The position numbers were made by a program, and so were the translations under genes. DNA of 64,000 nt from an uncultured Acholeplasmatales bacterium (GTDB taxonomy: Bacteria > Bacillota_I > Bacilli_A > Acholeplasmatales > Anaeroplasmataceae), in the NCBI GenBank assembly GCA_944324795.1, contig CALUXR010000001.1, positions 62,001-126,000 of the forward strand, given 5' to 3'. Below the pieces are notes generated by a model, which worked only from the letters and a program-made list of their open reading frames with translations, did not search any database and was not told where the DNA came from. This document shows, one piece after another, positions 1 through 64,000 of the stretch. The first letter of the stretch is position 1. Each line of letters begins with the position of its first letter.

Positions 1-636
1 AAAATCGGCTTCAACATATTTCTTTTTAATTAAAATTGAATCTTTAATAATATTAATTAAATTACATTCATTATATAAATCAAATCTATCATCTAAAAAC
101 GAATATTTAATAACTTCACCAAGACCTGAATTATATTGTTCTTTAGGTAAAGTTTTTAAAAAATAAGGAGTAATATAAATACCTTTTGGTTCATAAAAAG
201 AACCAATAATATTTTTCCTATTTAAATGATCAACCCCACATTTACCACCCATAGTTGCATCTACCATTGCGAGTAATGTTGTAGGAATCAGCAAATGTTT
301 AATCCCTCTATATAAAATAGAAGCCACAAAACCACAAATATCACAAGTTACACCACCACCAATACCGATGATAGTATCTCCTCTATTAATATCTAAATTT
401 AATAATTTATCAACAATCATAAAAACAGTATTTATATTTTTATATTCTTCCCCACTTGGAATAATAATTGTCTCATTATTTATAAAATATTTATCTAAAA
501 CATCTTTATATAAATTATAAACATTACTATCTACAATTAAATAATATTTATTTAAATTAAATTGATTTTTAAAATCATTTATTTCATTTAAATCTTCTTC
601 AAAATAAATTATCGTATCATTAATCTTAAGTTGCAT
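1..636 (-). CDS. aroB: 3-dehydroquinate synthase, C-terminus beyond window
   Basis: AroB converts DAHP to 3-dehydroquinate, the second step of the shikimate pathway, using NAD and a divalent metal in the cytoplasm. The 212 codons in the window carry the family hallmarks: an NAD-binding GGGVTCDICGF, then IPTTLLAMVDATMGGKCGVD with the conserved lysine region, and GLGEVIKYSFLDD with the metal-ligand glutamate. The reading frame is open to base 1, so about the last 40% lies outside. The ATG at 636 is 10 bases after the stop of the upstream lipoprotein gene, with a weak AGG-type ribosome site inside that gene's end, so the two are probably cotranscribed. Family assignment is very secure. Confidence 0.95.
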   Translation of the reverse strand, partial: MQLKINDTIIYFEEDLNEINDFKNQFNLNKYYLIVDSNVYNLYKDVLDKYFINNETIIIPSGEEYKNINTVFMIVDKLLNLDINRGDTIIGIGGGVTCDICGFVASILYRGIKHLLIPTTLLAMVDATMGGKCGVDHLNRKNIIGSFYEPKGIYITPYFLKTLPKEQYNSGLGEVIKYSFLDDRFDLYNECNLINIIKDSILIKKKYVEADF

Positions 637-645
637 AATATCTAC

Positions 646-3369
646 CTAACTAAATATAGTACTATTTTGTCCTTTCTTTAATACTCCAGCATAATTTATA
701 CAATCTTCCTTAGCTTTAGATGCATCAGTTAAGATCATAACATCACTCATACCATTTTTATAATAGAATAGTTCACTATTAGTATCAAAATTGCCATAAA
801 TGTTAGTATTATTTACAATCTCATCTCTATTATTAACCTTTTGACCAGAATTGTCTTTCGTACAATCAATAAATTCACAATTAAATACTTTAGCTATTCC
901 TGTTGAGCCGGCCTCTTCTTTATATTCGATAGGTCTATTACAATTTTCAAAATAACATCCTTCTACAAGAGCGTAGGCATTAGCTCTTAAACTTAGACAA
1001 GTATCAGTTATACCATAATAATAATTATTATAAATATGCATATTAGCTTGTCTAGCAAGAGGTAAACGAGCTTTACAATCTTCGTAATAATTGTGATGGA
1101 AAGTAACATTGTACGTTAAATGAGAAGAACCGCCACCAACTAAACCTGTTTTATGATTTTTATAATAATGATTATTGCTAATTGTAACGTAACTAACCCA
1201 TTTTAAGTCCGTAGAACCATCACCTTCATGTTTATCTTGTTCATAACAAACATCCCAATTATTTTTACCTTCATTAAATGTATTATTATGAATCCAAATA
1301 TTATAACTATCAAAACCAGCAATTTGATCATCAACATTTACTACACCACTACCTACACTAGCGCCTTGAAAAGCACATGCATCTTCAGGATTATCAGCAA
1401 ATGTCAAATTTCTAACTTCAATTGAACTGCATTTAGACCATGTAAAACCAAATTGATATATACCAGCATTAGTTCCAATGCCTTCAATCGTTAAATTATT
1501 TACATCGCTAACATCTAACATATTATAATAAGAATCTAATTCATTTTTTTTAACATCATAATTTATTCTATTAGTAAGTCCTTCTAATTCAGTTATACCA
1601 TTATTAATATCATTAGACATTGAATTATAACCTTTAGATATTATTTCATCTCCATAAATTCTATCGCCATCTAATAAATCAAGAAGTGGCTTACCATTTA
1701 TACCTAATACCTCATCAGCAGGTAAAGGATTATCTTTAGAATAATCATCATATGTTATAGTATTCCATGTAGCAGCCTTAATTGTATCAAGAACTCTTAT
1801 TACAATTGGCACCTTACTTTTCCTAGCATTTTGTAAAATATCTACAAGGCCTTTATATTCTTTATTATCTATTTTTGCAATAACACTATTTTTAGTTGCG
1901 TCACTAACATAAATAACTAAAGCATTATCTTTTAAGGTACCATCATTATTATAAGCTCCAATGCCATCATCATAATTAAAGAAAGCATAACCAGAACGGT
2001 CATATGGATACACTGTGATATTATTTTTAGTAATATTTGCAATCTTAACATTATAATTACCAGCTTTTAAACCAACAATATCAACCCTTACATAGCTTCC
2101 CATATTTCTAATTAATTCTTTATCAACATCTTTATATGTTGAATCATTTTCTTCTTTATAACTAATATTTAAATTACTACTACCAATATATTCAATAGCT
2201 ATAGTTTCATTTAAACCTTCACAATATTTTATTTCTAAATTAGCTGTGCTTTCTTTATAATTGATGGTGATTTTATATGTTAAAGTAGTTTTATCTTCCG
2301 CAGTAACTGTAATATTAAAAGTATCGCTATTACTATTTAATGTAAAACTTCCAACACCACCAATCTTAGCTAAATTAGAATTAGCAACAGCACTAATATT
2401 AAATTCTTTTTTATCATATAAATCATAACTATATTCGTATTTGTCTTTAACTAAACTAATACTATCATCATTAATCTTCAATTCTTTTAAAGTGGCATCA
2501 TCATCTAATTTAGGTCCATTTACATTAATTACATATTTTGTCTCTAATGAGCCATTTTTAACAATTAAAGGAATAAGTGTAACTTTACCTTTAGCTATTT
2601 CATACACACCTTCACCAGTAACTTTATAATTACTATTATAGACTGCTGAAACTTTAACTTTAGTTGTAGTTGCAGAAAAAATATAAACATATTTATCTTC
2701 TTTAAAATCAGTTAAAGGAACATCATCGATTAAAATATTTTCTAATGTTGGTTTAGTAATATCATCAATAATAAAATTAAGATTATAAGTTTTAGTAGTG
2801 CCATCTTCAGCTGTTACTATAATATTTATTGTTTTTGATTCATTTATATTATATTTACCAATATTTGTAACACTAGCTTTCTCATCAGCTAAAACAGCAG
2901 TTATATTTACTTCTCTTTCTTCATCTAAATATATATCATAATTTAAAATATCTTTATTAAATCCATCTATTAAAATATCATCAATCATTAAACTTTCTAA
3001 ATCACAATTAGAAGATTTTTCTTCATTTAAAACATTTATAGAAATATAATAATTTGTTTTACTTTGGTCTTCCGCAATACAAGTAAGTGTAATACTATAA
3101 ATGTTTTTATCTTCATCAACTACAATCACATTATTGCCATCAACTACAGCTTTATTAGATGTAGGTATTCCTTCAACCCTTATTTCTTTAATATAAGGAA
3201 TAGTAATTTCATATGATAAAGTATATTTATCAAAATTATCAATTTCTTCATCATTTATTAATATTTTAGATAATGTAGAATCATTATCTTTTATAGATGT
3301 ATTATTATTACAGGATGAAAAAATACTTAAAATAAAAATTAATATAATTAAAATTAGGCTTTTTTTCAC
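646..3369 (-). CDS. Secreted lipoprotein: cadherin-like beta-sandwich repeats plus family 1 pectate lyase domain
   Basis: 907 residues starting at a GTG preceded by AGGAG. Residues 1-20 are a lipoprotein signal (hydrophobic stretch then FSSC), so the mature protein should be lipid-anchored outside the membrane. Residues about 30-370 hold four similar domains of the cadherin-like beta-sandwich type (patterns such as LKELKINDDSI followed by a strand-rich stretch ending in YKITIN). Residues about 460-890 look like a PL1 right-handed beta-helix: LTIEGIGTNAGIYQFGF, RNLTFADNPEDA, a Ca-site-like DGSTDLKWVSYVTISNNHYY, and HHNYYEDCKARLPLARQA, which keeps the RxPxxR catalytic arginine region. By family this would cleave polygalacturonate by beta-elimination; substrate is inferred. 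A TATAAT-like box lies at 3391-3396 but the -35 is poor. The gene ends with TAG, 10 bases before aroB. Confidence 0.85.
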   Translation of the reverse strand: MKKSLILIILIFILSIFSSCNNNTSIKDNDSTLSKILINDEEIDNFDKYTLSYEITIPYIKEIRVEGIPTSNKAVVDGNNVIVVDEDKNIYSITLTCIAEDQSKTNYYISINVLNEEKSSNCDLESLMIDDILIDGFNKDILNYDIYLDEEREVNITAVLADEKASVTNIGKYNINESKTINIIVTAEDGTTKTYNLNFIIDDITKPTLENILIDDVPLTDFKEDKYVYIFSATTTKVKVSAVYNSNYKVTGEGVYEIAKGKVTLIPLIVKNGSLETKYVINVNGPKLDDDATLKELKINDDSISLVKDKYEYSYDLYDKKEFNISAVANSNLAKIGGVGSFTLNSNSDTFNITVTAEDKTTLTYKITINYKESTANLEIKYCEGLNETIAIEYIGSSNLNISYKEENDSTYKDVDKELIRNMGSYVRVDIVGLKAGNYNVKIANITKNNITVYPYDRSGYAFFNYDDGIGAYNNDGTLKDNALVIYVSDATKNSVIAKIDNKEYKGLVDILQNARKSKVPIVIRVLDTIKAATWNTITYDDYSKDNPLPADEVLGINGKPLLDLLDGDRIYGDEIISKGYNSMSNDINNGITELEGLTNRINYDVKKNELDSYYNMLDVSDVNNLTIEGIGTNAGIYQFGFTWSKCSSIEVRNLTFADNPEDACAFQGASVGSGVVNVDDQIAGFDSYNIWIHNNTFNEGKNNWDVCYEQDKHEGDGSTDLKWVSYVTISNNHYYKNHKTGLVGGGSSHLTYNVTFHHNYYEDCKARLPLARQANMHIYNNYYYGITDTCLSLRANAYALVEGCYFENCNRPIEYKEEAGSTGIAKVFNCEFIDCTKDNSGQKVNNRDEIVNNTNIYGNFDTNSELFYYKNGMSDVMILTDASKAKEDCINYAGVLKKGQNSTIFS

Positions 3370-3430
3370 TCTTTTCAGCTCCTTTTATTAATTATATCAT
3401 AGATATTTTTAAAAATATATGAAACTTATT

Positions 3431-3466
3431 ATTAAAAATAAAAAGACAAGCAATTTAAACTTGTCA
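3431..3466 (-). terminator. Rho-independent terminator of the AlbA_2 regulator gene
   Basis: On the minus strand GACAAG and CTTGTC pair around a 9-base loop (arms 3460-3465 and 3445-3450), followed by TTTTTATTTTT. It lies directly after the stop of the regulator gene and before the lipoprotein gene. Confidence 0.8.
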
Positions 3467-3469
3467 ATT

Positions 3470-4753
3470 TTATAAAACTTTATAATAACCATTTTTATTA
3501 GCACCAACTCTTATAATCTTATTTAAATCTTTTAATTCTCTAATCATTTCATTAATTCTAGATTCACTTAATTTCATGAGCTTAGCTATATCTTTTACTT
3601 TAATACTTGGATTTAATTTAATTAAATTTAAGATATCTTTTTGTTGTTCATTTAAATCATTTAAATCTAAAGATGAGCTAGAAATCATAAATGGAAATTT
3701 TAATGTTACAATCAAATTATTATTAGTAATAGTAAATGCTTCTTTACCATATTTTTTTAATATTGTAGGTATGCCGTGACCTGTTTGTTCAACAAAACCT
3801 AATTGGCCCATTATTTTTTGAAGTTGTTTATTAATAGGATGACTAATACCTAAATAAAATTCATCAAGATTATAATCAACAGCTAGTCCACCATATGATA
3901 TAATCTCAATTCTATCTTGATATATGTATATAGCAGGGGGTATCATTTTTGACCATTTAGTATGTAAACAAGCATTTATCCAGGCTTCTCTTAAACAGTT
4001 ATTATCGAATAAAGGTGTTTCAACTCGCCTTATTTTATCATCTAAATCTACTCTTGTTTCATTTAATGAATAAACATAATTTAGGGCTTGTTCTAATGCT
4101 ATAAGTAAACATTTATAACCATATTCATTTCGAAATAATAATTCTGTTTTGTCTAATCCTTTAAATCTTACTACTTTAATTGATAAATCATTATTATCAG
4201 CTAATATTTCAGCTAATAAATTATATTTACCATTTTTACATAATAAGCCCAAATTTCTAATAAACGTATCATCATTAATTGTAAAACCTTTAAGAATATA
4301 TAATTGTTTTAAATCTCTAAAAGTCAAATCTTGATTCATTGATTCAATGTTAACCATTAATTCGCCACCACTACCATAAATTAATTCTTTTAAAATATCA
4401 GGTTCTATTTTTTTATTTTCATTACCTGAACGAATTAAATAGTTTCCATTAGCAGAATATGGCTTATTATTTCCTTCTACTTCTACAACTATTACTGTTT
4501 TATTATCATATATTTCAACTTTAATAGTAGGGATAATGGTCGGCTTTATTCCTAAAGATATAGCACTAGATAAATCTGTAATTGTCTTATTACCGATAGT
4601 TTGCCCTACAACATCACCATTATCTTCAACACCAAACAGCACCTTTGCTTTACCATGTTTATTAAGCATGGCAACTATAGCTTCAAGTGCTCTTGAAGTT
4701 TGTCCTGTTGTTTTTTTAAATTCAACAAATTCATCCTCAATTCCTAGATTCAT
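3470..4753 (-). CDS. AlbA_2 (Schlafen-like) ATP/nucleic-acid-binding regulator with winged helix, intact copy
   Basis: About 427 residues from the ATG at 4753. The ATG at 4756 is equally open, but AGGTGAT spaces better to 4753; a GTG further upstream lacks spacing. N-terminal AlbA_2 domain: EFVEFKKTTGQ, VLFGVEDNGDVVGQ, YLIRSGNENKKI (about 1-115). A GHKL/HATPase_c_4-like C-terminal part follows: NCLREAWINACLHTKW, YIYQDRIEIISYGGL, EQTGHGIPTILKKYG. A winged helix closes the protein (about 365-427: IKVKDIAKLMKLSESRINEM). Such proteins are annotated as putative transcriptional regulators; the ligand and target are unknown. The gene has a strong sigma-A-type promoter embedded in an array of 11-12 bp repeats, which suggests autoregulation. 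Two decayed paralogues occur at 10875-11652 and 43120-44467. Confidence 0.85.
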   Translation of the reverse strand: MNLGIEDEFVEFKKTTGQTSRALEAIVAMLNKHGKAKVLFGVEDNGDVVGQTIGNKTITDLSSAISLGIKPTIIPTIKVEIYDNKTVIVVEVEGNNKPYSANGNYLIRSGNENKKIEPDILKELIYGSGGELMVNIESMNQDLTFRDLKQLYILKGFTINDDTFIRNLGLLCKNGKYNLLAEILADNNDLSIKVVRFKGLDKTELLFRNEYGYKCLLIALEQALNYVYSLNETRVDLDDKIRRVETPLFDNNCLREAWINACLHTKWSKMIPPAIYIYQDRIEIISYGGLAVDYNLDEFYLGISHPINKQLQKIMGQLGFVEQTGHGIPTILKKYGKEAFTITNNNLIVTLKFPFMISSSSLDLNDLNEQQKDILNLIKLNPSIKVKDIAKLMKLSESRINEMIRELKDLNKIIRVGANKNGYYKVL

Positions 4754-4766
4754 CATATCACCTCTT

Positions 4767-4868
4767 TTATTCTGCACTTATTCTACAATTTATTCTACAC
4801 TTTGTCAATTTTATTCTACATTTATTCTACACTTTATTCTCTAATTTATTCTACACTTTATTTTTTAA
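4767..4868 (-). repeat. Array of eight TTATTCTACAC-type direct repeats around the AlbA_2 gene promoter
   Basis: Units (plus-strand reading TTATTCTACAC or close variants) begin at 4767, 4778, 4790, 4811, 4822, 4834, 4846 and 4858, so spacing is 11 or 12 bp except one 21 bp step. The last unit is degenerate (TTATTTTTTAA). On the coding strand each good unit reads GTGTAGAATAA and contains the -10-like hexamer TAGAAT. The near-helical spacing suggests cooperative protein binding along one face of the DNA. Confidence 0.8.
4780..4808 (-). promoter_or_regulatory. Sigma-A-type promoter of the AlbA_2 regulator
   Basis: TTGACA at 4803-4808, a 17-base spacer and TAGAAT at 4780-4785. The -35 lies in the one wide gap between repeat units, and the -10 is part of the second unit. 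The predicted start near 4774 gives a leader of about 20 bases containing AGAGGTGAT. Confidence 0.75.
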
Positions 4869-4869
4869 T

Positions 4870-4893
4870 AAAAAACGAGGTCCTAAGACCTCA
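4870..4893 (-). terminator. Rho-independent terminator of degV
   Basis: On the minus strand GAGGTC, loop TTAG, GACCTC, then GTTTTTTATT, directly after the TAA of degV and at the edge of the repeat array of the next gene. Confidence 0.85.
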
Positions 4894-4896
4894 AAA

Positions 4897-5760
4897 TTAT
4901 TCATGATAATTTTCAATATATCCTAAACTGATTGTACCAGGACCTGCATGGGCACCTACTACAGGCGTTAAAGGATAAACATTAATATCTTGATATTCAG
5001 GATGTACAGCTAAAACTTTATCTTTTATTTCTTGTATCACTTCAGGCTTAGCATTAGCGTGAATAATACATGGCGTAACATCTTTATCTTTAACTTCTTT
5101 TAAAAATAAATCTATCATTGCTTCTCTAGCTTTTTTAGTAGTTCTAATTTTAGCTAAAGTTTCAATAGCTCCCATTTTATCTAGACCAAGTAAAGGCTTA
5201 ATTTGTAATAAATTAGCAACCCCACCAGCAACCTTAGATAATCTACCATTTTTAATTAAATATTCTAAAGTTTCAACACAGAAAATCAAATGATTATGGT
5301 CACGAATAAAATCTAAACGTTTTAAAACTTCATCTAATGATTTATTTTCATTAAACATTTTAGCTGCAGTTAAAGCCATTAGTGCTTGAGGATAGGCAAT
5401 TGTTCGTGAATCATAAACTACAATATCTAATCCTTCATAATCATCAGCTACCATCCTTACGGTTTTAGCTAAGCTTGATAATTTTTCACTAATTAGAATA
5501 CATAGCACTCTTTCATAGCCTTTTTCTTTCATTTCATCAAATATTTCAACCATTTTACCTGGTGAAACGAAAGCTGTATGTGGAAAAGATGTTTTATCAG
5601 TAGCTAATCTATGATAAAAATCTTCTGCTTTTATTTCTGTATAATCATCATATTTTTCATTTTCATTAAAAATGACTACTGAACGAAATACGGGAATATA
5701 TTCATTATGAGGAATATAATCTAATGCCGCATTTGAACAGACAATGACACCTGTCTTCAT
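4897..5760 (-). CDS. DegV family fatty-acid-binding protein
   Basis: 287 residues, the usual length of the family. DegV proteins bind a fatty acid between two lobes; the FakB members present it to the kinase FakA for phosphorylation and use in phospholipid synthesis. Family features visible are the N-terminal VIVCSNAALD, FPHTAFVSPGKMVEIFDEM (the TSxPSP-like region), the middle VVYDSRTIAYPQALMALTAA, LIKNGRLSKVAGGVANLLQI and KPLLGLDKMGAIETLAKIRT, and the C-terminal histidine region VVGAHAGPGTISLGY. The start is supported by AAGGAGATTTTAAGTT before the ATG. It is a single-gene unit with its own promoter and terminator. Whether it is a FakB partner cannot be told because fakA is not in the window. 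Confidence 0.88.
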   Translation of the reverse strand: MKTGVIVCSNAALDYIPHNEYIPVFRSVVIFNENEKYDDYTEIKAEDFYHRLATDKTSFPHTAFVSPGKMVEIFDEMKEKGYERVLCILISEKLSSLAKTVRMVADDYEGLDIVVYDSRTIAYPQALMALTAAKMFNENKSLDEVLKRLDFIRDHNHLIFCVETLEYLIKNGRLSKVAGGVANLLQIKPLLGLDKMGAIETLAKIRTTKKAREAMIDLFLKEVKDKDVTPCIIHANAKPEVIQEIKDKVLAVHPEYQDINVYPLTPVVGAHAGPGTISLGYIENYHE

Positions 5761-5793
5761 AACTTAAAATCTCCTTAATATTTTTGATGCCTA

Positions 5794-5822
5794 ATTATAG
5801 CATAAATATTTTAAACAAGCAA
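5794..5822 (-). promoter_or_regulatory. Sigma-A-type promoter of degV
   Basis: TTGCTT (5817-5822), a 17-base spacer and TATAAT (5794-5799), with TG one base before the -10 (extended -10). It sits 35-60 bases before the degV ATG. Confidence 0.75.
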
Positions 5823-5825
5823 TTT

Positions 5826-7220
5826 TTAATTTTTAGAATAAATTATCGTGCCATCAGTGACAAGATAAGTGGAATTATTATCAATTTTACATAGTGTTAA
5901 AATAACCTCTTCTTCAACACCATATTCTCTACTAACACAAAAAATATCATATTTGTCTGTATGATTACATTTTCTTAGCGTCAAAAATTCACCAATAAGT
6001 TTTATTTTTACATAACCATTTTCAACAAAATAGTAATAATCATATACTTTCCATGTTGAACTACCCTAAGGCATAAAATGATAAAATTTTGGGAATAAAA
6101 CAGTTTTAGATTTATCTTTATACTTGTTAAGCATATAATCATTATAAGGTTGAGAACAGACTCTATCTTTAATTCTAGGTAGAATTTGACCACTAAATTG
6201 ATAATTTATAACAATATCAGGTGGGGTCGCTACAGTTTTAGAAGGAATGATACCAATAATATATTCTTCATTATGATCACTTGGCATGGCTACTATTTTC
6301 TCATCTGCTAGATAAATTGGAGAACCCGTATGATCAAGTTGACCAAAATAATTATTATGTAAATACTTAACATCACAATCTGTAAATATTAAATTATAAC
6401 AACCAGCTAAACCACTTCGTCCGTATATTTCATCACCAATAAGCTGGCCAATTTTAGTACCTTGTATATTAACTTGATTTAAATAATTTAATGTTAAATA
6501 TCTTATGTCTAATTTATAAAATGCTGCATCTAGTGCAAATAAACCAATTCTTTTTTCATCTTCTTTAGAGGCTAAGTTAAGATCTATTTGATTAGGTATA
6601 TTAGAAATACTAAGTGGCATAAAATAACCATTAAACATTGAGATAGATACTAAATTAGGGCAATTTGATATAGCATAAGGATAATATAAAACAGGAATAT
6701 ATGAATAATTACCATCTTTATCCTCTTTTAAGTCCTCATCAGTAGGAGCTTCAACAGTTAAAGTTTTCATCGGAGCCCCTTCTAAAGCTTTATAAGCTAC
6801 AGCTATTATTGTATAATCACCAATTCTATGTAAAATTAAAGTATTTTCTTTAATATCATCATAATCATAGCCAATAACCACCCAATACGCATCTTCCCTG
6901 CATATAAAATCATAAATAAAACTAGTTGAATAAACATAATTTTCATAATTTTGTGGTAAACCATTATCATCAATATATAAAAACTGACACGGATATACTT
7001 CTGCTAAATTTCTATAATCACAATATATAGAAGTCCCATAGTAATTATGTATATTTTTATTCTTATAAGTATCTTGTATCAATTCAACCGTTAAATCAGG
7101 ATATTTATCTAAATTTAGCATATCATAATAATAAAATTTATGTAAAAAACCAACCCTATCATCATTCTTTTTATAAATATCTTCTTCATTAATATTTTTT
7201 AATGTACCATCAGGATTTAT
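5826..7220 (-). pseudogene. Decayed secreted-type gene: 5' end missing and an in-frame TAG
   Basis: One reading frame runs from the TAG that ends the upstream ABC gene (7233-7235) to a TAA at 5826-5828, broken by TAG at 6066-6068. Codons before the first ATG (7121) read as ordinary protein (DGTLKNINEEDIY), but no ATG, GTG or TTG with a ribosome site exists there. The ATG at 7121 has no Shine-Dalgarno. After the internal TAG, 79 further codons (beginning GSSTWKVYDYYYF) keep the same style. The product would be beta-rich with spaced hydrophobic segments (ISNCPNLVSISMFNGYFMPL) somewhat like surface leucine-rich repeat proteins. No family is recognised with confidence. Most likely a secreted protein gene that lost its signal-peptide end and gained a nonsense mutation. 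Alternatively two short genes. Confidence 0.6.
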
Positions 7221-7232
7221 CCCCTCTATTTT

Positions 7233-9029
7233 CTATTTATAATTTTTAAATTGTGAATCATACATATCTTTATAAATTTGACATGTTTCATATAAATATT
7301 TATGATCACCTTTACCGACAATTAAACCATTATCTAAAACTACTATTTCATCACAATCCTTAATCGTAGATAAGCGGTGAGCTATAATAAATGTAGTTCT
7401 GTTTTTACAAACAACATCCATCGCATGTTTTATTTTATTTTCTGTTTCTGTATCAATATTGGCTGTAGCTTCATCTAATACTAAGATTTTAGGATTTCTA
7501 AGTAAAATTCTTGCGAAAGAGATTAGTTGTTTTTCACCAAGAGATAAATTTTCACCTCTAAATGAAATTTCTGAATAAATTCCTTCACTTGATTTTTTAA
7601 GTAGATCACTGCCACCAACTTCAATTAATACATCTTCAATTTCTTTATCTGTATAATTATCTCTTTCCATCGTCAAATTAGATTTAATAGTACCTGCAAA
7701 TAAGGCTGGTGTTTGCAAAACAATGCCTAAATTTTTTCGATAACTTTGTTTATTATATTTTTTAATATCTTCGCCATCTACTAAAATTTTGCCACTATCA
7801 TAATCATTATATGCTAAAAGTAAATTCATTAAACTAGATTTACCACTACCTGTATGACCAACTATTCCAATATTTTTGCCAGCTTCAACTTTTAAATTGA
7901 TTCCTTTTAAGACAGGCTTTCCTTTAACATAGGCAAAATAAACATCTTTAAATTCTACATCACCTTTAATATTATCTGGTGCCATATTGCCATCTAATAC
8001 TCTTGTATCATTTTTTTCTTCCATAAACAAGAACACTCTATTAGCTCCGACCATACTATCTTCAAGTTCATTCAAATTGTTAAATATAGCATTTACAGGA
8101 TTTATCATCCTTGTTAAATAATCAGTAAATGTTGTGATTAAACCTACTGTAATAACAGTACTACCAAGTTCAATATATCTAAAACCAAAATAAACTAAAA
8201 TAGCTACTTCTGCAAGTCTTTTAATTAACATTAATAATTCCCAACCAAAATAAGCCGCAACCGTATTAGCTTTTTTATCATTATAATTATAGCGATTAAC
8301 TAATTTTTTATAATCATTTAACATGCTATCTTCTTGATTAAAATCTTGAATAACTAAAGCCCCCGTTATAAGTTCATTTAATTTACCTGTTATTCTTGAA
8401 CCTGTTTCTCTTAAATCTTGATAATAACGATGAACTCTCTTACGATAAATTGTTACCCATATTAATAAAATAGGCACTAAAACTATCAATATTAAGCCAA
8501 GTGAAGGCATTAAAAATATAATACCAATATAAACAGTTACAATATTTATTAAAGCTTGAAAAATTGAAAACATAGTTTCAAAAAAGACTCTTACACCATT
8601 CGAATCACTTGTAATCTTAGAAACTATTTTACCATCTGGTTCTAGTGAATAATAATCAACTGGTAAATAATCTATTTTTCTAATCGCATCATTTCTTAAT
8701 CTTCTTTCAATATTCATACCTGTTAAAGACATAAAATATTGCATAAAATAACGAGCGACAACCATTATTAAAGTTAAAATGCCATATTCAATCAATAAAT
8801 TTTTAATAGAGTCTAAACGAAAATCAATATCTCCATCAATTTTAATAAAATCATCTAAAATACTTTTAGTGATTAATGGTGTATATGTTTGTAAAAAAGC
8901 AATAACAAATATTAATATTAAAGCAATTAAAAATGTTTTCCATTCTTTTTTTATATAAGGAATAGTCCTTTTTAGCAGTTCAGATTTTCCATAAGTTAAT
9001 TCTTCATTATATTTTTTCTTATTTTTCAT
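7233..9029 (-). CDS. ABC exporter half-transporter, subunit with the consensus catalytic site
   Basis: 598 residues. The N-terminal membrane domain has about six helices (30-330; for example TFLIALILIFVIAFLQTY). The ATPase domain (about 350-590) carries Walker A GHTGSGKSS, Walker B ILVLDEAT with the catalytic glutamate, and the switch histidine IIAHRLST. Its signature is LSLGEKQ instead of LSGGQ. With the upstream gene this matches heterodimeric type IV exporters (LmrCD/BmrCD class), in which one ATP site is degenerate. Here the weak signature pairs with the weak Walker B of the partner. The substrate is unknown (drugs, lipids or peptides are all possible). The gene overlaps the end of its partner by 11 bases, so translation is probably coupled. 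It ends with TAG, after which the same frame continues into a pseudogene. Confidence 0.9.
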   Translation of the reverse strand: MKNKKKYNEELTYGKSELLKRTIPYIKKEWKTFLIALILIFVIAFLQTYTPLITKSILDDFIKIDGDIDFRLDSIKNLLIEYGILTLIMVVARYFMQYFMSLTGMNIERRLRNDAIRKIDYLPVDYYSLEPDGKIVSKITSDSNGVRVFFETMFSIFQALINIVTVYIGIIFLMPSLGLILIVLVPILLIWVTIYRKRVHRYYQDLRETGSRITGKLNELITGALVIQDFNQEDSMLNDYKKLVNRYNYNDKKANTVAAYFGWELLMLIKRLAEVAILVYFGFRYIELGSTVITVGLITTFTDYLTRMINPVNAIFNNLNELEDSMVGANRVFLFMEEKNDTRVLDGNMAPDNIKGDVEFKDVYFAYVKGKPVLKGINLKVEAGKNIGIVGHTGSGKSSLMNLLLAYNDYDSGKILVDGEDIKKYNKQSYRKNLGIVLQTPALFAGTIKSNLTMERDNYTDKEIEDVLIEVGGSDLLKKSSEGIYSEISFRGENLSLGEKQLISFARILLRNPKILVLDEATANIDTETENKIKHAMDVVCKNRTTFIIAHRLSTIKDCDEIVVLDNGLIVGKGDHKYLYETCQIYKDMYDSQFKNYK

Positions 9030-10776
9030 CTAAACCACCTTCTTCCATTTGTTGTGATAAATATTGGTGATAATACCAACCCTTATTAGCCATCAATTCT
9101 TCATGTGTTCCTTCTTCAACAATAACACCATCATCTAAAACAATTATATGATCCGCTCCCATCACTGCACTTAAACGATGAGCTACAATAATATTTGTTT
9201 TATTTCTGCGATATTCTTTTAATGATTTGATAATATTAGCTTCTGTTGTTCCGTCAACTGCACTTAAACTATCATCTAATATTAAGATATCAGAATTCTT
9301 TAAAAAGGCCCGCGCAATAGCAAGTCTTTGTTTTTGTCCACCAGATAAAGTAACCCCATATTCACCAACAATTGTATCAAGACCATAAGGTAGGGCATCG
9401 ATATCTTTAGCGAAATCAGCAAGTTCAATAGCGTGCCTTATCTCTTCATCACTTGAAGCATCAGCTCTTCCTAATGCTACATTTTGATAAACAGACCTAC
9501 TAAATAAGACATGTTCTTGTGGGACATATGACACCATACTTCTAACACTTTCTTGATTAAAATCTTCAATAAACTTCCCATTGATAAACAATTCACCTTT
9601 ACAAATTGGTAATTGTCTTACTAATTGTCTTACTAATGTCGATTTACCACTACCAGTCCTACCAACAATACCTAAAGTTTCTCCTTTTTTAATCGTTAAA
9701 TTGATATTTTTTAAAACATAAAAATTATCATCTTCATATTTAAAACTAAAATTTCTAAATTCAATATTATCAATATGTTTGATATTTCTAGCATCCTCAT
9801 TATCTATAACACTTGATTTAGCATTATAAACTTCATTAATACGGTCAGCTGATATTAAACTTTGATAAAAATTATTTAATAAATTGCCTATATTAGTTAG
9901 TGGCCCAGAAAACATTGTTAAATATATAGTAAATTGAACAAAATCATTAATTTCAATTGAGCCATTTTTTAATATATAAAAACTACCAAGTCCATAAGCT
10001 ATAATTGTTGAAATAGCAGTTATACTATTAAAAACAGGTTGAAATAAAACATTTAATTTTAAATTTCTTCTTTCTATTTTATAGACATTATTAGAATAAA
10101 CTAAATTTTTTTGATAATTTTCTTCTTCTTTAGAAAAAGCTCTAATTGTCCTTACATTAGTAATACTTTCTAATATAACATTTCCCATTTTAGATGCTTC
10201 TTCTCTAACTTCTTTCCAATTTCTTTTTACTTTTTTCTTTAAATAAAAATTAAAGAAAAAGATAATTGGTAAAGGTATTATACTAAATAAAGTTAAAGGA
10301 ACATTAATAAATAACATAGCTGTAAAAGTTACAACAATCGTTATAAATTCTAAAAAAATATTTAAAAGTCTTGTTGAACCACTAAAATTAACTGATTTAA
10401 CATCACCTAAAGCTCTAGTAAGTAAATCACCAGCTTGAAAATGTTCAAAAAATGTTGCATCTTGAATTAAGATATTTTCCATATATCTAACTTGTAAAGC
10501 ATAATAAAGTCTTACTTTTAATCTGTTTTGTAATACTCTTTTAGTTGTAGATACTATATATATTAAAAACATTATTAATAAATAAGATAATAAGATATCT
10601 TTAATAATAAATGATGTCGTTATAGTATTTTTGTCAACAGCCCCAGTTAAACTAGAAACTATAGTGGCAGGAAGTAAATTAGATAAAGATATTAAAATTC
10701 CAACTATTACAATGGCTACATAAAAATACCAATTTTTCTTAATAAACCACATCATACTTTTAATAAAACTAAACAT
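9019..10776 (-). CDS. ABC exporter half-transporter, subunit with degenerate Walker B
   Basis: 585 residues: a six-helix membrane domain (about 10-320) and an ATPase domain (335-575). Walker A is GRTGSGKST, the signature is the canonical LSGGQKQR, and the switch histidine is VAHRLSA. Walker B reads ILILDDSLSAVD, so the catalytic glutamate is replaced by aspartate, as in the degenerate subunit of heterodimeric exporters. It is the first gene of the pair. A TATAAT at about 30 bases before the ATG has only a weak -35. The start is supported by GAGGAAGTGATGTT ahead of the ATG. Function as a pair is inferred from overlap and complementary motif loss. Confidence 0.9.
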   Translation of the reverse strand: MFSFIKSMMWFIKKNWYFYVAIVIVGILISLSNLLPATIVSSLTGAVDKNTITTSFIIKDILLSYLLIMFLIYIVSTTKRVLQNRLKVRLYYALQVRYMENILIQDATFFEHFQAGDLLTRALGDVKSVNFSGSTRLLNIFLEFITIVVTFTAMLFINVPLTLFSIIPLPIIFFFNFYLKKKVKRNWKEVREEASKMGNVILESITNVRTIRAFSKEEENYQKNLVYSNNVYKIERRNLKLNVLFQPVFNSITAISTIIAYGLGSFYILKNGSIEINDFVQFTIYLTMFSGPLTNIGNLLNNFYQSLISADRINEVYNAKSSVIDNEDARNIKHIDNIEFRNFSFKYEDDNFYVLKNINLTIKKGETLGIVGRTGSGKSTLVRQLVRQLPICKGELFINGKFIEDFNQESVRSMVSYVPQEHVLFSRSVYQNVALGRADASSDEEIRHAIELADFAKDIDALPYGLDTIVGEYGVTLSGGQKQRLAIARAFLKNSDILILDDSLSAVDGTTEANIIKSLKEYRRNKTNIIVAHRLSAVMGADHIIVLDDGVIVEEGTHEELMANKGWYYHQYLSQQMEEGGLDEK

Positions 10777-10842
10777 AACATCACTTCCTCTATTTTTTAA
10801 TTATATTACAAAACATTTACATTTAAAAGGAAATATTAGCAC

Positions 10843-10866
10843 AAAGAAAAAGGGATTTCTCCCTTA
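10843..10866 (-). terminator. Rho-independent terminator after the frameshifted AlbA_2 gene
   Basis: Minus strand AAGGGA, loop GAAA, TCCCTT then TTTCTTTG (arms 10860-10865 and 10850-10855). It separates the pseudogene from the ABC operon. Confidence 0.8.
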
Positions 10867-10874
10867 TAATATAA

Positions 10875-11652
10875 TTATTTATATTCTTTTAAACGCCATT
10901 TATCATATTGATTAATTCTACTTTCAATAATGCCCTTTTTCCTTAATCTAGAAAATATTCTACGTACAGTAGCTATAGATATATTTAATTCATCTGCAAC
11001 TTCTTCAAAAGTGACATACAGATTATCTTTAATCATTTTAATAATATTTTCAGCAAACACTAAAGTTTTTGGGTGCTCATTTGGGTGGTCACTATTATTA
11101 AGTTGTGTCATAACCTCATTATCATATGGTAAAGTAACTAATATAAAGCTATCGGTAATATTAAATACTCCTTCACCATATTTATCAATAACTTGTGGTA
11201 TTTCATGACCAGTTCCGCTCAGCAAAGTCCAAATCTTTTAAAATTCTAATGAATGCTTCACTTCTAGGTTTACTAATGCCTTTATAGATATTTTCTTTTG
11301 TTTGCCAAATGGAAGGCCACCATAAGAAATTACTTCTATTCTGTCTTTATAAACATAAACAGATGGTACTCCTCCACTTAACCAGTCATTATGGGCAAGT
11401 GCGTTATAAACTACCTCTCTTAGGCAATCAATATCTACTAGATTTTTAGTATCTAGAAGTATTTGATCTCTTATTATTTCTCTTAATTCTTTCATAGTTT
11501 CATCAACACTAGAAACACCAGATATAGAACCATCATCATTTACACCCACATAAATAACCATCTCTACTATTTAGAAAAGCTACTATTTCTTTAATGAAAT
11601 CTTTATTAATAGAACGTTTTAATTCAACTTTTTCTGATTCATGATATTTCAT
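10875..11652 (-). pseudogene. AlbA_2 (Schlafen-like) regulator with three frameshifts and an internal deletion
   Basis: The original start is the ATG at 11652 (AAGGCGGTGA before it), giving KYHESEKVELKRSINKDFI and FLNSRDG. The frame then shifts near 11555 to continue VIYVGVNDDGSISGV. A second shift near 11303 leads from GGLPFG to QTKENIYKGISKPRSEAFI. A third near 11222 leads from FAER to GTGHEIPQVIDKYG. The rest is HATPase_c_4-like and a winged helix (ATVRRIFSRLRKKGIIESR). Compared with the intact 427-residue copy, the middle third between RDQIL and DCLREVVYNALAHNDW is mostly gone. The terminator and ribosome site survive, so the decay may be recent. Confidence 0.85.
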
Positions 11653-11735
11653 TTAGTTCACCGCCTTGGTAAACTTATTATAATAAAATTATTAAAACAT
11701 TTCTATAAATAAACATAAAAAGAGCTATTTAGTTT

Positions 11736-12461
11736 TTATAATATTTTTTTACTTAAATCATCATTATATTTACTACTAAAACATTTATATATTAAATAGA
11801 TATATGGCATACCTAAATTAGTTTCTAATAAAGAATTTATAATTAAAGTCATAAAACTAGCACTATTAAGAGGTCTTATACCATTTATTAATAAACTTAC
11901 TTCCCAAGCAAATTGAACACTTATCCCTATTAATAATAACAATAATATATTTATTTTTTCTTTATTAAATAAATTCTTAATTATTAAGAATAAATAACCT
12001 ATTATTAATATTATTGCCATTATAAAATGATATTTTGTTGTTGTTCTTGTAGTCATAATTTGATTTGTTATATCAAATGAACTTAAACTAGGACAAATTA
12101 ACCACCACATTATAATTAATATTAAAAATTCTTTTAAATATTTATCTTTTTTCAAACATAACCAAATAAAACAAAAATTAGTAATACCATAAGACATGCT
12201 CATCCATAATAAAACTAATGCTGTAATCATTTCACTACTATTACCATTAAAGGTAATTAATCTACTATTTGAAATTAAATGGAAATAACCATAGTCAACA
12301 ATAAAATATAATATTCCTCCTAACACTGACCATATAACAGTAGCATATCTTTTCTTTAATAATAATAGTCCTAATAATAAAACAATAAATAAGCTATCTA
12401 AAATTATATAAGCTAAATTTAATGTTCTTGTTGGATTTATTTCACTTAAACTATAAAACAT
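11736..12461 (-). CDS. Polytopic membrane protein of unknown function
   Basis: 241 residues, about seven hydrophobic segments (for example LFIVLLLGLLLL, ILYFIVDYGYFHLI, ALVLLWMSMSYGITNFCFIW, FLILIIMWWLICP, FIMAIILIIGYLFLII, INILLLLLIGISVQFAW, and the C-terminal MPYIYLIYK). Charged residues are few, mostly in short loops such as LKKDKYLKE. No catalytic motif or family was recognised. It stands alone, with the giant gene's terminator upstream and a perfect sigma-A promoter whose -10 is only six bases from the ATG, so the transcript may be leaderless. There is no clear terminator before the pseudogene. It could be a transporter, sensor or lipid enzyme; nothing favours one. Confidence 0.7.
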   Translation of the reverse strand: MFYSLSEINPTRTLNLAYIILDSLFIVLLLGLLLLKKRYATVIWSVLGGILYFIVDYGYFHLISNSRLITFNGNSSEMITALVLLWMSMSYGITNFCFIWLCLKKDKYLKEFLILIIMWWLICPSLSSFDITNQIMTTRTTTKYHFIMAIILIIGYLFLIIKNLFNKEKINILLLLLIGISVQFAWEVSLLINGIRPLNSASFMTLIINSLLETNLGMPYIYLIYKCFSSKYNDDLSKKIL

Positions 12462-12467
12462 ACTTTT

Positions 12468-12495
12468 ATTATATTTTTTTATTCTATAATGTCAA
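12468..12495 (-). promoter_or_regulatory. Sigma-A-type promoter next to the start codon of the membrane protein gene
   Basis: TTGACA (12490-12495), a 16-base spacer and TATAAT (12468-12473). The ATG begins at 12461, six bases after the -10, which would place the transcription start at or next to the A of the ATG. No Shine-Dalgarno lies between. Confidence 0.75.
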
Positions 12496-12515
12496 GCACA
12501 TTTTACATTTTTTAA

Positions 12516-12549
12516 TAAAAAGAAAGGTTAGATTTTTAAACCTAACCTC
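12516..12549 (-). terminator. Rho-independent terminator of the giant surface protein gene
   Basis: Minus strand AGGTTAG and CTAACCT (arms 12542-12548 and 12525-12531) around a 10-base A/T loop, followed by TTCTTTTTATT. Confidence 0.85.
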
Positions 12550-12559
12550 TCAATTTTCT

Positions 12560-15500
12560 TTATTTTTTACGGTTTTTTACAATTAAACCAATAGTTAATG
12601 GATCTTCTTGCCATCTTGCATATAGAATTAAATTTTCATTTGGCATTGTAGTAATATGTGCCGGATGTTTAAATTCAGAATCTAAATACCAACCAACAAA
12701 ACGATAACCTAGCCGTTGTGGTTTTGGTAATGATACTTTTTCATCCTTCTTATATTTTAATTCTCTTATTTTTACATCACCTTTAGAGATGAATCTAATT
12801 CTAAATCTTCTATTCTTTATTAGAAGAACTATTAAGAATTGTAATAAGATGAAGGCAACAACACCAAGTAATACCCATAACCATGTCCAATCAACAATCT
12901 TATCAGTAATAATGATACCATAATAACTGAAATGAGTTGTATTAAATGTGATTGTACCATCTTCACTATTTGAATCAAATAATGTATAGCCACTTATATC
13001 ATCTTTAATATTTACGATTGAAAATCTTTCATTACCTTTTAATTCTTCATTTGGTAATGTTAAGGCAATTCTTACTTGTCCTTCAGGTTGAATTGTATTA
13101 CCATTTGCGTCTACTAATTTAATATTATAAAGACGGCTTATTCTACCAAATTCAGTTAATAATTCATTTGAACTATTAATAATATTAGAATCAGTAACTA
13201 ATTCAATAATAATTCTTGTATCAGCTTGCAAGCCTTTACCATCGATTGAAGTCACAACTACATCAACTAATTCACCATTGATATTAGCACTTAATTTAAC
13301 TTCTGTTATCTTATATAATGCAATAATATTTAAATCACTTATTACAGGTGAATTGAAATCATAAATACTAATACCATCTAAATACCAATTATCAAAGATA
13401 TAACCTTCTTTTTGTGGGGTCGTAATAGGTTTAATCTTTTGACCATATGATACCTCGATACTACTAATTAAATTAGTTGTATCACCATTATAGAAGTTAA
13501 TATTAAATTTATGAACTTCATATTTTGCATATAATCTAATAACATTATTAATATTATTTTCAATCAATGCTGTATCAATAACATCAATCTTATCACTATT
13601 AAAGTTACTATCTAAATACCATCCAATAAATGTATAACCAGCTTTAGTAGGGTTATAAAGCTCAATAGTTTTACCATTAGCAACATCAAAGGCTGTTAAA
13701 TTAGTAATATTCTTATCACTATTTACACCACCATTTGTTTCATAAACAATATTATAATTTGTAACTTCAGTATAAGCATATAATACTAAATCATTAGTGA
13801 AATCATATATTGTATTATTATTAACAATTACTTTATCATCACCATCTAAATAATACCAATAATGGAATGTTATACCAAATTCTGCTTTAGGAATAGGTAA
13901 TTTATCACCAAATTTAGAATTATAACTAATCATAACATCATTAAATGTTTGACCTTCAATATAACTATCTTTTGTATTAAATGATATCTTATATTCATTT
14001 GGTATAAACTTAGCATATAATACTAAATCTTTACTATAGTCTTTTGTAGAATCAATCTTAATCTTGTATTCATTATCAAGATACCAGCCAACAAATTTAT
14101 AACCAACTTTAGTAGGATTATTAAATTCTACTATTTCTTCTACATTATAACTATTAGGATTATTAGAATTATTAATACCACCATCTAAACTATAACTAAT
14201 ATTATAATTAATTAAAGTCCAAATAGCACTACCTGTATAATCACCAACTAAACCAGCAGTATTAAATCTAGCAACACCATCAATATTCCAACCACCAAAT
14301 AGATAGCCAGCATTTTCTAATATTGGTAATTGTTCTACTTTTTCTACGCTATATTTAATTTCCTTATCTCCTAAAATTAATGTATAAGTAATAAGTTCAA
14401 ATTTAGCATATAATACTAAATCTTTACTATAGTCTTTTGTAGAAGTAATCTTAATATTATAACCACTATCAAGATACCAGCCAACAAATGTATAACCAAC
14501 TTTAGTAGGATTATTAAATTCTACAATGTTTTCTACGTTATAATTATTAGGGTTGTTAGAATTATTAATACCACCATCTAAACTATAATTGATATTATAA
14601 GTTATAGTTTCATATTTAGCGGTTAAGTTAATATCACCAATTAATTCTTTTGTTTCAGTAATAATATTATTGTTTTCATCAACAAAGCCGATAAATTTAT
14701 AACCATCTTTAGTTGGATTTGGTAATATTTGATTAACTTCAACATTATATTTAACTTCACTAATACCACTACCTCCATCTAAATCTAGAGATATAGTATA
14801 AGTTTCAACTGCAAATTTAGCATATAATACTAGATTTGTTGTATAATCTTGTGTTGATTTAATTTCAGTTTCAAAATTACTATCTAAATACCAACCAATA
14901 AATTTATAACCATCTTTACTTGCACTAGCAAATTCTACAGATTCTTCTACATTATAATTATTAGGGTTAGTTTGATTATTTGCTCCACCATATAATACAT
15001 AGGTAATATTATATGTAATAGGGGTCCATATAGCACTAACTGTAACATTATTTGTTAGACTAGAAGTATTACTAATAATTTCATGTCCTAATGACCAACC
15101 ACCAAATACGTAACCATCTTTAGTTAGAATTGGTAAATCTTTAACTTCTAAAACATTAAATTCTAATTTATCTAAATTATCACAATTAGTAAATGTTACA
15201 TAATAAGTAATAGGTGTATATACAGCAGTTAATTTAATATCTCTTGCCGGTAATTCTGTAGAATCAGTTATTGCAATATCATTTAATAACCAATGACTAA
15301 ATTCATAATTATCTTTTGTAGGGTTATTAATTTTATCTAATAAGCCACTTAAATCAGTTTCTACATAGATGAATGTTTGTGGATTACCACTTGCCTTACC
15401 ACCAGCTAAATCATAATAAATATTATAAACATGTTTTTCCCAATTTGCAGTTAAGGTAATAGTTTCAGATTTATCAGTTAAATTAATAACATTTTCTAAA

Positions 15501-18500
15501 TCAGAATAAATATTTCCATTATATGACCAATATGCAAAATCATAACCAACATAACTAAATTTATTAGCATTTAATTGTGCTAGTTTGTCATAAGTCATTT
15601 CTTGATCATCCATACTACCACTACCACCATTAGATGCAAATGAAACAATGTAAGTAATAGCTTTCCATTTAGCATAAACAGTAATATTATTTGTATAAAT
15701 ATAAGTATCTTCTACTTCATCTTCTAGATCAATATCAGTATACCAACCATTAAAATTATAACCAACTTTTGTAGGATTAGTTAAATTTATATCTTCACCA
15801 TAATTAATATTAATAGATTCAAGATAATTACCACCTAAAGTATTATAAGTAATTGTATATTGATTTACTTCCCATCTAGCAACAAAATTAATTGAACCAC
15901 TTGTAGCTAAATTAATTAATGTATAACCATTATGATAAATATTATTATTAAATGACCAACCAGCAAATGTATAACCATCTTTAGTAGGGATATTATGATT
16001 TAATACATAAGGATTATCATATGTTAAAGTAATAGTCTCATTAACTTCTTCATCAACTACAAAATTAATACTATAAGTATTTCTAGTCCAATTGGCAACA
16101 AGTGTTACAACATCATTATCTGTAGTTGTTAATTTAGATATTTTATCACTAGCTTTATAAGTTTCATCATTATATGACCAACCAGCAAATGTATAACCAA
16201 TTCTTATAGGTAAACCTAATTCAATTTTTTCATTATAAGTAACATTAATATCATTAAATTTTCCACTACCACCAGCTAAATCAAATTTAATTATATAATT
16301 AATTTCACGCCAATTTGCAGTTAATTTAATAACTTCATTATTATTAGAAGTTAAATTAATTTCTTCTTCTCCTACATTATAAGTTTTACCATTTTCATCA
16401 TACCAGTTTAGAAGTACATAACCAGTCTTATTAAATGGTGTATTTAAATTTTGAGGATCATCATATGTAAATGTTTGTTCAGAACTATCTTCACCATCAA
16501 CAAATTGAACTTTATAGGTATTAGCTTTCCATATAGCTTTAAATGTTATAGTACCATTTAAGATAAACTTATCATTATTTTTATCAATAATATAACCTTC
16601 ACTATCAACAAAATATTCATTACCATTAGCTTCAAATTTTAATAATGTATAACCTGTACGAGTAGGATAATCTACATGAATATTTGAACCATTTGGAACA
16701 TCAGCCATTGGATCTATTTGATTTCCACCATTCATATCAAAGTATACATTATAGGTATCTTCAACAAATTTAGCATATAAAGTAACATTATTTGTATCAA
16801 GATATGGCATACCTGTAATTACTTGTTGATCATTTTCTTTAAACCAACCAATAAATACATAACCTATACTTGAAATATTTGGTAATAATTCATCAGTATA
16901 ACTTGAACCATATTTTAGTGTCTTATCTTCAATTTCAGCTACATTATATTTAGAATCTATTTTATAACTAATTGTATATTCATGAGCATTAAATTTAGCA
17001 TATAAAATTAAATTAGATGCTGTAGTACCTTTAATATAATTAAATTCATTATTTAATGTTTCATCATACCAACCAACAAAATCATAACCAGTTAATGTAG
17101 GTGTAGGTAGATTAATATTTTCACATTCAACATTATAAGTTATATCATATGATTCACCTATATTAGCTCCATTTAAGACATAAGTTATATTATAAGTGAT
17201 AATGCTATAATTTGCAGTTAAGATAATAATATCATTATCGGTTTCAGTTAAATTAAATAATATATCACCTAATCTATATTGTTTACCATTTTTATCTAAC
17301 CAATATAAGAAATTATAACCAACTTTTGATGGATTTGTTATATTAATTTGATAATATTCATCATATGTTAAATTGATAGTTGAAATATTATCATTGCCAT
17401 CTACAAATTTTACTTTATAGCTTATAGGTTTATAACTTGCTTTAAATTCTATAATATCATCATTAATATCAGTTAAATTAACTATATCATCATCATTATT
17501 ATAAGTATTTCCGTTATATAACCAACCAACAAATTCATAACCAGTCTTTGTAGGTCCTTCTACATTTAATGTTGCAGTTTGGCCATAATTTAAATTAATA
17601 TCAGCAATATCATTAACAACATTACCACCATCTAAATTAAATGTAATAGTATATGTGTTTACTTGCCATATTGCATATAATCTGATTTCTTCATTTGTTG
17701 TAGATGCTAAATTACCAACTACTTCTAAATCATTATATAAAGCTGTAGTAGCTTCTTTATTAGTATTCCAGCCAATAAATGTATAACCAGTTTTTGTAAA
17801 TGCATTAGCATTTAACGCTTCATATTCATCATATGTAAATGGTTGTTCAGCCATAGAACCACTACCACTATTTGCATCAAATATAATAGTGAATTCTCTT
17901 TCTTCCCAAATAGCATATAATATAATTTCAGCATTATTTATAGAACTTAAATTATTAACTTCATGCTTGTCTGAATATTTAACATCACCATTTACTTCAG
18001 TTGCCCAACCAATAAATTCATAACCAGTCTTTGTAAATGTATTAGCATTTAACGCTTTAGCTACATCATATGTAAATACTTGATTTGCCATATTACCTAT
18101 ACCACCATTATTATTATAAATAATAGTATATGTATTAGCTTGCCATACAGCTTTTAAGTTGACTGTTTTATCATTAGTTATAGTAAGTTTACTTAATTTA
18201 GTACCAACTTCATAAGTGTTTTTTCCATCTGTCCAACCAATAAATGTATAACCTTCTTTAGAAATTGTTGGAACATTTACTTCTTGAGTATATTTAATTC
18301 CATTAATTGAATTACCGCTATCTTCAAAATAAATATTATATGTAATTTCTTGCCATATTGCATATAAAGTTATATCAGATGTTGCAGTTAAATCTTCATT
18401 ATAAACATTTGTATATGTAGCATCTTTATCATTTTTATCTTCTGACCAACCAAGGAACATATAACCTGTTCTTTGATATGTATTAGAAGGTAAATCAACT

Positions 18501-21500
18501 TTATTAGCATAATCAAATGTTATAGGATTTATACTACCTAAAGTAGCACCATTACCATCGAATGTTATTCTATATTGATTTGCTTTCCAAACTGCATATA
18601 ATGTAACTTCATCATTATTTACATTTGTTAAATTAATTAAGGTTGCATTTGCAGCAAAATCTGGAGTTGTAGCATTACTATCTAATGCCCAACCAAGGAA
18701 TGTATAGCCAACTTTAGTTGGTTCTTTACCATTTAACACTTCTTTTTTATCATATGTTGCAGGAATATTATCAAATGTTCCTTCACCACCAACTAAATCA
18801 AACTTAATAGTATACGTATTTGGTCTATTATAAGCGTATAAATTTAGTTGACCGTATTGAGTTGTAGCAAAATCATATTTATTTTCTGTTTCACCTTGAA
18901 TATACCAACCATCAATTTGATAACCTTCTTTTTGATATTGATTTAATTCAAATACACCTAAATATACTCCATCACTTTCCATATCACTTAAATCATATGA
19001 ATCATTTGTGATATTTTGAACTGTATAATAAGCTTTAAATTCATTATCAACATATAAATTAACAATCATTTCTGAAGAAACATAAGATACTGTGATTGTA
19101 ACATTTTCATTTGGGAAAATATTATAATTATAATCTTCTAAACTTGAGCTATATTCACCTAATTTATAAGTTATACCATCTATTTCTAAAGTTGTTAAAT
19201 TAGTTGAAATTAAAGATTTAATATTAATTTCTTTATTATAAACATCTTTAATTATTATAGTTAAATTAGATGTATTAATAGTTGTTGATATTTGAGTTTC
19301 AGAAATATTAACATATGAATAACTTGCTAAAGCTGTATTTAATTCTCTAATTATAGAAGCTACATGAACTTGTGGGATATTATTAATATTTAAAGTAACA
19401 GTTATTTCTTTAATTTCATATTTAGCTACTAAAGTAATACTATTATCTTCAGCATATCTAGCTATATCTTCTTTATTAGTTATTTCAATATTATTGTAAT
19501 ACCAGCCAATAAATGTATAACCTTCTTTAGATGCATCATTTAATACAAAATCATCATCATAAGTAAATGAATCATCATTATTATGAGAACCACCATCTAC
19601 ATTATATATAATATTATATGTATTAGCTTGCCAATTTGCAGTTAATGTAATATTACCAGTAGAACCTTTAGATATTGTATATTCCATATTTGGTGTAGTA
19701 ACACTACCATCTGTCCAACCAATAAATGTATAGCCTATTCTTGTAGGTTCATTTATTATAATATCATTTGATTCAATATTATAAGATATAGGATTATCAT
19801 TAGTTCCATCAAATATATTTTCATAATTAATTTGATATTCAATAGGTTTCCAATTTGCAACTACAATTATATTTATAGCTAAACCTATTGTTGAAGTTAT
19901 AGGATTACCTTCATATGTCCAGCCAGTAAATTCATAACCAGCTCTTGTAGGATCTTTAAATATAACATTATTAACTACGCTATATTTATCAGCATTACCA
20001 CTATTGTTAATACCACCATTTATTTTATATGTAATGTTGTATTCAACTGCTTCCCATCTAGCAACAACAACAATATCTTGTTTATAACTATATGTACTAT
20101 CTTTTGTAATTTGAACATTACCATAATACCAACCAACAAAGCGATAATTATCTCTTGTAGGTACTGCTAAATCGCCTATTACATTTTGATATGTTACATT
20201 TTTAATATTAGATGTTAATTCATTGCCACCATTTACATCATATGTAATTTGATAATTATTAGGTGTCCAAGTTGCAGTTAATGTAATATCACCTATTGTA
20301 CCTGTATTAATTACATAATTCATATTAGCAGTTGCATCAGTACTATCTTTCCAACCAGCAAATGTATAACCAGGTCTTGTAGGGTTAATGATTGTAATAT
20401 TAGGACTTTCAATTGTATAAGTATTTGGATTATTACCAACATTAATTGCTGGATCAATTGAATCATCATTTAAATTATAATTAATATTATATTCAATTAG
20501 ATTCCATTTAGCAGTTAATGTAATATCCCCTGTTGTACCTTTTGTTATTTCAGTTATAGGTTCTCCATTAACATCTAACCAACAAACAAAGGTATAACCA
20601 GGCTTTTCATCTACTTCTGTAGGTAATGTGATGCTATCATTTACATTATAAATATTATTGAAGTCTCCTGTAGCTCCATTATACTGAATATTATAAGTTA
20701 TAATATCCCATTTAGCATATAATGTAATTTCAATTGATTCTTCTGCAAATAAAGTGATTTCACTAGCATCTCCATATACTACATCTCCATTTACTTCAGT
20801 TGCCCAACCAACAAATTCATAACCAAGTCTTCTAAACATATTTTCATTTAATTGTGTAGCTTTACTAGATTTAACTATTTGATCTTCCATATTACCAGTA
20901 ACAGAATTATCGCTAACTCCATCATCAAATTTAATAATTATATCTTTTAATTCAAATCTAGCATATAAAGTTAATGGACCAGTAATTTCTTTACTTGTTT
21001 CATTTCCAAAGAAGTCTTGTTCTTCATCACTTACAAACCAACCAACAAATTCATAGTTAAGATCACTTGTTTTTTCATAATCAACAATATCAGATTTCTT
21101 TAAGATAAATCGGTCATTTTCATCTTTTAATACGTTTATTGAATCTGGTGTGGTTGTATCAACAACTTGATTAATAGTTACAACATAACCACCAATTTCA
21201 TAAGATGCATCATATGTTTTATTAGTTATAGTATTTTCTACATTTTGCCATTCATTAAAGATATAAATCACATCATTAACTTCATAGCTATCATCAAAAT
21301 AATCGCTATTTAATAGGCTATTTAATATTGAGTTTAAATCAGTATTATAATCTGTTGTTATTATAATAGTTAAGATAATATTATTATTTGAAACATTATT
21401 TGTTGTTTCAACACTATAATCATTTAATTGTTCTTTAATATAACTATCAATTTTATCTAATTCATCAACATTTACAATATTAGAAATAGTTAATGTTGTC

Positions 21501-24500
21501 TCTATTTTAGATATTTCATAATTAGCACTTATTGTAATTTCTTTATTAGAATCAGCTAATTCAATAATATCTTCTATAGTAGATAAAATAATATCATTAT
21601 TAGTTAAACTTACAAGATTATAACCAGTTAATATTAATTTTTCTTTTAAGTCTTCTATACTATATTCAATATTGAAATCATCAATTATTACAGGATTATT
21701 TAATTCACTTGTAATAGTTAATTTATATTGAATTGTTGTAAATTGAGCATTTAAAATAATGTTTTGAGCTGGCATTAAACTAGATTCTGTAATTAATGTA
21801 CCATCTAATAACCAACCACTAAATTGATAATAATCTTTCGTAGGACTTACTATATCTTTTATAGCATCAACTATATTAGTGTTATAAGGTACGTTATTGA
21901 TTGTAGAAATAATTCCCCCATCAACCATTATAGTGATACTATAAGCATTATTTTCAAATACAGGGTATAAGAATAATTGATTATTTTTTAAATTAGTATA
22001 AGCAAATACTGATTCATTTGTTATTAATTTACCTGTATTATCAGCCCAACCTTTAAACACTTCTTGAGCATTATTAGGAAGTGTTATATCTTTAATTAAA
22101 CCGTAGAATTTATCGCCACTAGAACCATATAATACATTATTGATCTTATTATCAGTTTCTTCATCATATATATTATTTTCATTTTTATCTAAAATAATAC
22201 TATATTCAATTGGTTCTAAAATAGCATATAAAACTAAATTGCCAATTGTGCTACCTTTAATATATGTGAAATGTTCATTTGAACCTTCTTTTAAAGTCCA
22301 ACCTTTTACAATATATCCATTTATAGTAGCTGTTTCAGTTGTAGGTAGGATATTTTCTGTATTTATTGTATAACTTGTAGCATAATTTTTATCAATTGTA
22401 GCTCCAATATAAGTAATACTATAAGTTATTTCTTCCCAATTTGCATATAGAGAAATATTAGCTGTAATTGTTGTTTCAGTAAATTCTTTATCATCATCTT
22501 TATTTAACCAATTTACAAATGTATAACCAACTTTAGTATAAATGTTATCTAATACAAAAATATTTGTACCATGTTCATAATATAAAGTTAAATAATCTGT
22601 AGATGTGCTATCTAAATAAACTTTAACTTCATATACATTCAATTCCCAAACTGCATATAAAGTAACAGTTTCGTTAAACGTTGAAGTTAAATTAACAACT
22701 TCTTCACCATCTCTATATTCTACACTACCATTTTCTTCAGTTGCCCAACCAATAAATGTATAACCTTCTAAGCTAAATTGATTATTAGATATGGTCTTTA
22801 ATTCATCATATATAAAATCTTGACTTTCCATACTACCTGTAGCATTTTGATTATTTTTATTAAATGATACAGTGTAATTAATAGGTTCAAATTTTACATA
22901 TAAAGTAGGTTCTTCTAAGTTATCATTAAAGTCATATTCATTAGTACAACTATCATCTATATACCATTTTTCTTTATTTAATGTATAACCAGTTAATGAT
23001 AAATTATTAACTTCAGCCATTAAATCTTCTTTATTAATTGTATAACTACCATCTTCTACAGTAATAGGATATGTTATTACCTTATCAACTATCACTTTAG
23101 AATTAACGATATGAACAACATTAATAGTTAGGGCAAATTCTCCCTCACTAAACTGTAATGTATAATTTAATGGAGTTGTAATAATTTCATCATTAATATT
23201 AGGCTTAATTAAATTATATGTCTTTTCATTAATAGTATAATTATATTCTAAAGATTTAATTATATCGACTATATCAAGAATAGAAACACCATATTGTTTT
23301 TGATAAATAATAGTAATGCTATTTTCAGTATTATTAATTTCTGCACCTATAAATTTTTCTTCTAAATATGTTTTAACATTTCTTATTTGTGAAGGATCAA
23401 TGTTTATTACATCTATAGTTAGTGTTATATCTTCTTTTTCCCAGACTGCATATAATGTAATTATTGCAGCTTGTTGAGCACGTAAATTAACAACTTCTTC
23501 ACCATCTCTATATTCTACACTACCATTTTCTTCAGTTGCCCAACCAATAAATGTATAACCTTCAATAACAAATTTATTTTCAGTTAATTTTGTAGGTACA
23601 TCATAAGTAATTTCTTGATTAGCCATTTCACCTGTAGGTGTTGTTCCTGAAATAGGATTTGCGTCAAATTTAATATTATAAGTAATAGGTGTCCAATGTG
23701 CCTTAACAATAATTTCTGCACCCGGATTATTTGTTAAATCAACATTTGAAATCTCAGTACCATTATATTCCCAATATGCAAATGTATAACCAGTTTTCTT
23801 ACCACTATACTCTATTAAATTTAAATTATTATCAATTATCTCTTCTTGTGAAGATATAGATGGTGTACCTCCATTTGTATCAAAGATAATTGTATAACTA
23901 TATTCAAATTCAGCAGTTAAAATTATAGGTTCTCTATTAGCTGTTAAATTACTATAAACATTATTTAAATTATAAGTAGTATCACCAATAACCCAACCAA
24001 TTAATCTATAACCTTTTGGTAAATTATCAATTGTAGGCATCGTAAATGGTTCATCATATTCTATTGTTAGTTCTGTTGGTAATAAATTATTATCTAAGTT
24101 ATCATTTGAATCAAAACTAAATCTTAAATTATATGAAATAGGTTCCCAAACTGCATATAATTCTAAATCATTAGGCATATTATATGCAAATACCTGTTCA
24201 TCAGTATATGATATTTCACCATCTACTGAAGTAGCCCAACCTTTAAATTCATAACCTTCTCTTATAAATGTATTAGTTGTTAATGTTACTTCACTACCAT
24301 ATGTAGCACCATCATTTTCCATTAAACCTGAAGTTGCACCATTACCATTATAGATAATGTTATACTCATTAGGTTCCCATTGGCCTATAATTGTGTAATT
24401 AGTTACATTACTTAAATCAATATTCCAACTAGCTAAACTACCATTTGCAGGAACAATTAATTCATCACCACTATACCAACCAATAAATGTGTAACCTTCT

Positions 24501-27500
24501 TTAGTAGGAACATTTAAGTTTACTTCTTTATCATAAATAACATCAATTGATTTAGCTTCACTATTTTCATCATCTTTAACAATTATATTATATGTTTCAG
24601 CTTCCCAATCAATCGTAAAGACTGTTGCATCTTGAATAGTAATTTCAGAATCATTTGTTAATTGATTTGTACCATCTGTCCATATGCCATCAACATAACC
24701 AGGTCTCTCTGGATGTTGTAATGAATTTTCATCTAATTCAGCATAAATATCTTTATATGTTGTTCCATATGGATATGATAAAGGTTTAGATATGTTAGTA
24801 GCTTTATCATAGAATAAAACTGTATAAGATATTGGTTTATATTTAGCATATAATACAACTTCATTATTGTCATTAATATGATCTAATAAGTCTGTAACAT
24901 CAATATATTCATTATAAATAGTTGCTGATTCATCTTCTAAATCAAATACCCAACCAACAAAATTATAATTATCTTTTTCTACTGATTTTATTTCTACCAT
25001 TTGATCTTCACAAGTAAATGTACGACCATCTTCAGTATAACCATCATTATTATAATTAATTTTATATTCTATTGCTTCATATATTAAATATACATCAATG
25101 AATCCTTTTTCTAATGCAGCATCATCAAATAAGTTAATAACTTCACTAAATATATATTCACTTAATGGAGTATTACTTGTTCTATTTGGTGAAATACCTA
25201 AGAAATTATAATGTTGTTTAACAGTTATACTATTATCAAAATTAATTACTGTAGCATCATTATTTGGATCATATTTAAATGGATAAGATTTTTCAAAAAT
25301 ATTATTATCTAAATTATTACCAATAATATTAACTTTAAATTCTTTTTCAGTTGTTGTAATAGTAATAGTTGCTGTAATGCCATCTTCATTTTTAACTATA
25401 CTATTAGGATATTCATTTACAAATTCTGCTAAGTTTGGCATTTTATTATTTTTAAAGAAATCAGTAAATAATGTATTATCAATTTTTAAAACTATTTCAT
25501 AATATTTATAATTATAAACTAAATTACTTAGATCATTAATAGTTGGAATATAAGTAATTTCTGAATCATATTGATAAGAATTGCTCTCACCAATTTGTTC
25601 TTCTTCATATTCAAACTTAATGAAATATTTTACAGCTGTATAAATAGCATCTATATCATAATTTTGGGTAACTTCAAGATTATCTACATTTGTACCATTA
25701 ATTTCATAATGGTCGATTGTAAATCCAGGAACACTTAGTTTAGCACTGTTATTTTCAATAAATCTAGTTATTGCTTCTTTTATTGTTTCTCCATGATAAG
25801 CTTCTACTTCTACAATATCATCTTTTATAGGTGTATTTATTTGTACTTGTATTGTATAAACCTTCTTTGAAATTTTTGCTGTTATGGTAGTTGCTTTACT
25901 AAATTCAATAGTTAAAATTTCTGAGCCATTATAACGTTGCCCATTATAAGTCCATTCATTATTAAATTCATAGCCTTCAAAACTTAAATCATTATATGTT
26001 TGAATCTTATAATATGTGCCATCTTCTTGCTTCAATGCCACAAATTGAATTGTTTTTTCAATTGAATTATCTAAATATATGTTACCACTAATAATAATAT
26101 AATCAGTTTTATTAGCATAATCTACATCAACACTAAGTTCATTAGCTGGCATTGTATTAAAGCTATAAGAATTTTCATCTATATAATAAATCAGTAATTG
26201 TCCATTAATAGTTATATTATTTAAACTATTTAAATTTGTATTATATGGAATAGATAAACTATTTCCACTCCATGATAAACTTAAATTATTATCAATAGCT
26301 TCTAGTATATCATTTCTAATTTCATCAACATTCTCTAAAGATAAAGAGCCAAAATTAAATGTTAAAGTATAACTTTTTATTTGCCATTTTGCCTCAAGGA
26401 CGACACTCTTTGTAACAGTATATTGACCTGTCAAGTTTTCTATAGTTGCGGTGGTAGATAAATCATCCCATCCTAAAAAATTATAACCATCTCTTGTTAT
26501 AGAATAATTGTCTAAATTAATAGTTTGATCATATCTTAAATTTTCAATAGTATTATTATAACCAACACTTGTTAAAGTTATAGTATAATTTTCCGCATCC
26601 CATTGAGCGACAAATGTAGCATTACTACTTAATTGCGTAATTGTAGAAATTGTTGCATCTGTTGCTGCATATGTTCTAAATTTATTACCTGGATTTATCG
26701 GATTTATAGGTAAATTATTATTAGCAGTATCGTAATAATTAACTAAAATTACATATTTTTCAAGTGTTGTTCCTTCATTTGGTTCAGTGACTTTATTACC
26801 ATTATTATCTAAATACCAAGATTTACCAGGTATTACATCATCTTTATTAAATTCATAATAACCATTACCAGCGTCAAAAGTTATTTCAATTTGTATTATA
26901 TTAAGTTCTATACTAATAACAGCTTCTCTATTTTCTCCTAATTTTTCTAAGAATTCATTATCAATTATTGTTATAGGATTATTATTATATGTTGCGCAAC
27001 CATATGTATAACCAACTATTTTGAAATCCTCATTAGATAAATCAACATCACCACTATTATATGTTACGCTTATTTCGCTATTAGAAATACTACCATTCCA
27101 ATAATATTTAGCGTTATATTTAAATATAATATTATATCTAGCAGGAGTCCAATGACCTTGTAAAACTATTTTTTCTTTTTTAACGTCTCCATCAGTTGGA
27201 ATAAAAGTTGAATTATTAACTAATGGTTGATCATTATAAACCCAATATGCAAAATCATAACCATTAATATTATATATAGGTAAATTTGCTGTATTAATAA
27301 TTTCAGAATAACTTAATTGATAATTTCCTAAAGATGTAATAGGATTGCCTTCATTATCTTTAAATTCTATATTATAAACTTTAGGTTCTAATACTAATCT
27401 AATTGCTGTATATCCATTAATTGTAATAGTTTCAGGGTTTTTCTCTACGCCATCATAAAGAATATTATTAGCAACACTAATAGTAAACTGTTTATTATTA

Positions 27501-30500
27501 AATAAATATCCTGATGGAATAGTAAAATTATATGTTTCTAAATATGTTTTTAAGTCGCTTATAGTTATAATATTATTTTTACACCAAGAACTTATGTCAG
27601 GAGAACTTGAAGTAAAGTCGGCAATATAATTATTTAAGCTATCATATATTGCAATAGTATAATCTGTTGTGCTCCAAATAAATGTTACTTTTAAATTTAA
27701 ATCAGTTGGATTGTTAGTATTTATTCTTACATTATATATACTAAAATTACCATTTGCATAAGTTGCGTCATAATTAGAAAAGTGATATTGACCTAATGTA
27801 TTTTTTTCTTCTAATTGTTCTCTAATTTTAATTAATATTTCTTCAATTGAAGAACCATATTTTGCTTTTAATGTCAATATTCCATTTCCATATGCTAATG
27901 ATGAATCTAATGTAGCATATGTTTCATCAAATGTAAGGTTATTTAAGTTTCCTGCATCAATAGTAATATCATAGGTTGTAACATTATATACAGCATAAAC
28001 TGTTAAGTTATGTTCTGGCATAGTTCGTGGTTTTTCTGATTCTAAATTTGTTCTATCAGGATATATACCAACAAAATTATATCCTTCTGGGCTATTAATT
28101 ATATTTATATAATTATCCTTAACCCATAACCAAGAAATATCAGCTCCATATTTTACACCTGTAGCTGTATATAAACCATTAATTACGCTAAATTTATAAC
28201 CTCCAATTGTTACATCTATATTGTTAAATGATGCATTTGCTCCTAAATCAATAATTAAATTTGATTCTTTAGGTACAACATGACATACTAATGTAATTGT
28301 ATCTAATCCTTCTACACCTAATTTATTGATAACTTCACTAATATTTTGAACTACTTCTCCTTCATAAGTCCAATATTGATAATTATAGCCTATAGAAGTA
28401 GGTATATATAGGTCAAATGCGCTATTAATATTATATGTAACATTTTGAGATTGACTAAATAAACTGCTATCTAACGAATTTTTGTCATCATCATCATTTA
28501 TGTCATCATCATCATTTATGTCATCATCATCATTTACAAATTCATAAATAATACCTTTTTCTTTTACAGCACAATTAAGTGTAAAATCTAATGCCATTAA
28601 TGAATCTAGATGAATCTCTGCTTTTGTTTCTCCGTTTAAAGATAAGGTTAAAGTATATCCACCTGTTGAATTAACATTTATTTCTAAACAATCAGCATCA
28701 TAAGTAACACCATTTAAGAATATTTGCCAACTTACAAATTCGTAAGCATTGTTAATCACAATCTTTGGTAAATCTATTTTTCTACCATTTTCAGCATCAA
28801 CGATATTATATTTAAAATTAGAATCACCATCTAATGAAACATCGCCATTTGCATATTTTTGTAAACCTGTTAAAGTAATATTATAATCATTAGGAGACCA
28901 TTTTAAATATAATGTGATATCTTCTGATGATATAACTCCATCAAACTTTTCAGTGAAATTAGGATCTCTATACCAACCATCAAAATGATAAGATTCATAT
29001 GTTAATTCTGATGCTAAACTATCTAAGTCTAATTCTTTATATCTATAATTGACAAAATTTAATTCAGCTTGATAAATGCCATTAACCAAACTAAATACAG
29101 CACCATCAGATGTTGTCATATTAGGGCTTTCAATAGTATTACCATTACCTAAATTTAAAGAAATGATTACAGTTGTACTCTCTTCAATAGGTTTATCAAC
29201 ATTGTCAACGAGTTTAACAGCTTCTTTTGATAAAAGGTGTACTGTTTCATTTTTTGAAGTTATTACTTTTTGAGATATTTGACTTTTTTCTTCAGCAAAA
29301 CTATTAAACTGAGGATAATAATAATAATTATCATCATCATATGAATTCCAAATCCATCTAGAATCAAAGAATGTAGAATCTAAACCACGCGGTCTTGTAT
29401 TTCCTGTTTGACAAATTAAATAAGATGAAGATAATTTTCTACCATTATTATTATTTTTTTCAAATCCTAAAGATACACTCGCATTTTCATCACCTATTAC
29501 TTGAATAGTTGAATCAGTTTTACCATTATATTGTAAATCAGCATTAGCTATAGACGTATTATTAATATTAGCAGCTACACCCATACCAACTAAGCCACCT
29601 AGGAATGCATGTTTTTCAGTTAAATAATCTAATGTTCCTTTAGCTGTAACTTCACCAACATTTATAGCATAACTTAAATCTGAATAGGCAAAGATACCTA
29701 CAACACCACCAACATGTGTCCAACCTTCTACTTTACCGGTGTTAATAACATTGTTAACAGTTTTATTACCACCATCAAATTGATCGTTAGTATTTTCTTT
29801 TATTGATGTAACACCAAGGATACCACCAACGCCTCTACCACCAACAGTTGGATTATTAGTATTATAACTAAATACTACATTATCTTGATTTTCTTGATAT
29901 GTTCCTCGCCATGTAGCAGAAATATTACCATCATTCATCACTGTATCTAATGTAGAAGCACCAAACATTCTACCAACGATACCACCAACATAAGCATTAA
30001 CTTGATATTTTGTTATAGAAGAAGTTCCATTAACACTATATTGATATTTAGCACCTAAACCTGCAGTTGCAGTAACATTACCAATATTAAATGCTGTATT
30101 TATAACACTATCACTTCTTGTATTGTCATCTAATGACATCATAGTACCAACAATACCACCAACGCCAAATTTAGCAGTAATACTACCACTATTATATGCT
30201 TCATTTATTATAGCATGCCATGTTTGACCAACTACACCACCAGCTCTACTACCTTCATAAGCATATAATTTTTCACTTTCAGTCCATGAACTGCCATATG
30301 GAACATTTGTTCTATCACCATTATAATAAACACTACCCATATTTAATACATCAGTTATTGAACCATTTGCATATCTACTTGATTCAATATAATAGGTACC
30401 AATCACACCACCAGCATTAACACCAGTAAATTCAACATTAGCCTTATTAGTCAAAGTTTTATAAGTTCCACCATAAGCAAGACCAATAATACCACCAACA

Positions 30501-33500
30501 GAAATATTACCTTTAACATTTCCACTTACTGTTAAATTACTAATATTTGCATCTTTTGTATAACCAAATAAACCAACAAAATTTTTATCAGAAATATTAT
30601 CATCTATTGTCAAGTCTACTGTCTTATTATTACCATCAAAGATACCACTAAATGGAGTATTATTTGTATTTGCTACTATTGAAGCAAAATCTATATTGCT
30701 ATTTGTACTAACCGATACATTTGCATGCAGATCACCAATTACTATATTTGTAACATTGATATTGTCTTTCATTAAGATAAAATAATAATTTGCATAATCA
30801 TTAGCCTTATAAACTAAATTACGATTTTCATCTATTCCGTTATAATAATGATATTTATTTTCAAATATTCCATCTTCTATGCCACTTACGGTTTCAGCAA
30901 GAACTTTTAATCCATCTTCATCATATATTGCAAATGGCATGTCTTGATTAGTACCAATATCGCTAATATCATTATTAGATGAGAAAATATTTCCCCATTG
31001 TGCTTCTAGTGTAAATTCAGTATTACTACTATTACCTTGTAAAGCAATAATTGTTTCATCGTCTAATAGTTGGCCATTTTCCCAATAAATATCAGTGCCA
31101 GAAACTTTCCAATTTTTAAAATAGAAACCAACTGCATAAAATTGATTATCTGGAAGATATGTATTATTCAACAATTCTGTAAAATCAACTTTAAATTCGC
31201 CAAAGTCATCATTTGCTTTATTAGCAGTTGTTAATCCACCATTATCAAATATAAATGTAAATTTTAATGCTCCCCACTGAACACATAAATTAATTTCATT
31301 AGTTTTATCAGAGAATGAGCTTGAGTCTATATCAGCAGTAGTTGAATGTGTTTTAGAATAAACTTTATTTTGTCCATTTATAGAATAATTAATAAAATTT
31401 TTTACTTCATAACCTGATCTTTGAGCATATTTTAATAATGAACTTAAAGCAAGATTTTGATCAGATTCTAATCGTAAAACAAGTGTTTTATCACCAGTAT
31501 GATACTCTACAGGATAATGTAATCCTAACTCATTTTTAATATTAACTAAATCTGTTGAAGTATATACATCTGTTAATGTTTCAAATTTATTTCCATCATA
31601 ATTAGTAGCAAATGTTAAATTAATTTTTAAAATCATATTGATGATTAATGAATTATTTCTAGTTTCTTGTTTAAAACTATCATTTTTATAATCACTACCT
31701 TCTATAGCATTTGCCAAATTAAAGTATTTAGTATAACCTAATTCTTCCGGATCATTATTAGCATTATATGTCGGAGTATAGATTATAGATGTATTTCTTC
31801 TATAAAAAATATCATGAACATAAACTTGAATTTTATTAACTATATCACCAGAATAATTATTAGCAGTAATTCGACCACCATTATAAGTTATATAACCAAT
31901 GCTTTTTGCATTATTTAAATTTAAAGTACCTGTAGATACAGTAATATCTATGTTTTCATCCTCTAGATTTCTATTATCTTGAATAATAGCTTTACTTTCA
32001 ATATTAATTGTTGATGAAACATCATTTACATAAATAGCACCATAATGACCAATATTTCCTGTAATAGTTCCTTTAATTATAGTTTCTGATTCAGCAGAAA
32101 TATTGATTGCTCCTGCTGTACCAGTAGAATAGTTATTTCTTAATGTTGCATCGTCTTCTAAAATGAATGTTCCTCTATTATTAACAAACATATAGCCATT
32201 AGAAGATGAGCTATTACCATCAAAAATTATATTTTCTAAAGTTAAAATGCTACCAGCTTCAATAGTCATAATAGCATCTAAATTATCTGTATTAGATATA
32301 TTATTAGCTAATGATAGGGCCAACCTATCATTACCACTAGAAGAAATTGTAATAGATTTATTACCAGTAACTCTAAATAAATCATTAGAATCTAAAGCTA
32401 CAGGACGTATTAGATAAATTGTATCTCCATCTTTTGCCGCATTTACCGCTTCACTTAGATTATTGTATTGATTTTCTGGGATGTTCTCATTTATATATGC
32501 AATATAGTTATTATTTGATGTTACTTTTAAAGTATTACCATCTGCTATTAAATAATAAGTTGAATTATCTAATAAAAATTTTTCTGATTGAACAGAATTA
32601 TTAAATTTAACTACAGGTGCAGAATATTGATAATAACTCCCCCCACTTGTAACACTATAATCTTCACTATAAGCTATTAAACCAACAATACCAGTAGCGG
32701 TAAGTTCACCAGTGACCTCAATTGGAGTTTGAGCATTACTTTTAGTAATATTAGCAAAAACAATATTATTTGATGTATCAACTTGAATACCACCAGACAT
32801 TTTAATCATAGATGCAGATCCTGTACCAGCATAATTATAACAATATATACCATAACCGTTTTCAGGTTTATTCCCTATTGTTTTATTATTAGATATCGTA
32901 CCACCCTCAAGTGTTAAAATACAACGATTGTCTCTACCATATGAAACATTACTGATACCACCACCATAAATGGCTGAATTATTTTTGATTTCAACATCCT
33001 TGACTATTAATGATTGGTTCCACTGAGACTGTTGAGTTCCAACAGAAACCCCACCACCGTATCCAGTTTGTCTCTTCCCTGGGTTTGCTGGTGAAAATGC
33101 ACTATTATCTAATACTTGTGCTTTATCATTTCCATTTGCCTCCAATGTAATAGATGACGAGTTTGAACCAGCATTAGAAGAAATTCCACCACCATAAGTA
33201 GATCTATTTCCTTGAACTATACCACCACTTATTTCGACTTGTGATTCCCAAACACAAATACCGCCACCATAACCATATGCAAAATTATAAGAAACTTCTC
33301 CTCTTTTTATGTTTAAATCCGAATTATTTCTAACCATAATTCCAGCACCATCTGCAGAAAATGATAAAGAACCATGATTATACCCTACTATACCACCATA
33401 CATATTAAACGTAGAAGTCTCCACTAGAGATACCCCGGCACCATCTGCAGAAGCATTCTCATTTTCAAATGTAGCTTCATGTGAATCATCTATTGTGTTA

Positions 33501-35053
33501 TAACCACCTATTTTGCTCTCTTTCTTCATATATTTTATAGTTGTACCAGAATAGTTAGTATTATAGTTTACATTACCATAATACATATCTATATCAGCAT
33601 AAATTGCTGATATTCCAGCACCCCCACCACTATTTGCCACATTTGCCATCGAATTATAAAGTATAGAAGCTCCTGCAATAGATAGTTTTGCTTTATTAGT
33701 ATTATCATTTCCCTTTAAGCCAATAGCGCCACCTAAATGTTCTTTTGAACTATGAGTAGTATTATCACTAATATTATTTGAATACGGGAATTCGTCGAAC
33801 CAACCACCACTATCAGGATCATTATTTTTCTTAAATTTATAAAAAATGTTATTATTATTTTGTAATACTACCCCTCGATATATTGATAAATTAGAGTTTG
33901 CTTGAGCCCTAATTAATGGATATTCTGATTTTATACCATTAGCATCATAACTTCCTCTACCGTATGTTTCTATTTCATTAGCGCTTAAATCCATTCTAGC
34001 TTGATATGCAGCAGTAACAAAGTTATATGTATCGCCACCAACAGGTGTATTACTTTTAACCCATTTTGCGCCACCATCAATTATTAACATATTAGAGCCT
34101 GATGAATAAAATTTATTATCTTCATTTTCTTCTTCATCTGTATCTACTATTTCTACTCCACCTAAAGATAGATTATTATTAGATGGAACTATTATTGAAT
34201 GCCCATTAGCATTAATAATTGTATCGTGTAAAGGTACAACATATACATTACCATTAATTTCTATGTCACTTGTTAAAGTTATATCATTTGAAGAATTTAA
34301 AATATAATATCCTGAAGACGTAGGGAAAGTAGTGGTTATAGATGCATTAGTTTTTTTGCCTAATGTAACTTTTTCACTTTCAATACCAGAATAAATATAA
34401 AGCCCATCACCATTGATTAATCTTGATATATTTCCAGAGGTATGTAATAAAGCAGCATCATTGTTAATTACAAATAGTGTTGAATCAATACCTACTATAT
34501 TGCCACCAATTAGATTCAACGAACCATTTACAGTCGTATTACCAATAAATGTAGTATCTAAAATTGCATTTTCACGAATATTCATACTATCATTGATGAC
34601 AAGACTTGAATAAAAAGAACTATTAAGATTTGTTGTCTCAGCTTTTATTTCTCCTTTTAAATCAACATTTAAATCAAAAGATAAAGAAGATTGTGGTTCA
34701 AGTATTATTTTTCCTAATTCTAATACTGTTAATTCATAGCCTAAATTTGTTTTACCTATTTCAAACGGGGCAGTTTCAGATTTCAGAACAATACTCTGGC
34801 CACTTGAAATATAAATAGTATTAGATATGTCAGTGTCACTAGATAATTCAATCGTAGTTGTAGTTTCATAATCACTAGGAGCATTATTGATTGCTGTTAT
34901 TAATTCACTACTATTAGCGACCAATTCTACTTTTGATGAATTGTCATCATTTTCATTTTCTATTTTTGGTGTAAATACATTATTAATAGCAAACGCTAAA
35001 ATAACTACTCCAATCAATAAAGTTAAAAAGACTAAAATACTCTTCTTTTTCAT
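12560..35053 (-). CDS. Giant surface protein: beta-helix, GLUG-type repeats and about 60 Listeria-Bacteroides (InlB) B-repeats
   Basis: 7497 residues in one unbroken frame, start ATG with AGGAGG nine bases ahead. Residues 5-27 are a signal peptide or N-terminal helix. About 40-1000 is parallel beta-helix-like, with GGG-rich turns (YGGGICVWESQVEISGGIVQ). About 1440-1800 has GLUG-like turns (GGVVGIFAYSDLSYAINVGE). From about 1950 to 7250 come roughly 60 B-repeats with the core GYTFxGW...LYAxW. They are interrupted by three copies of an unrelated module (near 3875, 4515 and 5215). An Asp-rich spot (about 2170-2190) is encoded by an 18-bp tandem repeat. A membrane-proximal domain (about 7250-7387, ending TFNTTHFSYYGIII) precedes a helix (about 7388-7412), a basic KNRRFRIRF, and one more B-repeat predicted in the cytoplasm. 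There is no LPXTG. Such repeats are usual in adhesins; binding partners are unknown. Confidence 0.9.
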   Translation of the reverse strand: MKKKSILVFLTLLIGVVILAFAINNVFTPKIENENDDNSSKVELVANSSELITAINNAPSDYETTTTIELSSDTDISNTIYISSGQSIVLKSETAPFEIGKTNLGYELTVLELGKIILEPQSSLSFDLNVDLKGEIKAETTNLNSSFYSSLVINDSMNIRENAILDTTFIGNTTVNGSLNLIGGNIVGIDSTLFVINNDAALLHTSGNISRLINGDGLYIYSGIESEKVTLGKKTNASITTTFPTSSGYYILNSSNDITLTSDIEINGNVYVVPLHDTIINANGHSIIVPSNNNLSLGGVEIVDTDEEENEDNKFYSSGSNMLIIDGGAKWVKSNTPVGGDTYNFVTAAYQARMDLSANEIETYGRGSYDANGIKSEYPLIRAQANSNLSIYRGVVLQNNNNIFYKFKKNNDPDSGGWFDEFPYSNNISDNTTHSSKEHLGGAIGLKGNDNTNKAKLSIAGASILYNSMANVANSGGGAGISAIYADIDMYYGNVNYNTNYSGTTIKYMKKESKIGGYNTIDDSHEATFENENASADGAGVSLVETSTFNMYGGIVGYNHGSLSFSADGAGIMVRNNSDLNIKRGEVSYNFAYGYGGGICVWESQVEISGGIVQGNRSTYGGGISSNAGSNSSSITLEANGNDKAQVLDNSAFSPANPGKRQTGYGGGVSVGTQQSQWNQSLIVKDVEIKNNSAIYGGGISNVSYGRDNRCILTLEGGTISNNKTIGNKPENGYGIYCYNYAGTGSASMIKMSGGIQVDTSNNIVFANITKSNAQTPIEVTGELTATGIVGLIAYSEDYSVTSGGSYYQYSAPVVKFNNSVQSEKFLLDNSTYYLIADGNTLKVTSNNNYIAYINENIPENQYNNLSEAVNAAKDGDTIYLIRPVALDSNDLFRVTGNKSITISSSGNDRLALSLANNISNTDNLDAIMTIEAGSILTLENIIFDGNSSSSNGYMFVNNRGTFILEDDATLRNNYSTGTAGAINISAESETIIKGTITGNIGHYGAIYVNDVSSTINIESKAIIQDNRNLEDENIDITVSTGTLNLNNAKSIGYITYNGGRITANNYSGDIVNKIQVYVHDIFYRRNTSIIYTPTYNANNDPEELGYTKYFNLANAIEGSDYKNDSFKQETRNNSLIINMILKINLTFATNYDGNKFETLTDVYTSTDLVNIKNELGLHYPVEYHTGDKTLVLRLESDQNLALSSLLKYAQRSGYEVKNFINYSINGQNKVYSKTHSTTADIDSSSFSDKTNEINLCVQWGALKFTFIFDNGGLTTANKANDDFGEFKVDFTELLNNTYLPDNQFYAVGFYFKNWKVSGTDIYWENGQLLDDETIIALQGNSSNTEFTLEAQWGNIFSSNNDISDIGTNQDMPFAIYDEDGLKVLAETVSGIEDGIFENKYHYYNGIDENRNLVYKANDYANYYFILMKDNINVTNIVIGDLHANVSVSTNSNIDFASIVANTNNTPFSGIFDGNNKTVDLTIDDNISDKNFVGLFGYTKDANISNLTVSGNVKGNISVGGIIGLAYGGTYKTLTNKANVEFTGVNAGGVIGTYYIESSRYANGSITDVLNMGSVYYNGDRTNVPYGSSWTESEKLYAYEGSRAGGVVGQTWHAIINEAYNSGSITAKFGVGGIVGTMMSLDDNTRSDSVINTAFNIGNVTATAGLGAKYQYSVNGTSSITKYQVNAYVGGIVGRMFGASTLDTVMNDGNISATWRGTYQENQDNVVFSYNTNNPTVGGRGVGGILGVTSIKENTNDQFDGGNKTVNNVINTGKVEGWTHVGGVVGIFAYSDLSYAINVGEVTAKGTLDYLTEKHAFLGGLVGMGVAANINNTSIANADLQYNGKTDSTIQVIGDENASVSLGFEKNNNNGRKLSSSYLICQTGNTRPRGLDSTFFDSRWIWNSYDDDNYYYYPQFNSFAEEKSQISQKVITSKNETVHLLSKEAVKLVDNVDKPIEESTTVIISLNLGNGNTIESPNMTTSDGAVFSLVNGIYQAELNFVNYRYKELDLDSLASELTYESYHFDGWYRDPNFTEKFDGVISSEDITLYLKWSPNDYNITLTGLQKYANGDVSLDGDSNFKYNIVDAENGRKIDLPKIVINNAYEFVSWQIFLNGVTYDADCLEINVNSTGGYTLTLSLNGETKAEIHLDSLMALDFTLNCAVKEKGIIYEFVNDDDDINDDDDINDDDDKNSLDSSLFSQSQNVTYNINSAFDLYIPTSIGYNYQYWTYEGEVVQNISEVINKLGVEGLDTITLVCHVVPKESNLIIDLGANASFNNIDVTIGGYKFSVINGLYTATGVKYGADISWLWVKDNYINIINSPEGYNFVGIYPDRTNLESEKPRTMPEHNLTVYAVYNVTTYDITIDAGNLNNLTFDETYATLDSSLAYGNGILTLKAKYGSSIEEILIKIREQLEEKNTLGQYHFSNYDATYANGNFSIYNVRINTNNPTDLNLKVTFIWSTTDYTIAIYDSLNNYIADFTSSSPDISSWCKNNIITISDLKTYLETYNFTIPSGYLFNNKQFTISVANNILYDGVEKNPETITINGYTAIRLVLEPKVYNIEFKDNEGNPITSLGNYQLSYSEIINTANLPIYNINGYDFAYWVYNDQPLVNNSTFIPTDGDVKKEKIVLQGHWTPARYNIIFKYNAKYYWNGSISNSEISVTYNSGDVDLSNEDFKIVGYTYGCATYNNNPITIIDNEFLEKLGENREAVISIELNIIQIEITFDAGNGYYEFNKDDVIPGKSWYLDNNGNKVTEPNEGTTLEKYVILVNYYDTANNNLPINPINPGNKFRTYAATDATISTITQLSSNATFVAQWDAENYTITLTSVGYNNTIENLRYDQTINLDNYSITRDGYNFLGWDDLSTTATIENLTGQYTVTKSVVLEAKWQIKSYTLTFNFGSLSLENVDEIRNDILEAIDNNLSLSWSGNSLSIPYNTNLNSLNNITINGQLLIYYIDENSYSFNTMPANELSVDVDYANKTDYIIISGNIYLDNSIEKTIQFVALKQEDGTYYKIQTYNDLSFEGYEFNNEWTYNGQRYNGSEILTIEFSKATTITAKISKKVYTIQVQINTPIKDDIVEVEAYHGETIKEAITRFIENNSAKLSVPGFTIDHYEINGTNVDNLEVTQNYDIDAIYTAVKYFIKFEYEEEQIGESNSYQYDSEITYIPTINDLSNLVYNYKYYEIVLKIDNTLFTDFFKNNKMPNLAEFVNEYPNSIVKNEDGITATITITTTEKEFKVNIIGNNLDNNIFEKSYPFKYDPNNDATVINFDNSITVKQHYNFLGISPNRTSNTPLSEYIFSEVINLFDDAALEKGFIDVYLIYEAIEYKINYNNDGYTEDGRTFTCEDQMVEIKSVEKDNYNFVGWVFDLEDESATIYNEYIDVTDLLDHINDNNEVVLYAKYKPISYTVLFYDKATNISKPLSYPYGTTYKDIYAELDENSLQHPERPGYVDGIWTDGTNQLTNDSEITIQDATVFTIDWEAETYNIIVKDDENSEAKSIDVIYDKEVNLNVPTKEGYTFIGWYSGDELIVPANGSLASWNIDLSNVTNYTIIGQWEPNEYNIIYNGNGATSGLMENDGATYGSEVTLTTNTFIREGYEFKGWATSVDGEISYTDEQVFAYNMPNDLELYAVWEPISYNLRFSFDSNDNLDNNLLPTELTIEYDEPFTMPTIDNLPKGYRLIGWVIGDTTYNLNNVYSNLTANREPIILTAEFEYSYTIIFDTNGGTPSISSQEEIIDNNLNLIEYSGKKTGYTFAYWEYNGTEISNVDLTNNPGAEIIVKAHWTPITYNIKFDANPISGTTPTGEMANQEITYDVPTKLTENKFVIEGYTFIGWATEENGSVEYRDGEEVVNLRAQQAAIITLYAVWEKEDITLTIDVINIDPSQIRNVKTYLEEKFIGAEINNTENSITIIYQKQYGVSILDIVDIIKSLEYNYTINEKTYNLIKPNINDEIITTPLNYTLQFSEGEFALTINVVHIVNSKVIVDKVITYPITVEDGSYTINKEDLMAEVNNLSLTGYTLNKEKWYIDDSCTNEYDFNDNLEEPTLYVKFEPINYTVSFNKNNQNATGSMESQDFIYDELKTISNNQFSLEGYTFIGWATEENGSVEYRDGEEVVNLTSTFNETVTLYAVWELNVYEVKVYLDSTSTDYLTLYYEHGTNIFVLDNIYTKVGYTFVNWLNKDDDKEFTETTITANISLYANWEEITYSITYIGATIDKNYATSYTINTENILPTTETATINGYIVKGWTLKEGSNEHFTYIKGSTIGNLVLYAILEPIEYSIILDKNENNIYDEETDNKINNVLYGSSGDKFYGLIKDITLPNNAQEVFKGWADNTGKLITNESVFAYTNLKNNQLFLYPVFENNAYSITIMVDGGIISTINNVPYNTNIVDAIKDIVSPTKDYYQFSGWLLDGTLITESSLMPAQNIILNAQFTTIQYKLTITSELNNPVIIDDFNIEYSIEDLKEKLILTGYNLVSLTNNDIILSTIEDIIELADSNKEITISANYEISKIETTLTISNIVNVDELDKIDSYIKEQLNDYSVETTNNVSNNNIILTIIITTDYNTDLNSILNSLLNSDYFDDSYEVNDVIYIFNEWQNVENTITNKTYDASYEIGGYVVTINQVVDTTTPDSINVLKDENDRFILKKSDIVDYEKTSDLNYEFVGWFVSDEEQDFFGNETSKEITGPLTLYARFELKDIIIKFDDGVSDNSVTGNMEDQIVKSSKATQLNENMFRRLGYEFVGWATEVNGDVVYGDASEITLFAEESIEITLYAKWDIITYNIQYNGATGDFNNIYNVNDSITLPTEVDEKPGYTFVCWLDVNGEPITEITKGTTGDITLTAKWNLIEYNINYNLNDDSIDPAINVGNNPNTYTIESPNITIINPTRPGYTFAGWKDSTDATANMNYVINTGTIGDITLTATWTPNNYQITYDVNGGNELTSNIKNVTYQNVIGDLAVPTRDNYRFVGWYYGNVQITKDSTYSYKQDIVVVARWEAVEYNITYKINGGINNSGNADKYSVVNNVIFKDPTRAGYEFTGWTYEGNPITSTIGLAINIIVVANWKPIEYQINYENIFDGTNDNPISYNIESNDIIINEPTRIGYTFIGWTDGSVTTPNMEYTISKGSTGNITLTANWQANTYNIIYNVDGGSHNNDDSFTYDDDFVLNDASKEGYTFIGWYYNNIEITNKEDIARYAEDNSITLVAKYEIKEITVTLNINNIPQVHVASIIRELNTALASYSYVNISETQISTTINTSNLTIIIKDVYNKEINIKSLISTNLTTLEIDGITYKLGEYSSSLEDYNYNIFPNENVTITVSYVSSEMIVNLYVDNEFKAYYTVQNITNDSYDLSDMESDGVYLGVFELNQYQKEGYQIDGWYIQGETENKYDFATTQYGQLNLYAYNRPNTYTIKFDLVGGEGTFDNIPATYDKKEVLNGKEPTKVGYTFLGWALDSNATTPDFAANATLINLTNVNNDEVTLYAVWKANQYRITFDGNGATLGSINPITFDYANKVDLPSNTYQRTGYMFLGWSEDKNDKDATYTNVYNEDLTATSDITLYAIWQEITYNIYFEDSGNSINGIKYTQEVNVPTISKEGYTFIGWTDGKNTYEVGTKLSKLTITNDKTVNLKAVWQANTYTIIYNNNGGIGNMANQVFTYDVAKALNANTFTKTGYEFIGWATEVNGDVKYSDKHEVNNLSSINNAEIILYAIWEEREFTIIFDANSGSGSMAEQPFTYDEYEALNANAFTKTGYTFIGWNTNKEATTALYNDLEVVGNLASTTNEEIRLYAIWQVNTYTITFNLDGGNVVNDIADINLNYGQTATLNVEGPTKTGYEFVGWLYNGNTYNNDDDIVNLTDINDDIIEFKASYKPISYKVKFVDGNDNISTINLTYDEYYQINITNPSKVGYNFLYWLDKNGKQYRLGDILFNLTETDNDIIILTANYSIITYNITYVLNGANIGESYDITYNVECENINLPTPTLTGYDFVGWYDETLNNEFNYIKGTTASNLILYAKFNAHEYTISYKIDSKYNVAEIEDKTLKYGSSYTDELLPNISSIGYVFIGWFKENDQQVITGMPYLDTNNVTLYAKFVEDTYNVYFDMNGGNQIDPMADVPNGSNIHVDYPTRTGYTLLKFEANGNEYFVDSEGYIIDKNNDKFILNGTITFKAIWKANTYKVQFVDGEDSSEQTFTYDDPQNLNTPFNKTGYVLLNWYDENGKTYNVGEEEINLTSNNNEVIKLTANWREINYIIKFDLAGGSGKFNDINVTYNEKIELGLPIRIGYTFAGWSYNDETYKASDKISKLTTTDNDVVTLVANWTRNTYSINFVVDEEVNETITLTYDNPYVLNHNIPTKDGYTFAGWSFNNNIYHNGYTLINLATSGSINFVARWEVNQYTITYNTLGGNYLESININYGEDINLTNPTKVGYNFNGWYTDIDLEDEVEDTYIYTNNITVYAKWKAITYIVSFASNGGSGSMDDQEMTYDKLAQLNANKFSYVGYDFAYWSYNGNIYSDLENVINLTDKSETITLTANWEKHVYNIYYDLAGGKASGNPQTFIYVETDLSGLLDKINNPTKDNYEFSHWLLNDIAITDSTELPARDIKLTAVYTPITYYVTFTNCDNLDKLEFNVLEVKDLPILTKDGYVFGGWSLGHEIISNTSSLTNNVTVSAIWTPITYNITYVLYGGANNQTNPNNYNVEESVEFASASKDGYKFIGWYLDSNFETEIKSTQDYTTNLVLYAKFAVETYTISLDLDGGSGISEVKYNVEVNQILPNPTKDGYKFIGFVDENNNIITETKELIGDINLTAKYETITYNINYSLDGGINNSNNPNNYNVENIVEFNNPTKVGYTFVGWYLDSGYNIKITSTKDYSKDLVLYAKFELITYTLILGDKEIKYSVEKVEQLPILENAGYLFGGWNIDGVARFNTAGLVGDYTGSAIWTLINYNISYSLDGGINNSNNPNSYNVEEIVEFNNPTKVGYKFVGWYLDNEYKIKIDSTKDYSKDLVLYAKFIPNEYKISFNTKDSYIEGQTFNDVMISYNSKFGDKLPIPKAEFGITFHYWYYLDGDDKVIVNNNTIYDFTNDLVLYAYTEVTNYNIVYETNGGVNSDKNITNLTAFDVANGKTIELYNPTKAGYTFIGWYLDSNFNSDKIDVIDTALIENNINNVIRLYAKYEVHKFNINFYNGDTTNLISSIEVSYGQKIKPITTPQKEGYIFDNWYLDGISIYDFNSPVISDLNIIALYKITEVKLSANINGELVDVVVTSIDGKGLQADTRIIIELVTDSNIINSSNELLTEFGRISRLYNIKLVDANGNTIQPEGQVRIALTLPNEELKGNERFSIVNIKDDISGYTLFDSNSEDGTITFNTTHFSYYGIIITDKIVDWTWLWVLLGVVAFILLQFLIVLLIKNRRFRIRFISKGDVKIRELKYKKDEKVSLPKPQRLGYRFVGWYLDSEFKHPAHITTMPNENLILYARWQEDPLTIGLIVKNRKK
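14011..14560 (-). repeat. Recent internal duplication within the B-repeats
   Basis: The stretch beginning TAGCATATAATACTAAATCT at 14011 recurs at 14404, offset 393 bp (131 codons), with long nearly identical segments, including the part coding for LVLYAKF and the part coding for NNPTKVGY(K/T)FVGWYLD. The offset spans two repeat units, so units were copied as a pair. Confidence 0.7.
18822..23431 (-). repeat. Three copies of an unnamed ~185-residue composite module inside the giant protein
   Basis: Copies at 22883-23431, 20950-21508 and 18822-19411, about 2 kb apart. Each starts after a B-repeat with a strand-helix pattern (LTIDVINIDPSQI / LTISNIVNVDELDKI / LNINNIPQVHVASII). Each continues with a second strand and helix (SITIIYQKQYGVSI / ILTIIITTDYNTDL / NLTIIIKDVYNKEI), a strand (YTINEKTYNL / YEVNDVIYIF / LEIDGITYKL), and a beta-rich half, and ends in an atypical B-repeat. 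The copies are clearly related but diverged. Confidence 0.65.
22688..23563 (-). repeat. Identical ~81-bp segments 795 bp apart within the giant gene
   Basis: The segment at 22688-22768 recurs at 23483-23563, apparently without a mismatch. Both code for a B-repeat core containing GYTFIGWATEENGSVEYRDG and EEVVNL. The offset is 265 codons. Identity over this length in a low-constraint repeat suggests recent gene conversion or duplication. Confidence 0.75.
28483..28536 (-). repeat. 18-bp tandem repeat x3 coding for an Asp-rich linker
   Basis: Three perfect head-to-tail copies of TGTCATCATCATCATTTA (plus-strand reading), coding for DDDDIN-type hexapeptides between a beta-rich segment and a B-repeat of the giant protein. 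Copy-number change would keep the frame. Confidence 0.9.
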
Positions 35054-35123
35054 AATTTAAATCCTCCTATACCAGTTATATTTAAAATTTATTAAAATTA
35101 TAAATTTTGTTAAAAAAGCAGTT

Positions 35124-35141
35124 CGTAATCTATAGATTACG
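35124..35141. promoter_or_regulatory. Perfect palindrome CGTAATCTATAGATTACG in the giant gene's leader
   Basis: An 18-bp uninterrupted palindrome starting about 9 bases downstream of the predicted transcription start. On the coding strand it is followed by AACTGCTTTTTT. It could be an operator for a dimeric regulator, or as RNA a 7-bp hairpin near a short U-run. The sequence alone does not decide. Confidence 0.6.
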
Positions 35142-35156
35142 CACTAGTTCATCATT

Positions 35157-35185
35157 ATTATAAATAAAAACGTTTTTTCTAACAA
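35157..35185 (-). promoter_or_regulatory. Sigma-A-type promoter of the giant surface protein gene
   Basis: TTGTTA (35180-35185), a 17-base spacer and TATAAT (35157-35162). The predicted start near 35150 gives a leader of about 97 bases. Confidence 0.7.
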
Positions 35186-35507
35186 TAAAAGTAGAATATA
35201 AAAAAAACATTTTTCAGCGAATGTGCTATTTTTTTTTTTTTTGCTTTACATAAATTTAATTTTTATTTAATTTAAATTTACTATATTTTTAAATGAATTT
35301 ATTAATAATGGTGTTAAATAAATGTTTTTATGTTTAAAATTTTTTAAGTAAATGTAAATATAATTATAAATAAATTTTTTTACCGAATAAGTTTATTTTA
35401 ATCATTGTTTTTTCTATTTAATTTAAATTAATAAAATAAATTATTATATATATTTTAAAAAATGGCTCAACTAAAGGATAAAATATTATTTGATTATATT
35501 ATAAAAT

Positions 35508-35560
35508 AAAAAAGATGATTTCATTTTACCTAATTTAAAGGTAATAAATCATCTTTTAAT
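35508..35560 (-). terminator. Terminator of rpoBC
   Basis: Minus strand AAAGATGATTT pairs with AAATCATCTTT, with an inner TTACC/GGTAA pairing, followed by TTTATTTT. It closes the rpoB-rpoC unit. Confidence 0.85.
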
Positions 35561-35576
35561 TTTATTTAAATATTTA

Positions 35577-38500
35577 CTATTCTTCTATTTCATCATCAAA
35601 TTCTAAATCATCATCTAGTTCATCATCTTCTGATATGATATCTGATTCTTCTAATGGTTCATCACTGTTCTCTTCTTCATTGTCTAATACATCATTTTTA
35701 TAATCTTCTTCATTAATTTCATCTTCTTGTTCTTCTAATTCTTCAGTAGGAATATGAGGGCAATCAAATGACGTTTCATGAAGTAAACCAGTACCAGCTG
35801 GGATTAGACCACCAATTATAACATTTTCTTTAAGACCTTTTAATTCATCTTTCTTACTTGCTATAGCGGCAGAAGTTAAGATTCGTGTTGTTTCTTGGAA
35901 TGAACATGCAGATAAGAATGAATTTGAAGCTAAGGCTGCTTTAGTTATACCAAGTAATATTTGTTTACCAATAGGTAAGTCACCATTAGTAATTAAAGCT
36001 CCTTTAACTGCTTGTTTAAATTCTGCAAGAGAAACATCACGACCAGGAAGTAAATCAGTTGAACCTTCATGATTAACTTTGATCTTTCTTAGCATTTGTC
36101 TTACGATTATTTCAATGTGTTTATCAGAAATTTCAACACCTTGAGAACGATATACTTTTTGAACTTCTTCAACTAAATATTTTTGAACTGCTTCAGTACC
36201 TTTGATACGTAATAATTCTTTTGGATGAATCGGACCTTTAATAAGTCTATCACCACGAGATACATGATCTCCTTCATTTACTAATAATTCACTAGTAACT
36301 TCTACTACTTCTTTTTCATCACTAATTTCTTCATTGTCTGGTTTAATGATGATTTCAAGACCTGATTTAGTTCTTTCAATTTTTGTTATAATACCATCAT
36401 TTTCAACTAATGTTGCTTTACCTTTAGGTTTACGAGCTTCAAATAGTTCTTGTACTCTTGGTAAACCTTGAGTAATATCGGCTGTAGAAGCAACACCACC
36501 GGTATGGAATGTACGCATTGTAAGTTGGGTACCAGGTTCACCGATTGATTGAGCGGCAACAATACCAACAGCTTCACCAACTTCAACTAGTTTATTTGTA
36601 GCTAAGTTACGACCATAACATTTCATACATACACCATTTGTACAATTACATGTCAAGTTCGTACGCATATATACTTTGTTGATACCAGCTTCTTTAATTT
36701 TTAAAGACATTTCTTCATCAACCATTTCATTGCGTTTACAAATTATTTCCCCAGTTATAGGGCTTATAATATCTGAAGCTGCGAAACGGCCAATTGCTCT
36801 TTCATAAGCTGGATACATTACTTTACCATCATCACCTAAGATATCAGTCAACCAGAAGCCTTTTTCAGTTCCACAATCTTCACAAGATATAATTACATCT
36901 TGAGATACATCGACAAGTCTTCTTGTTAAATAACCAGATTCAGCTGTTTTTAAAGCTGTATCTGTAGAACCTTTACGTGATCCATGGGTTGAAATAAAGA
37001 ATTCAGAAACTGATAAGCCTTCACGGAAGTTAGCTTTAACCGGAACTTCAATAGATTCACCAGCTGTATTAGCCATCAATCCACGCATACCAGCAAGTTG
37101 GGCAAAGTTACTTGATGAACCACGACTTCCTGAATCAGCCATCATGAAAATTGCGTTATCTTCATGTTTTTGTAGTTCAGCCCAAACACCATTTTCAATA
37201 TCAGAACGCGCTCTATTCCATTCTGCTTTAACTTGATTTTTTCTTTCTTGTTCAGTTAATAAACCAAGTTCATATGCTTCTTGAATTTGATCAACTTTTT
37301 TATCAGCTTCATTAATTCTTACATCTTTACCTTCATATAATAGGACATCGGCCATAGAAATAGTAATACCTGATTTAGTTGAATAATGGAAACCTAAATC
37401 TTTAAGTCTATCAACCATGGCTGAAGTTTCAGTTGTTTGATGACGTTTAAATACTTCGGCAATAATTGAAGCTAAGAATTTCTTTTTAAAAGGTTTAACT
37501 TCACCATATGCTAAAAAGTCTTTAATAGAGCCATTTTTTGGATCATATAAATATTTTTCTGGCAATGCTTTAGTTAAGTTTTCATCACTAGCTTCATTTA
37601 AATATGGGAAATCATCAGGAATAATAGTGTTGAAAATCATTTTACCAACTGTAGTAAATAAATATTTACCTTTAATATTTGTATTAGCAAATCTTGAAGA
37701 AGGTAGGTAAGAAGGATCAACAAATATACGTGTATGTAAAGTTATTTGATGATTTTTATAAGCTAAATATGCTTCATTATAATTCATATAGAAGTGACCT
37801 TCATTAGGTTCACCAATTCGTTCAATAGTTAAATAATAATTACCAAGAACCATATCTTGAGATGGTGTAACTACTGGTTTACCATCTTTAGGATTTAAGA
37901 TATTATTAGAAGCAAGCATCAATAATCTAGCTTCAGCTTGAGCTTCTAAAGATAATGGAACATGGACAGCCATCTGGTCACCATCGAAGTCAGCATTGAA
38001 TGCTGTACAAACAAGAGGATGTAGTCTTATTGCTTTACCTTCAATTAAAACTGGTTCAAATGCTTGAATACCAAGTCTATGTAATGTAGGCGCACGGTTT
38101 AAAAGAACAGGATGTTCTACTGCTACTTTTTCAACAAGAGGCCATACACATTCTTCTTGACGTTCACATTTCTTTTTAGCTGATGGAATTGATAATGATT
38201 TATCAGCTGCAATAAGTTCTCTTATAACATATGGTTTAAATAATGTTAAAGCCATTTCGCGTGGAATACCACATTGATACATTTTTAAACTTGGACCAAC
38301 AACGATAACAGAACGACCTGAATAGTCAACCCTCTTACCAAGTAAGTTTTGTCTAAAACGTCCTTGTTTACCACGTAACATATCTGATAAACTCTTTAAA
38401 TGATGATTCTTATCATTACTGCTCTTACGTTTTGAATTATCGATTAAAGCATCAACAGCTTCTTGTAACATACGCTTTTCATTTTTTGTAATTAAATGTG

Positions 38501-39341
38501 GGGCGCCTTGTTCAATTTGTTTCTTTAAACGATTATTACGATTTAAAATTCTTCTATATAAATCATTTAAATCTGTTGTAGCAAATCTACCACCATCAAG
38601 TGGTACCATTGGTCTTAAATCAGGTGGAAGAACTGGTAATATACTTAATACCATCCATTCTGGTTTGTTATCAGAATGTAAGAATGCTTCAACAATTTCA
38701 AGTCTTTTAATAGATTGATCTCTTTTTTGTTTAGATTTAGATTTTAATTTAATTTTTAATTCTTTTTCTATTTTTTGTAAATCAAGATTTAAAAGTAATG
38801 TTCTTACAGCTTCAGCACCAGTTAAAGCTACGAAACTATTACCATATTTTTCATATAATCTTGAATATTCTGCTTCATCAATAATACCATCATCAGATAA
38901 TTCACGATAATCACTATCACTAATTTTACCTTTATCAGTGATAATGTATGAAGCATAATAGATAACACTCTCTAATTTTTTATTAGGAATATCTAATAAT
39001 ATGGCAAGTGGGCTTGGTGAATTCTTTAAAAACCAAGTATGAACAACAGGACTAGCTAAAACGATATGTCCCATTCTTTCTCTTCTTACTTTAGATTCAG
39101 TAAGTTCAACCCCACATTTATCACAAACTTTACCTTTATCAGCACTTCTTTTAGATTTACCACAATAACATGTGTAATCTTTAGAAGGACCAAATATCTT
39201 TTCACAGAAAAGACCATCTGGTTCTGGCTTTTGTGTACGGTAATTGATTGTTTCATGTTTTTTAACTTCACCATGAGACCATTTTAAAATTTCTTCTGGA
39301 GAAGCCAAACCAATTTTAATATATTTATAATGTTTTGCCAT
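35577..39341 (-). CDS. rpoC: RNA polymerase beta' subunit
   Basis: 1254 residues. RpoC forms the catalytic cleft of RNA polymerase with RpoB. It shows the N-terminal zinc site (CYCGKSK and VCDKCGVEL), the clamp and [11 protein letters not shown]-like region ([20 protein letters not shown]), the Mg-binding [12 protein letters not shown], the bridge/trigger region ([17 protein letters not shown]) and the second zinc site ([16 protein letters not shown]). There is no fusion to rpoB. The last 55 or so residues form a highly acidic tail ([12 protein letters not shown] to LEFDDEIEE) beyond the usual family end. The gene starts 12 bases after the rpoB stop with AGGAGG inside the gap and ends TAG TAA before a strong terminator. 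Confidence 0.98.
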
Positions 39342-39353
39342 TATGACCCTCCT

Positions 39354-42300
39354 CTACATATGATATTTAGAAATAACATCTTCAACGCCTAAATCAACGA
39401 TTGAACGATTAGCTTCATCTTCACCATCTTCATTGATTAATTCAACTCTAATAGCTAATGATTGTAATTCACGAGTTAATACTCTAAATGATTCAGGAAT
39501 TGATGATTCAGGAATTTCTTTACCATCTGTAATAGCGCTAAATACTTTATTACGACCAACAATATCATCAGATTTTACAGTTAACATTTCTTGTAACGTG
39601 TGAGCAGCACCATAAGCTTCAAGTGCCCATACTTCCATTTCCCCGAAACGTTGACCACCATTTTGAGCTTTACCACCCATAGGTTGTTGAGTAACTAAAG
39701 TATATGGACCAACAGAACGCGCATGTAATTTATCATCAACCATGTGACTCAATTTTACGAAGTACATGATACCAACATTAATTTTATTTTCAAATGGTTC
39801 ACCAGTACGTCCATCATATAATACTTGTTTACCATCAATAGGAAGACCTGCTTCTTTCATAATATCTTCAATATCTTCAATTGAAGCACCATCAAATACT
39901 GGTGTAGCCACTTTACAACCAAGTGTCTTAGCCGCAATACCTAAATGTAATTCAAGAACTTGACCTATGTTCATACGTGAAGGAACACCTTGAGGATTTA
40001 ACATAATATCGATAGGTCTACCATCTGCTGAATATGGCATATCTTCAAGCGGTAAAATGTTAGAAATAACACCTTTATTTCCGTGTCTACCAGCCATCTT
40101 ATCGCCGACTTTAATTTTACGTTTTTGAACGATATAAACTCTTACAACTTCATTTACACCAGGTCCTAAGTCATCACCATTAGATTTCTTATAGTGCATA
40201 ATAGATTGAACTATACCACCACCACCGTGAGGAACTCTTAATGAAGCATCTTTAACAAGACTTGATTTTTCATTAAAGATTGCATATAAAAGTTTTTCTT
40301 GCGGTGTTGGATCAGTTTGACTTCTAGGAGTAATTTTACCAACTAAAATATCTCCTTCTTTAACTTCAGTACCAGGAATAACTATACCATTACTATCAAG
40401 ATGACTAACCATATCTTCACTAGAATTAGGAATCTCTATTGTAAATTCTTCTTTACCAAGTTTAGTATCTCTAGCTTCAATTGAATATTCATCGATATGA
40501 AGTGATGTATAAACATCATCATAAACCATCTTTTCGCTCATTATAACAGCATCTTCGTAGTTATAACCATCCCATGTCATGAAGGCAACTCTTACATTAC
40601 GACCAAGTGCTAATTCACCATTTTTCATAGATTGACCATCAGCAATAACTTGACCATGCATTACTTCTTCACCAACACTTACAATAGGACGTTGCATTAC
40701 AGCAGTTGCACTATTAGAACGTAAGAATTGATATAATTTATATTCATGTAAATAACCATTATCTTCTCTTACTTTAATAACTTTAGCATCTACATATTCA
40801 ACAAAACCATGTAATTCACAAATTAAAGCTGAACCACTATCTTTAGCAGCTCTATATTCCATACCTGTACCAACAATAGGAGCTTCAGGATTAATGATAG
40901 GTACTGCTTGACGTTGCATGTTCGCACCCATTAAGGCACGAGTCGCATCATCGTGTTCTAAGAAAGGAACGCACGCAGCAGCGACAGAAACAATTTGTTT
41001 AGGAGAAATATCCATATAATCTACTTCTTCCTTAGAACATATTTCTGTTTCACCATCACGACGAGCAATAACTTTTTCATCAACAATATGATAATTATCA
41101 TCAAGTTTTGTTGAAGCTGAGGCAATAACAACCCCATTTTCTTCATCAGCAGATAAATATCTAATATCATTAACATCAACATATTTTTGACCATCTTCAC
41201 CCATTTTTAAAGCAAAATAAGGTGATTCGATGAAACCAAAATCATTAACTTTAGCATAAGTAGCAAGTGATGTAATAAGACCAATTGAAGGACCTTCTGG
41301 TGTTTCAATCGGACACATTCTACCATAATGTGAATTATGAACATCACGAACTTCAACGCCGGCTCTATCACGCGCAATACCACCAGTACCAAGCGCAGAA
41401 ATACGACGTTTTTGAGTTATTTCAGCAAGTGGATTAATTTGATCCATGAATTGTGATAATTGGCTTGAACCAAAGAATTCTTTTAATGCTGATGTAAGTG
41501 GTTTAATATTAATTAAAGATTCTGGTGTAGCTTCTGCAATATCAACAACACTCATTCTATCTTGAATGTTCTTTTCTAATTTTGCAAAACCAATTCTAAA
41601 TTGATTTTTTAATAATTCACCAATTAATCTTAAACGACGATTACCTAAATGATCGATATCATCAAGTGTACCTATACCTTTATATAAATTAAAATAATAA
41701 GATAATGAGGCAATAATATCAGACATTGTAATATGAAGAACTGTTTCAGCATGTAAATTACCAATAACTTTAACTACTTCTTCAGTTTTTGGAGAATATA
41801 CATATAATATTTCACAAATAGGGTCATCACATAAAGTGTTTCCTAAATCAATAACTTCTTGGAAACCTTCTCTTGAATTTTGTAACTTTTCTAAAACTTC
41901 GCCTTCAATTATGCTACCTTTAGTAGCTAAAATTGTTCCACAAGAAATGATTTCACCTGTATTGATATCAGCAAAATCTTTATTAGCTATAACGTCTTTA
42001 GCTAATTTTAAACCTTTAACCCTTTGGAAAATATCAAGTTTTACATTATATTTATAACGACCTACTTTTTGTAAATCATATCTTTTAGCATCAAAGAAAC
42101 GTTCTTTAATTAAACGTCTTGCTCCATCTGTAGGAACATTCTCTTCCCCAACTCTTAATTTTGAATATACTTGTCTAACCGCATCTTCGCTATTAGTTGA
42201 GTCATCTTTTTCAAAAGTAGCTGTAAAATGTTCATCATTACCAAATAAATTAGTTATTTTTTCATTTGTATCTAACCCAAATGCTCTTAAAATAGTTGTT

Positions 42301-42875
42301 AATGGTATTTTTTTAGAACGGTCTAATTCACCATACCATACACCACGACTACCTTCTTCATAATTGATCCAAGCACCACGAGTCGGAATGATTTGACCAG
42401 CATATTTTACTTCGCCAGACTTCTTATCTACTTCTTTAGAATAATAAGCACCAGAAGAACGAACAATTTGTGAAATGATAACTCTTTCAGCACCATTAAT
42501 AATAAATGTACCAACTGGTGTCATATATGGAATATCACCCATAAACAATTCTTTTTCTGTTTGTTCACCAGTAGTAGTCTTTTCAAGACGCACTTTTACC
42601 TTTAATGGACGTGCATAATTAACATCACGTAGTTTAGATTCAACAATATCATATTTAGGATCTTCAAAATGATAATCACCAAAATAAATCTTTAATGAAT
42701 CATTAAAAGATTTAATAGGAGAGATATCTTCTAATAACTCTTTTAAACCAACATTAACAAACTGATCGAAAGATTTAGTTTGAATTTCAACTAAATTAGG
42801 AATCTCAATATCAGTTCTAATTTTTGAATAATTTCTACGTTCTGTTTTACCGTATTTAACGATTTTGTAACTCAT
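39354..42875 (-). CDS. rpoB: RNA polymerase beta subunit
   Basis: 1173 residues. RpoB holds much of the active centre and the rifampicin pocket. Recognisable are SQLSQFMDQINPLAEIT, DVHNSHYGRMCPIETPEGP, GRNVRVAFMTWDGYNYEDA, KVGDKMAGRHGNKGVIS and the C-terminal GGQRFGEMEVWALEAYGAAH. In the rifampicin cluster the usual His (E. coli position 526) is Gln (codon CAA at 41412-41414) and the Pro of ALGPGG is Thr. The start has AAAGGGG before ATGAG. The gene has its own promoter and a leader stem-loop, so rpoBC can be transcribed apart from the ribosomal genes. Confidence 0.98.
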   Translation of the reverse strand: MSYKIVKYGKTERRNYSKIRTDIEIPNLVEIQTKSFDQFVNVGLKELLEDISPIKSFNDSLKIYFGDYHFEDPKYDIVESKLRDVNYARPLKVKVRLEKTTTGEQTEKELFMGDIPYMTPVGTFIINGAERVIISQIVRSSGAYYSKEVDKKSGEVKYAGQIIPTRGAWINYEEGSRGVWYGELDRSKKIPLTTILRAFGLDTNEKITNLFGNDEHFTATFEKDDSTNSEDAVRQVYSKLRVGEENVPTDGARRLIKERFFDAKRYDLQKVGRYKYNVKLDIFQRVKGLKLAKDVIANKDFADINTGEIISCGTILATKGSIIEGEVLEKLQNSREGFQEVIDLGNTLCDDPICEILYVYSPKTEEVVKVIGNLHAETVLHITMSDIIASLSYYFNLYKGIGTLDDIDHLGNRRLRLIGELLKNQFRIGFAKLEKNIQDRMSVVDIAEATPESLINIKPLTSALKEFFGSSQLSQFMDQINPLAEITQKRRISALGTGGIARDRAGVEVRDVHNSHYGRMCPIETPEGPSIGLITSLATYAKVNDFGFIESPYFALKMGEDGQKYVDVNDIRYLSADEENGVVIASASTKLDDNYHIVDEKVIARRDGETEICSKEEVDYMDISPKQIVSVAAACVPFLEHDDATRALMGANMQRQAVPIINPEAPIVGTGMEYRAAKDSGSALICELHGFVEYVDAKVIKVREDNGYLHEYKLYQFLRSNSATAVMQRPIVSVGEEVMHGQVIADGQSMKNGELALGRNVRVAFMTWDGYNYEDAVIMSEKMVYDDVYTSLHIDEYSIEARDTKLGKEEFTIEIPNSSEDMVSHLDSNGIVIPGTEVKEGDILVGKITPRSQTDPTPQEKLLYAIFNEKSSLVKDASLRVPHGGGGIVQSIMHYKKSNGDDLGPGVNEVVRVYIVQKRKIKVGDKMAGRHGNKGVISNILPLEDMPYSADGRPIDIMLNPQGVPSRMNIGQVLELHLGIAAKTLGCKVATPVFDGASIEDIEDIMKEAGLPIDGKQVLYDGRTGEPFENKINVGIMYFVKLSHMVDDKLHARSVGPYTLVTQQPMGGKAQNGGQRFGEMEVWALEAYGAAHTLQEMLTVKSDDIVGRNKVFSAITDGKEIPESSIPESFRVLTRELQSLAIRVELINEDGEDEANRSIVDLGVEDVISKYHM

Positions 42876-42896
42876 AGATACACCCCTTTAATATCT

Positions 42897-42934
42897 AAAA
42901 ATGGTAGTTAAGGCGCACTAACCCCACCATTTAT
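42897..42934 (-). ncRNA. rpoB leader stem-loop resembling the rplK and rplA leaders
   Basis: The minus-strand RNA reads AATGGTGGGGTTA, loop GTGCGCC, TTAACTACCATT then TTT. The GTGGG...TTAAC(C/T)ACC outline matches the stem-loops before rplK and rplA. It lies between the promoter and the ribosome site of rpoB and may be a protein-binding or attenuating element. Confidence 0.6.
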
Positions 42935-42944
42935 GCATTTTAAA

Positions 42945-42973
42945 ATTATACAATAATGTTGTCAAATAGTCAA
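42945..42973 (-). promoter_or_regulatory. Sigma-A-type promoter of rpoBC
   Basis: TTGACT (42968-42973), a 17-base spacer and TATAAT (42945-42950). A second TTGACA overlaps the spacer but stands too close (9 bases) to the -10. Confidence 0.8.
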
Positions 42974-43119
42974 TTATTTGCGATAAAAAAATCAAAATAA
43001 AATAATATATTTTTATTAAAAAGTTTATATTTAAATACCACTTTTATCTTTAAAAATAAATATATTATGTTGTAATTAACCTAACAAGTAAATCATATTT
43101 TAATCTAGGAGGAAAAATC

Positions 43120-44467
43120 ATGTTTTATGAAGAAAGCAATAAAATTAAAAGAAATTATGATTGATGACATAGATAAAGAAATAATTTCTTTTTTAAATAC
43201 TAATGGTGGAATAATATATAAAGGTATAAAGGATAATGGAGAAATTATTGGCGTAAAAAATGAATTAAAAGACCAATATGATTTGCAAATTTCTAATATA
43301 ATTAGTGAAGAAATAAGTGGAAATGGCAGATTATTTATAACTCATTACTATGATGATAATAATGTTTTAGTTATAGAAATACAAAAAGGTAATTCTAAAC
43401 CTTATTATCTAAAATCTAAAGGGCCTAAACCAACAGGAGTTTTTATAAGAGTTGGTAGGAGTAAAAGACAAGCTACAGAAGGTGAAATTTTACAGATGAT
43501 AAGGGATTATTCTAATATATCTTATGAAGATGAAATTTCACAAAATCAAGACTTATATTTTAATGATGCTAAAAAATATTATGATTATAAAAATATTAAT
43601 TCTATAGAACAAAAAATGTTTACTATCGGTCTTAAAAATAATAAAAATCAATATACAAATTTAGGATTATTAATAAGTGATGAAAATCCTATGGTTGTAA
43701 AAATGGCAGCTTATGATAAAGATTTAAATTTTAAATATAAAAAAGAATTTAAAGGTTCATTATTAAGAATTGTAGATACTATTCTTAATGAAATAGAAAT
43801 GTTTAATATTACTTCTGCTATAATTCCTGAAAATGGTTTGATTAGAGAAGAAACCACATCATTTCCTGGCAAAAGTTTACGTGAAGCCGTCTTAAATGCT
43901 ATATGCCATGCAGACTATAGTATTCCTTCAAACATTAAAATTGAATTTTTTGATGATAGATGCCAAATTACAAACCCTGGTGGCATTTATAGATATAACT
44001 TAGAAGATATTATGCTAGGAATTCAATCATATAGAAATCCTAAATTATTAGCTATTCTATACCGTTTAGGTTATATTGAAAATTATGGTATGGGAATGAT
44101 AAGAATTAGAGAAGCTTATAAAGGTTTCAATTATAATGATTTGTTCGTTAATTAAATCCAATGGTTTAGAGTTATATTACCAAATATGAATTATATAAAA
44201 GAACATAAATTAGAACCCAATAATCTTAATTTTGAAGCCAATATTTCAAAAAATGAACCCAATAACCTTAATTTTGAAGCCAATATTTCGGAATTAAGTA
44301 GAAAAATATTATCTTTATTATCAGTCAATCCTATGACTAATAAGGAATTATTAGAGCATATTAATGCAAGTAAAAGTACATTACTAAGAACAACTAAACA
44401 ACTTAAAGAAATAGGAAAAATAGAATATATAGGCTCTAATAGAAAAGGATATTGGAAAATAAAATAA
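43120..44467 (+). pseudogene. AlbA_2 (Schlafen-like) regulator broken by a 5' frameshift and an in-frame TAA
   Basis: The natural start is the ATG at 43120 with AGGAGG ahead, reading FYEESNKI. The frame then shifts near 43147 to LKEIMIDDIDKEIISFLNT. The main body (to 44152) shows FIRVGRSKRQATEGEI, SLREAVLNAICHADYS, IEFFDDRCQITNPGGIY and YIENYGMGMIRIREAY. A TAA at 44153-44155 interrupts DLFVN and IQWFRVILPN, after which the same frame continues to a winged helix (MTNKELLEHINASKSTLLRT) ending at 44467. Repaired, it would be about 450 residues. An internal ATG at 43127 and another at 44186 could express two pieces, but neither has a good ribosome site. It is the only gene on this strand inside the ribosomal/RNA polymerase block. 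Confidence 0.8.
44213..44290 (+). repeat. 42-bp tandem duplication in the broken AlbA_2 gene
   Basis: A unit starting GAACCCAATAATCTTAATTT at 44213 repeats at 44255 with one or two changes, duplicating EPNNLNFEANIS in the linker before the winged helix. Confidence 0.85.
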
Positions 44468-44523
44468 TTAATTTAAGGCATTAGATAAAAATGAAATACA
44501 CTTGAAAATATAATCAATAAAGA

Positions 44524-44552
44524 TAAAAAGTCTGTCATTTGACAGACTTTAT
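44524..44552 (-). terminator. Terminator overlapping the stop codon of the methyltransferase gene
   Basis: Minus strand AAGTCTGTC, loop AAAT, GACAGACTT then TTTATCTTT. The gene's TGA lies in the loop and start of the second arm. Confidence 0.85.
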
Positions 44553-45128
44553 TATATAATATCCTTTATCTTTATTAATGATTTCAACTTTATTAAATAA
44601 CTGCTCTAAATGTTTAAACGAACTATCTTTACCTTGTTTTTTTTGAATTACAATATATAACTCACCACTATCTACTAACCTATTATATGATTCATCATAT
44701 AAATTAAATACTATTTCTTTTCCAGCCCTTATTGGTGGATTTAATAATATTTGACTATATTTTAGTTCCTTTGGTAAAGATGAAAATAAATCACCATTAT
44801 AAACATTAATTTCTACTTTATTTATTTTAGCATTATAAACAGCTAAATCAGTAGCTCTTTGATTAATATCAGTCGCATAAACTTCTTTATTAGTTAAGCT
44901 TTTAATAACTATTCCTACTACACCATATCCACAACATAAATCTAAAATAGGATTCGGATCATCGTTAATAATTATACTATTTACTAATAAATTAGTTCCA
45001 AAATCAACATAATCGCGACTAAATACACCATGGTCTGTCTTAAAAGTGAAAATTTGATCTTTATAATGATATGTTATTAATTTAGGTTCTGATTTAGAAT
45101 CTGGATTTTTACTATAATAATGATTCAT
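44535..45128 (-). CDS. RsmC/YbxB-like class I methyltransferase
   Basis: 197 residues, SAM-dependent methyltransferase of the RsmC/RlmG (MTS) type. An N-terminal YYSKNPDSKSEP and FKTDHGVFSRDYVDFGTNLL lead to motif I LDLCCGYGVVGI, the acidic strand VYATDINQRA and the catalytic NPPIRAGK, with a final KGYYIIKSVK. In Bacillus the homologue ybxB sits at this spot between rplL and rpoB. It probably methylates a guanosine in rRNA, but the site is not proven for YbxB-type members. The ATG follows the rplL terminator by a few bases without a clear Shine-Dalgarno, so expression may depend on readthrough. It ends with TGA, evidence for the standard code. Confidence 0.88.
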   Translation of the reverse strand: MNHYYSKNPDSKSEPKLITYHYKDQIFTFKTDHGVFSRDYVDFGTNLLVNSIIINDDPNPILDLCCGYGVVGIVIKSLTNKEVYATDINQRATDLAVYNAKINKVEINVYNGDLFSSLPKELKYSQILLNPPIRAGKEIVFNLYDESYNRLVDSGELYIVIQKKQGKDSSFKHLEQLFNKVEIINKDKGYYIIKSVK

Positions 45129-45130
45129 AA

Positions 45131-45162
45131 ATTAAAGAAAAAGCCTAGTTTTACTAGGCTCT
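45131..45162 (-). terminator. Terminator after rplL
   Basis: Minus strand AGCCTAGT, loop AAA, ACTAGGCT then TTTTCTTT, three bases after the rplL stop. Confidence 0.88.
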
Positions 45163-45165
45163 TAA

Positions 45166-45540
45166 TTACTTAACTTCTACTTCAGCACCAGCTGCAACTA
45201 ATTTTTCTTTAATTTCATCAGCTTCAGCTTTAGAAACTTTTTCTTTAATTGGTTTTGGAGCATTATCAACTAAGTCTTTAGATTCTTTTAAACCTAAACC
45301 AGTAATTTCTTTAACAACTTTAATTACACCAAGTTTAGCAGCACCTGGAGCTTTTAAAATTACATCAAATTCAGTTTGTTCAGCGGCAGCAGCAGCACCA
45401 GCACCTGCAGCAGGAGCAGCAGCAACTGCACTTGGATCAATACCAAATTCTTCTTTCATAGCGTCTACTAATTCTTTTACTTCAAGAATAGTCATTTCTT
45501 TTAATGCTTCAATAAATGTTTCTTTTGTTAATTTAGCCAT
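45166..45540 (-). CDS. rplL: Ribosomal protein bL12 (L7/L12)
   Basis: 124 residues, normal length. L7/L12 dimers form the flexible stalk of the 50S subunit that recruits and stimulates translation GTPases. It has the N-terminal dimerisation part ([19 protein letters not shown]), an Ala-rich hinge (about 37-54) and the C-terminal domain with [20 protein letters not shown] and the conserved [17 protein letters not shown] lies ahead of the ATG. It follows rplJ by 26 bases and ends at a strong terminator. Confidence 0.98.
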
Positions 45541-45566
45541 TTTATTTTCCTCCTATTATAATTAAA

Positions 45567-46067
45567 TTAATTTGCGGCTTCTTCATGTTCTTCCACATAC
45601 ATATTTAAAGCAACTGCTAGATTTCTTACTGTACCTAACATACCAGCTGCTAATTGAGTTAATAATGTTTCGTATGATGGAAGTTTTGATAATTCTTCTA
45701 ATTGATTTACACTATAGATAGTGCCATCAACAACCCCAGAAACTACTTCTACACATTTGTTGTCTTTTGCAAATGAATAGATTTCTTTAGCTGGAGCAAC
45801 CATATCTTCACTTGCGAATGCAATCGCAATTGGACCAGACATAGCATCTGCAAAAGCATCATAGCCTAATTCAGTAGCGGCACGACGTGTTATATTGTTT
45901 TTGATGATTGCTACATCACAACCATTAGCACGCATAGCTCTTCTTAATTGTTGAAACTTTTCAACTGTTAAACCTTGATATTTGAAGGCTACAACAGCTT
46001 TAGAACCTTTCATTTTTTCTACTAAATCAGCAACTAAGGCTTTCTTTTGTTCAATAGAACTGTTCAT
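45567..46067 (-). CDS. rplJ: Ribosomal protein uL10
   Basis: 166 residues. L10 anchors L7/L12 dimers to 23S rRNA at the stalk base. Seen are KKALVADLVEKMKGSKAVVAF, LRRAMRANGCDVAIIKNN and FAKDNKCVEVVSGVVDG, and a C-terminal helix rich in Ala/Glu for L12 binding. The start has GGAGGTG. It is preceded by an L10 leader, the known autoregulatory site in Bacillota. Confidence 0.98.
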   Translation of the reverse strand: MNSSIEQKKALVADLVEKMKGSKAVVAFKYQGLTVEKFQQLRRAMRANGCDVAIIKNNITRRAATELGYDAFADAMSGPIAIAFASEDMVAPAKEIYSFAKDNKCVEVVSGVVDGTIYSVNQLEELSKLPSYETLLTQLAAGMLGTVRNLAVALNMYVEEHEEAAN

Positions 46068-46079
46068 TTTACACCTCCG

Positions 46080-46180
46080 TAAAAATTAAAAATCTTCTCT
46101 ACCAAAATAGCAAAGAAGATTAATCTTTTACTACCTCGGTAGAAATTAAGTGCTTAAAGCACACCTACTGTCTTTGGTAA
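46080..46180 (-). ncRNA. L10 leader (ribosomal autoregulatory element)
   Basis: The leader RNA begins ACCAAAGACAGTAGGTGTGC, matching the conserved start of Bacillota L10 leaders, with TTCTACCGAGGTAG closing the L10-binding part. Then AATCTTCT and AGAAGATT can form a terminator-like hairpin followed by TTTAATTTTT, just before the rplJ ribosome site. Known logic: excess L10 (with L12) binds the leader and lowers expression of rplJ-rplL. Confidence 0.85.
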
Positions 46181-46184
46181 ATTA

Positions 46185-46886
46185 TTATTTTCCTGCAGCA
46201 ACAATTGAATCAGGGTTAATTTTAACACCAGGACCCATTGTAGAAGCTACAGAAACATTTTTAATGTATGTACCCTTAACTGTAGAAGGGCGAACTCTCA
46301 TTAAAGTATCATAAACAGCTTTTAAGTTTTGAGCTAATTTTTCAGCACCGAATGATACTTTACCGATAGTCATTTGAATATTACCTACTTTATCAGGACG
46401 ATATTCAACTTTACCGTTTTTAATTTCTTGAACTGCTTTAGTTACATCCATAGTAACTGTACCAGTTTTAGGGTTTGGCATTAAACCTTTAGGACCTAAG
46501 ATACGACCTAAACGACCAAGTTCACCCATCATATCTGGTGTAGCTACGATAATGTCGAAATCAAACCAACCTTGTTGAATCTTTTGGATGTATTCAGAAT
46601 CACCCACATAATCAGCACCGGCTGCTTCGGCTTCTTGTTGTTTTGCACCACGACATAATACTAAAACACGACGAGTTTTACCTGTACCATTAGGTAACAC
46701 GATAGCACCTCTAATGTTTTGTTCTGCCTTACGTGGATCAAGATTTAAACGGAATGCTACATCAACAGAAGCATCAAATTTTACAGTTGATGTTTTACAA
46801 GCTAAGTCTAATGCTTCAACAGCGTTATAAACTTTACTAGAATCAACTAATTTAGCTGCTTCTTGGTATTTCTTTCCTCTCTTCAT
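46185..46886 (-). CDS. rplA: Ribosomal protein uL1
   Basis: 233 residues, normal length. L1 forms the mobile stalk at the E site and in many bacteria represses its own operon. Seen are [74 protein letters not shown] and [18 protein letters not shown] with TAGGAGG ahead. A leader stem-loop lies in the 70-base gap after rplK. Confidence 0.98.
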
Positions 46887-46901
46887 ATTTTCCTCCTAAA
46901 A

Positions 46902-46929
46902 TGTGGTTAAGCGGGAATTTCCTCCCACA
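46902..46929 (-). ncRNA. rplA leader stem-loop (GTGGGAGG...TTAACCACA)
   Basis: Minus-strand TGTGGGAGGAAATTCCCGCT followed by TAACCACA; the TGTGG/CCACA arms close an inner GG(G)/CCC pairing. It lies directly upstream of the rplA ribosome site and closely resembles the element before rplK. Possibly an L1 target; not proven. Confidence 0.6.
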
Positions 46930-46956
46930 AATTTAGGCTGTATAAACAACCTTCAA

Positions 46957-47382
46957 TTAATCTTCTACTGTAATGCCCATATTACGAGCAGTACCAGCGA
47001 TGATTTTAGTTGCCGCTTCGATGTCATTTGCATTTAAGTCAGGCATTTTCATTTTCGCAATTTCTTCAGCTTGAGCTTTAGAAATCTTAGCTACAATGTT
47101 CTTCTTTGCGTTGTCAGAACCTTTTTCAATACCAGCTGCTTTCTTTAATAAATCAGATGCAGGTGGAGTCTTAACAACAAATGTGAAAGAACGGTCTTCA
47201 TATACAGAAATTACTACTGGTAGAACATATCCCATTTTATCTTTAGTTTGATCATTGAATTGTGAACAAAAGCCTGGGATATTAACGCCTGCCTGTCCTA
47301 ATGCTGGACCGACTGGAGGCGCTGGATTAGCTTTACCGGCTTGAATCTGTAATTTAACTACTTTAACTACTTTCTTAGCCAT
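46957..47382 (-). CDS. rplK: Ribosomal protein uL11
   Basis: 141 residues from the ATG at 47382, which follows GGAGGAAATAAA. A longer reading from 47403 would put the ribosome site inside the coding sequence and is rejected. L11 binds the GTPase-associated region of 23S rRNA. Seen are [20 protein letters not shown], the thiostrepton-site helix [33 protein letters not shown] and the C-terminal [20 protein letters not shown]. First gene of rplK-rplA, with its own promoter and leader. Confidence 0.97.
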
Positions 47383-47406
47383 TTTATTTCCTCCTTCTTT
47401 CAATGA

Positions 47407-47455
47407 TGTGGTTAAACGGTTTTAACCTCCCACTGACGTACCAAATACGTGCTTT
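47407..47455 (-). ncRNA. rplK leader with two stem-loops
   Basis: The 5' part holds ACGTA, loop TTTGG, TACGT; the 3' part is GTGGGAGGTTAAAACCGTTT followed by AACCAC (47407-47433), the same outline as the rplA and rpoB leaders. It lies between the promoter and ribosome site of rplK. Confidence 0.6.
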
Positions 47456-47458
47456 AGC

Positions 47459-47487
47459 ATTATAACAAAACTAAATACAATATGCAA
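47459..47487 (-). promoter_or_regulatory. Sigma-A-type promoter of rplK-rplA
   Basis: TTGCAT (47482-47487), a 17-base spacer and TATAAT (47459-47464). The transcript would start near TGCTAAAGCACG and include the leader. Confidence 0.8.
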
Positions 47488-47521
47488 GATAAAATAAATG
47501 CTTTTTTTAAAATTTTTACAT

Positions 47522-47549
47522 TAAAAAAGGAAGTATTGCTACTCCCTTG
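47522..47549 (-). terminator. Terminator downstream of nusG and the small membrane gene
   Basis: Minus strand GGGAGTA, loop GCAA, TACTTCC (one G-U pair) then TTTTTTAATG. Its first arm includes the stop codon of the small membrane protein. Confidence 0.75.
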
Positions 47550-47775
47550 GTTTCTTAAAGAAATTGAAACTAAAATATAATATTAAAACTATTAAAGCGT
47601 ATATTATAGATAGGTGAATAACGACATTGCCATTGATTATCGAATAAACAATATCAAAACGTTCATAATGATAATTATTATTAATGATAGCTGGTTTAAT
47701 TATTAAACAAATATCACTAATAAATAAAGCTAGGAAAATTAAAATAATTAATTTTTTTCTAACTACATTAAACAA
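47539..47775 (-). CDS. Small two-helix membrane protein between nusG and rplK (tentative)
   Basis: About 78 residues from a TTG at 47775, which overlaps the last codons of nusG; GCGGTG lies seven bases before it. An upstream ATG at 47823 would read the nusG end out of frame and is less likely. Two hydrophobic segments are seen (LIILIFLALFISDICLII and VIHLSIIYALIVLILYFSF), the second ending in FKKPRE. No family recognised. The terminator starts at its stop codon, so the frame appears to be part of the secE-nusG transcript. No gene stands here in Bacillus. It could be an unselected frame. Confidence 0.45.
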   Translation of the reverse strand: MFNVVRKKLIILIFLALFISDICLIIKPAIINNNYHYERFDIVYSIINGNVVIHLSIIYALIVLILYFSFNFFKKPRE

Positions 47776-48334
47776 TTTTACGCACCGCTTGAGCGTCAAA
47801 TTCGCTTGGAATAGATGAACCAAGCATATCGATTATAACTGTTACAATATTCTTGTCTTCATCATATTTTTCTACGACACCTTCAGTATCTATAAATGAA
47901 CCACTAACGATTTTAACTTTATCGCCAGGTAAGAAAATGGTTTTTTCTTTTAATCCCATTTGTTCTAATATTTTATCCATTTCATCTTGAGGAATTGGAA
48001 CCGGCTTTGTTCCATGACCAGATGAGCCAAGGAAACCAGTTACTTTTGGTGTATTACGAATAATAAACCAAGTATTATCATCAATACCTTCATCGCCAAC
48101 TTCCATTTCTAAGAAAATGTAACCTGGAAATAATTTAGAAATTTTAACTTTTTTGTTACCAGCTTTATCAAAGGCAGGCTTACCATATTTATCTAATACT
48201 TCTTCTTCTTTATCTGGAGCTAATATACGACAAATCTTATCAGCTATTTCCATAGAATTTTTTCTTGATTCTAAATCATCTAAAACACTATTTTCATATC
48301 CAGAATAAGTTTGTACTACATACCATCTTTTCAT
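47768..48334 (-). CDS. nusG: Transcription termination/antitermination factor NusG
   Basis: 188 residues, usual length. NusG binds RNA polymerase near the clamp and affects pausing, termination and coupling to ribosomes. It shows KRWYVVQTYSGYE, the NGN-domain LFPGYIFLEMEV and WFIIRNTPKVTGFLG, and the KOW domain PGDKVKIVSGSFIDTEGVVE. The SD GGGGTAAG is formed by the secE end, three bases before. A typical Firmicute insert (about 45-65) is present. Confidence 0.97.
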   Translation of the reverse strand: MKRWYVVQTYSGYENSVLDDLESRKNSMEIADKICRILAPDKEEEVLDKYGKPAFDKAGNKKVKISKLFPGYIFLEMEVGDEGIDDNTWFIIRNTPKVTGFLGSSGHGTKPVPIPQDEMDKILEQMGLKEKTIFLPGDKVKIVSGSFIDTEGVVEKYDEDKNIVTVIIDMLGSSIPSEFDAQAVRKIV

Positions 48335-48337
48335 ATC

Positions 48338-48748
48338 TTACCCCATAATTTTAGCTAAAACAGCAGTTATAAACATATCAAATAATAAGAATAATAATGC
48401 TAATATAATAATGAATATAAATACTCTTATAACATTACCAAAATATTTCTTTCCTTTTAACCAACTTACTCTTTTAATTTCTGGAAAAGCTGGTTTAAAG
48501 AATGGATAAACTGCATAAATTAAAGCTAAGCCACCAAAAGCTACCATTATCCATGCAAATATATCAGCTATTGGTCCAATTAAAAATGCATCTGGATTGA
48601 TAGTAATAGTATCAGTTAAAATTAATACCCCTAATAATAATACTAAAAGTGAAATTATAAAGAATACATAATTTTCCCAACGATAATCTTTACTTAAAAT
48701 TTCTACTAATTTTGACTTCTTTTCTACTTGTTTTTCTTTAGTTGCCAT
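48338..48748 (-). CDS. secE: Preprotein translocase subunit SecE with two extra N-terminal helices
   Basis: 136 residues. SecE clamps SecY in the protein-export channel. The conserved part is at the C-terminus (PEIKRVSWLKGKKYFGNVIR, then the helix IFIIILALLFLLFDMFITAV). Two additional helices (about 33-50 and 62-88) precede it, giving the three-helix layout of E. coli rather than the usual about 60-residue, single-helix form of Bacilli. Position between rpmG and nusG confirms the identity. ATG 12 bases after the rpmG stop with AAAGGGTGAT. Confidence 0.92.
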   Translation of the reverse strand: MATKEKQVEKKSKLVEILSKDYRWENYVFFIISLLVLLLGVLILTDTITINPDAFLIGPIADIFAWIMVAFGGLALIYAVYPFFKPAFPEIKRVSWLKGKKYFGNVIRVFIFIIILALLFLLFDMFITAVLAKIMG

Positions 48749-48759
48749 ATAATCACCCT

Positions 48760-48909
48760 TTACTTTGTTTCTTTATGTATAGTATATTTATTACATTTAG
48801 GACAAAACTTTTTTACTTCTAAACGTACATTTTCTTTTTGTGAACTTTTTGTAGTAGTATAATTTCTACTTAAACATTCTTCACAAACTAAGATAACTTT
48901 TTTTCTCAT
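48760..48909 (-). CDS. rpmG: Ribosomal protein bL33, zinc-ribbon form
   Basis: 49 residues ([20 protein letters not shown] to KYTIHKETK). L33 sits near the E site of the 50S subunit. Both CxxC pairs (C9/C12 and C36/C39) are present, the zinc-binding C+ form. The ATG at 48909 follows AAGGTGG. It stands immediately before secE as in other Bacillota. Confidence 0.95.
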
Positions 48910-48941
48910 AATAAAAAACCACCTTAAATAGTGTCTATATA

Positions 48942-48970
48942 ATTCTACATTTTTTTAGATTATAAGTCAA
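48942..48970 (-). promoter_or_regulatory. Sigma-A-type promoter of rpmG-secE-nusG, overlapping the end of the sigma factor gene
   Basis: TTGACT (48965-48970), a 17-base spacer and TAGAAT (48942-48947). The -35 covers the codons for the last residues of the upstream gene. Confidence 0.7.
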
Positions 48971-49475
48971 ACTCTATTCTTAATATTTCTTTTATTTTTT
49001 TTAATTCTAAATATATTTTTGAACTTTTAACCCCTAATTTTCTACTTATTTCTCTAATAGGAGTATTATAATAAAAGATTTCTTCATAAATATAACGCAA
49101 CATTTCATCTTTAAATAATGATGAATATTCTAAAATAGTTTCTTTAAAAGTATTATTATCTTTAATATTATCATCTATTAAGGCATATTCTTGTTTTTGC
49201 CATTTCTTCTGATAACGCCATAAATGTCTTTTTAAAATTAAATTAAAATATGACCAAAAACTTTTATTATAATCATTATTAAAAGTTTTAATAGCTTTCG
49301 TCAATAACAATAAACCTTCTTGAATACAATCATCTAAATCAAAACCACGAAAGCCTAATTCTCTTGCTTTTATTCTAATAAAGTTACAATATTTATGATA
49401 CATAAGGTTTAAGGCTAGTTCATTACCTTCTTTAATCAAATAGATTAATTCGTAATCATTCCAGCCTAAATACAT
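48960..49475 (-). CDS. SigH-like sigma-70 family RNA polymerase sigma factor
   Basis: 171 residues, shorter than Bacillus SigH (about 218). Region 2 is recognisable: ELALNLMYHKYCNFIRIKAR, then FDLDDCIQEGLLLLTKAIKT, and the DNA-melting part FWSYFNLILKRHLWRYQKKW. A region-4 helix-turn-helix is at the end (TPIREISRKLGVKSSKIYLE). Its place just before rpmG-secE-nusG is that of sigH in Bacilli, so it is probably orthologous. No sporulation role is implied. It starts eight bases after the stop of rlmB with GGAGAAG and has no anti-sigma gene beside it. Confidence 0.85.
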   Translation of the reverse strand: MYLGWNDYELIYLIKEGNELALNLMYHKYCNFIRIKARELGFRGFDLDDCIQEGLLLLTKAIKTFNNDYNKSFWSYFNLILKRHLWRYQKKWQKQEYALIDDNIKDNNTFKETILEYSSLFKDEMLRYIYEEIFYYNTPIREISRKLGVKSSKIYLELKKIKEILRIEFDL

Positions 49476-49482
49476 ACTTCTC

Positions 49483-50169
49483 CTATTTTAACTTTTCTAA
49501 TAAAATACCCGCACTAACTGAAGCATTTAAACTATTAACATGCCCTTTCATATCGATGCTAACAATATAATCACTAGCTTTTAAGATCGTTTTACTAATG
49601 CCAAAGCCTTCACTTCCAATAACTAAACAAATATTACGTTCTTTTGAAATATCTTCTAACTTATCTTTACCAAAGGCTTCTGCACTAATAATCCAATAAC
49701 CATTATCTTTTAAAATCTTAATAGCATTATTAAGACTATTAACATAACATATAGGTACATATTCAATTGCCCCTGTTGAAACATGAGCTACTACTTCGGT
49801 AATTGGAACACTTCTATTATTACCTAAAATAATACCTTTAAATCCAAAAGCATCAACACTTCTAATTATAGCTCCTAAATTTTGTGGGTCACTAATACCA
49901 TCTAAAATTAAGACTCTTTTATTTTCTTCTGCCGTCAAAAAATAAGAAATATCATAATTTTTATAATTTTCTCTAATTAAACCTATACCTTGATTATTAA
50001 TACCAAACATTTTATTTAATTCATCTTTAGTCTTTATTTGATATTTTTGATTATGATCATTTAAAAAAGATATTAATTTATTATCTTTACCATCAACATA
50101 AATCTCTTTTATAGGTGCATTATTTAAAATGCTTGCTTTACAAGCATTCTTACCATATATTTTAATCAT
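49483..50169 (-). CDS. rlmB: 23S rRNA 2'-O-methyltransferase RlmB / TrmH family (SpoU)
   Basis: 228 residues. The RlmB family methylates a guanosine ribose in the peptidyl-transferase P-loop of 23S rRNA; the exact target here is inferred. It has the N-terminal substrate domain (IYGKNACKASILNNAPIKEI) and SPOUT motifs: ILDGISDPQNLGAIIRSVDA (motif 1, with N and R), ICLVIGSEGFGIS (motif 2) and VSIDMKGHVNSLNASVSAGI (motif 3). It has its own promoter after the ATPase terminator and is cotranscribed with the sigma factor. The usual partner yacP is absent. Confidence 0.93.
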   Translation of the reverse strand: MIKIYGKNACKASILNNAPIKEIYVDGKDNKLISFLNDHNQKYQIKTKDELNKMFGINNQGIGLIRENYKNYDISYFLTAEENKRVLILDGISDPQNLGAIIRSVDAFGFKGIILGNNRSVPITEVVAHVSTGAIEYVPICYVNSLNNAIKILKDNGYWIISAEAFGKDKLEDISKERNICLVIGSEGFGISKTILKASDYIVSIDMKGHVNSLNASVSAGILLEKLK

Positions 50170-50194
50170 TTTATGCCTCTTTCTTTCAATTTGA

Positions 50195-50223
50195 ATTATA
50201 ACAAACTATTTTAAAATAAACAA
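50195..50223 (-). promoter_or_regulatory. Sigma-A-type promoter of rlmB-sigma factor
   Basis: TTGTTT (50218-50223), a 17-base spacer and TATAAT (50195-50200), directly after the ATPase terminator. Confidence 0.75.
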
Positions 50224-50226
50224 TAA

Positions 50227-50250
50227 TAAAAGAGGAATTGCTTCCTCTTC
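50227..50250 (-). terminator. Terminator of the cysS-mrnC-ATPase unit
   Basis: Minus strand AGAGGAA, loop GCAA, TTCCTCT then TTTATTATTG (arms 50242-50248 and 50231-50237). Confidence 0.85.
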
Positions 50251-50252
50251 AA

Positions 50253-53200
50253 TTAAAATTTTGATAAAACATTTTGAACAGCTTTAATAGTTTGTTTTAA
50301 CCATGGTACAGCGCCCGTTAAAATGCGCATTAATGGGGCAGATGCTAAACATAATGTAACTAAAATTAGTAGAGCCGGAATAGATAATCTTTGAACTACT
50401 CCTCCAACTTGAATGCTATAATCAGCCTTATAATCAGTACGCATATCATTAATAGTTAAATAACCATCTTCTGTAACATTGACTGTAGTTTGAGAATTAC
50501 CACCATCTGAAACTGCTTGATAATTTGTATATTCACCATTAATAATATAATGATCAGCTGTCGTAAATTCAATATTTGGAGTAATGATTCTAACATTAGT
50601 TTGTAGATATATATCATTACCATTTGAATTAGCGATTCTAAAACGATAATAACTACCATTAGCTTGAATTAGTTTATCACTAAATCCTTCTGCTTCTAAA
50701 TCAGCTTCAATAAATGAATTTAAATCGCTATAACCAAGTTGACTTAAATTAACATTTATAGATTCATTACTAGTTATAGAATTTATAGTTTGAGCATCTA
50801 AAATTATATAATTTTTTTCAGATAAAGATACATTTGGTTTAGAAATTTTTAATTGAACATTTTGACTAGTATTTGAATCAAAATAAGTAATTAAATTACC
50901 ATTTACTAAAACATTTAAATCTTTATCTAATGATATTGAATCAATTGTTGTAAAATCAACTTCAATATCTGGTCTATCTATACCATTGATTACTAAATAA
51001 CCACCATTAGATACACTTATTTTTGGCAACACATTATAAATAGGTTCATGAGTTACTTCTGTCAATGTGCCATCTTCACCAACAGAACAAATTGAAACAT
51101 CACCATTTTCTGAAATATCTAAAGTTATTTTATTTAGATTTCTATTAGTAAAATCAACTAAATTAGTATTAAAACCACCAGCATATAAATTATTATCCAT
51201 ATCTACTGATAATACAGGATTAGGGATTTGCCAACCTTGACCATCTTTTAAAATTCTTGTCACTGTATTATCATCAATATAAGCAGTTAAAATACCATTT
51301 TCTGAACTTGCTTCTCGGTATCCTGAAGCTGACTTAGTATCATAAACTATTCCATCTAAAACAAAATTATAATCTTCTGAAATCGCAATTTGCGGAATAC
51401 TATCTAATCTTGTTATTTCAACAGTATCAGAATTATATTCCATAAATTTAAATATCGGCCTTATCTCAAATAAACTTGGTAAGAAAATAATACATAATAT
51501 GAATAAAGAATATGAACAACCACAAATCACCTTTCTTAAGCGATTAAATGGTTTACAAACTTTAAATAAAACCATTAAACATGTATTAGTAGCAACCACA
51601 ATAATAATTGTTGAAGATGTCATAAAATCATAATTTAAATATTCAACCAATTGGAAAGTTATCATCGAACATATAAGGATCGTTATCGCACCTGGCAAGG
51701 CACCTTTAATAATATTTGGTAAAAACCTACTATCAACTTCATTATTATTAGGTTCTAAAACAAGGAAGAAGGCTGGTATACCGACTACGAAGAAATCAAT
51801 TATTGATAATTGGACAGTACTAATTGGATAAATACCACCACTATTTAAAGCTTGTAAAGCTAATAATAAACTAAATATTGTTTTAGTTAAAAATAGACAG
51901 GCAACCCTTGAAACATTATTAATAACTCTTCTACCTTCAGCAACAACCTTAGGCATTGAATTAAAATTAGAGTCAATTAAAACTAAATGACTAGCATTAC
52001 GAGCCGCTTCACTACCAGAAGCCATAGCAATTGAACAATCTGCTTCTCTTAATGCTAAAATATCATTTACACCATCTCCTGTCATCGCAACAGTTTTACC
52101 TGCTTCTTTTAAAGCTCTTACTAAGATTCTTTTTTGGTCAGGAGATACACGACCAAAGACTGTATATCTAGTTGCAGCACGAGCTACATCTTCATCACTC
52201 ATACCATCTAAAGAGATACATTCTTTAGCATTACTAATACCTGCCCTTTCGCTAATTTTCGCTACAGTAAGCGGATTATCACCAGAAATTACTTTAACTT
52301 CAACACCACTTTGTTTAAAGTAAGATATAGTTTCAATAGCATCAGGACGAATATTATCTTCAATTAATATTAAAGCTACTAATTTTATTTCTCCTTCAGG
52401 CAATGTTTCATTTTCAATAAATCCTTCTTTATGGGCTAAGGCTAAAACACGATATCCTTGTCGTGAATAATTATCAACCTCTTTTTTATAATCTATGAAA
52501 TTATCCTTCAAAACAAATTCAGGAGCCCCCATAATGAAAGTACCATAACGTTCAAAACTTACAGCATTATATTTTCTTTGACTTGAAAAATGAATTAAAG
52601 AATGATATTTAATTTTTTTATTTGAACCAAATCTTTCTTCTAATGCTTTTTGAGTTAAATTATTTTCTTTTAAAGCATTTAACATACCATTAATTACTAC
52701 TTTAGTAGTTATACCAAAGCCATTTTCATATTCAATAACATCTTTAACAGACATTGTTCCATCAGTTATTGTCCCAGTCTTATCTAAACATAAAACATTA
52801 ACTCTAGCTAACATTTCAATACAATATAATTCTTGAACCATAACTTTATTTTGAGCAAGTCTAATAACACCGACAGCTAAAGCAACTGAAGATAATAACA
52901 TTAATCCAGATGGAATCATTCCGATCATAGCTCCAGCTGTTTTTCTTATAGCTGTTATATATTCAACACCATTTATAAAATATTGCATATAAAATAATAG
53001 CACACCGATCGGTATAATTATTATAGCCATTATATATATGATAATATTTAATGAATGTAATAGATCAGATTTAGGTTTTTTATAAAGTTTAGCTTCACCA
53101 GATAAACGAGAAATATAATTATCTTTACCAACTTTATTAACTCTTGCTTTACAATTGCCACTAACAACAAAAGAACCAGAATATAATGTATCTCCTTGTT

Positions 53201-54116
53201 TCTTTATAATTGCATCACTTTCACCAGTTAACAAACTTTCATTAACTTCTACATTACCATTAAGTAAAATAGAATCGGCTGGTATTTGTTTTCCGGCTTC
53301 TAAAACTAAAATATCATCAAGGACAACTTCTGATACTGCAATTTCACTTCTTTTACCATCTCTTATAACAAATGCGGTTGGAGCTTGTAAAAGAGATAAT
53401 TTATCTATAATATTTTTAGCTTTAATTTCTTGAATAATACCAATTATAATATTTGCAGAAACAATAACTACAAAGAATAAATCAGTGAAAGCCCCAACAG
53501 ATATTAAAACACCTGCAATAGCGAAAGTTAAAATATTAAAGAAAGTAATTAAATTTGATATAATAATCTTTTTAATCGATTTAGTAGAACCTGTTTTAGT
53601 TTGATTAGTTAAATCTTCTTGTTTTCTTTTTTCAACTATATCGCTACTTAAACCAACATTAGGATCAGCTTCATATCTATTTAAAATTAACCCTTCTTTT
53701 GTTTCTTTCTTTTCTTGTTTTTTTAAAGCTTTAGCTTTCTTTTGTTTCTTTTTATTTAAGAATTTTTCAATGTTTGGAGAAAGTTTAATTTCTTGTGTCT
53801 TTTTAATTTCATTTTTATTAGCTGAAATATTAATTTCTTGTTTATTTAAAATAGCTTCTTCTTTTTCTTCTTTTTTCTCTTTAGTTAAAATATTAACATT
53901 AACTTTTGGTTCTTCATTAATTACTTCTTTTTTCTTTTCTTCTTCATTAATGCTTTCTTTCTTCTTTTTTTGAGAATTAACTACTTCTTTTTCATTATTA
54001 ATATTAAATAAATTTACTTCATTTTCTAATAAATTTTCCTTTTTTTCTTCTATTACTTTAGGAGTTGTTTTTCTTTTTCTTTTAGGTGTAGTTTCTAAAT
54101 TTTCTTCTTTAGCCAT
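50253..54116 (-). CDS. P-type cation ATPase with charged N-terminal tail and large beta-rich domain in the last extracytoplasmic loop
   Basis: 1287 residues, against about 780-900 for related pumps. Residues 1-180 are a Lys/Glu-rich, probably disordered cytoplasmic tail. The pump core has TGES (297-300), DKTGT with the phosphorylated Asp at 445, KVISGDNP (about 608-614), and TGDGVND (679-685). M1-M2 are about 184-230, M3 355-380, M4 391-421 with IPSGL, M5-M9 between 735 and 885. Instead of ending after M10, it has about 355 beta-rich residues (890-1243: NGIDRPDIEVDFTTIDSISL, YIINGEYTNYQAVS) before a last helix (about 1245-1266). Counting helices puts this insert outside. The core resembles CtpE-like Ca/cation pumps, but the ion is not certain. 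It is inserted between mrnC and rlmB and starts at mrnC's stop. Confidence 0.85.
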   Translation of the reverse strand: MAKEENLETTPKRKRKTTPKVIEEKKENLLENEVNLFNINNEKEVVNSQKKKKESINEEEKKKEVINEEPKVNVNILTKEKKEEKEEAILNKQEINISANKNEIKKTQEIKLSPNIEKFLNKKKQKKAKALKKQEKKETKEGLILNRYEADPNVGLSSDIVEKRKQEDLTNQTKTGSTKSIKKIIISNLITFFNILTFAIAGVLISVGAFTDLFFVVIVSANIIIGIIQEIKAKNIIDKLSLLQAPTAFVIRDGKRSEIAVSEVVLDDILVLEAGKQIPADSILLNGNVEVNESLLTGESDAIIKKQGDTLYSGSFVVSGNCKARVNKVGKDNYISRLSGEAKLYKKPKSDLLHSLNIIIYIMAIIIIPIGVLLFYMQYFINGVEYITAIRKTAGAMIGMIPSGLMLLSSVALAVGVIRLAQNKVMVQELYCIEMLARVNVLCLDKTGTITDGTMSVKDVIEYENGFGITTKVVINGMLNALKENNLTQKALEERFGSNKKIKYHSLIHFSSQRKYNAVSFERYGTFIMGAPEFVLKDNFIDYKKEVDNYSRQGYRVLALAHKEGFIENETLPEGEIKLVALILIEDNIRPDAIETISYFKQSGVEVKVISGDNPLTVAKISERAGISNAKECISLDGMSDEDVARAATRYTVFGRVSPDQKRILVRALKEAGKTVAMTGDGVNDILALREADCSIAMASGSEAARNASHLVLIDSNFNSMPKVVAEGRRVINNVSRVACLFLTKTIFSLLLALQALNSGGIYPISTVQLSIIDFFVVGIPAFFLVLEPNNNEVDSRFLPNIIKGALPGAITILICSMITFQLVEYLNYDFMTSSTIIIVVATNTCLMVLFKVCKPFNRLRKVICGCSYSLFILCIIFLPSLFEIRPIFKFMEYNSDTVEITRLDSIPQIAISEDYNFVLDGIVYDTKSASGYREASSENGILTAYIDDNTVTRILKDGQGWQIPNPVLSVDMDNNLYAGGFNTNLVDFTNRNLNKITLDISENGDVSICSVGEDGTLTEVTHEPIYNVLPKISVSNGGYLVINGIDRPDIEVDFTTIDSISLDKDLNVLVNGNLITYFDSNTSQNVQLKISKPNVSLSEKNYIILDAQTINSITSNESINVNLSQLGYSDLNSFIEADLEAEGFSDKLIQANGSYYRFRIANSNGNDIYLQTNVRIITPNIEFTTADHYIINGEYTNYQAVSDGGNSQTTVNVTEDGYLTINDMRTDYKADYSIQVGGVVQRLSIPALLILVTLCLASAPLMRILTGAVPWLKQTIKAVQNVLSKF

Positions 54117-54117
54117 T

Positions 54118-54477
54118 TTATAACCCCTTTACTATATCTATAATTTCTTCTAATCGTTCATTTTTATTTAAAAGATAAAGATAACCGATCAAAGCTTCAA
54201 AACCAGTAGCTTTATGGTAACTTGCTAAATCTTTATGAACAGTATGAATTTTACTATTTCTACCTCTTAAATATATTTCTTTTTCATCATCCTCTAAATA
54301 ATCATTTTCTAATAGATAATCAACATACCTAGCTAAAGTTTCACCATTTACTTTACTAGTTACGAATTGGTGAAGGTTTTTAACCTTTGTTAAGCCACAT
54401 TTAAGAGCATAATTGCGCATATATACTTCAAATACAGCATCACCTAAATAAGCTAATGTTAATCCATTATATTCCAT
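54118..54477 (-). CDS. mrnC: Mini-ribonuclease III
   Basis: 119 residues, RNase III catalytic domain without the double-stranded RNA-binding domain. In Bacillus it trims 23S rRNA precursors. Signature region LTLAYLGDAVFEVYMRNYAL and the C-terminal KATGFEALIGYLYLLNKNER contain the expected Asp/Glu metal ligands. Its ATG overlaps the cysS stop by one base (TAATG), the conserved cysS-mrnC pairing. Confidence 0.95.
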   Translation of the reverse strand: MEYNGLTLAYLGDAVFEVYMRNYALKCGLTKVKNLHQFVTSKVNGETLARYVDYLLENDYLEDDEKEIYLRGRNSKIHTVHKDLASYHKATGFEALIGYLYLLNKNERLEEIIDIVKGL

Positions 54478-55802
54478 TATAAAATCCCTTTATTTACGAG
54501 TATATTACGATATAGATCAGCTTTTGTAAAATCTTTACAAGCTCTTGCTTTAGCCCAAGCTAAATATGTATTTTTAGTTTCTTCATCTATATCTACTTCA
54601 TAATATAAAATACCAAATATATCACTAATTGTTTTAAATGTATTAAATAAAACATTTAATTCTTTTTTGTTTTGTCTAAATGCTAAATTAATATTTTTAA
54701 CTAATTCATCCATTAGAGATAAAACATTTTGAACATTAAAATCATCATCCATATAATCCTTAAAATTAGACATAATGTCTAAATCTAAATCATCAGTTAA
54801 AAGTTCATTACAATATAAATAATAATATATTTGTTTATAAGCTCTTTGCCATTTTTGATAAATAGAAGAAAATTGTTTAAATAATTCATCTTGATAATTG
54901 ATATTAGCTCTATAAGGAGAGAATAATAATATTAATCTTAAAGTCATAATATCTTCATTAGTTTTAAAATCTTTAACAAAAATATAATTCCCTAAAGATT
55001 TACTCATCTTAACGCCCTTTAAATCAACTCTACCAACATGTAAAAAATAATTAGCTAAATGTGTATTATATAAAGATTCACATTGAGCAATTTCATTTTC
55101 ATGATGAGGGAATTTTAAATCCATACCTCCGCCATGAATATCAATTAAATTGCCAAATAATTTATGATTCATTACAACACATTCAGTATGCCAGCCAGGT
55201 CTTCCATCACCAAATTCACTTGGCCAAGTAATACCAACTGTAGTCTTCTTCCATAATGTGAAATCAAGAGGATTTTCTTTAGCATTATCTACTTCAATTC
55301 GCGCACCTTCAACTAAATCTTCTTTAGTTTGATTAGATAATAAGCCATAATCTTTAATTTTACTAATTCTAAAATAAACATTTCCATCTCTAACATAAGC
55401 ATAACCTTTATCTACTAATTCTTTAATAAATTCTAACATATCACCTATATAACTAGTAGCATGTGGAATATAATCAGGTTTTAAAGAATTAAGACGTTTT
55501 ACATCCTCAAAATATGCTAATTCATAAAAATCAGCAATTTCTTTTTCACTTTTATTAGCTTCAAGAGCTTTCTTTATTATTTTATCATCTATATCAGTAA
55601 TATTAGAAGCAAATTTCACATTATATCCACAATATTTTAAATATCTACGCAATAAATCATAAAAAACAACCGGACGCGCATTACCAATATGAATATAATT
55701 ATAAACGGTAGGACCACAAACATAGATAGTAACTTCACCATTTTTTATCGGTTTAAATTCTTCAATTTGATTTGTTAGTGAATTATAAAATCGTAAACTC
55801 AT
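54477..55802 (-). CDS. cysS: Cysteinyl-tRNA synthetase
   Basis: 441 residues. It charges tRNA-Cys in the cytoplasm. The class I motifs are IHIGNARP (HIGH) and KMSKS within GVKMSKSLGNY. Zinc ligands are visible at IYVCGPTVYN, WHTECVVMN and HHENEIAQCE. The C-terminus is slightly short of the usual 460-470 but includes the helical anticodon part. AAGGAGG precedes the ATG. No T-box leader is seen; only 42 bases, mostly a terminator, separate it from the upstream lipoprotein gene, so its promoter is uncertain. Confidence 0.97.
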   Translation of the reverse strand: MSLRFYNSLTNQIEEFKPIKNGEVTIYVCGPTVYNYIHIGNARPVVFYDLLRRYLKYCGYNVKFASNITDIDDKIIKKALEANKSEKEIADFYELAYFEDVKRLNSLKPDYIPHATSYIGDMLEFIKELVDKGYAYVRDGNVYFRISKIKDYGLLSNQTKEDLVEGARIEVDNAKENPLDFTLWKKTTVGITWPSEFGDGRPGWHTECVVMNHKLFGNLIDIHGGGMDLKFPHHENEIAQCESLYNTHLANYFLHVGRVDLKGVKMSKSLGNYIFVKDFKTNEDIMTLRLILLFSPYRANINYQDELFKQFSSIYQKWQRAYKQIYYYLYCNELLTDDLDLDIMSNFKDYMDDDFNVQNVLSLMDELVKNINLAFRQNKKELNVLFNTFKTISDIFGILYYEVDIDEETKNTYLAWAKARACKDFTKADLYRNILVNKGIL

Positions 55803-55815
55803 ACTTCCTCCTTAA

Positions 55816-55842
55816 TATAGAAAAAGGAGCTTAAAGCCCCTT
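55816..55842 (-). terminator. Terminator of the GLUG lipoprotein gene
   Basis: Minus strand AAGGGGC, loop TTTAA, GCTCCTT then TTTCTATATT, between the lipoprotein stop and the cysS ribosome site. Confidence 0.8.
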
Positions 55843-55844
55843 CT

Positions 55845-57548
55845 TTATTTTGCAATATAACTATTATAATAATTATATATTCTTTCACCAAAAATTTCAG
55901 CTGTAACATTTGTATTAGAATTATTTGTAATTTCTTTCAAATTTGTACCTGTAATTGTAGGTGTAATATTATTACAACTTATAATATTATTAGTTGTTAA
56001 ATAATCTAGGGTTACATCTGTTGCAAATATTTGACCATAAATTAAACTATAATTTGGCTCTTTAACATCAGTAGTTTCACCATCTTCACTACCTGTCGTA
56101 TCACTTGTAGTTTCCTCAACATTATCAGCTGTTGATTCATCTTCATCAGCAGGTTTAATAGGTCCATTTATTGTTAAACTATCTAAATAAACAAGTGAAT
56201 TAGTAATTTTAATATTATTACCTAAATCAGCAATTAAACCAGCAACTAAAACATCATATACATCTTTAGCATTAACTTCAATTGAACCAAAGAAAGCAAC
56301 TTTATCTAAACCTCTATTGACATTATCATAAGAAGTACCAATAAAACCACCAACAGCTAAAGAATATTTTTCTAAACCAGCTTCATAAGTTGCAGAAGAT
56401 GATTTAGTAGTATTAACTACAATTTTACCACTAGCATAACAATCAGAAATGAATGAAGCTGAAGTACCAACAAAACCACCAACATTAATATTTACATCAT
56501 CGCTAATAGCCGCTCTAATTTCTTGGTCTACTGTAATATTACAATTAGCACTATTACCTGTAATTGTTTGAGTTTCTCTTATTGAATCAGATAATTCAAC
56601 TTCACCAATTAAACCACCAATATTAGCTAAATGACGAGCATCAACATCGATTGTTATATTAGAAATAGTACAATTTGTAACAGCGATATCTTCTTTAATA
56701 CCACCAACAAAACCGACTAAACCACCTACATTTTGTTTATATGTTAATGTATATGCGGTTGAATTAGCTTCAATCTTACTATTCGTTATTTCACAATTAT
56801 TAATAACACCTGTATTATAACCAACTAATAAACCAGTATTCATTTCACTAGTTCTTTCTGATTTTAAACTCATATTATCAATTTTTAAATTTTCAATTGT
56901 ACCATTATTAACACTAAATAAACCATTATATTGATTGTTAGAACTTAATGTAATATTTTTAATTGTATGACCAGCGCCATCAAAGCCACCTTCAAAACGA
57001 CGTGAAGTTGAAGTAAACATCGGTTCTACAGTAACACCTGCAAAATCTAAATCACTTTCTAATACATAATAACCTTCTCTATCATTTGTCATATCTAAAA
57101 ATTCACTAGTATTAGTAATAGGAATAGGGTTTTCTTTTGTACCAATATCATTAGTCATTAAAACTTCATCATATAAAGTATAACTTCTACCATCGATAGT
57201 TAAAGTGATTCTAACTGTATATTCAGTTTGTTCTTCTAAATCATCAAAAACTAATTCTTCAGCTACATAGCTAGATGCATTGCTAGCTTCTGCATCTTCT
57301 GAAAATGATTGAGACTCTAATTGTTCTCCTACTTCACTGCCATCCATCTCATAAATATAAGCATATGGAGTATATTCACTAAATATACCTTGAGACTCAT
57401 CTTTAAATGAAGCTTGTAAAGTGATTTTATTATTACGGGCAATTGGCGTAACATTTACACTTACATTGCTATCATCTTGACAACTAGCTAGGCAAGCAAT
57501 ACTAAATATACTCAATATAAATATGGCTAATTTATATAAACCTTTCAT
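55845..57548 (-). CDS. Surface lipoprotein with GLUG-type repeats
   Basis: 567 residues. The lipoprotein signal ends in ACLASC (Cys about 23), so the protein should be anchored to the outer face of the membrane. Residues about 28-135 form a beta domain like fibronectin type III (EQTEYTVRITLTIDG). About 150-470 holds repeated GLUG-like turns (NTGLLVGYNTGVINNCEITN, NVGGLVGFVGG, ANIGGLIGEVE, NVGGFVGTSAS, AVGGFIGTSY), a beta-helix-type scaffold. The end is acidic and Thr-rich (about 480-515). The repeats resemble residues 1440-1800 of the giant protein. Adhesion is a guess; no enzyme motif is seen. It has a clear promoter and GGAGG start site and ends at its own terminator. Confidence 0.85.
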   Translation of the reverse strand: MKGLYKLAIFILSIFSIACLASCQDDSNVSVNVTPIARNNKITLQASFKDESQGIFSEYTPYAYIYEMDGSEVGEQLESQSFSEDAEASNASSYVAEELVFDDLEEQTEYTVRITLTIDGRSYTLYDEVLMTNDIGTKENPIPITNTSEFLDMTNDREGYYVLESDLDFAGVTVEPMFTSTSRRFEGGFDGAGHTIKNITLSSNNQYNGLFSVNNGTIENLKIDNMSLKSERTSEMNTGLLVGYNTGVINNCEITNSKIEANSTAYTLTYKQNVGGLVGFVGGIKEDIAVTNCTISNITIDVDARHLANIGGLIGEVELSDSIRETQTITGNSANCNITVDQEIRAAISDDVNINVGGFVGTSASFISDCYASGKIVVNTTKSSSATYEAGLEKYSLAVGGFIGTSYDNVNRGLDKVAFFGSIEVNAKDVYDVLVAGLIADLGNNIKITNSLVYLDSLTINGPIKPADEDESTADNVEETTSDTTGSEDGETTDVKEPNYSLIYGQIFATDVTLDYLTTNNIISCNNITPTITGTNLKEITNNSNTNVTAEIFGERIYNYYNSYIAK

Positions 57549-57607
57549 AAAAAACCTCCATTTATGTATAAACTAATTTCTTAGCTATTTTTCAATTGCT
57601 AGTAGCT

Positions 57608-57636
57608 ATTATACATTAAATTAATAGTTTAAACAA
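57608..57636 (-). promoter_or_regulatory. Sigma-A-type promoter of the GLUG lipoprotein gene
   Basis: TTGTTT (57631-57636), a 17-base spacer and TATAAT (57608-57613). Divergent from the activase promoter 46 bases away. Confidence 0.75.
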
Positions 57637-57681
57637 CATTTTTTTATTTTAAATTAAAGCAATTTTTTTAAAACACTAAAA

Positions 57682-57710
57682 TTGACTTATTATATTATGT
57701 ATAATATAAT
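57682..57710 (+). promoter_or_regulatory. Sigma-A-type promoter of the activase/dehydratase-like operon
   Basis: TTGACT (57682-57687), a 17-base spacer and TATAAT (57705-57710). The leader of about 20 bases carries AAAGGGTGAT before the ATG. Confidence 0.85.
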
Positions 57711-57738
57711 TACAAATGTTTGAAAAAAGGGTGATTAG

Positions 57739-60648
57739 ATGAAACAAATAGGTTTAGATATTGGTTCAACAACCATTAAATGTGTTGTTTTAGAAGATGG
57801 AAATATAATCTATTCTGATTATAAAAGACACTATTCCCATATAAAAGATAACATTGAAGAAAAAATAAAATATTTATTAGATAATAAAATTGTTAATAAC
57901 AATACTCCTCTTGCAATATCTGGTTCAGCAGGGATGGGTTTAGCCGATGGAATTGGCGTTCCTTTTATTCAAGAAGTTTATGCTACAAGAGTCGCAGCAA
58001 ACAAATTGATACCTGGTACTGACTGCATTATTGAACTTGGTGGTGAAGATGCTAAAATCTTATTTTTAACTAATGGTCTTGAAGTAAGAATGAATGGTTC
58101 TTGTGCTGGTGGTACAGGTGCCTTTATTGACCAAATGGCAACCTTATTAAATATAAATATAACCGAAATCAATGGTATAGCTAAAGGTCATCAAAAGATT
58201 TATTCTATTGCTTCTCGTTGTGGTGTTTTTGCAAAAACTGACATTCAACCACTTTTAAATCAAGGAGCATCTAAATCAGATATTGCAGCATCTATTTTTC
58301 AAGCTGTAGTAAACCAAACAATTGGGGGATTAGCTCAAGGAAGAGAAATAACAGGTAAAGTAGCCTATTTAGGTGGACCTCTAACTTTCTTATCTGAATT
58401 GCAACAAGCTTTTGATAATGCCCTACATGTAAAAGGAATTTGTCCTGACAATTCTTTATATTATGTTGCTATTGGAGCGGCTTTATGTGCTAAAGAAAAT
58501 GTCGATTTAAATGAACTATTAACTAAGATATCTACATATACAAATAAATCAACATATGCCTTTAATACGCCATTATTTGCTAATGAAAAAGAACTTGAAG
58601 AATTTAGACAAAGACATAGATTAGCCTTTGTCCCTACCCTACCTTTAGAAGGTTATACTGGTCCTTTATATCTTGGTATTGATAGTGGTTCTACTACTTT
58701 AAAATTTTTACTAATGGATAATGATTTAAATATTAGATATTCTAAATATTTACCTAATAAAGGCAATCCAATTGAAGTATTAAAAGAATTGTTTTTAGAA
58801 TTATATAATAAATATCCTAATATTAATATTAAAGGATCTGCTTCAACTGGTTATGGTGAAGATTTAGCAAAAATGGCCTTTAATTTAGATGGCGGACTTG
58901 TTGAAACTATGGCTCACTTCTACGCTGCTAGAAAATTTATGCCTGATGTTGATTTTATAATCGATATTGGTGGTCAAGATATCAAATGTTTTAAAATAGA
59001 ACATCAAACTATTTCTAATATTTTCTTAAATGAGGCTTGTTCTTCTGGTTGTGGCTCTTTCTTACAAACATTCGCAAATGCTTTAGGCTATTCAATTGAA
59101 GATTTTGCTAAACTTGGCTTAATGGCTAAAAAACCTGTTGATCTTGGAAGTCGTTGTACAGTCTTTATGAATTCAAGTGTTAAACAAGCTCAAAAAGATG
59201 GAGCTACTATCGATAATATTTCAGCAGGACTTTCAATAAGTGTCGTTAAAAATGCTTTATATAAAGTTATAAGAGCTACTTCTGCTAAATCTCTTGGTAA
59301 ACACATAGTTGTTCAAGGTGGTACTTTCTATAATGAAGCTGTTTTAAGAGCTTTTGAAAAAGAATTAGGATTTAATGTTGTTTGTCCTAATATTTCTGGC
59401 ATAATGGGAGCTTATGGTGCAGCATTATATGCTAAAAGTTTAAATTTAGATAAATCTAGTGTTTTAAATATAAATCAAATTAAAGAATTTAAACATGATA
59501 CTAAAAACTTTAATTGTGGTCTTTGTCAAAATCATTGTTTGTTAACAGTTAATATTTTTAATAATTCTCGTTTAATTAGTGGTAACAAATGTGAAAAACC
59601 ACTAACTAAAAAAACAACAAATACTAATATGAATTTATATGAAATAACAAGAGAAAAATTACAAAGTTATAAACCAATGCCTAGTAAAAGAGGTAAAATT
59701 GGTCTTCCTTTAGCTTTAAATATGTATGAATTATATCCTTTTTGGTATACATTCTTCACAAATCTTGGTTTTGAAGTTCATAATAGTGGATTTTCTACTC
59801 ATAAAACTTATATATTAGGTCAACATACTATTCCAAGTGATACTGTTTGTTATCCTGCTAAACTAGTTCATGGTCATATTGAAGAATTATTAAATAATGG
59901 CTTTACAACAATATTTTATCCTTGTACTTCTTATAATATCGATGAAGGTAAAGGTGATAATCATTTTAATTGTCCGATTGTTGCTTATTATCCTGAAACT
60001 ATCTTAAATAATGTTAAAGCTATAAAAAATATAACTTTTATTTCTGACTTTATAGGAATTCATAATAAAGAATTATTTATTAAAAAGATCCCTATTGTTT
60101 TAAATAAATATTTTAAAGGTATTTCTAAAAAAGAAATAAAAGATGCTGCAAATAAAGCTTATGATGAATATGCAAAACATCTTACATATTTAAGAGATAA
60201 GGCTCATGAAATTATTACTACAGCTAGATTAAATCATAAAAAAATAATTGTCCTAGCCGGAAGACCTTATCATTTAGACCCTGAAATCAATCATGGTATC
60301 GATAAGCTTATCGCCACTTTTGATGTTGGGATTGTAACTGAAGAAAGTATCAGTCAATTAACTCCTAAATCACCTGTTAATGTCTTAAATCAATGGACTT
60401 ATCACGCTAGACTTTATGATGCAGCTAAATATGTGGCTAAACAAAAAGATTTTGAACTTGTTCAACTTGTAAGTTTTGGTTGTGGCCTTGATGCTATAAC
60501 AACAGATGAAGTTAAATCAATTTTAGAAGAAAAAGATAAGATTTATACACAATTAAAAATCGATGAAATAACTAATTTAGGTGCTATTAAAATTAGACTT
60601 AGAAGTTTATTTAGTGCTTTAAAAGAACAGGAGGATAAAAATAAATAA
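57739..60648 (+). CDS. Double-domain BadF/HgdC-type ATP-dependent activase fused to a DUF2229-type domain
   Basis: 969 residues. Activases of this family hydrolyse ATP to push an electron onto a partner iron-sulfur protein. The first ASKHA ATPase domain (1-270) has GLDIGSTTIKC, ELGGEDAKI and cluster cysteines in NGSCAGGTGAF and IASRCGVFAKT. The second (309-575) repeats GIDSGSTTLKF, DIGGQDIKC, NEACSSGCGSF and LGSRCTVFMNS. A CGLCQNHC motif plus a later Cys (about 592-630) may bind another cluster. The rest is DUF2229-like: SDTVCYPAKLVHGHIEEL, FNCPIVAYYPE, AGRPYHLDPEI and VSFGCGLDAITTDE. In many Bacillota this part and the next gene form one chain of about 1400 residues; here they are separate. 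The real substrate is unknown. Confidence 0.9.
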   Translation: MKQIGLDIGSTTIKCVVLEDGNIIYSDYKRHYSHIKDNIEEKIKYLLDNKIVNNNTPLAISGSAGMGLADGIGVPFIQEVYATRVAANKLIPGTDCIIELGGEDAKILFLTNGLEVRMNGSCAGGTGAFIDQMATLLNINITEINGIAKGHQKIYSIASRCGVFAKTDIQPLLNQGASKSDIAASIFQAVVNQTIGGLAQGREITGKVAYLGGPLTFLSELQQAFDNALHVKGICPDNSLYYVAIGAALCAKENVDLNELLTKISTYTNKSTYAFNTPLFANEKELEEFRQRHRLAFVPTLPLEGYTGPLYLGIDSGSTTLKFLLMDNDLNIRYSKYLPNKGNPIEVLKELFLELYNKYPNINIKGSASTGYGEDLAKMAFNLDGGLVETMAHFYAARKFMPDVDFIIDIGGQDIKCFKIEHQTISNIFLNEACSSGCGSFLQTFANALGYSIEDFAKLGLMAKKPVDLGSRCTVFMNSSVKQAQKDGATIDNISAGLSISVVKNALYKVIRATSAKSLGKHIVVQGGTFYNEAVLRAFEKELGFNVVCPNISGIMGAYGAALYAKSLNLDKSSVLNINQIKEFKHDTKNFNCGLCQNHCLLTVNIFNNSRLISGNKCEKPLTKKTTNTNMNLYEITREKLQSYKPMPSKRGKIGLPLALNMYELYPFWYTFFTNLGFEVHNSGFSTHKTYILGQHTIPSDTVCYPAKLVHGHIEELLNNGFTTIFYPCTSYNIDEGKGDNHFNCPIVAYYPETILNNVKAIKNITFISDFIGIHNKELFIKKIPIVLNKYFKGISKKEIKDAANKAYDEYAKHLTYLRDKAHEIITTARLNHKKIIVLAGRPYHLDPEINHGIDKLIATFDVGIVTEESISQLTPKSPVNVLNQWTYHARLYDAAKYVAKQKDFELVQLVSFGCGLDAITTDEVKSILEEKDKIYTQLKIDEITNLGAIKIRLRSLFSALKEQEDKNK

Positions 60649-61907
60649 TGGAATATCCTAAATTTACTAGTTCAATGCGTAAAACTCATACAATTTTAAT
60701 CCCTTCTATGCTAGATATTCATATGTCTTTATTTGCCAATGCGTTAAGAGGAAATGGTTATAAAGTAGAGGTTTTAAAAAATGAAGGTCCTAGCGTTGTC
60801 GAAGAAGGCCTAAAATATGTTCATAATGATACTTGTTATCCAGCTCTATTAGTAATAGGACAATTTATCGATGCATTAAATCATCGAAATGACACTCATA
60901 ATGTCGTATTAATTATCACACAAACAGGTGGTGGTTGTAGAGCATCTAATTATATTCATTTACTTCGTAAAGCTTTGATTAAAGCTGGCTTTGGTTATGT
61001 ACCTGTTGTAAGTTTAAATGCATCTAATCTAGAAAAAGATAGTGGCTTACAAATTACATTCCCATTAATAAAAAAAGTAGCTGCCGCTATGACTTATGGT
61101 GATTTCTTAATGTATTTAAGAAATAAAGCTCGTTCTTATGAAATTAATAGTGGGGAAACTAAAGCTCTTACCGATAAATGGGTTAAAGAATTATCAAGAC
61201 AAATTGATTTAAAACAAGGTTTATCATTAAGAGCTATTAAACATAATTTATTTAAGATTGCTAAAGATTTTGACAATATTAAATTAGATTTATCGCAAAA
61301 AAAGCCTCAAGTTGGGGTTGTTGGAGAAATATATGTTAAATATGCAAGTCTTGGTAATAACAATTTAGAAGATTTTTTAGTTAGTCAAAATGCTGAAGCA
61401 ATGGTACCTGGTCTTTATGGTTTCATTTATTACTGCCTATATAATCAAATATATGATTATAAGATTTATGGTAGTGGAAAAATTAAGGAATATGTTGCAA
61501 AATTTATCATTAAATATTTAGAAAGACGTGAAGATTTAATGATAAAGGCAATTAAAACTACAAAATTTACACCAATGAAATATTTTAAAGAAACTAAAGA
61601 ATTATCTGAAGGTGTTTTATCACACGGAACTAAAATGGGTGAGGGCTGGCTTCTTACTGCCGAAATGATGGAACTTGTAGAAATAGGTTATGGCAATATT
61701 GTTTGTGCTCAACCTTTTGGTTGTCTTCCTAATCATATTTGCGGTAAAGGCGTTATGAAAAAAATTAAAGAAATTCATCCAAATGCAAATATTGTAGCTA
61801 TCGATTATGATCCTTCTGCTACTAGAGTTAATCAAGAAAATAGAATAAAATTGATGCTTGCAATAGCGAAAGAAAATATTAAAGATGGTGAACCTGCCAA
61901 AATATAA
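60648..61907 (+). CDS. 2-hydroxyacyl-CoA dehydratase-like (HgdB/D family) iron-sulfur protein
   Basis: 419 residues. It corresponds to the C-terminal part of large activase-dehydratase proteins: NEGPSVVEEGLKYVHNDTCY, QTGGGCRASNYIHLLRKAL and CAQPFGCLPNHICGKG supply cysteines for a cluster, and PQVGVVGEIYVKYASLGNNN is a conserved block. The ATG overlaps the stop of the activase (TAATG), so the two products are made together and probably form a complex. By family it receives low-potential electrons from the activase. It may act on a 2-hydroxyacyl-CoA, or be a double-cubane-type reductase acting on a small molecule; the sequence does not decide. Confidence 0.87.
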   Translation: MEYPKFTSSMRKTHTILIPSMLDIHMSLFANALRGNGYKVEVLKNEGPSVVEEGLKYVHNDTCYPALLVIGQFIDALNHRNDTHNVVLIITQTGGGCRASNYIHLLRKALIKAGFGYVPVVSLNASNLEKDSGLQITFPLIKKVAAAMTYGDFLMYLRNKARSYEINSGETKALTDKWVKELSRQIDLKQGLSLRAIKHNLFKIAKDFDNIKLDLSQKKPQVGVVGEIYVKYASLGNNNLEDFLVSQNAEAMVPGLYGFIYYCLYNQIYDYKIYGSGKIKEYVAKFIIKYLERREDLMIKAIKTTKFTPMKYFKETKELSEGVLSHGTKMGEGWLLTAEMMELVEIGYGNIVCAQPFGCLPNHICGKGVMKKIKEIHPNANIVAIDYDPSATRVNQENRIKLMLAIAKENIKDGEPAKI

Positions 61908-61932
61908 AAAAAGCCTTAACTAGGCTTTTTTA
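61905..61932. terminator. Bidirectional terminator between convergent genes
   Basis: AAAAAGCCT, loop TAACT, AGGCTTTTT works on both strands. It touches the stop codons of both neighbours (61905-61907 and 61930-61932). Confidence 0.88.
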
Positions 61933-62610
61933 TTTTATCATATCATTTTTAGAAAGTGATTCAATTGGTGCTTTTTTCATGATTTTTTTATAAATTATAA
62001 CAAATGTTTCTAAAAATATTAAACCACATAAATATCCACCAATTACATCAGTGAAATAATGAACACCTAAAACCATTCTTGATAAACCAATAAGTAAAAT
62101 TATCAAAATTATACTTACAATAACTATTCTTTTAATACTAATTTTTAAATAATTACTTTTATATATAAAATAAATAATTAAACCATAAAATACAGTTGAA
62201 ACCATTGAATGACCTGATGGATATGATGTTGAATGTTCAATCATCCATTGTAATTCAGGAATAGGTCTTTCTCTTAAAAAGAATATTTTTATTAATTCAT
62301 TAGCTAAATAAGTTATAATTGTTGCCCCACATAAAAACCAAAATCTTCTATCAAAACGAGTTCTGATGCCAACCAAGCACGCTACAGTAACTACAATATA
62401 GAAAAAACCTAATTCTGTAATCAACCTAAATGTAAAATACCAAAAACCATACTTTGGCCCTCTAAAATTATACATACTATCCCTTATTGTTAAATCAACA
62501 ACGTTTAATTCTTCTTCAAAACTTATATAAATAGATAAACAAATAAATAAGATTAAAGCAATTATTAAAGTTAAATATTCATAAAAATCATGATTAAATA
62601 TTTTGTTCAA
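61930..62610 (-). CDS. PAP2-type membrane phosphatase
   Basis: 226 residues, about six helices. It carries the three phosphatase signatures: KIFFLRERP (KxxxxxxRP), YPSGHSM (PSGH) and SRMVLGVHYFTDVIGG (SRxxxxxHxxxD). Such enzymes remove phosphate from undecaprenyl diphosphate, phosphatidic acid or phosphatidylglycerol phosphate at the membrane's outer face. The member type cannot be read off. The likely start is TTG at 62610, after AGAGAAG; the next Met is at about residue 46, beyond the first helix. It overlaps the Nudix gene by 17 bases, so translation is coupled. Confidence 0.88.
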   Translation of the reverse strand: MNKIFNHDFYEYLTLIIALILFICLSIYISFEEELNVVDLTIRDSMYNFRGPKYGFWYFTFRLITELGFFYIVVTVACLVGIRTRFDRRFWFLCGATIITYLANELIKIFFLRERPIPELQWMIEHSTSYPSGHSMVSTVFYGLIIYFIYKSNYLKISIKRIVIVSIILIILLIGLSRMVLGVHYFTDVIGGYLCGLIFLETFVIIYKKIMKKAPIESLSKNDMIK

Positions 62611-63136
62611 ATTTATCTTCTCTTTCTTTATATAATTTTAAAATATCTTCTTTTATGCCTTCTATTCTAGCACAAATATAACTAATAAAGTTTGAATTTT
62701 TTATGAACTTAAAAAAATCATCCTTATTTAAATATTTATAATCAATAACTTCATCTTCTTCTAACATCAACTTTTTATCTTCATCTAAAAATACAATATA
62801 TTGATAACAATAAAATAGATCTTTTAAAACTATAGGTAATGCAATAAGACTATCTTCACTAACATCTAAACCTGTTTCTTCCTTTAATTCTCTTCTAGCT
62901 GCCGCAAGAGGTGTTTCATAAGCTTTGATTCCTCCACCTGTAACTTCCCACATTAAACCAGGTTCTTTATTTGGATGTCTTTTAGTAACTAAAAATTCGC
63001 CCTTTTTATTGACAACGATTATCGTAACTATTCCCATATATTCGCCATCTTCAAGTGGTACACCTCTATTTAATATTAGACCTGTTTTATGACCTGAAGC
63101 ATCTAAAACTTCAAATTGTTCATTAATGTGCCTCAT
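62594..63136 (-). CDS. Nudix hydrolase, IDI-like
   Basis: 180 residues. The Nudix box is complete: GGGIKAYETPLAAARRELKE followed by ETGL (Gx5Ex7REUxEExGU). The N-terminal layout (INEQFEVLDASGHKTGLILN, then VNKKGEFLVTKRHPNKEPG and MWEVTGGG) is that of IDI-like or ADP-sugar-like Nudix proteins. The substrate is uncertain. It sits between a ClC channel gene (14-base overlap) and a PAP2 phosphatase gene (17-base overlap). Confidence 0.9.
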   Translation of the reverse strand: MRHINEQFEVLDASGHKTGLILNRGVPLEDGEYMGIVTIIVVNKKGEFLVTKRHPNKEPGLMWEVTGGGIKAYETPLAAARRELKEETGLDVSEDSLIALPIVLKDLFYCYQYIVFLDEDKKLMLEEDEVIDYKYLNKDDFFKFIKNSNFISYICARIEGIKEDILKLYKEREDKFEQNI

Positions 63137-64000
63137 TTATAACAATCCTCTTTTCTAAAAGTCCATAAATATTTTTTTGTTTAAATAAATACATTAAGAT
63201 AGTACTTATTACAAGAGCTATAGTAAGTGGTAATAACACATATGCTTTTCCCATTTTTAAACCTAATATAAGGCTTGTAAGTGGCGTCTTACAAACACTA
63301 TTATAGACTACCATCATACCAATAACACAAAATAAATTATTATATTGATAAACATCTACTATAACATCTTTAAAACAGATAGTAATAAAATTACCAATTA
63401 AACACCCTAAAGTCAACATCGGTAAAACAAGGCCCCCAGATACAGCTAAACTATTTGAAAATGCTGTTCCAAGTAAGCGATAAAGTAAATAAAATGTTAC
63501 CATAATTAAGCTGTTTGAAACTAAAGGATTAGCTAAAATATTACTACCAGAACCAACCATATATAAATCTTTAGTTTTTAAATACATAAATAATAAAGAA
63601 AATATTGGGGTTAAATATAAAAAATATTGCCATTTTTTAGATATATCTTTAACTTTAACGATCGCTAAAACATATAATCTACCTACAATAAAAGCTAAAA
63701 TTGTCAATATAACTATTATATAAAAATATTTAAATTCTAAATAATTAGAAACATTAATCGGTAATAAATTATGAGGATAAATGAAATACGCAATTGTTGT
63801 GCTTATTAAAATAATAAAGAAACCTTTAATTAAAAAACTTGCTTTAATAAATATTTTATTTTCTTCTATCAAATGACAAAAGCCAGCTAATGGAGCTAGA
63901 AAGGCTACAGCAAAACCAGCACTAGCACACGATGCAACTAAATCTTTATCATTATTTTTAAACAATTTATTAATCATTCTTCCTAAACTTGCAGATAAGG
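63123..64000 (-). CDS. ClC family chloride channel/transporter, N-terminus beyond window
   Basis: The frame is open to base 64000, where it reads LSASLGRMINKLF upstream of the first Met (63977), so the ATG there is internal. About 290 residues are visible: SCASAGFAVAFLAPLAGFCHLIEE matches the AAFNAPLAGxxFxxEE region of ClC proteins. KTKDLYMVGSGSNILANPLV, LAVSGGLVLPMLTLGCLIGN (the GGxFxP-like filter region) and IGMMVVYNSVCKTPLTSLIL follow. There is no C-terminal CBS pair. The gating-glutamate motif GREGP would lie outside the window, so channel and exchanger cannot be told apart. Confidence 0.88.
   Translation of the reverse strand, partial: LSASLGRMINKLFKNNDKDLVASCASAGFAVAFLAPLAGFCHLIEENKIFIKASFLIKGFFIILISTTIAYFIYPHNLLPINVSNYLEFKYFYIIVILTILAFIVGRLYVLAIVKVKDISKKWQYFLYLTPIFSLLFMYLKTKDLYMVGSGSNILANPLVSNSLIMVTFYLLYRLLGTAFSNSLAVSGGLVLPMLTLGCLIGNFITICFKDVIVDVYQYNNLFCVIGMMVVYNSVCKTPLTSLILGLKMGKAYVLLPLTIALVISTILMYLFKQKNIYGLLEKRIVINEAH

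Follow-up and report, generated by a model that had tools for sequence, protein, structure and literature searches.

A 7,497-residue B-repeat protein with a predicted membrane anchor in an apparently wall-less Anaeroplasmataceae genus

The window analysed here, a stretch of 64,000 nucleotides from contig CALUXR010000001.1 of an uncultured Acholeplasmatales bacterium (27% GC), contains a single open reading frame of 22.5 kb encoding a giant surface protein of 7,497 amino acids (12560..35053, minus strand, as are all features of the gene and its flanks located below), with an ATG start and a TAA stop. A frame of this length in DNA of 25% GC cannot be open by chance, and full-length counterparts, all of them open frames in N-free stretches, were found in five congeners (G001, 5,993 aa; G002, 5,283 aa; G003, 6,585 aa; G005, 6,307 aa; G007, 6,316 aa), bearing out the original prediction of an intact frame. 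The host assembly comprises 51 contigs totalling 1.70 Mb and is 99.5% complete; as the gene takes up 1.3% of it, the description of the protein as a large investment also holds. Repeat number could be a product of a mis-assembled metagenome bin, given that the genomes are drafts and that one exact repeat reaches 81 bp, the longest in the gene; against this, the repeats are diverged and few long exact repeats occur (31 51-mers are present more than once), so that collapse or expansion is possible at a few spots only, and the same architecture was recovered from separate assemblies, which makes the artefact most improbable. Codon usage of the gene is near that of ordinary neighbours and farther from that of rpo/rpl genes, which gives no indication of recent import or of very high expression, and its tetranucleotide usage is unusual. 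The encoded chain is strongly acidic (980 acidic versus 480 basic residues) and has only 15 cysteines, which begin at residue 600.

The comparison within the genus covered eight genomes, the host (G000) and seven congeners (G001–G007), and some match to the C-terminus of the giant protein was present in all eight, while no comparable C-terminal match was detected outside the genus among 160 genomes of the order. The gene directly follows rpoC (35577..39341 in the window) in G000, G001, G002, G003 and G007. In G005, rpoC lies elsewhere and the giant gene stands between ABC exporter genes, on the one hand, and nfo with a TPR gene, on the other; in G004, rpoC, the TPR gene, nfo and the ABC pair stand in one row with no giant gene between them. 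In the RpoC tree, G004 branches deepest within the genus (support 92), so the distribution is explained either by a single gain after G004 had branched off or by loss in G004. G006 yielded neither a full-length counterpart nor a detectable rpoC, so this region is probably not assembled there, and we rejected it as a case of true absence. The intergenic region that separates the giant gene from rpoC (35054..35576) contains a terminator-like hairpin and T-run after rpoC, seen by eye here and likewise in four relatives; a consensus scan did not call the hairpin in the window; these hairpins suggest that the giant gene has its own promoter and forms a separate transcription unit, and co-transcription with rpoBC was judged unlikely.

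Downstream, a pair of ABC exporter half-transporter genes (7233..10776) occurs in every genome with the giant gene in the rpoC slot except G007, where the contig ends shortly after. No other conserved partner gene was found, and a functional link with the ABC pair was not accepted because the pair occupies the same locus in G004, which has no giant gene. The giant gene is adjoined by a gene for a 241-aa multi-helix membrane protein (11736..12461), as are its counterparts in G001 and G007. Elsewhere, the window encodes two lipoprotein-like proteins, one of 907 aa (646-3369) that combines a pectate-lyase domain (PF00544) with a Cadherin-like match and one of 567 aa (55845-57548) in which a GLUG motif exceeds the cut-off. 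It also encodes a P-type ATPase-like protein (50253-54116) that is extended at its N-terminus by a long charged stretch and has an additional domain ahead of its last helix. Among the congeners, G001 carries a very large lipoprotein-like protein of 4160 aa (L191, G001:C16), and a 932-aa lipoprotein region is near-identical between G006 (L145) and G007 (L146), which points to very close species or to shared DNA.

Hydropathy analysis predicted a Sec signal peptide at residues ~1-24 (34982..35053), with a hydrophobic stretch at 5-23 and an AFA cleavage-like site but without a lipobox cysteine. Pfam scans of residues 1-1200 returned no family at significance. The AlphaFold model of residues 480-1679 nevertheless shows, in two places, the recurring short strands typical of a parallel β-helix, at residues ~540-800 (32654..33436) and ~876-1085 (31799..32428); both are locally modelled at pLDDT ~80-90, whereas the model as a whole has a pLDDT of 62 and a pTM of 0.37. 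The best PDB matches of this model in Foldseek were PL6 alginate lyases (E 1.2e-5, with a very low whole-chain TM-score), and pectate lyases were also matched by domain 1, so that the β-helix head proposed originally gained support from both the strand pattern and the fold search. At 11–14% sequence identity, the likeness to PL6 and pectate lyases is claimed for the fold and not for enzyme activity. The proposed GLUG section could be recognised at residues ~1480-1900 (29354..30616), where its core (residues 1501-1750) is 47–63% identical in orthologues as against 20–51% for the head outside this core; however, four stretches matched PF07581 below the Pfam cut-off (E 0.61, 11.1 bits versus 20.5), and the section is accordingly called GLUG-like here.

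The remainder of the ectodomain consists largely of B-repeats. Pfam identified 42 matches to PF09479 at E<=1e-3 within the frame, beginning at about residue 2012 and exceeding 500 bits in each of two dense pieces; an HMM derived from the repeats of this very protein raised this to 52 repeats above 5 bits, the earliest at residue 1264, and 59 above 0 bits, so the figure of about 60 B-repeats put forward from the letters is right once divergent copies are counted. The repeats exceed the cut-off of PF09479 / TIGR02543, and the fold agrees: in the model of residues 7170-7497, the best PDB match was 2y5p, an InlB B-repeat structure (TM-score 0.79, target-normalised; rmsd 2.0), which was also matched by sequence through the B-repeat profile. 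The first repeat (residues 1264-1328; 31070..31264) is one-to-one orthologous in all relatives, divergent B-repeat-like modules follow at residues ~1997-3400 (24854..29065), the earliest of them in conserved order, and a dense tract at residues ~3407-7243 (13325..24835) is the main source of length differences between species.

Comparison of individual repeats showed that repeats 1-8 and 49-52 are closer to their orthologues than to paralogues, while 20 central repeats are closer to paralogues than to orthologues, and interspecies differences in length therefore arise mainly within the stalk. The central stalk repeats turn over while the ends of the protein are conserved. One could read this as neutral expansion, in which the B-repeats of a smaller adhesin multiply without benefit; the turnover of the centre, the spread in length from 5283 to 7497 aa and a recent in-register duplication (repeats 46 and 48, 87% identical; 14012..14605) are what such a process would leave behind. 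Yet no orthologue is shorter than 5283 aa, all frames have stayed open over deep divergence, and the first and last repeats still correspond one-to-one across orthologues, so that we regard purely neutral growth as unlikely. The strong selection claimed for the protein is thus supported for the frame and the ends, with five open orthologues, and not for the number or sequence of repeats: the repeat tract is mostly 25–45% identical where it can be aligned, with 13–87% gaps over residues 3000-7000. This pattern of conserved ends and a variable middle in six species amounts to a natural series of stalk lengths.

Between the stalk and the membrane lies a β-rich juxtamembrane domain (residues ~7255-7385; 12899..13291), which is 46–53% identical in G001, G002, G003 and G007 (31% in G005) and ends in THFSYY. 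Its model showed weak fold matches to ankyrin ZU5, GAIN and the NLRP1 FIIND, and ZU5 autopeptidases have been described in large bacterial surface proteins (PMC3482391). The ectodomain might accordingly be cut near the membrane, for instance by autoproteolysis at THF|SYY, and either form a secreted matrix or remain bound non-covalently, in the manner of GAIN- or SEA-type receptors. The HFS end is present in all six giants, and its His and Ser were invariant in an initial set of 10 domains; in a wider set of 34 domains, mostly from the class, Ser is kept in 33 and His in 22, and the absence of His from the other 12 points to a structural role of the motif more than to a catalytic one. Neither Pfam nor the PDB gave a sequence match of this domain to ZU5 or GAIN. 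ZU5-type autoproteolysis at HFS was accordingly ranked low, and a shed or secreted matrix protein is in our estimate quite improbable. The same juxtamembrane domain and transmembrane helix also occur in a 2372-aa surface protein (L141, G018), the inner part of which has an acidic linker and an L15-like domain in place of a B-repeat.

A single transmembrane helix is predicted by hydropathy and by the model at residues ~7390-7413 (core 7394-7412; 12815..12886). Apart from this helix and the signal peptide, the hydropathy scan of the protein revealed no segment above the threshold, and the orthologues as a group showed weak hydrophobic segments only, which are absent in three of the six proteins. 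The model of residues 7170-7497 (pLDDT 82) consists of a B-repeat, the juxtamembrane domain, a 24-residue helix and then a second repeat. This last B-repeat (residues 7416-7478) belongs to a basic tail (12563..12814) in which the transmembrane helix is followed directly by K/R-rich residues. Across the six giant proteins, the 231 repeats before the helix have mean net charges of −3.9 to −5.6 per protein, with a maximum of +1, and average about −5, whereas the six repeats after it carry +3 to +10. From this charge split, the signal peptide and hydropathy, the tail and with it the last B-repeat are predicted to lie on the cytoplasmic side. The 85 residues after the helix are among the best-conserved parts of the protein (61–73% identity in G001, G002, G003 and G007; 41% in G005), and the repeat itself is 42–71% identical to its orthologues as against 42% to its best paralogue; it stays out of the repeat turnover. 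A shallow literature search found no report of a cytoplasmic B-repeat, and the predicted intracellular copy departs, in a way that can be tested, from the extracellular location usual for this family.

Two other proteins show a comparable order. In G005, a 407-aa gene (L030:2935-4158 / L009), whose stop overlaps the start of the giant gene by 4 bp, encodes a short N-terminus, a transmembrane helix, a basic stretch, a tail-like B-repeat and an L15-like domain (PF00828, E 1.7e-11); its C-terminal part has relatives in G000, G003 and G004, transmembrane proteins that are encoded beside a PilB-like ATPase and lack the B-repeat. In the Clostridiales protein L075, a signal peptide and a transmembrane helix precede a B-repeat. 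A tree groups the tails, the 407-aa protein and L075, but with weak support (SH-aLRT 80-87), few columns and a composition bias, and is taken as a hint only. Two further candidates (L101 and L112) were rejected, as their charged start is probably cytoplasmic and the repeat then probably outside, and several apparent matches of helix plus repeat within the genus proved to be lipoproteins in which a signal peptide had aligned to the helix. As a tentative and, on balance, doubtful suggestion, these wall-less bacteria may have moved an extracellular repeat inside, where a basic B-repeat would link the giant ectodomain to a partner in the cytoplasm, for example the 407-aa protein of G005, an inner tether in place of a peptidoglycan anchor. 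At the loci L184 (G000:C28), L185 and L186, a PilB-like ATPase gene lies together with the gene for a protein with a transmembrane helix, an acidic linker and an L15-like domain; a type IV prepilin-like gene accompanies them in G000 and G004, and a PilC-like frame adjoins PilB in G003 and G004. A wall-less genus here carries a locus for a type IV pilus or pseudopilus.

Searches of all eight genus genomes found neither FtsW/RodA nor a PBP transpeptidase, and no genome reached the cut-off for MurA, where the weak matches are probably the related AroA; the host genome has no match to sortase (PF04203). Walled-bacteria controls were positive. The absence of these wall genes makes the lineage wall-less by gene content, in agreement with a published survey of these orders, which notes that some Anaeroplasmataceae retain wall genes (PMC10868615). 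With a transmembrane helix and an 85-aa tail at its C-terminus, and no PF04203 match in the genome, the giant protein does not have the features of a sortase-anchored wall protein. One protein of the host bin, beside a B-repeat protein, ends in a sortase-signal-like arrangement of NPQTGD, a transmembrane helix and KK (L149, G000:C40); this reflects either a contaminant contig or a missed sortase. In that survey, of 2024, the loss of sortase from related orders of Bacilli was taken to mean that surface proteins are probably less expressed (PMC10868615); at the genome level, the genus studied here presents the opposite, in that a very large membrane-anchored surface protein is kept without wall genes.

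Taken together, we consider it probable that the gene encodes a type-I membrane-anchored giant stalk of a wall-less bacterium, with an outward β-helix head, a spacer of variable length and an inner B-repeat for anchoring or coupling, a topology predicted from sequence. The signal peptide would direct the chain to export via Sec, and the two β-helix domains with the GLUG-like part would form a distal, ligand-facing head, probably binding glycan or neighbours; adhesion to glycan, mucus or other cells outside, or a coat function, would follow. Some 50 acidic B-repeat β-domains would act as a stalk holding the head off the membrane, with a reach, put originally at several hundred nanometres, of roughly 150-260 nm if each folded domain spans 3-5 nm, and the length of this stalk may drift through in-register duplication and loss. 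The juxtamembrane β-domain and the single helix would anchor the protein in place of sortase and peptidoglycan, and the basic inner B-repeat may hold the base through lipid head-groups or a protein partner.

The protein is thus composed of known repeat and fold families, while we could not match its arrangement (wall-less host, transmembrane anchor, conservation, inner repeat) to a described system. The closest relatives by repeat are InlB-type proteins carrying the Listeria-Bacteroides repeat, which belong to the same family by HMM and fold; in contrast to these, the giant protein has neither an LRR internalin domain (Pfam scans jointly covering the chain found no LRR family, and an NCBIfam internalin_H match fell far below the cut-off, within a B-repeat stretch) nor an LPXTG anchor, and has about 50 repeats, a transmembrane anchor and one repeat predicted to be cytoplasmic. 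Very large surface proteins of a wall-less bacterium are known from the gliding machinery of Mycoplasma mobile (Gli349 and Gli521); the likeness drawn here is in size and wall-less host, and motility is not implied. In a survey of huge proteins and giant genes, the giant genes are described as strain-specific (PMC11573180, citing Reva and Tummler 2008). With the giant surface proteins surveyed there, the present protein shares a length above 5000 aa, construction from repeats, a surface type and unusual tetranucleotide usage; unlike those strain-specific giant genes, it has persisted throughout most of a genus, in the majority of cases at a single locus, and its codon usage resembles that of ordinary neighbours.
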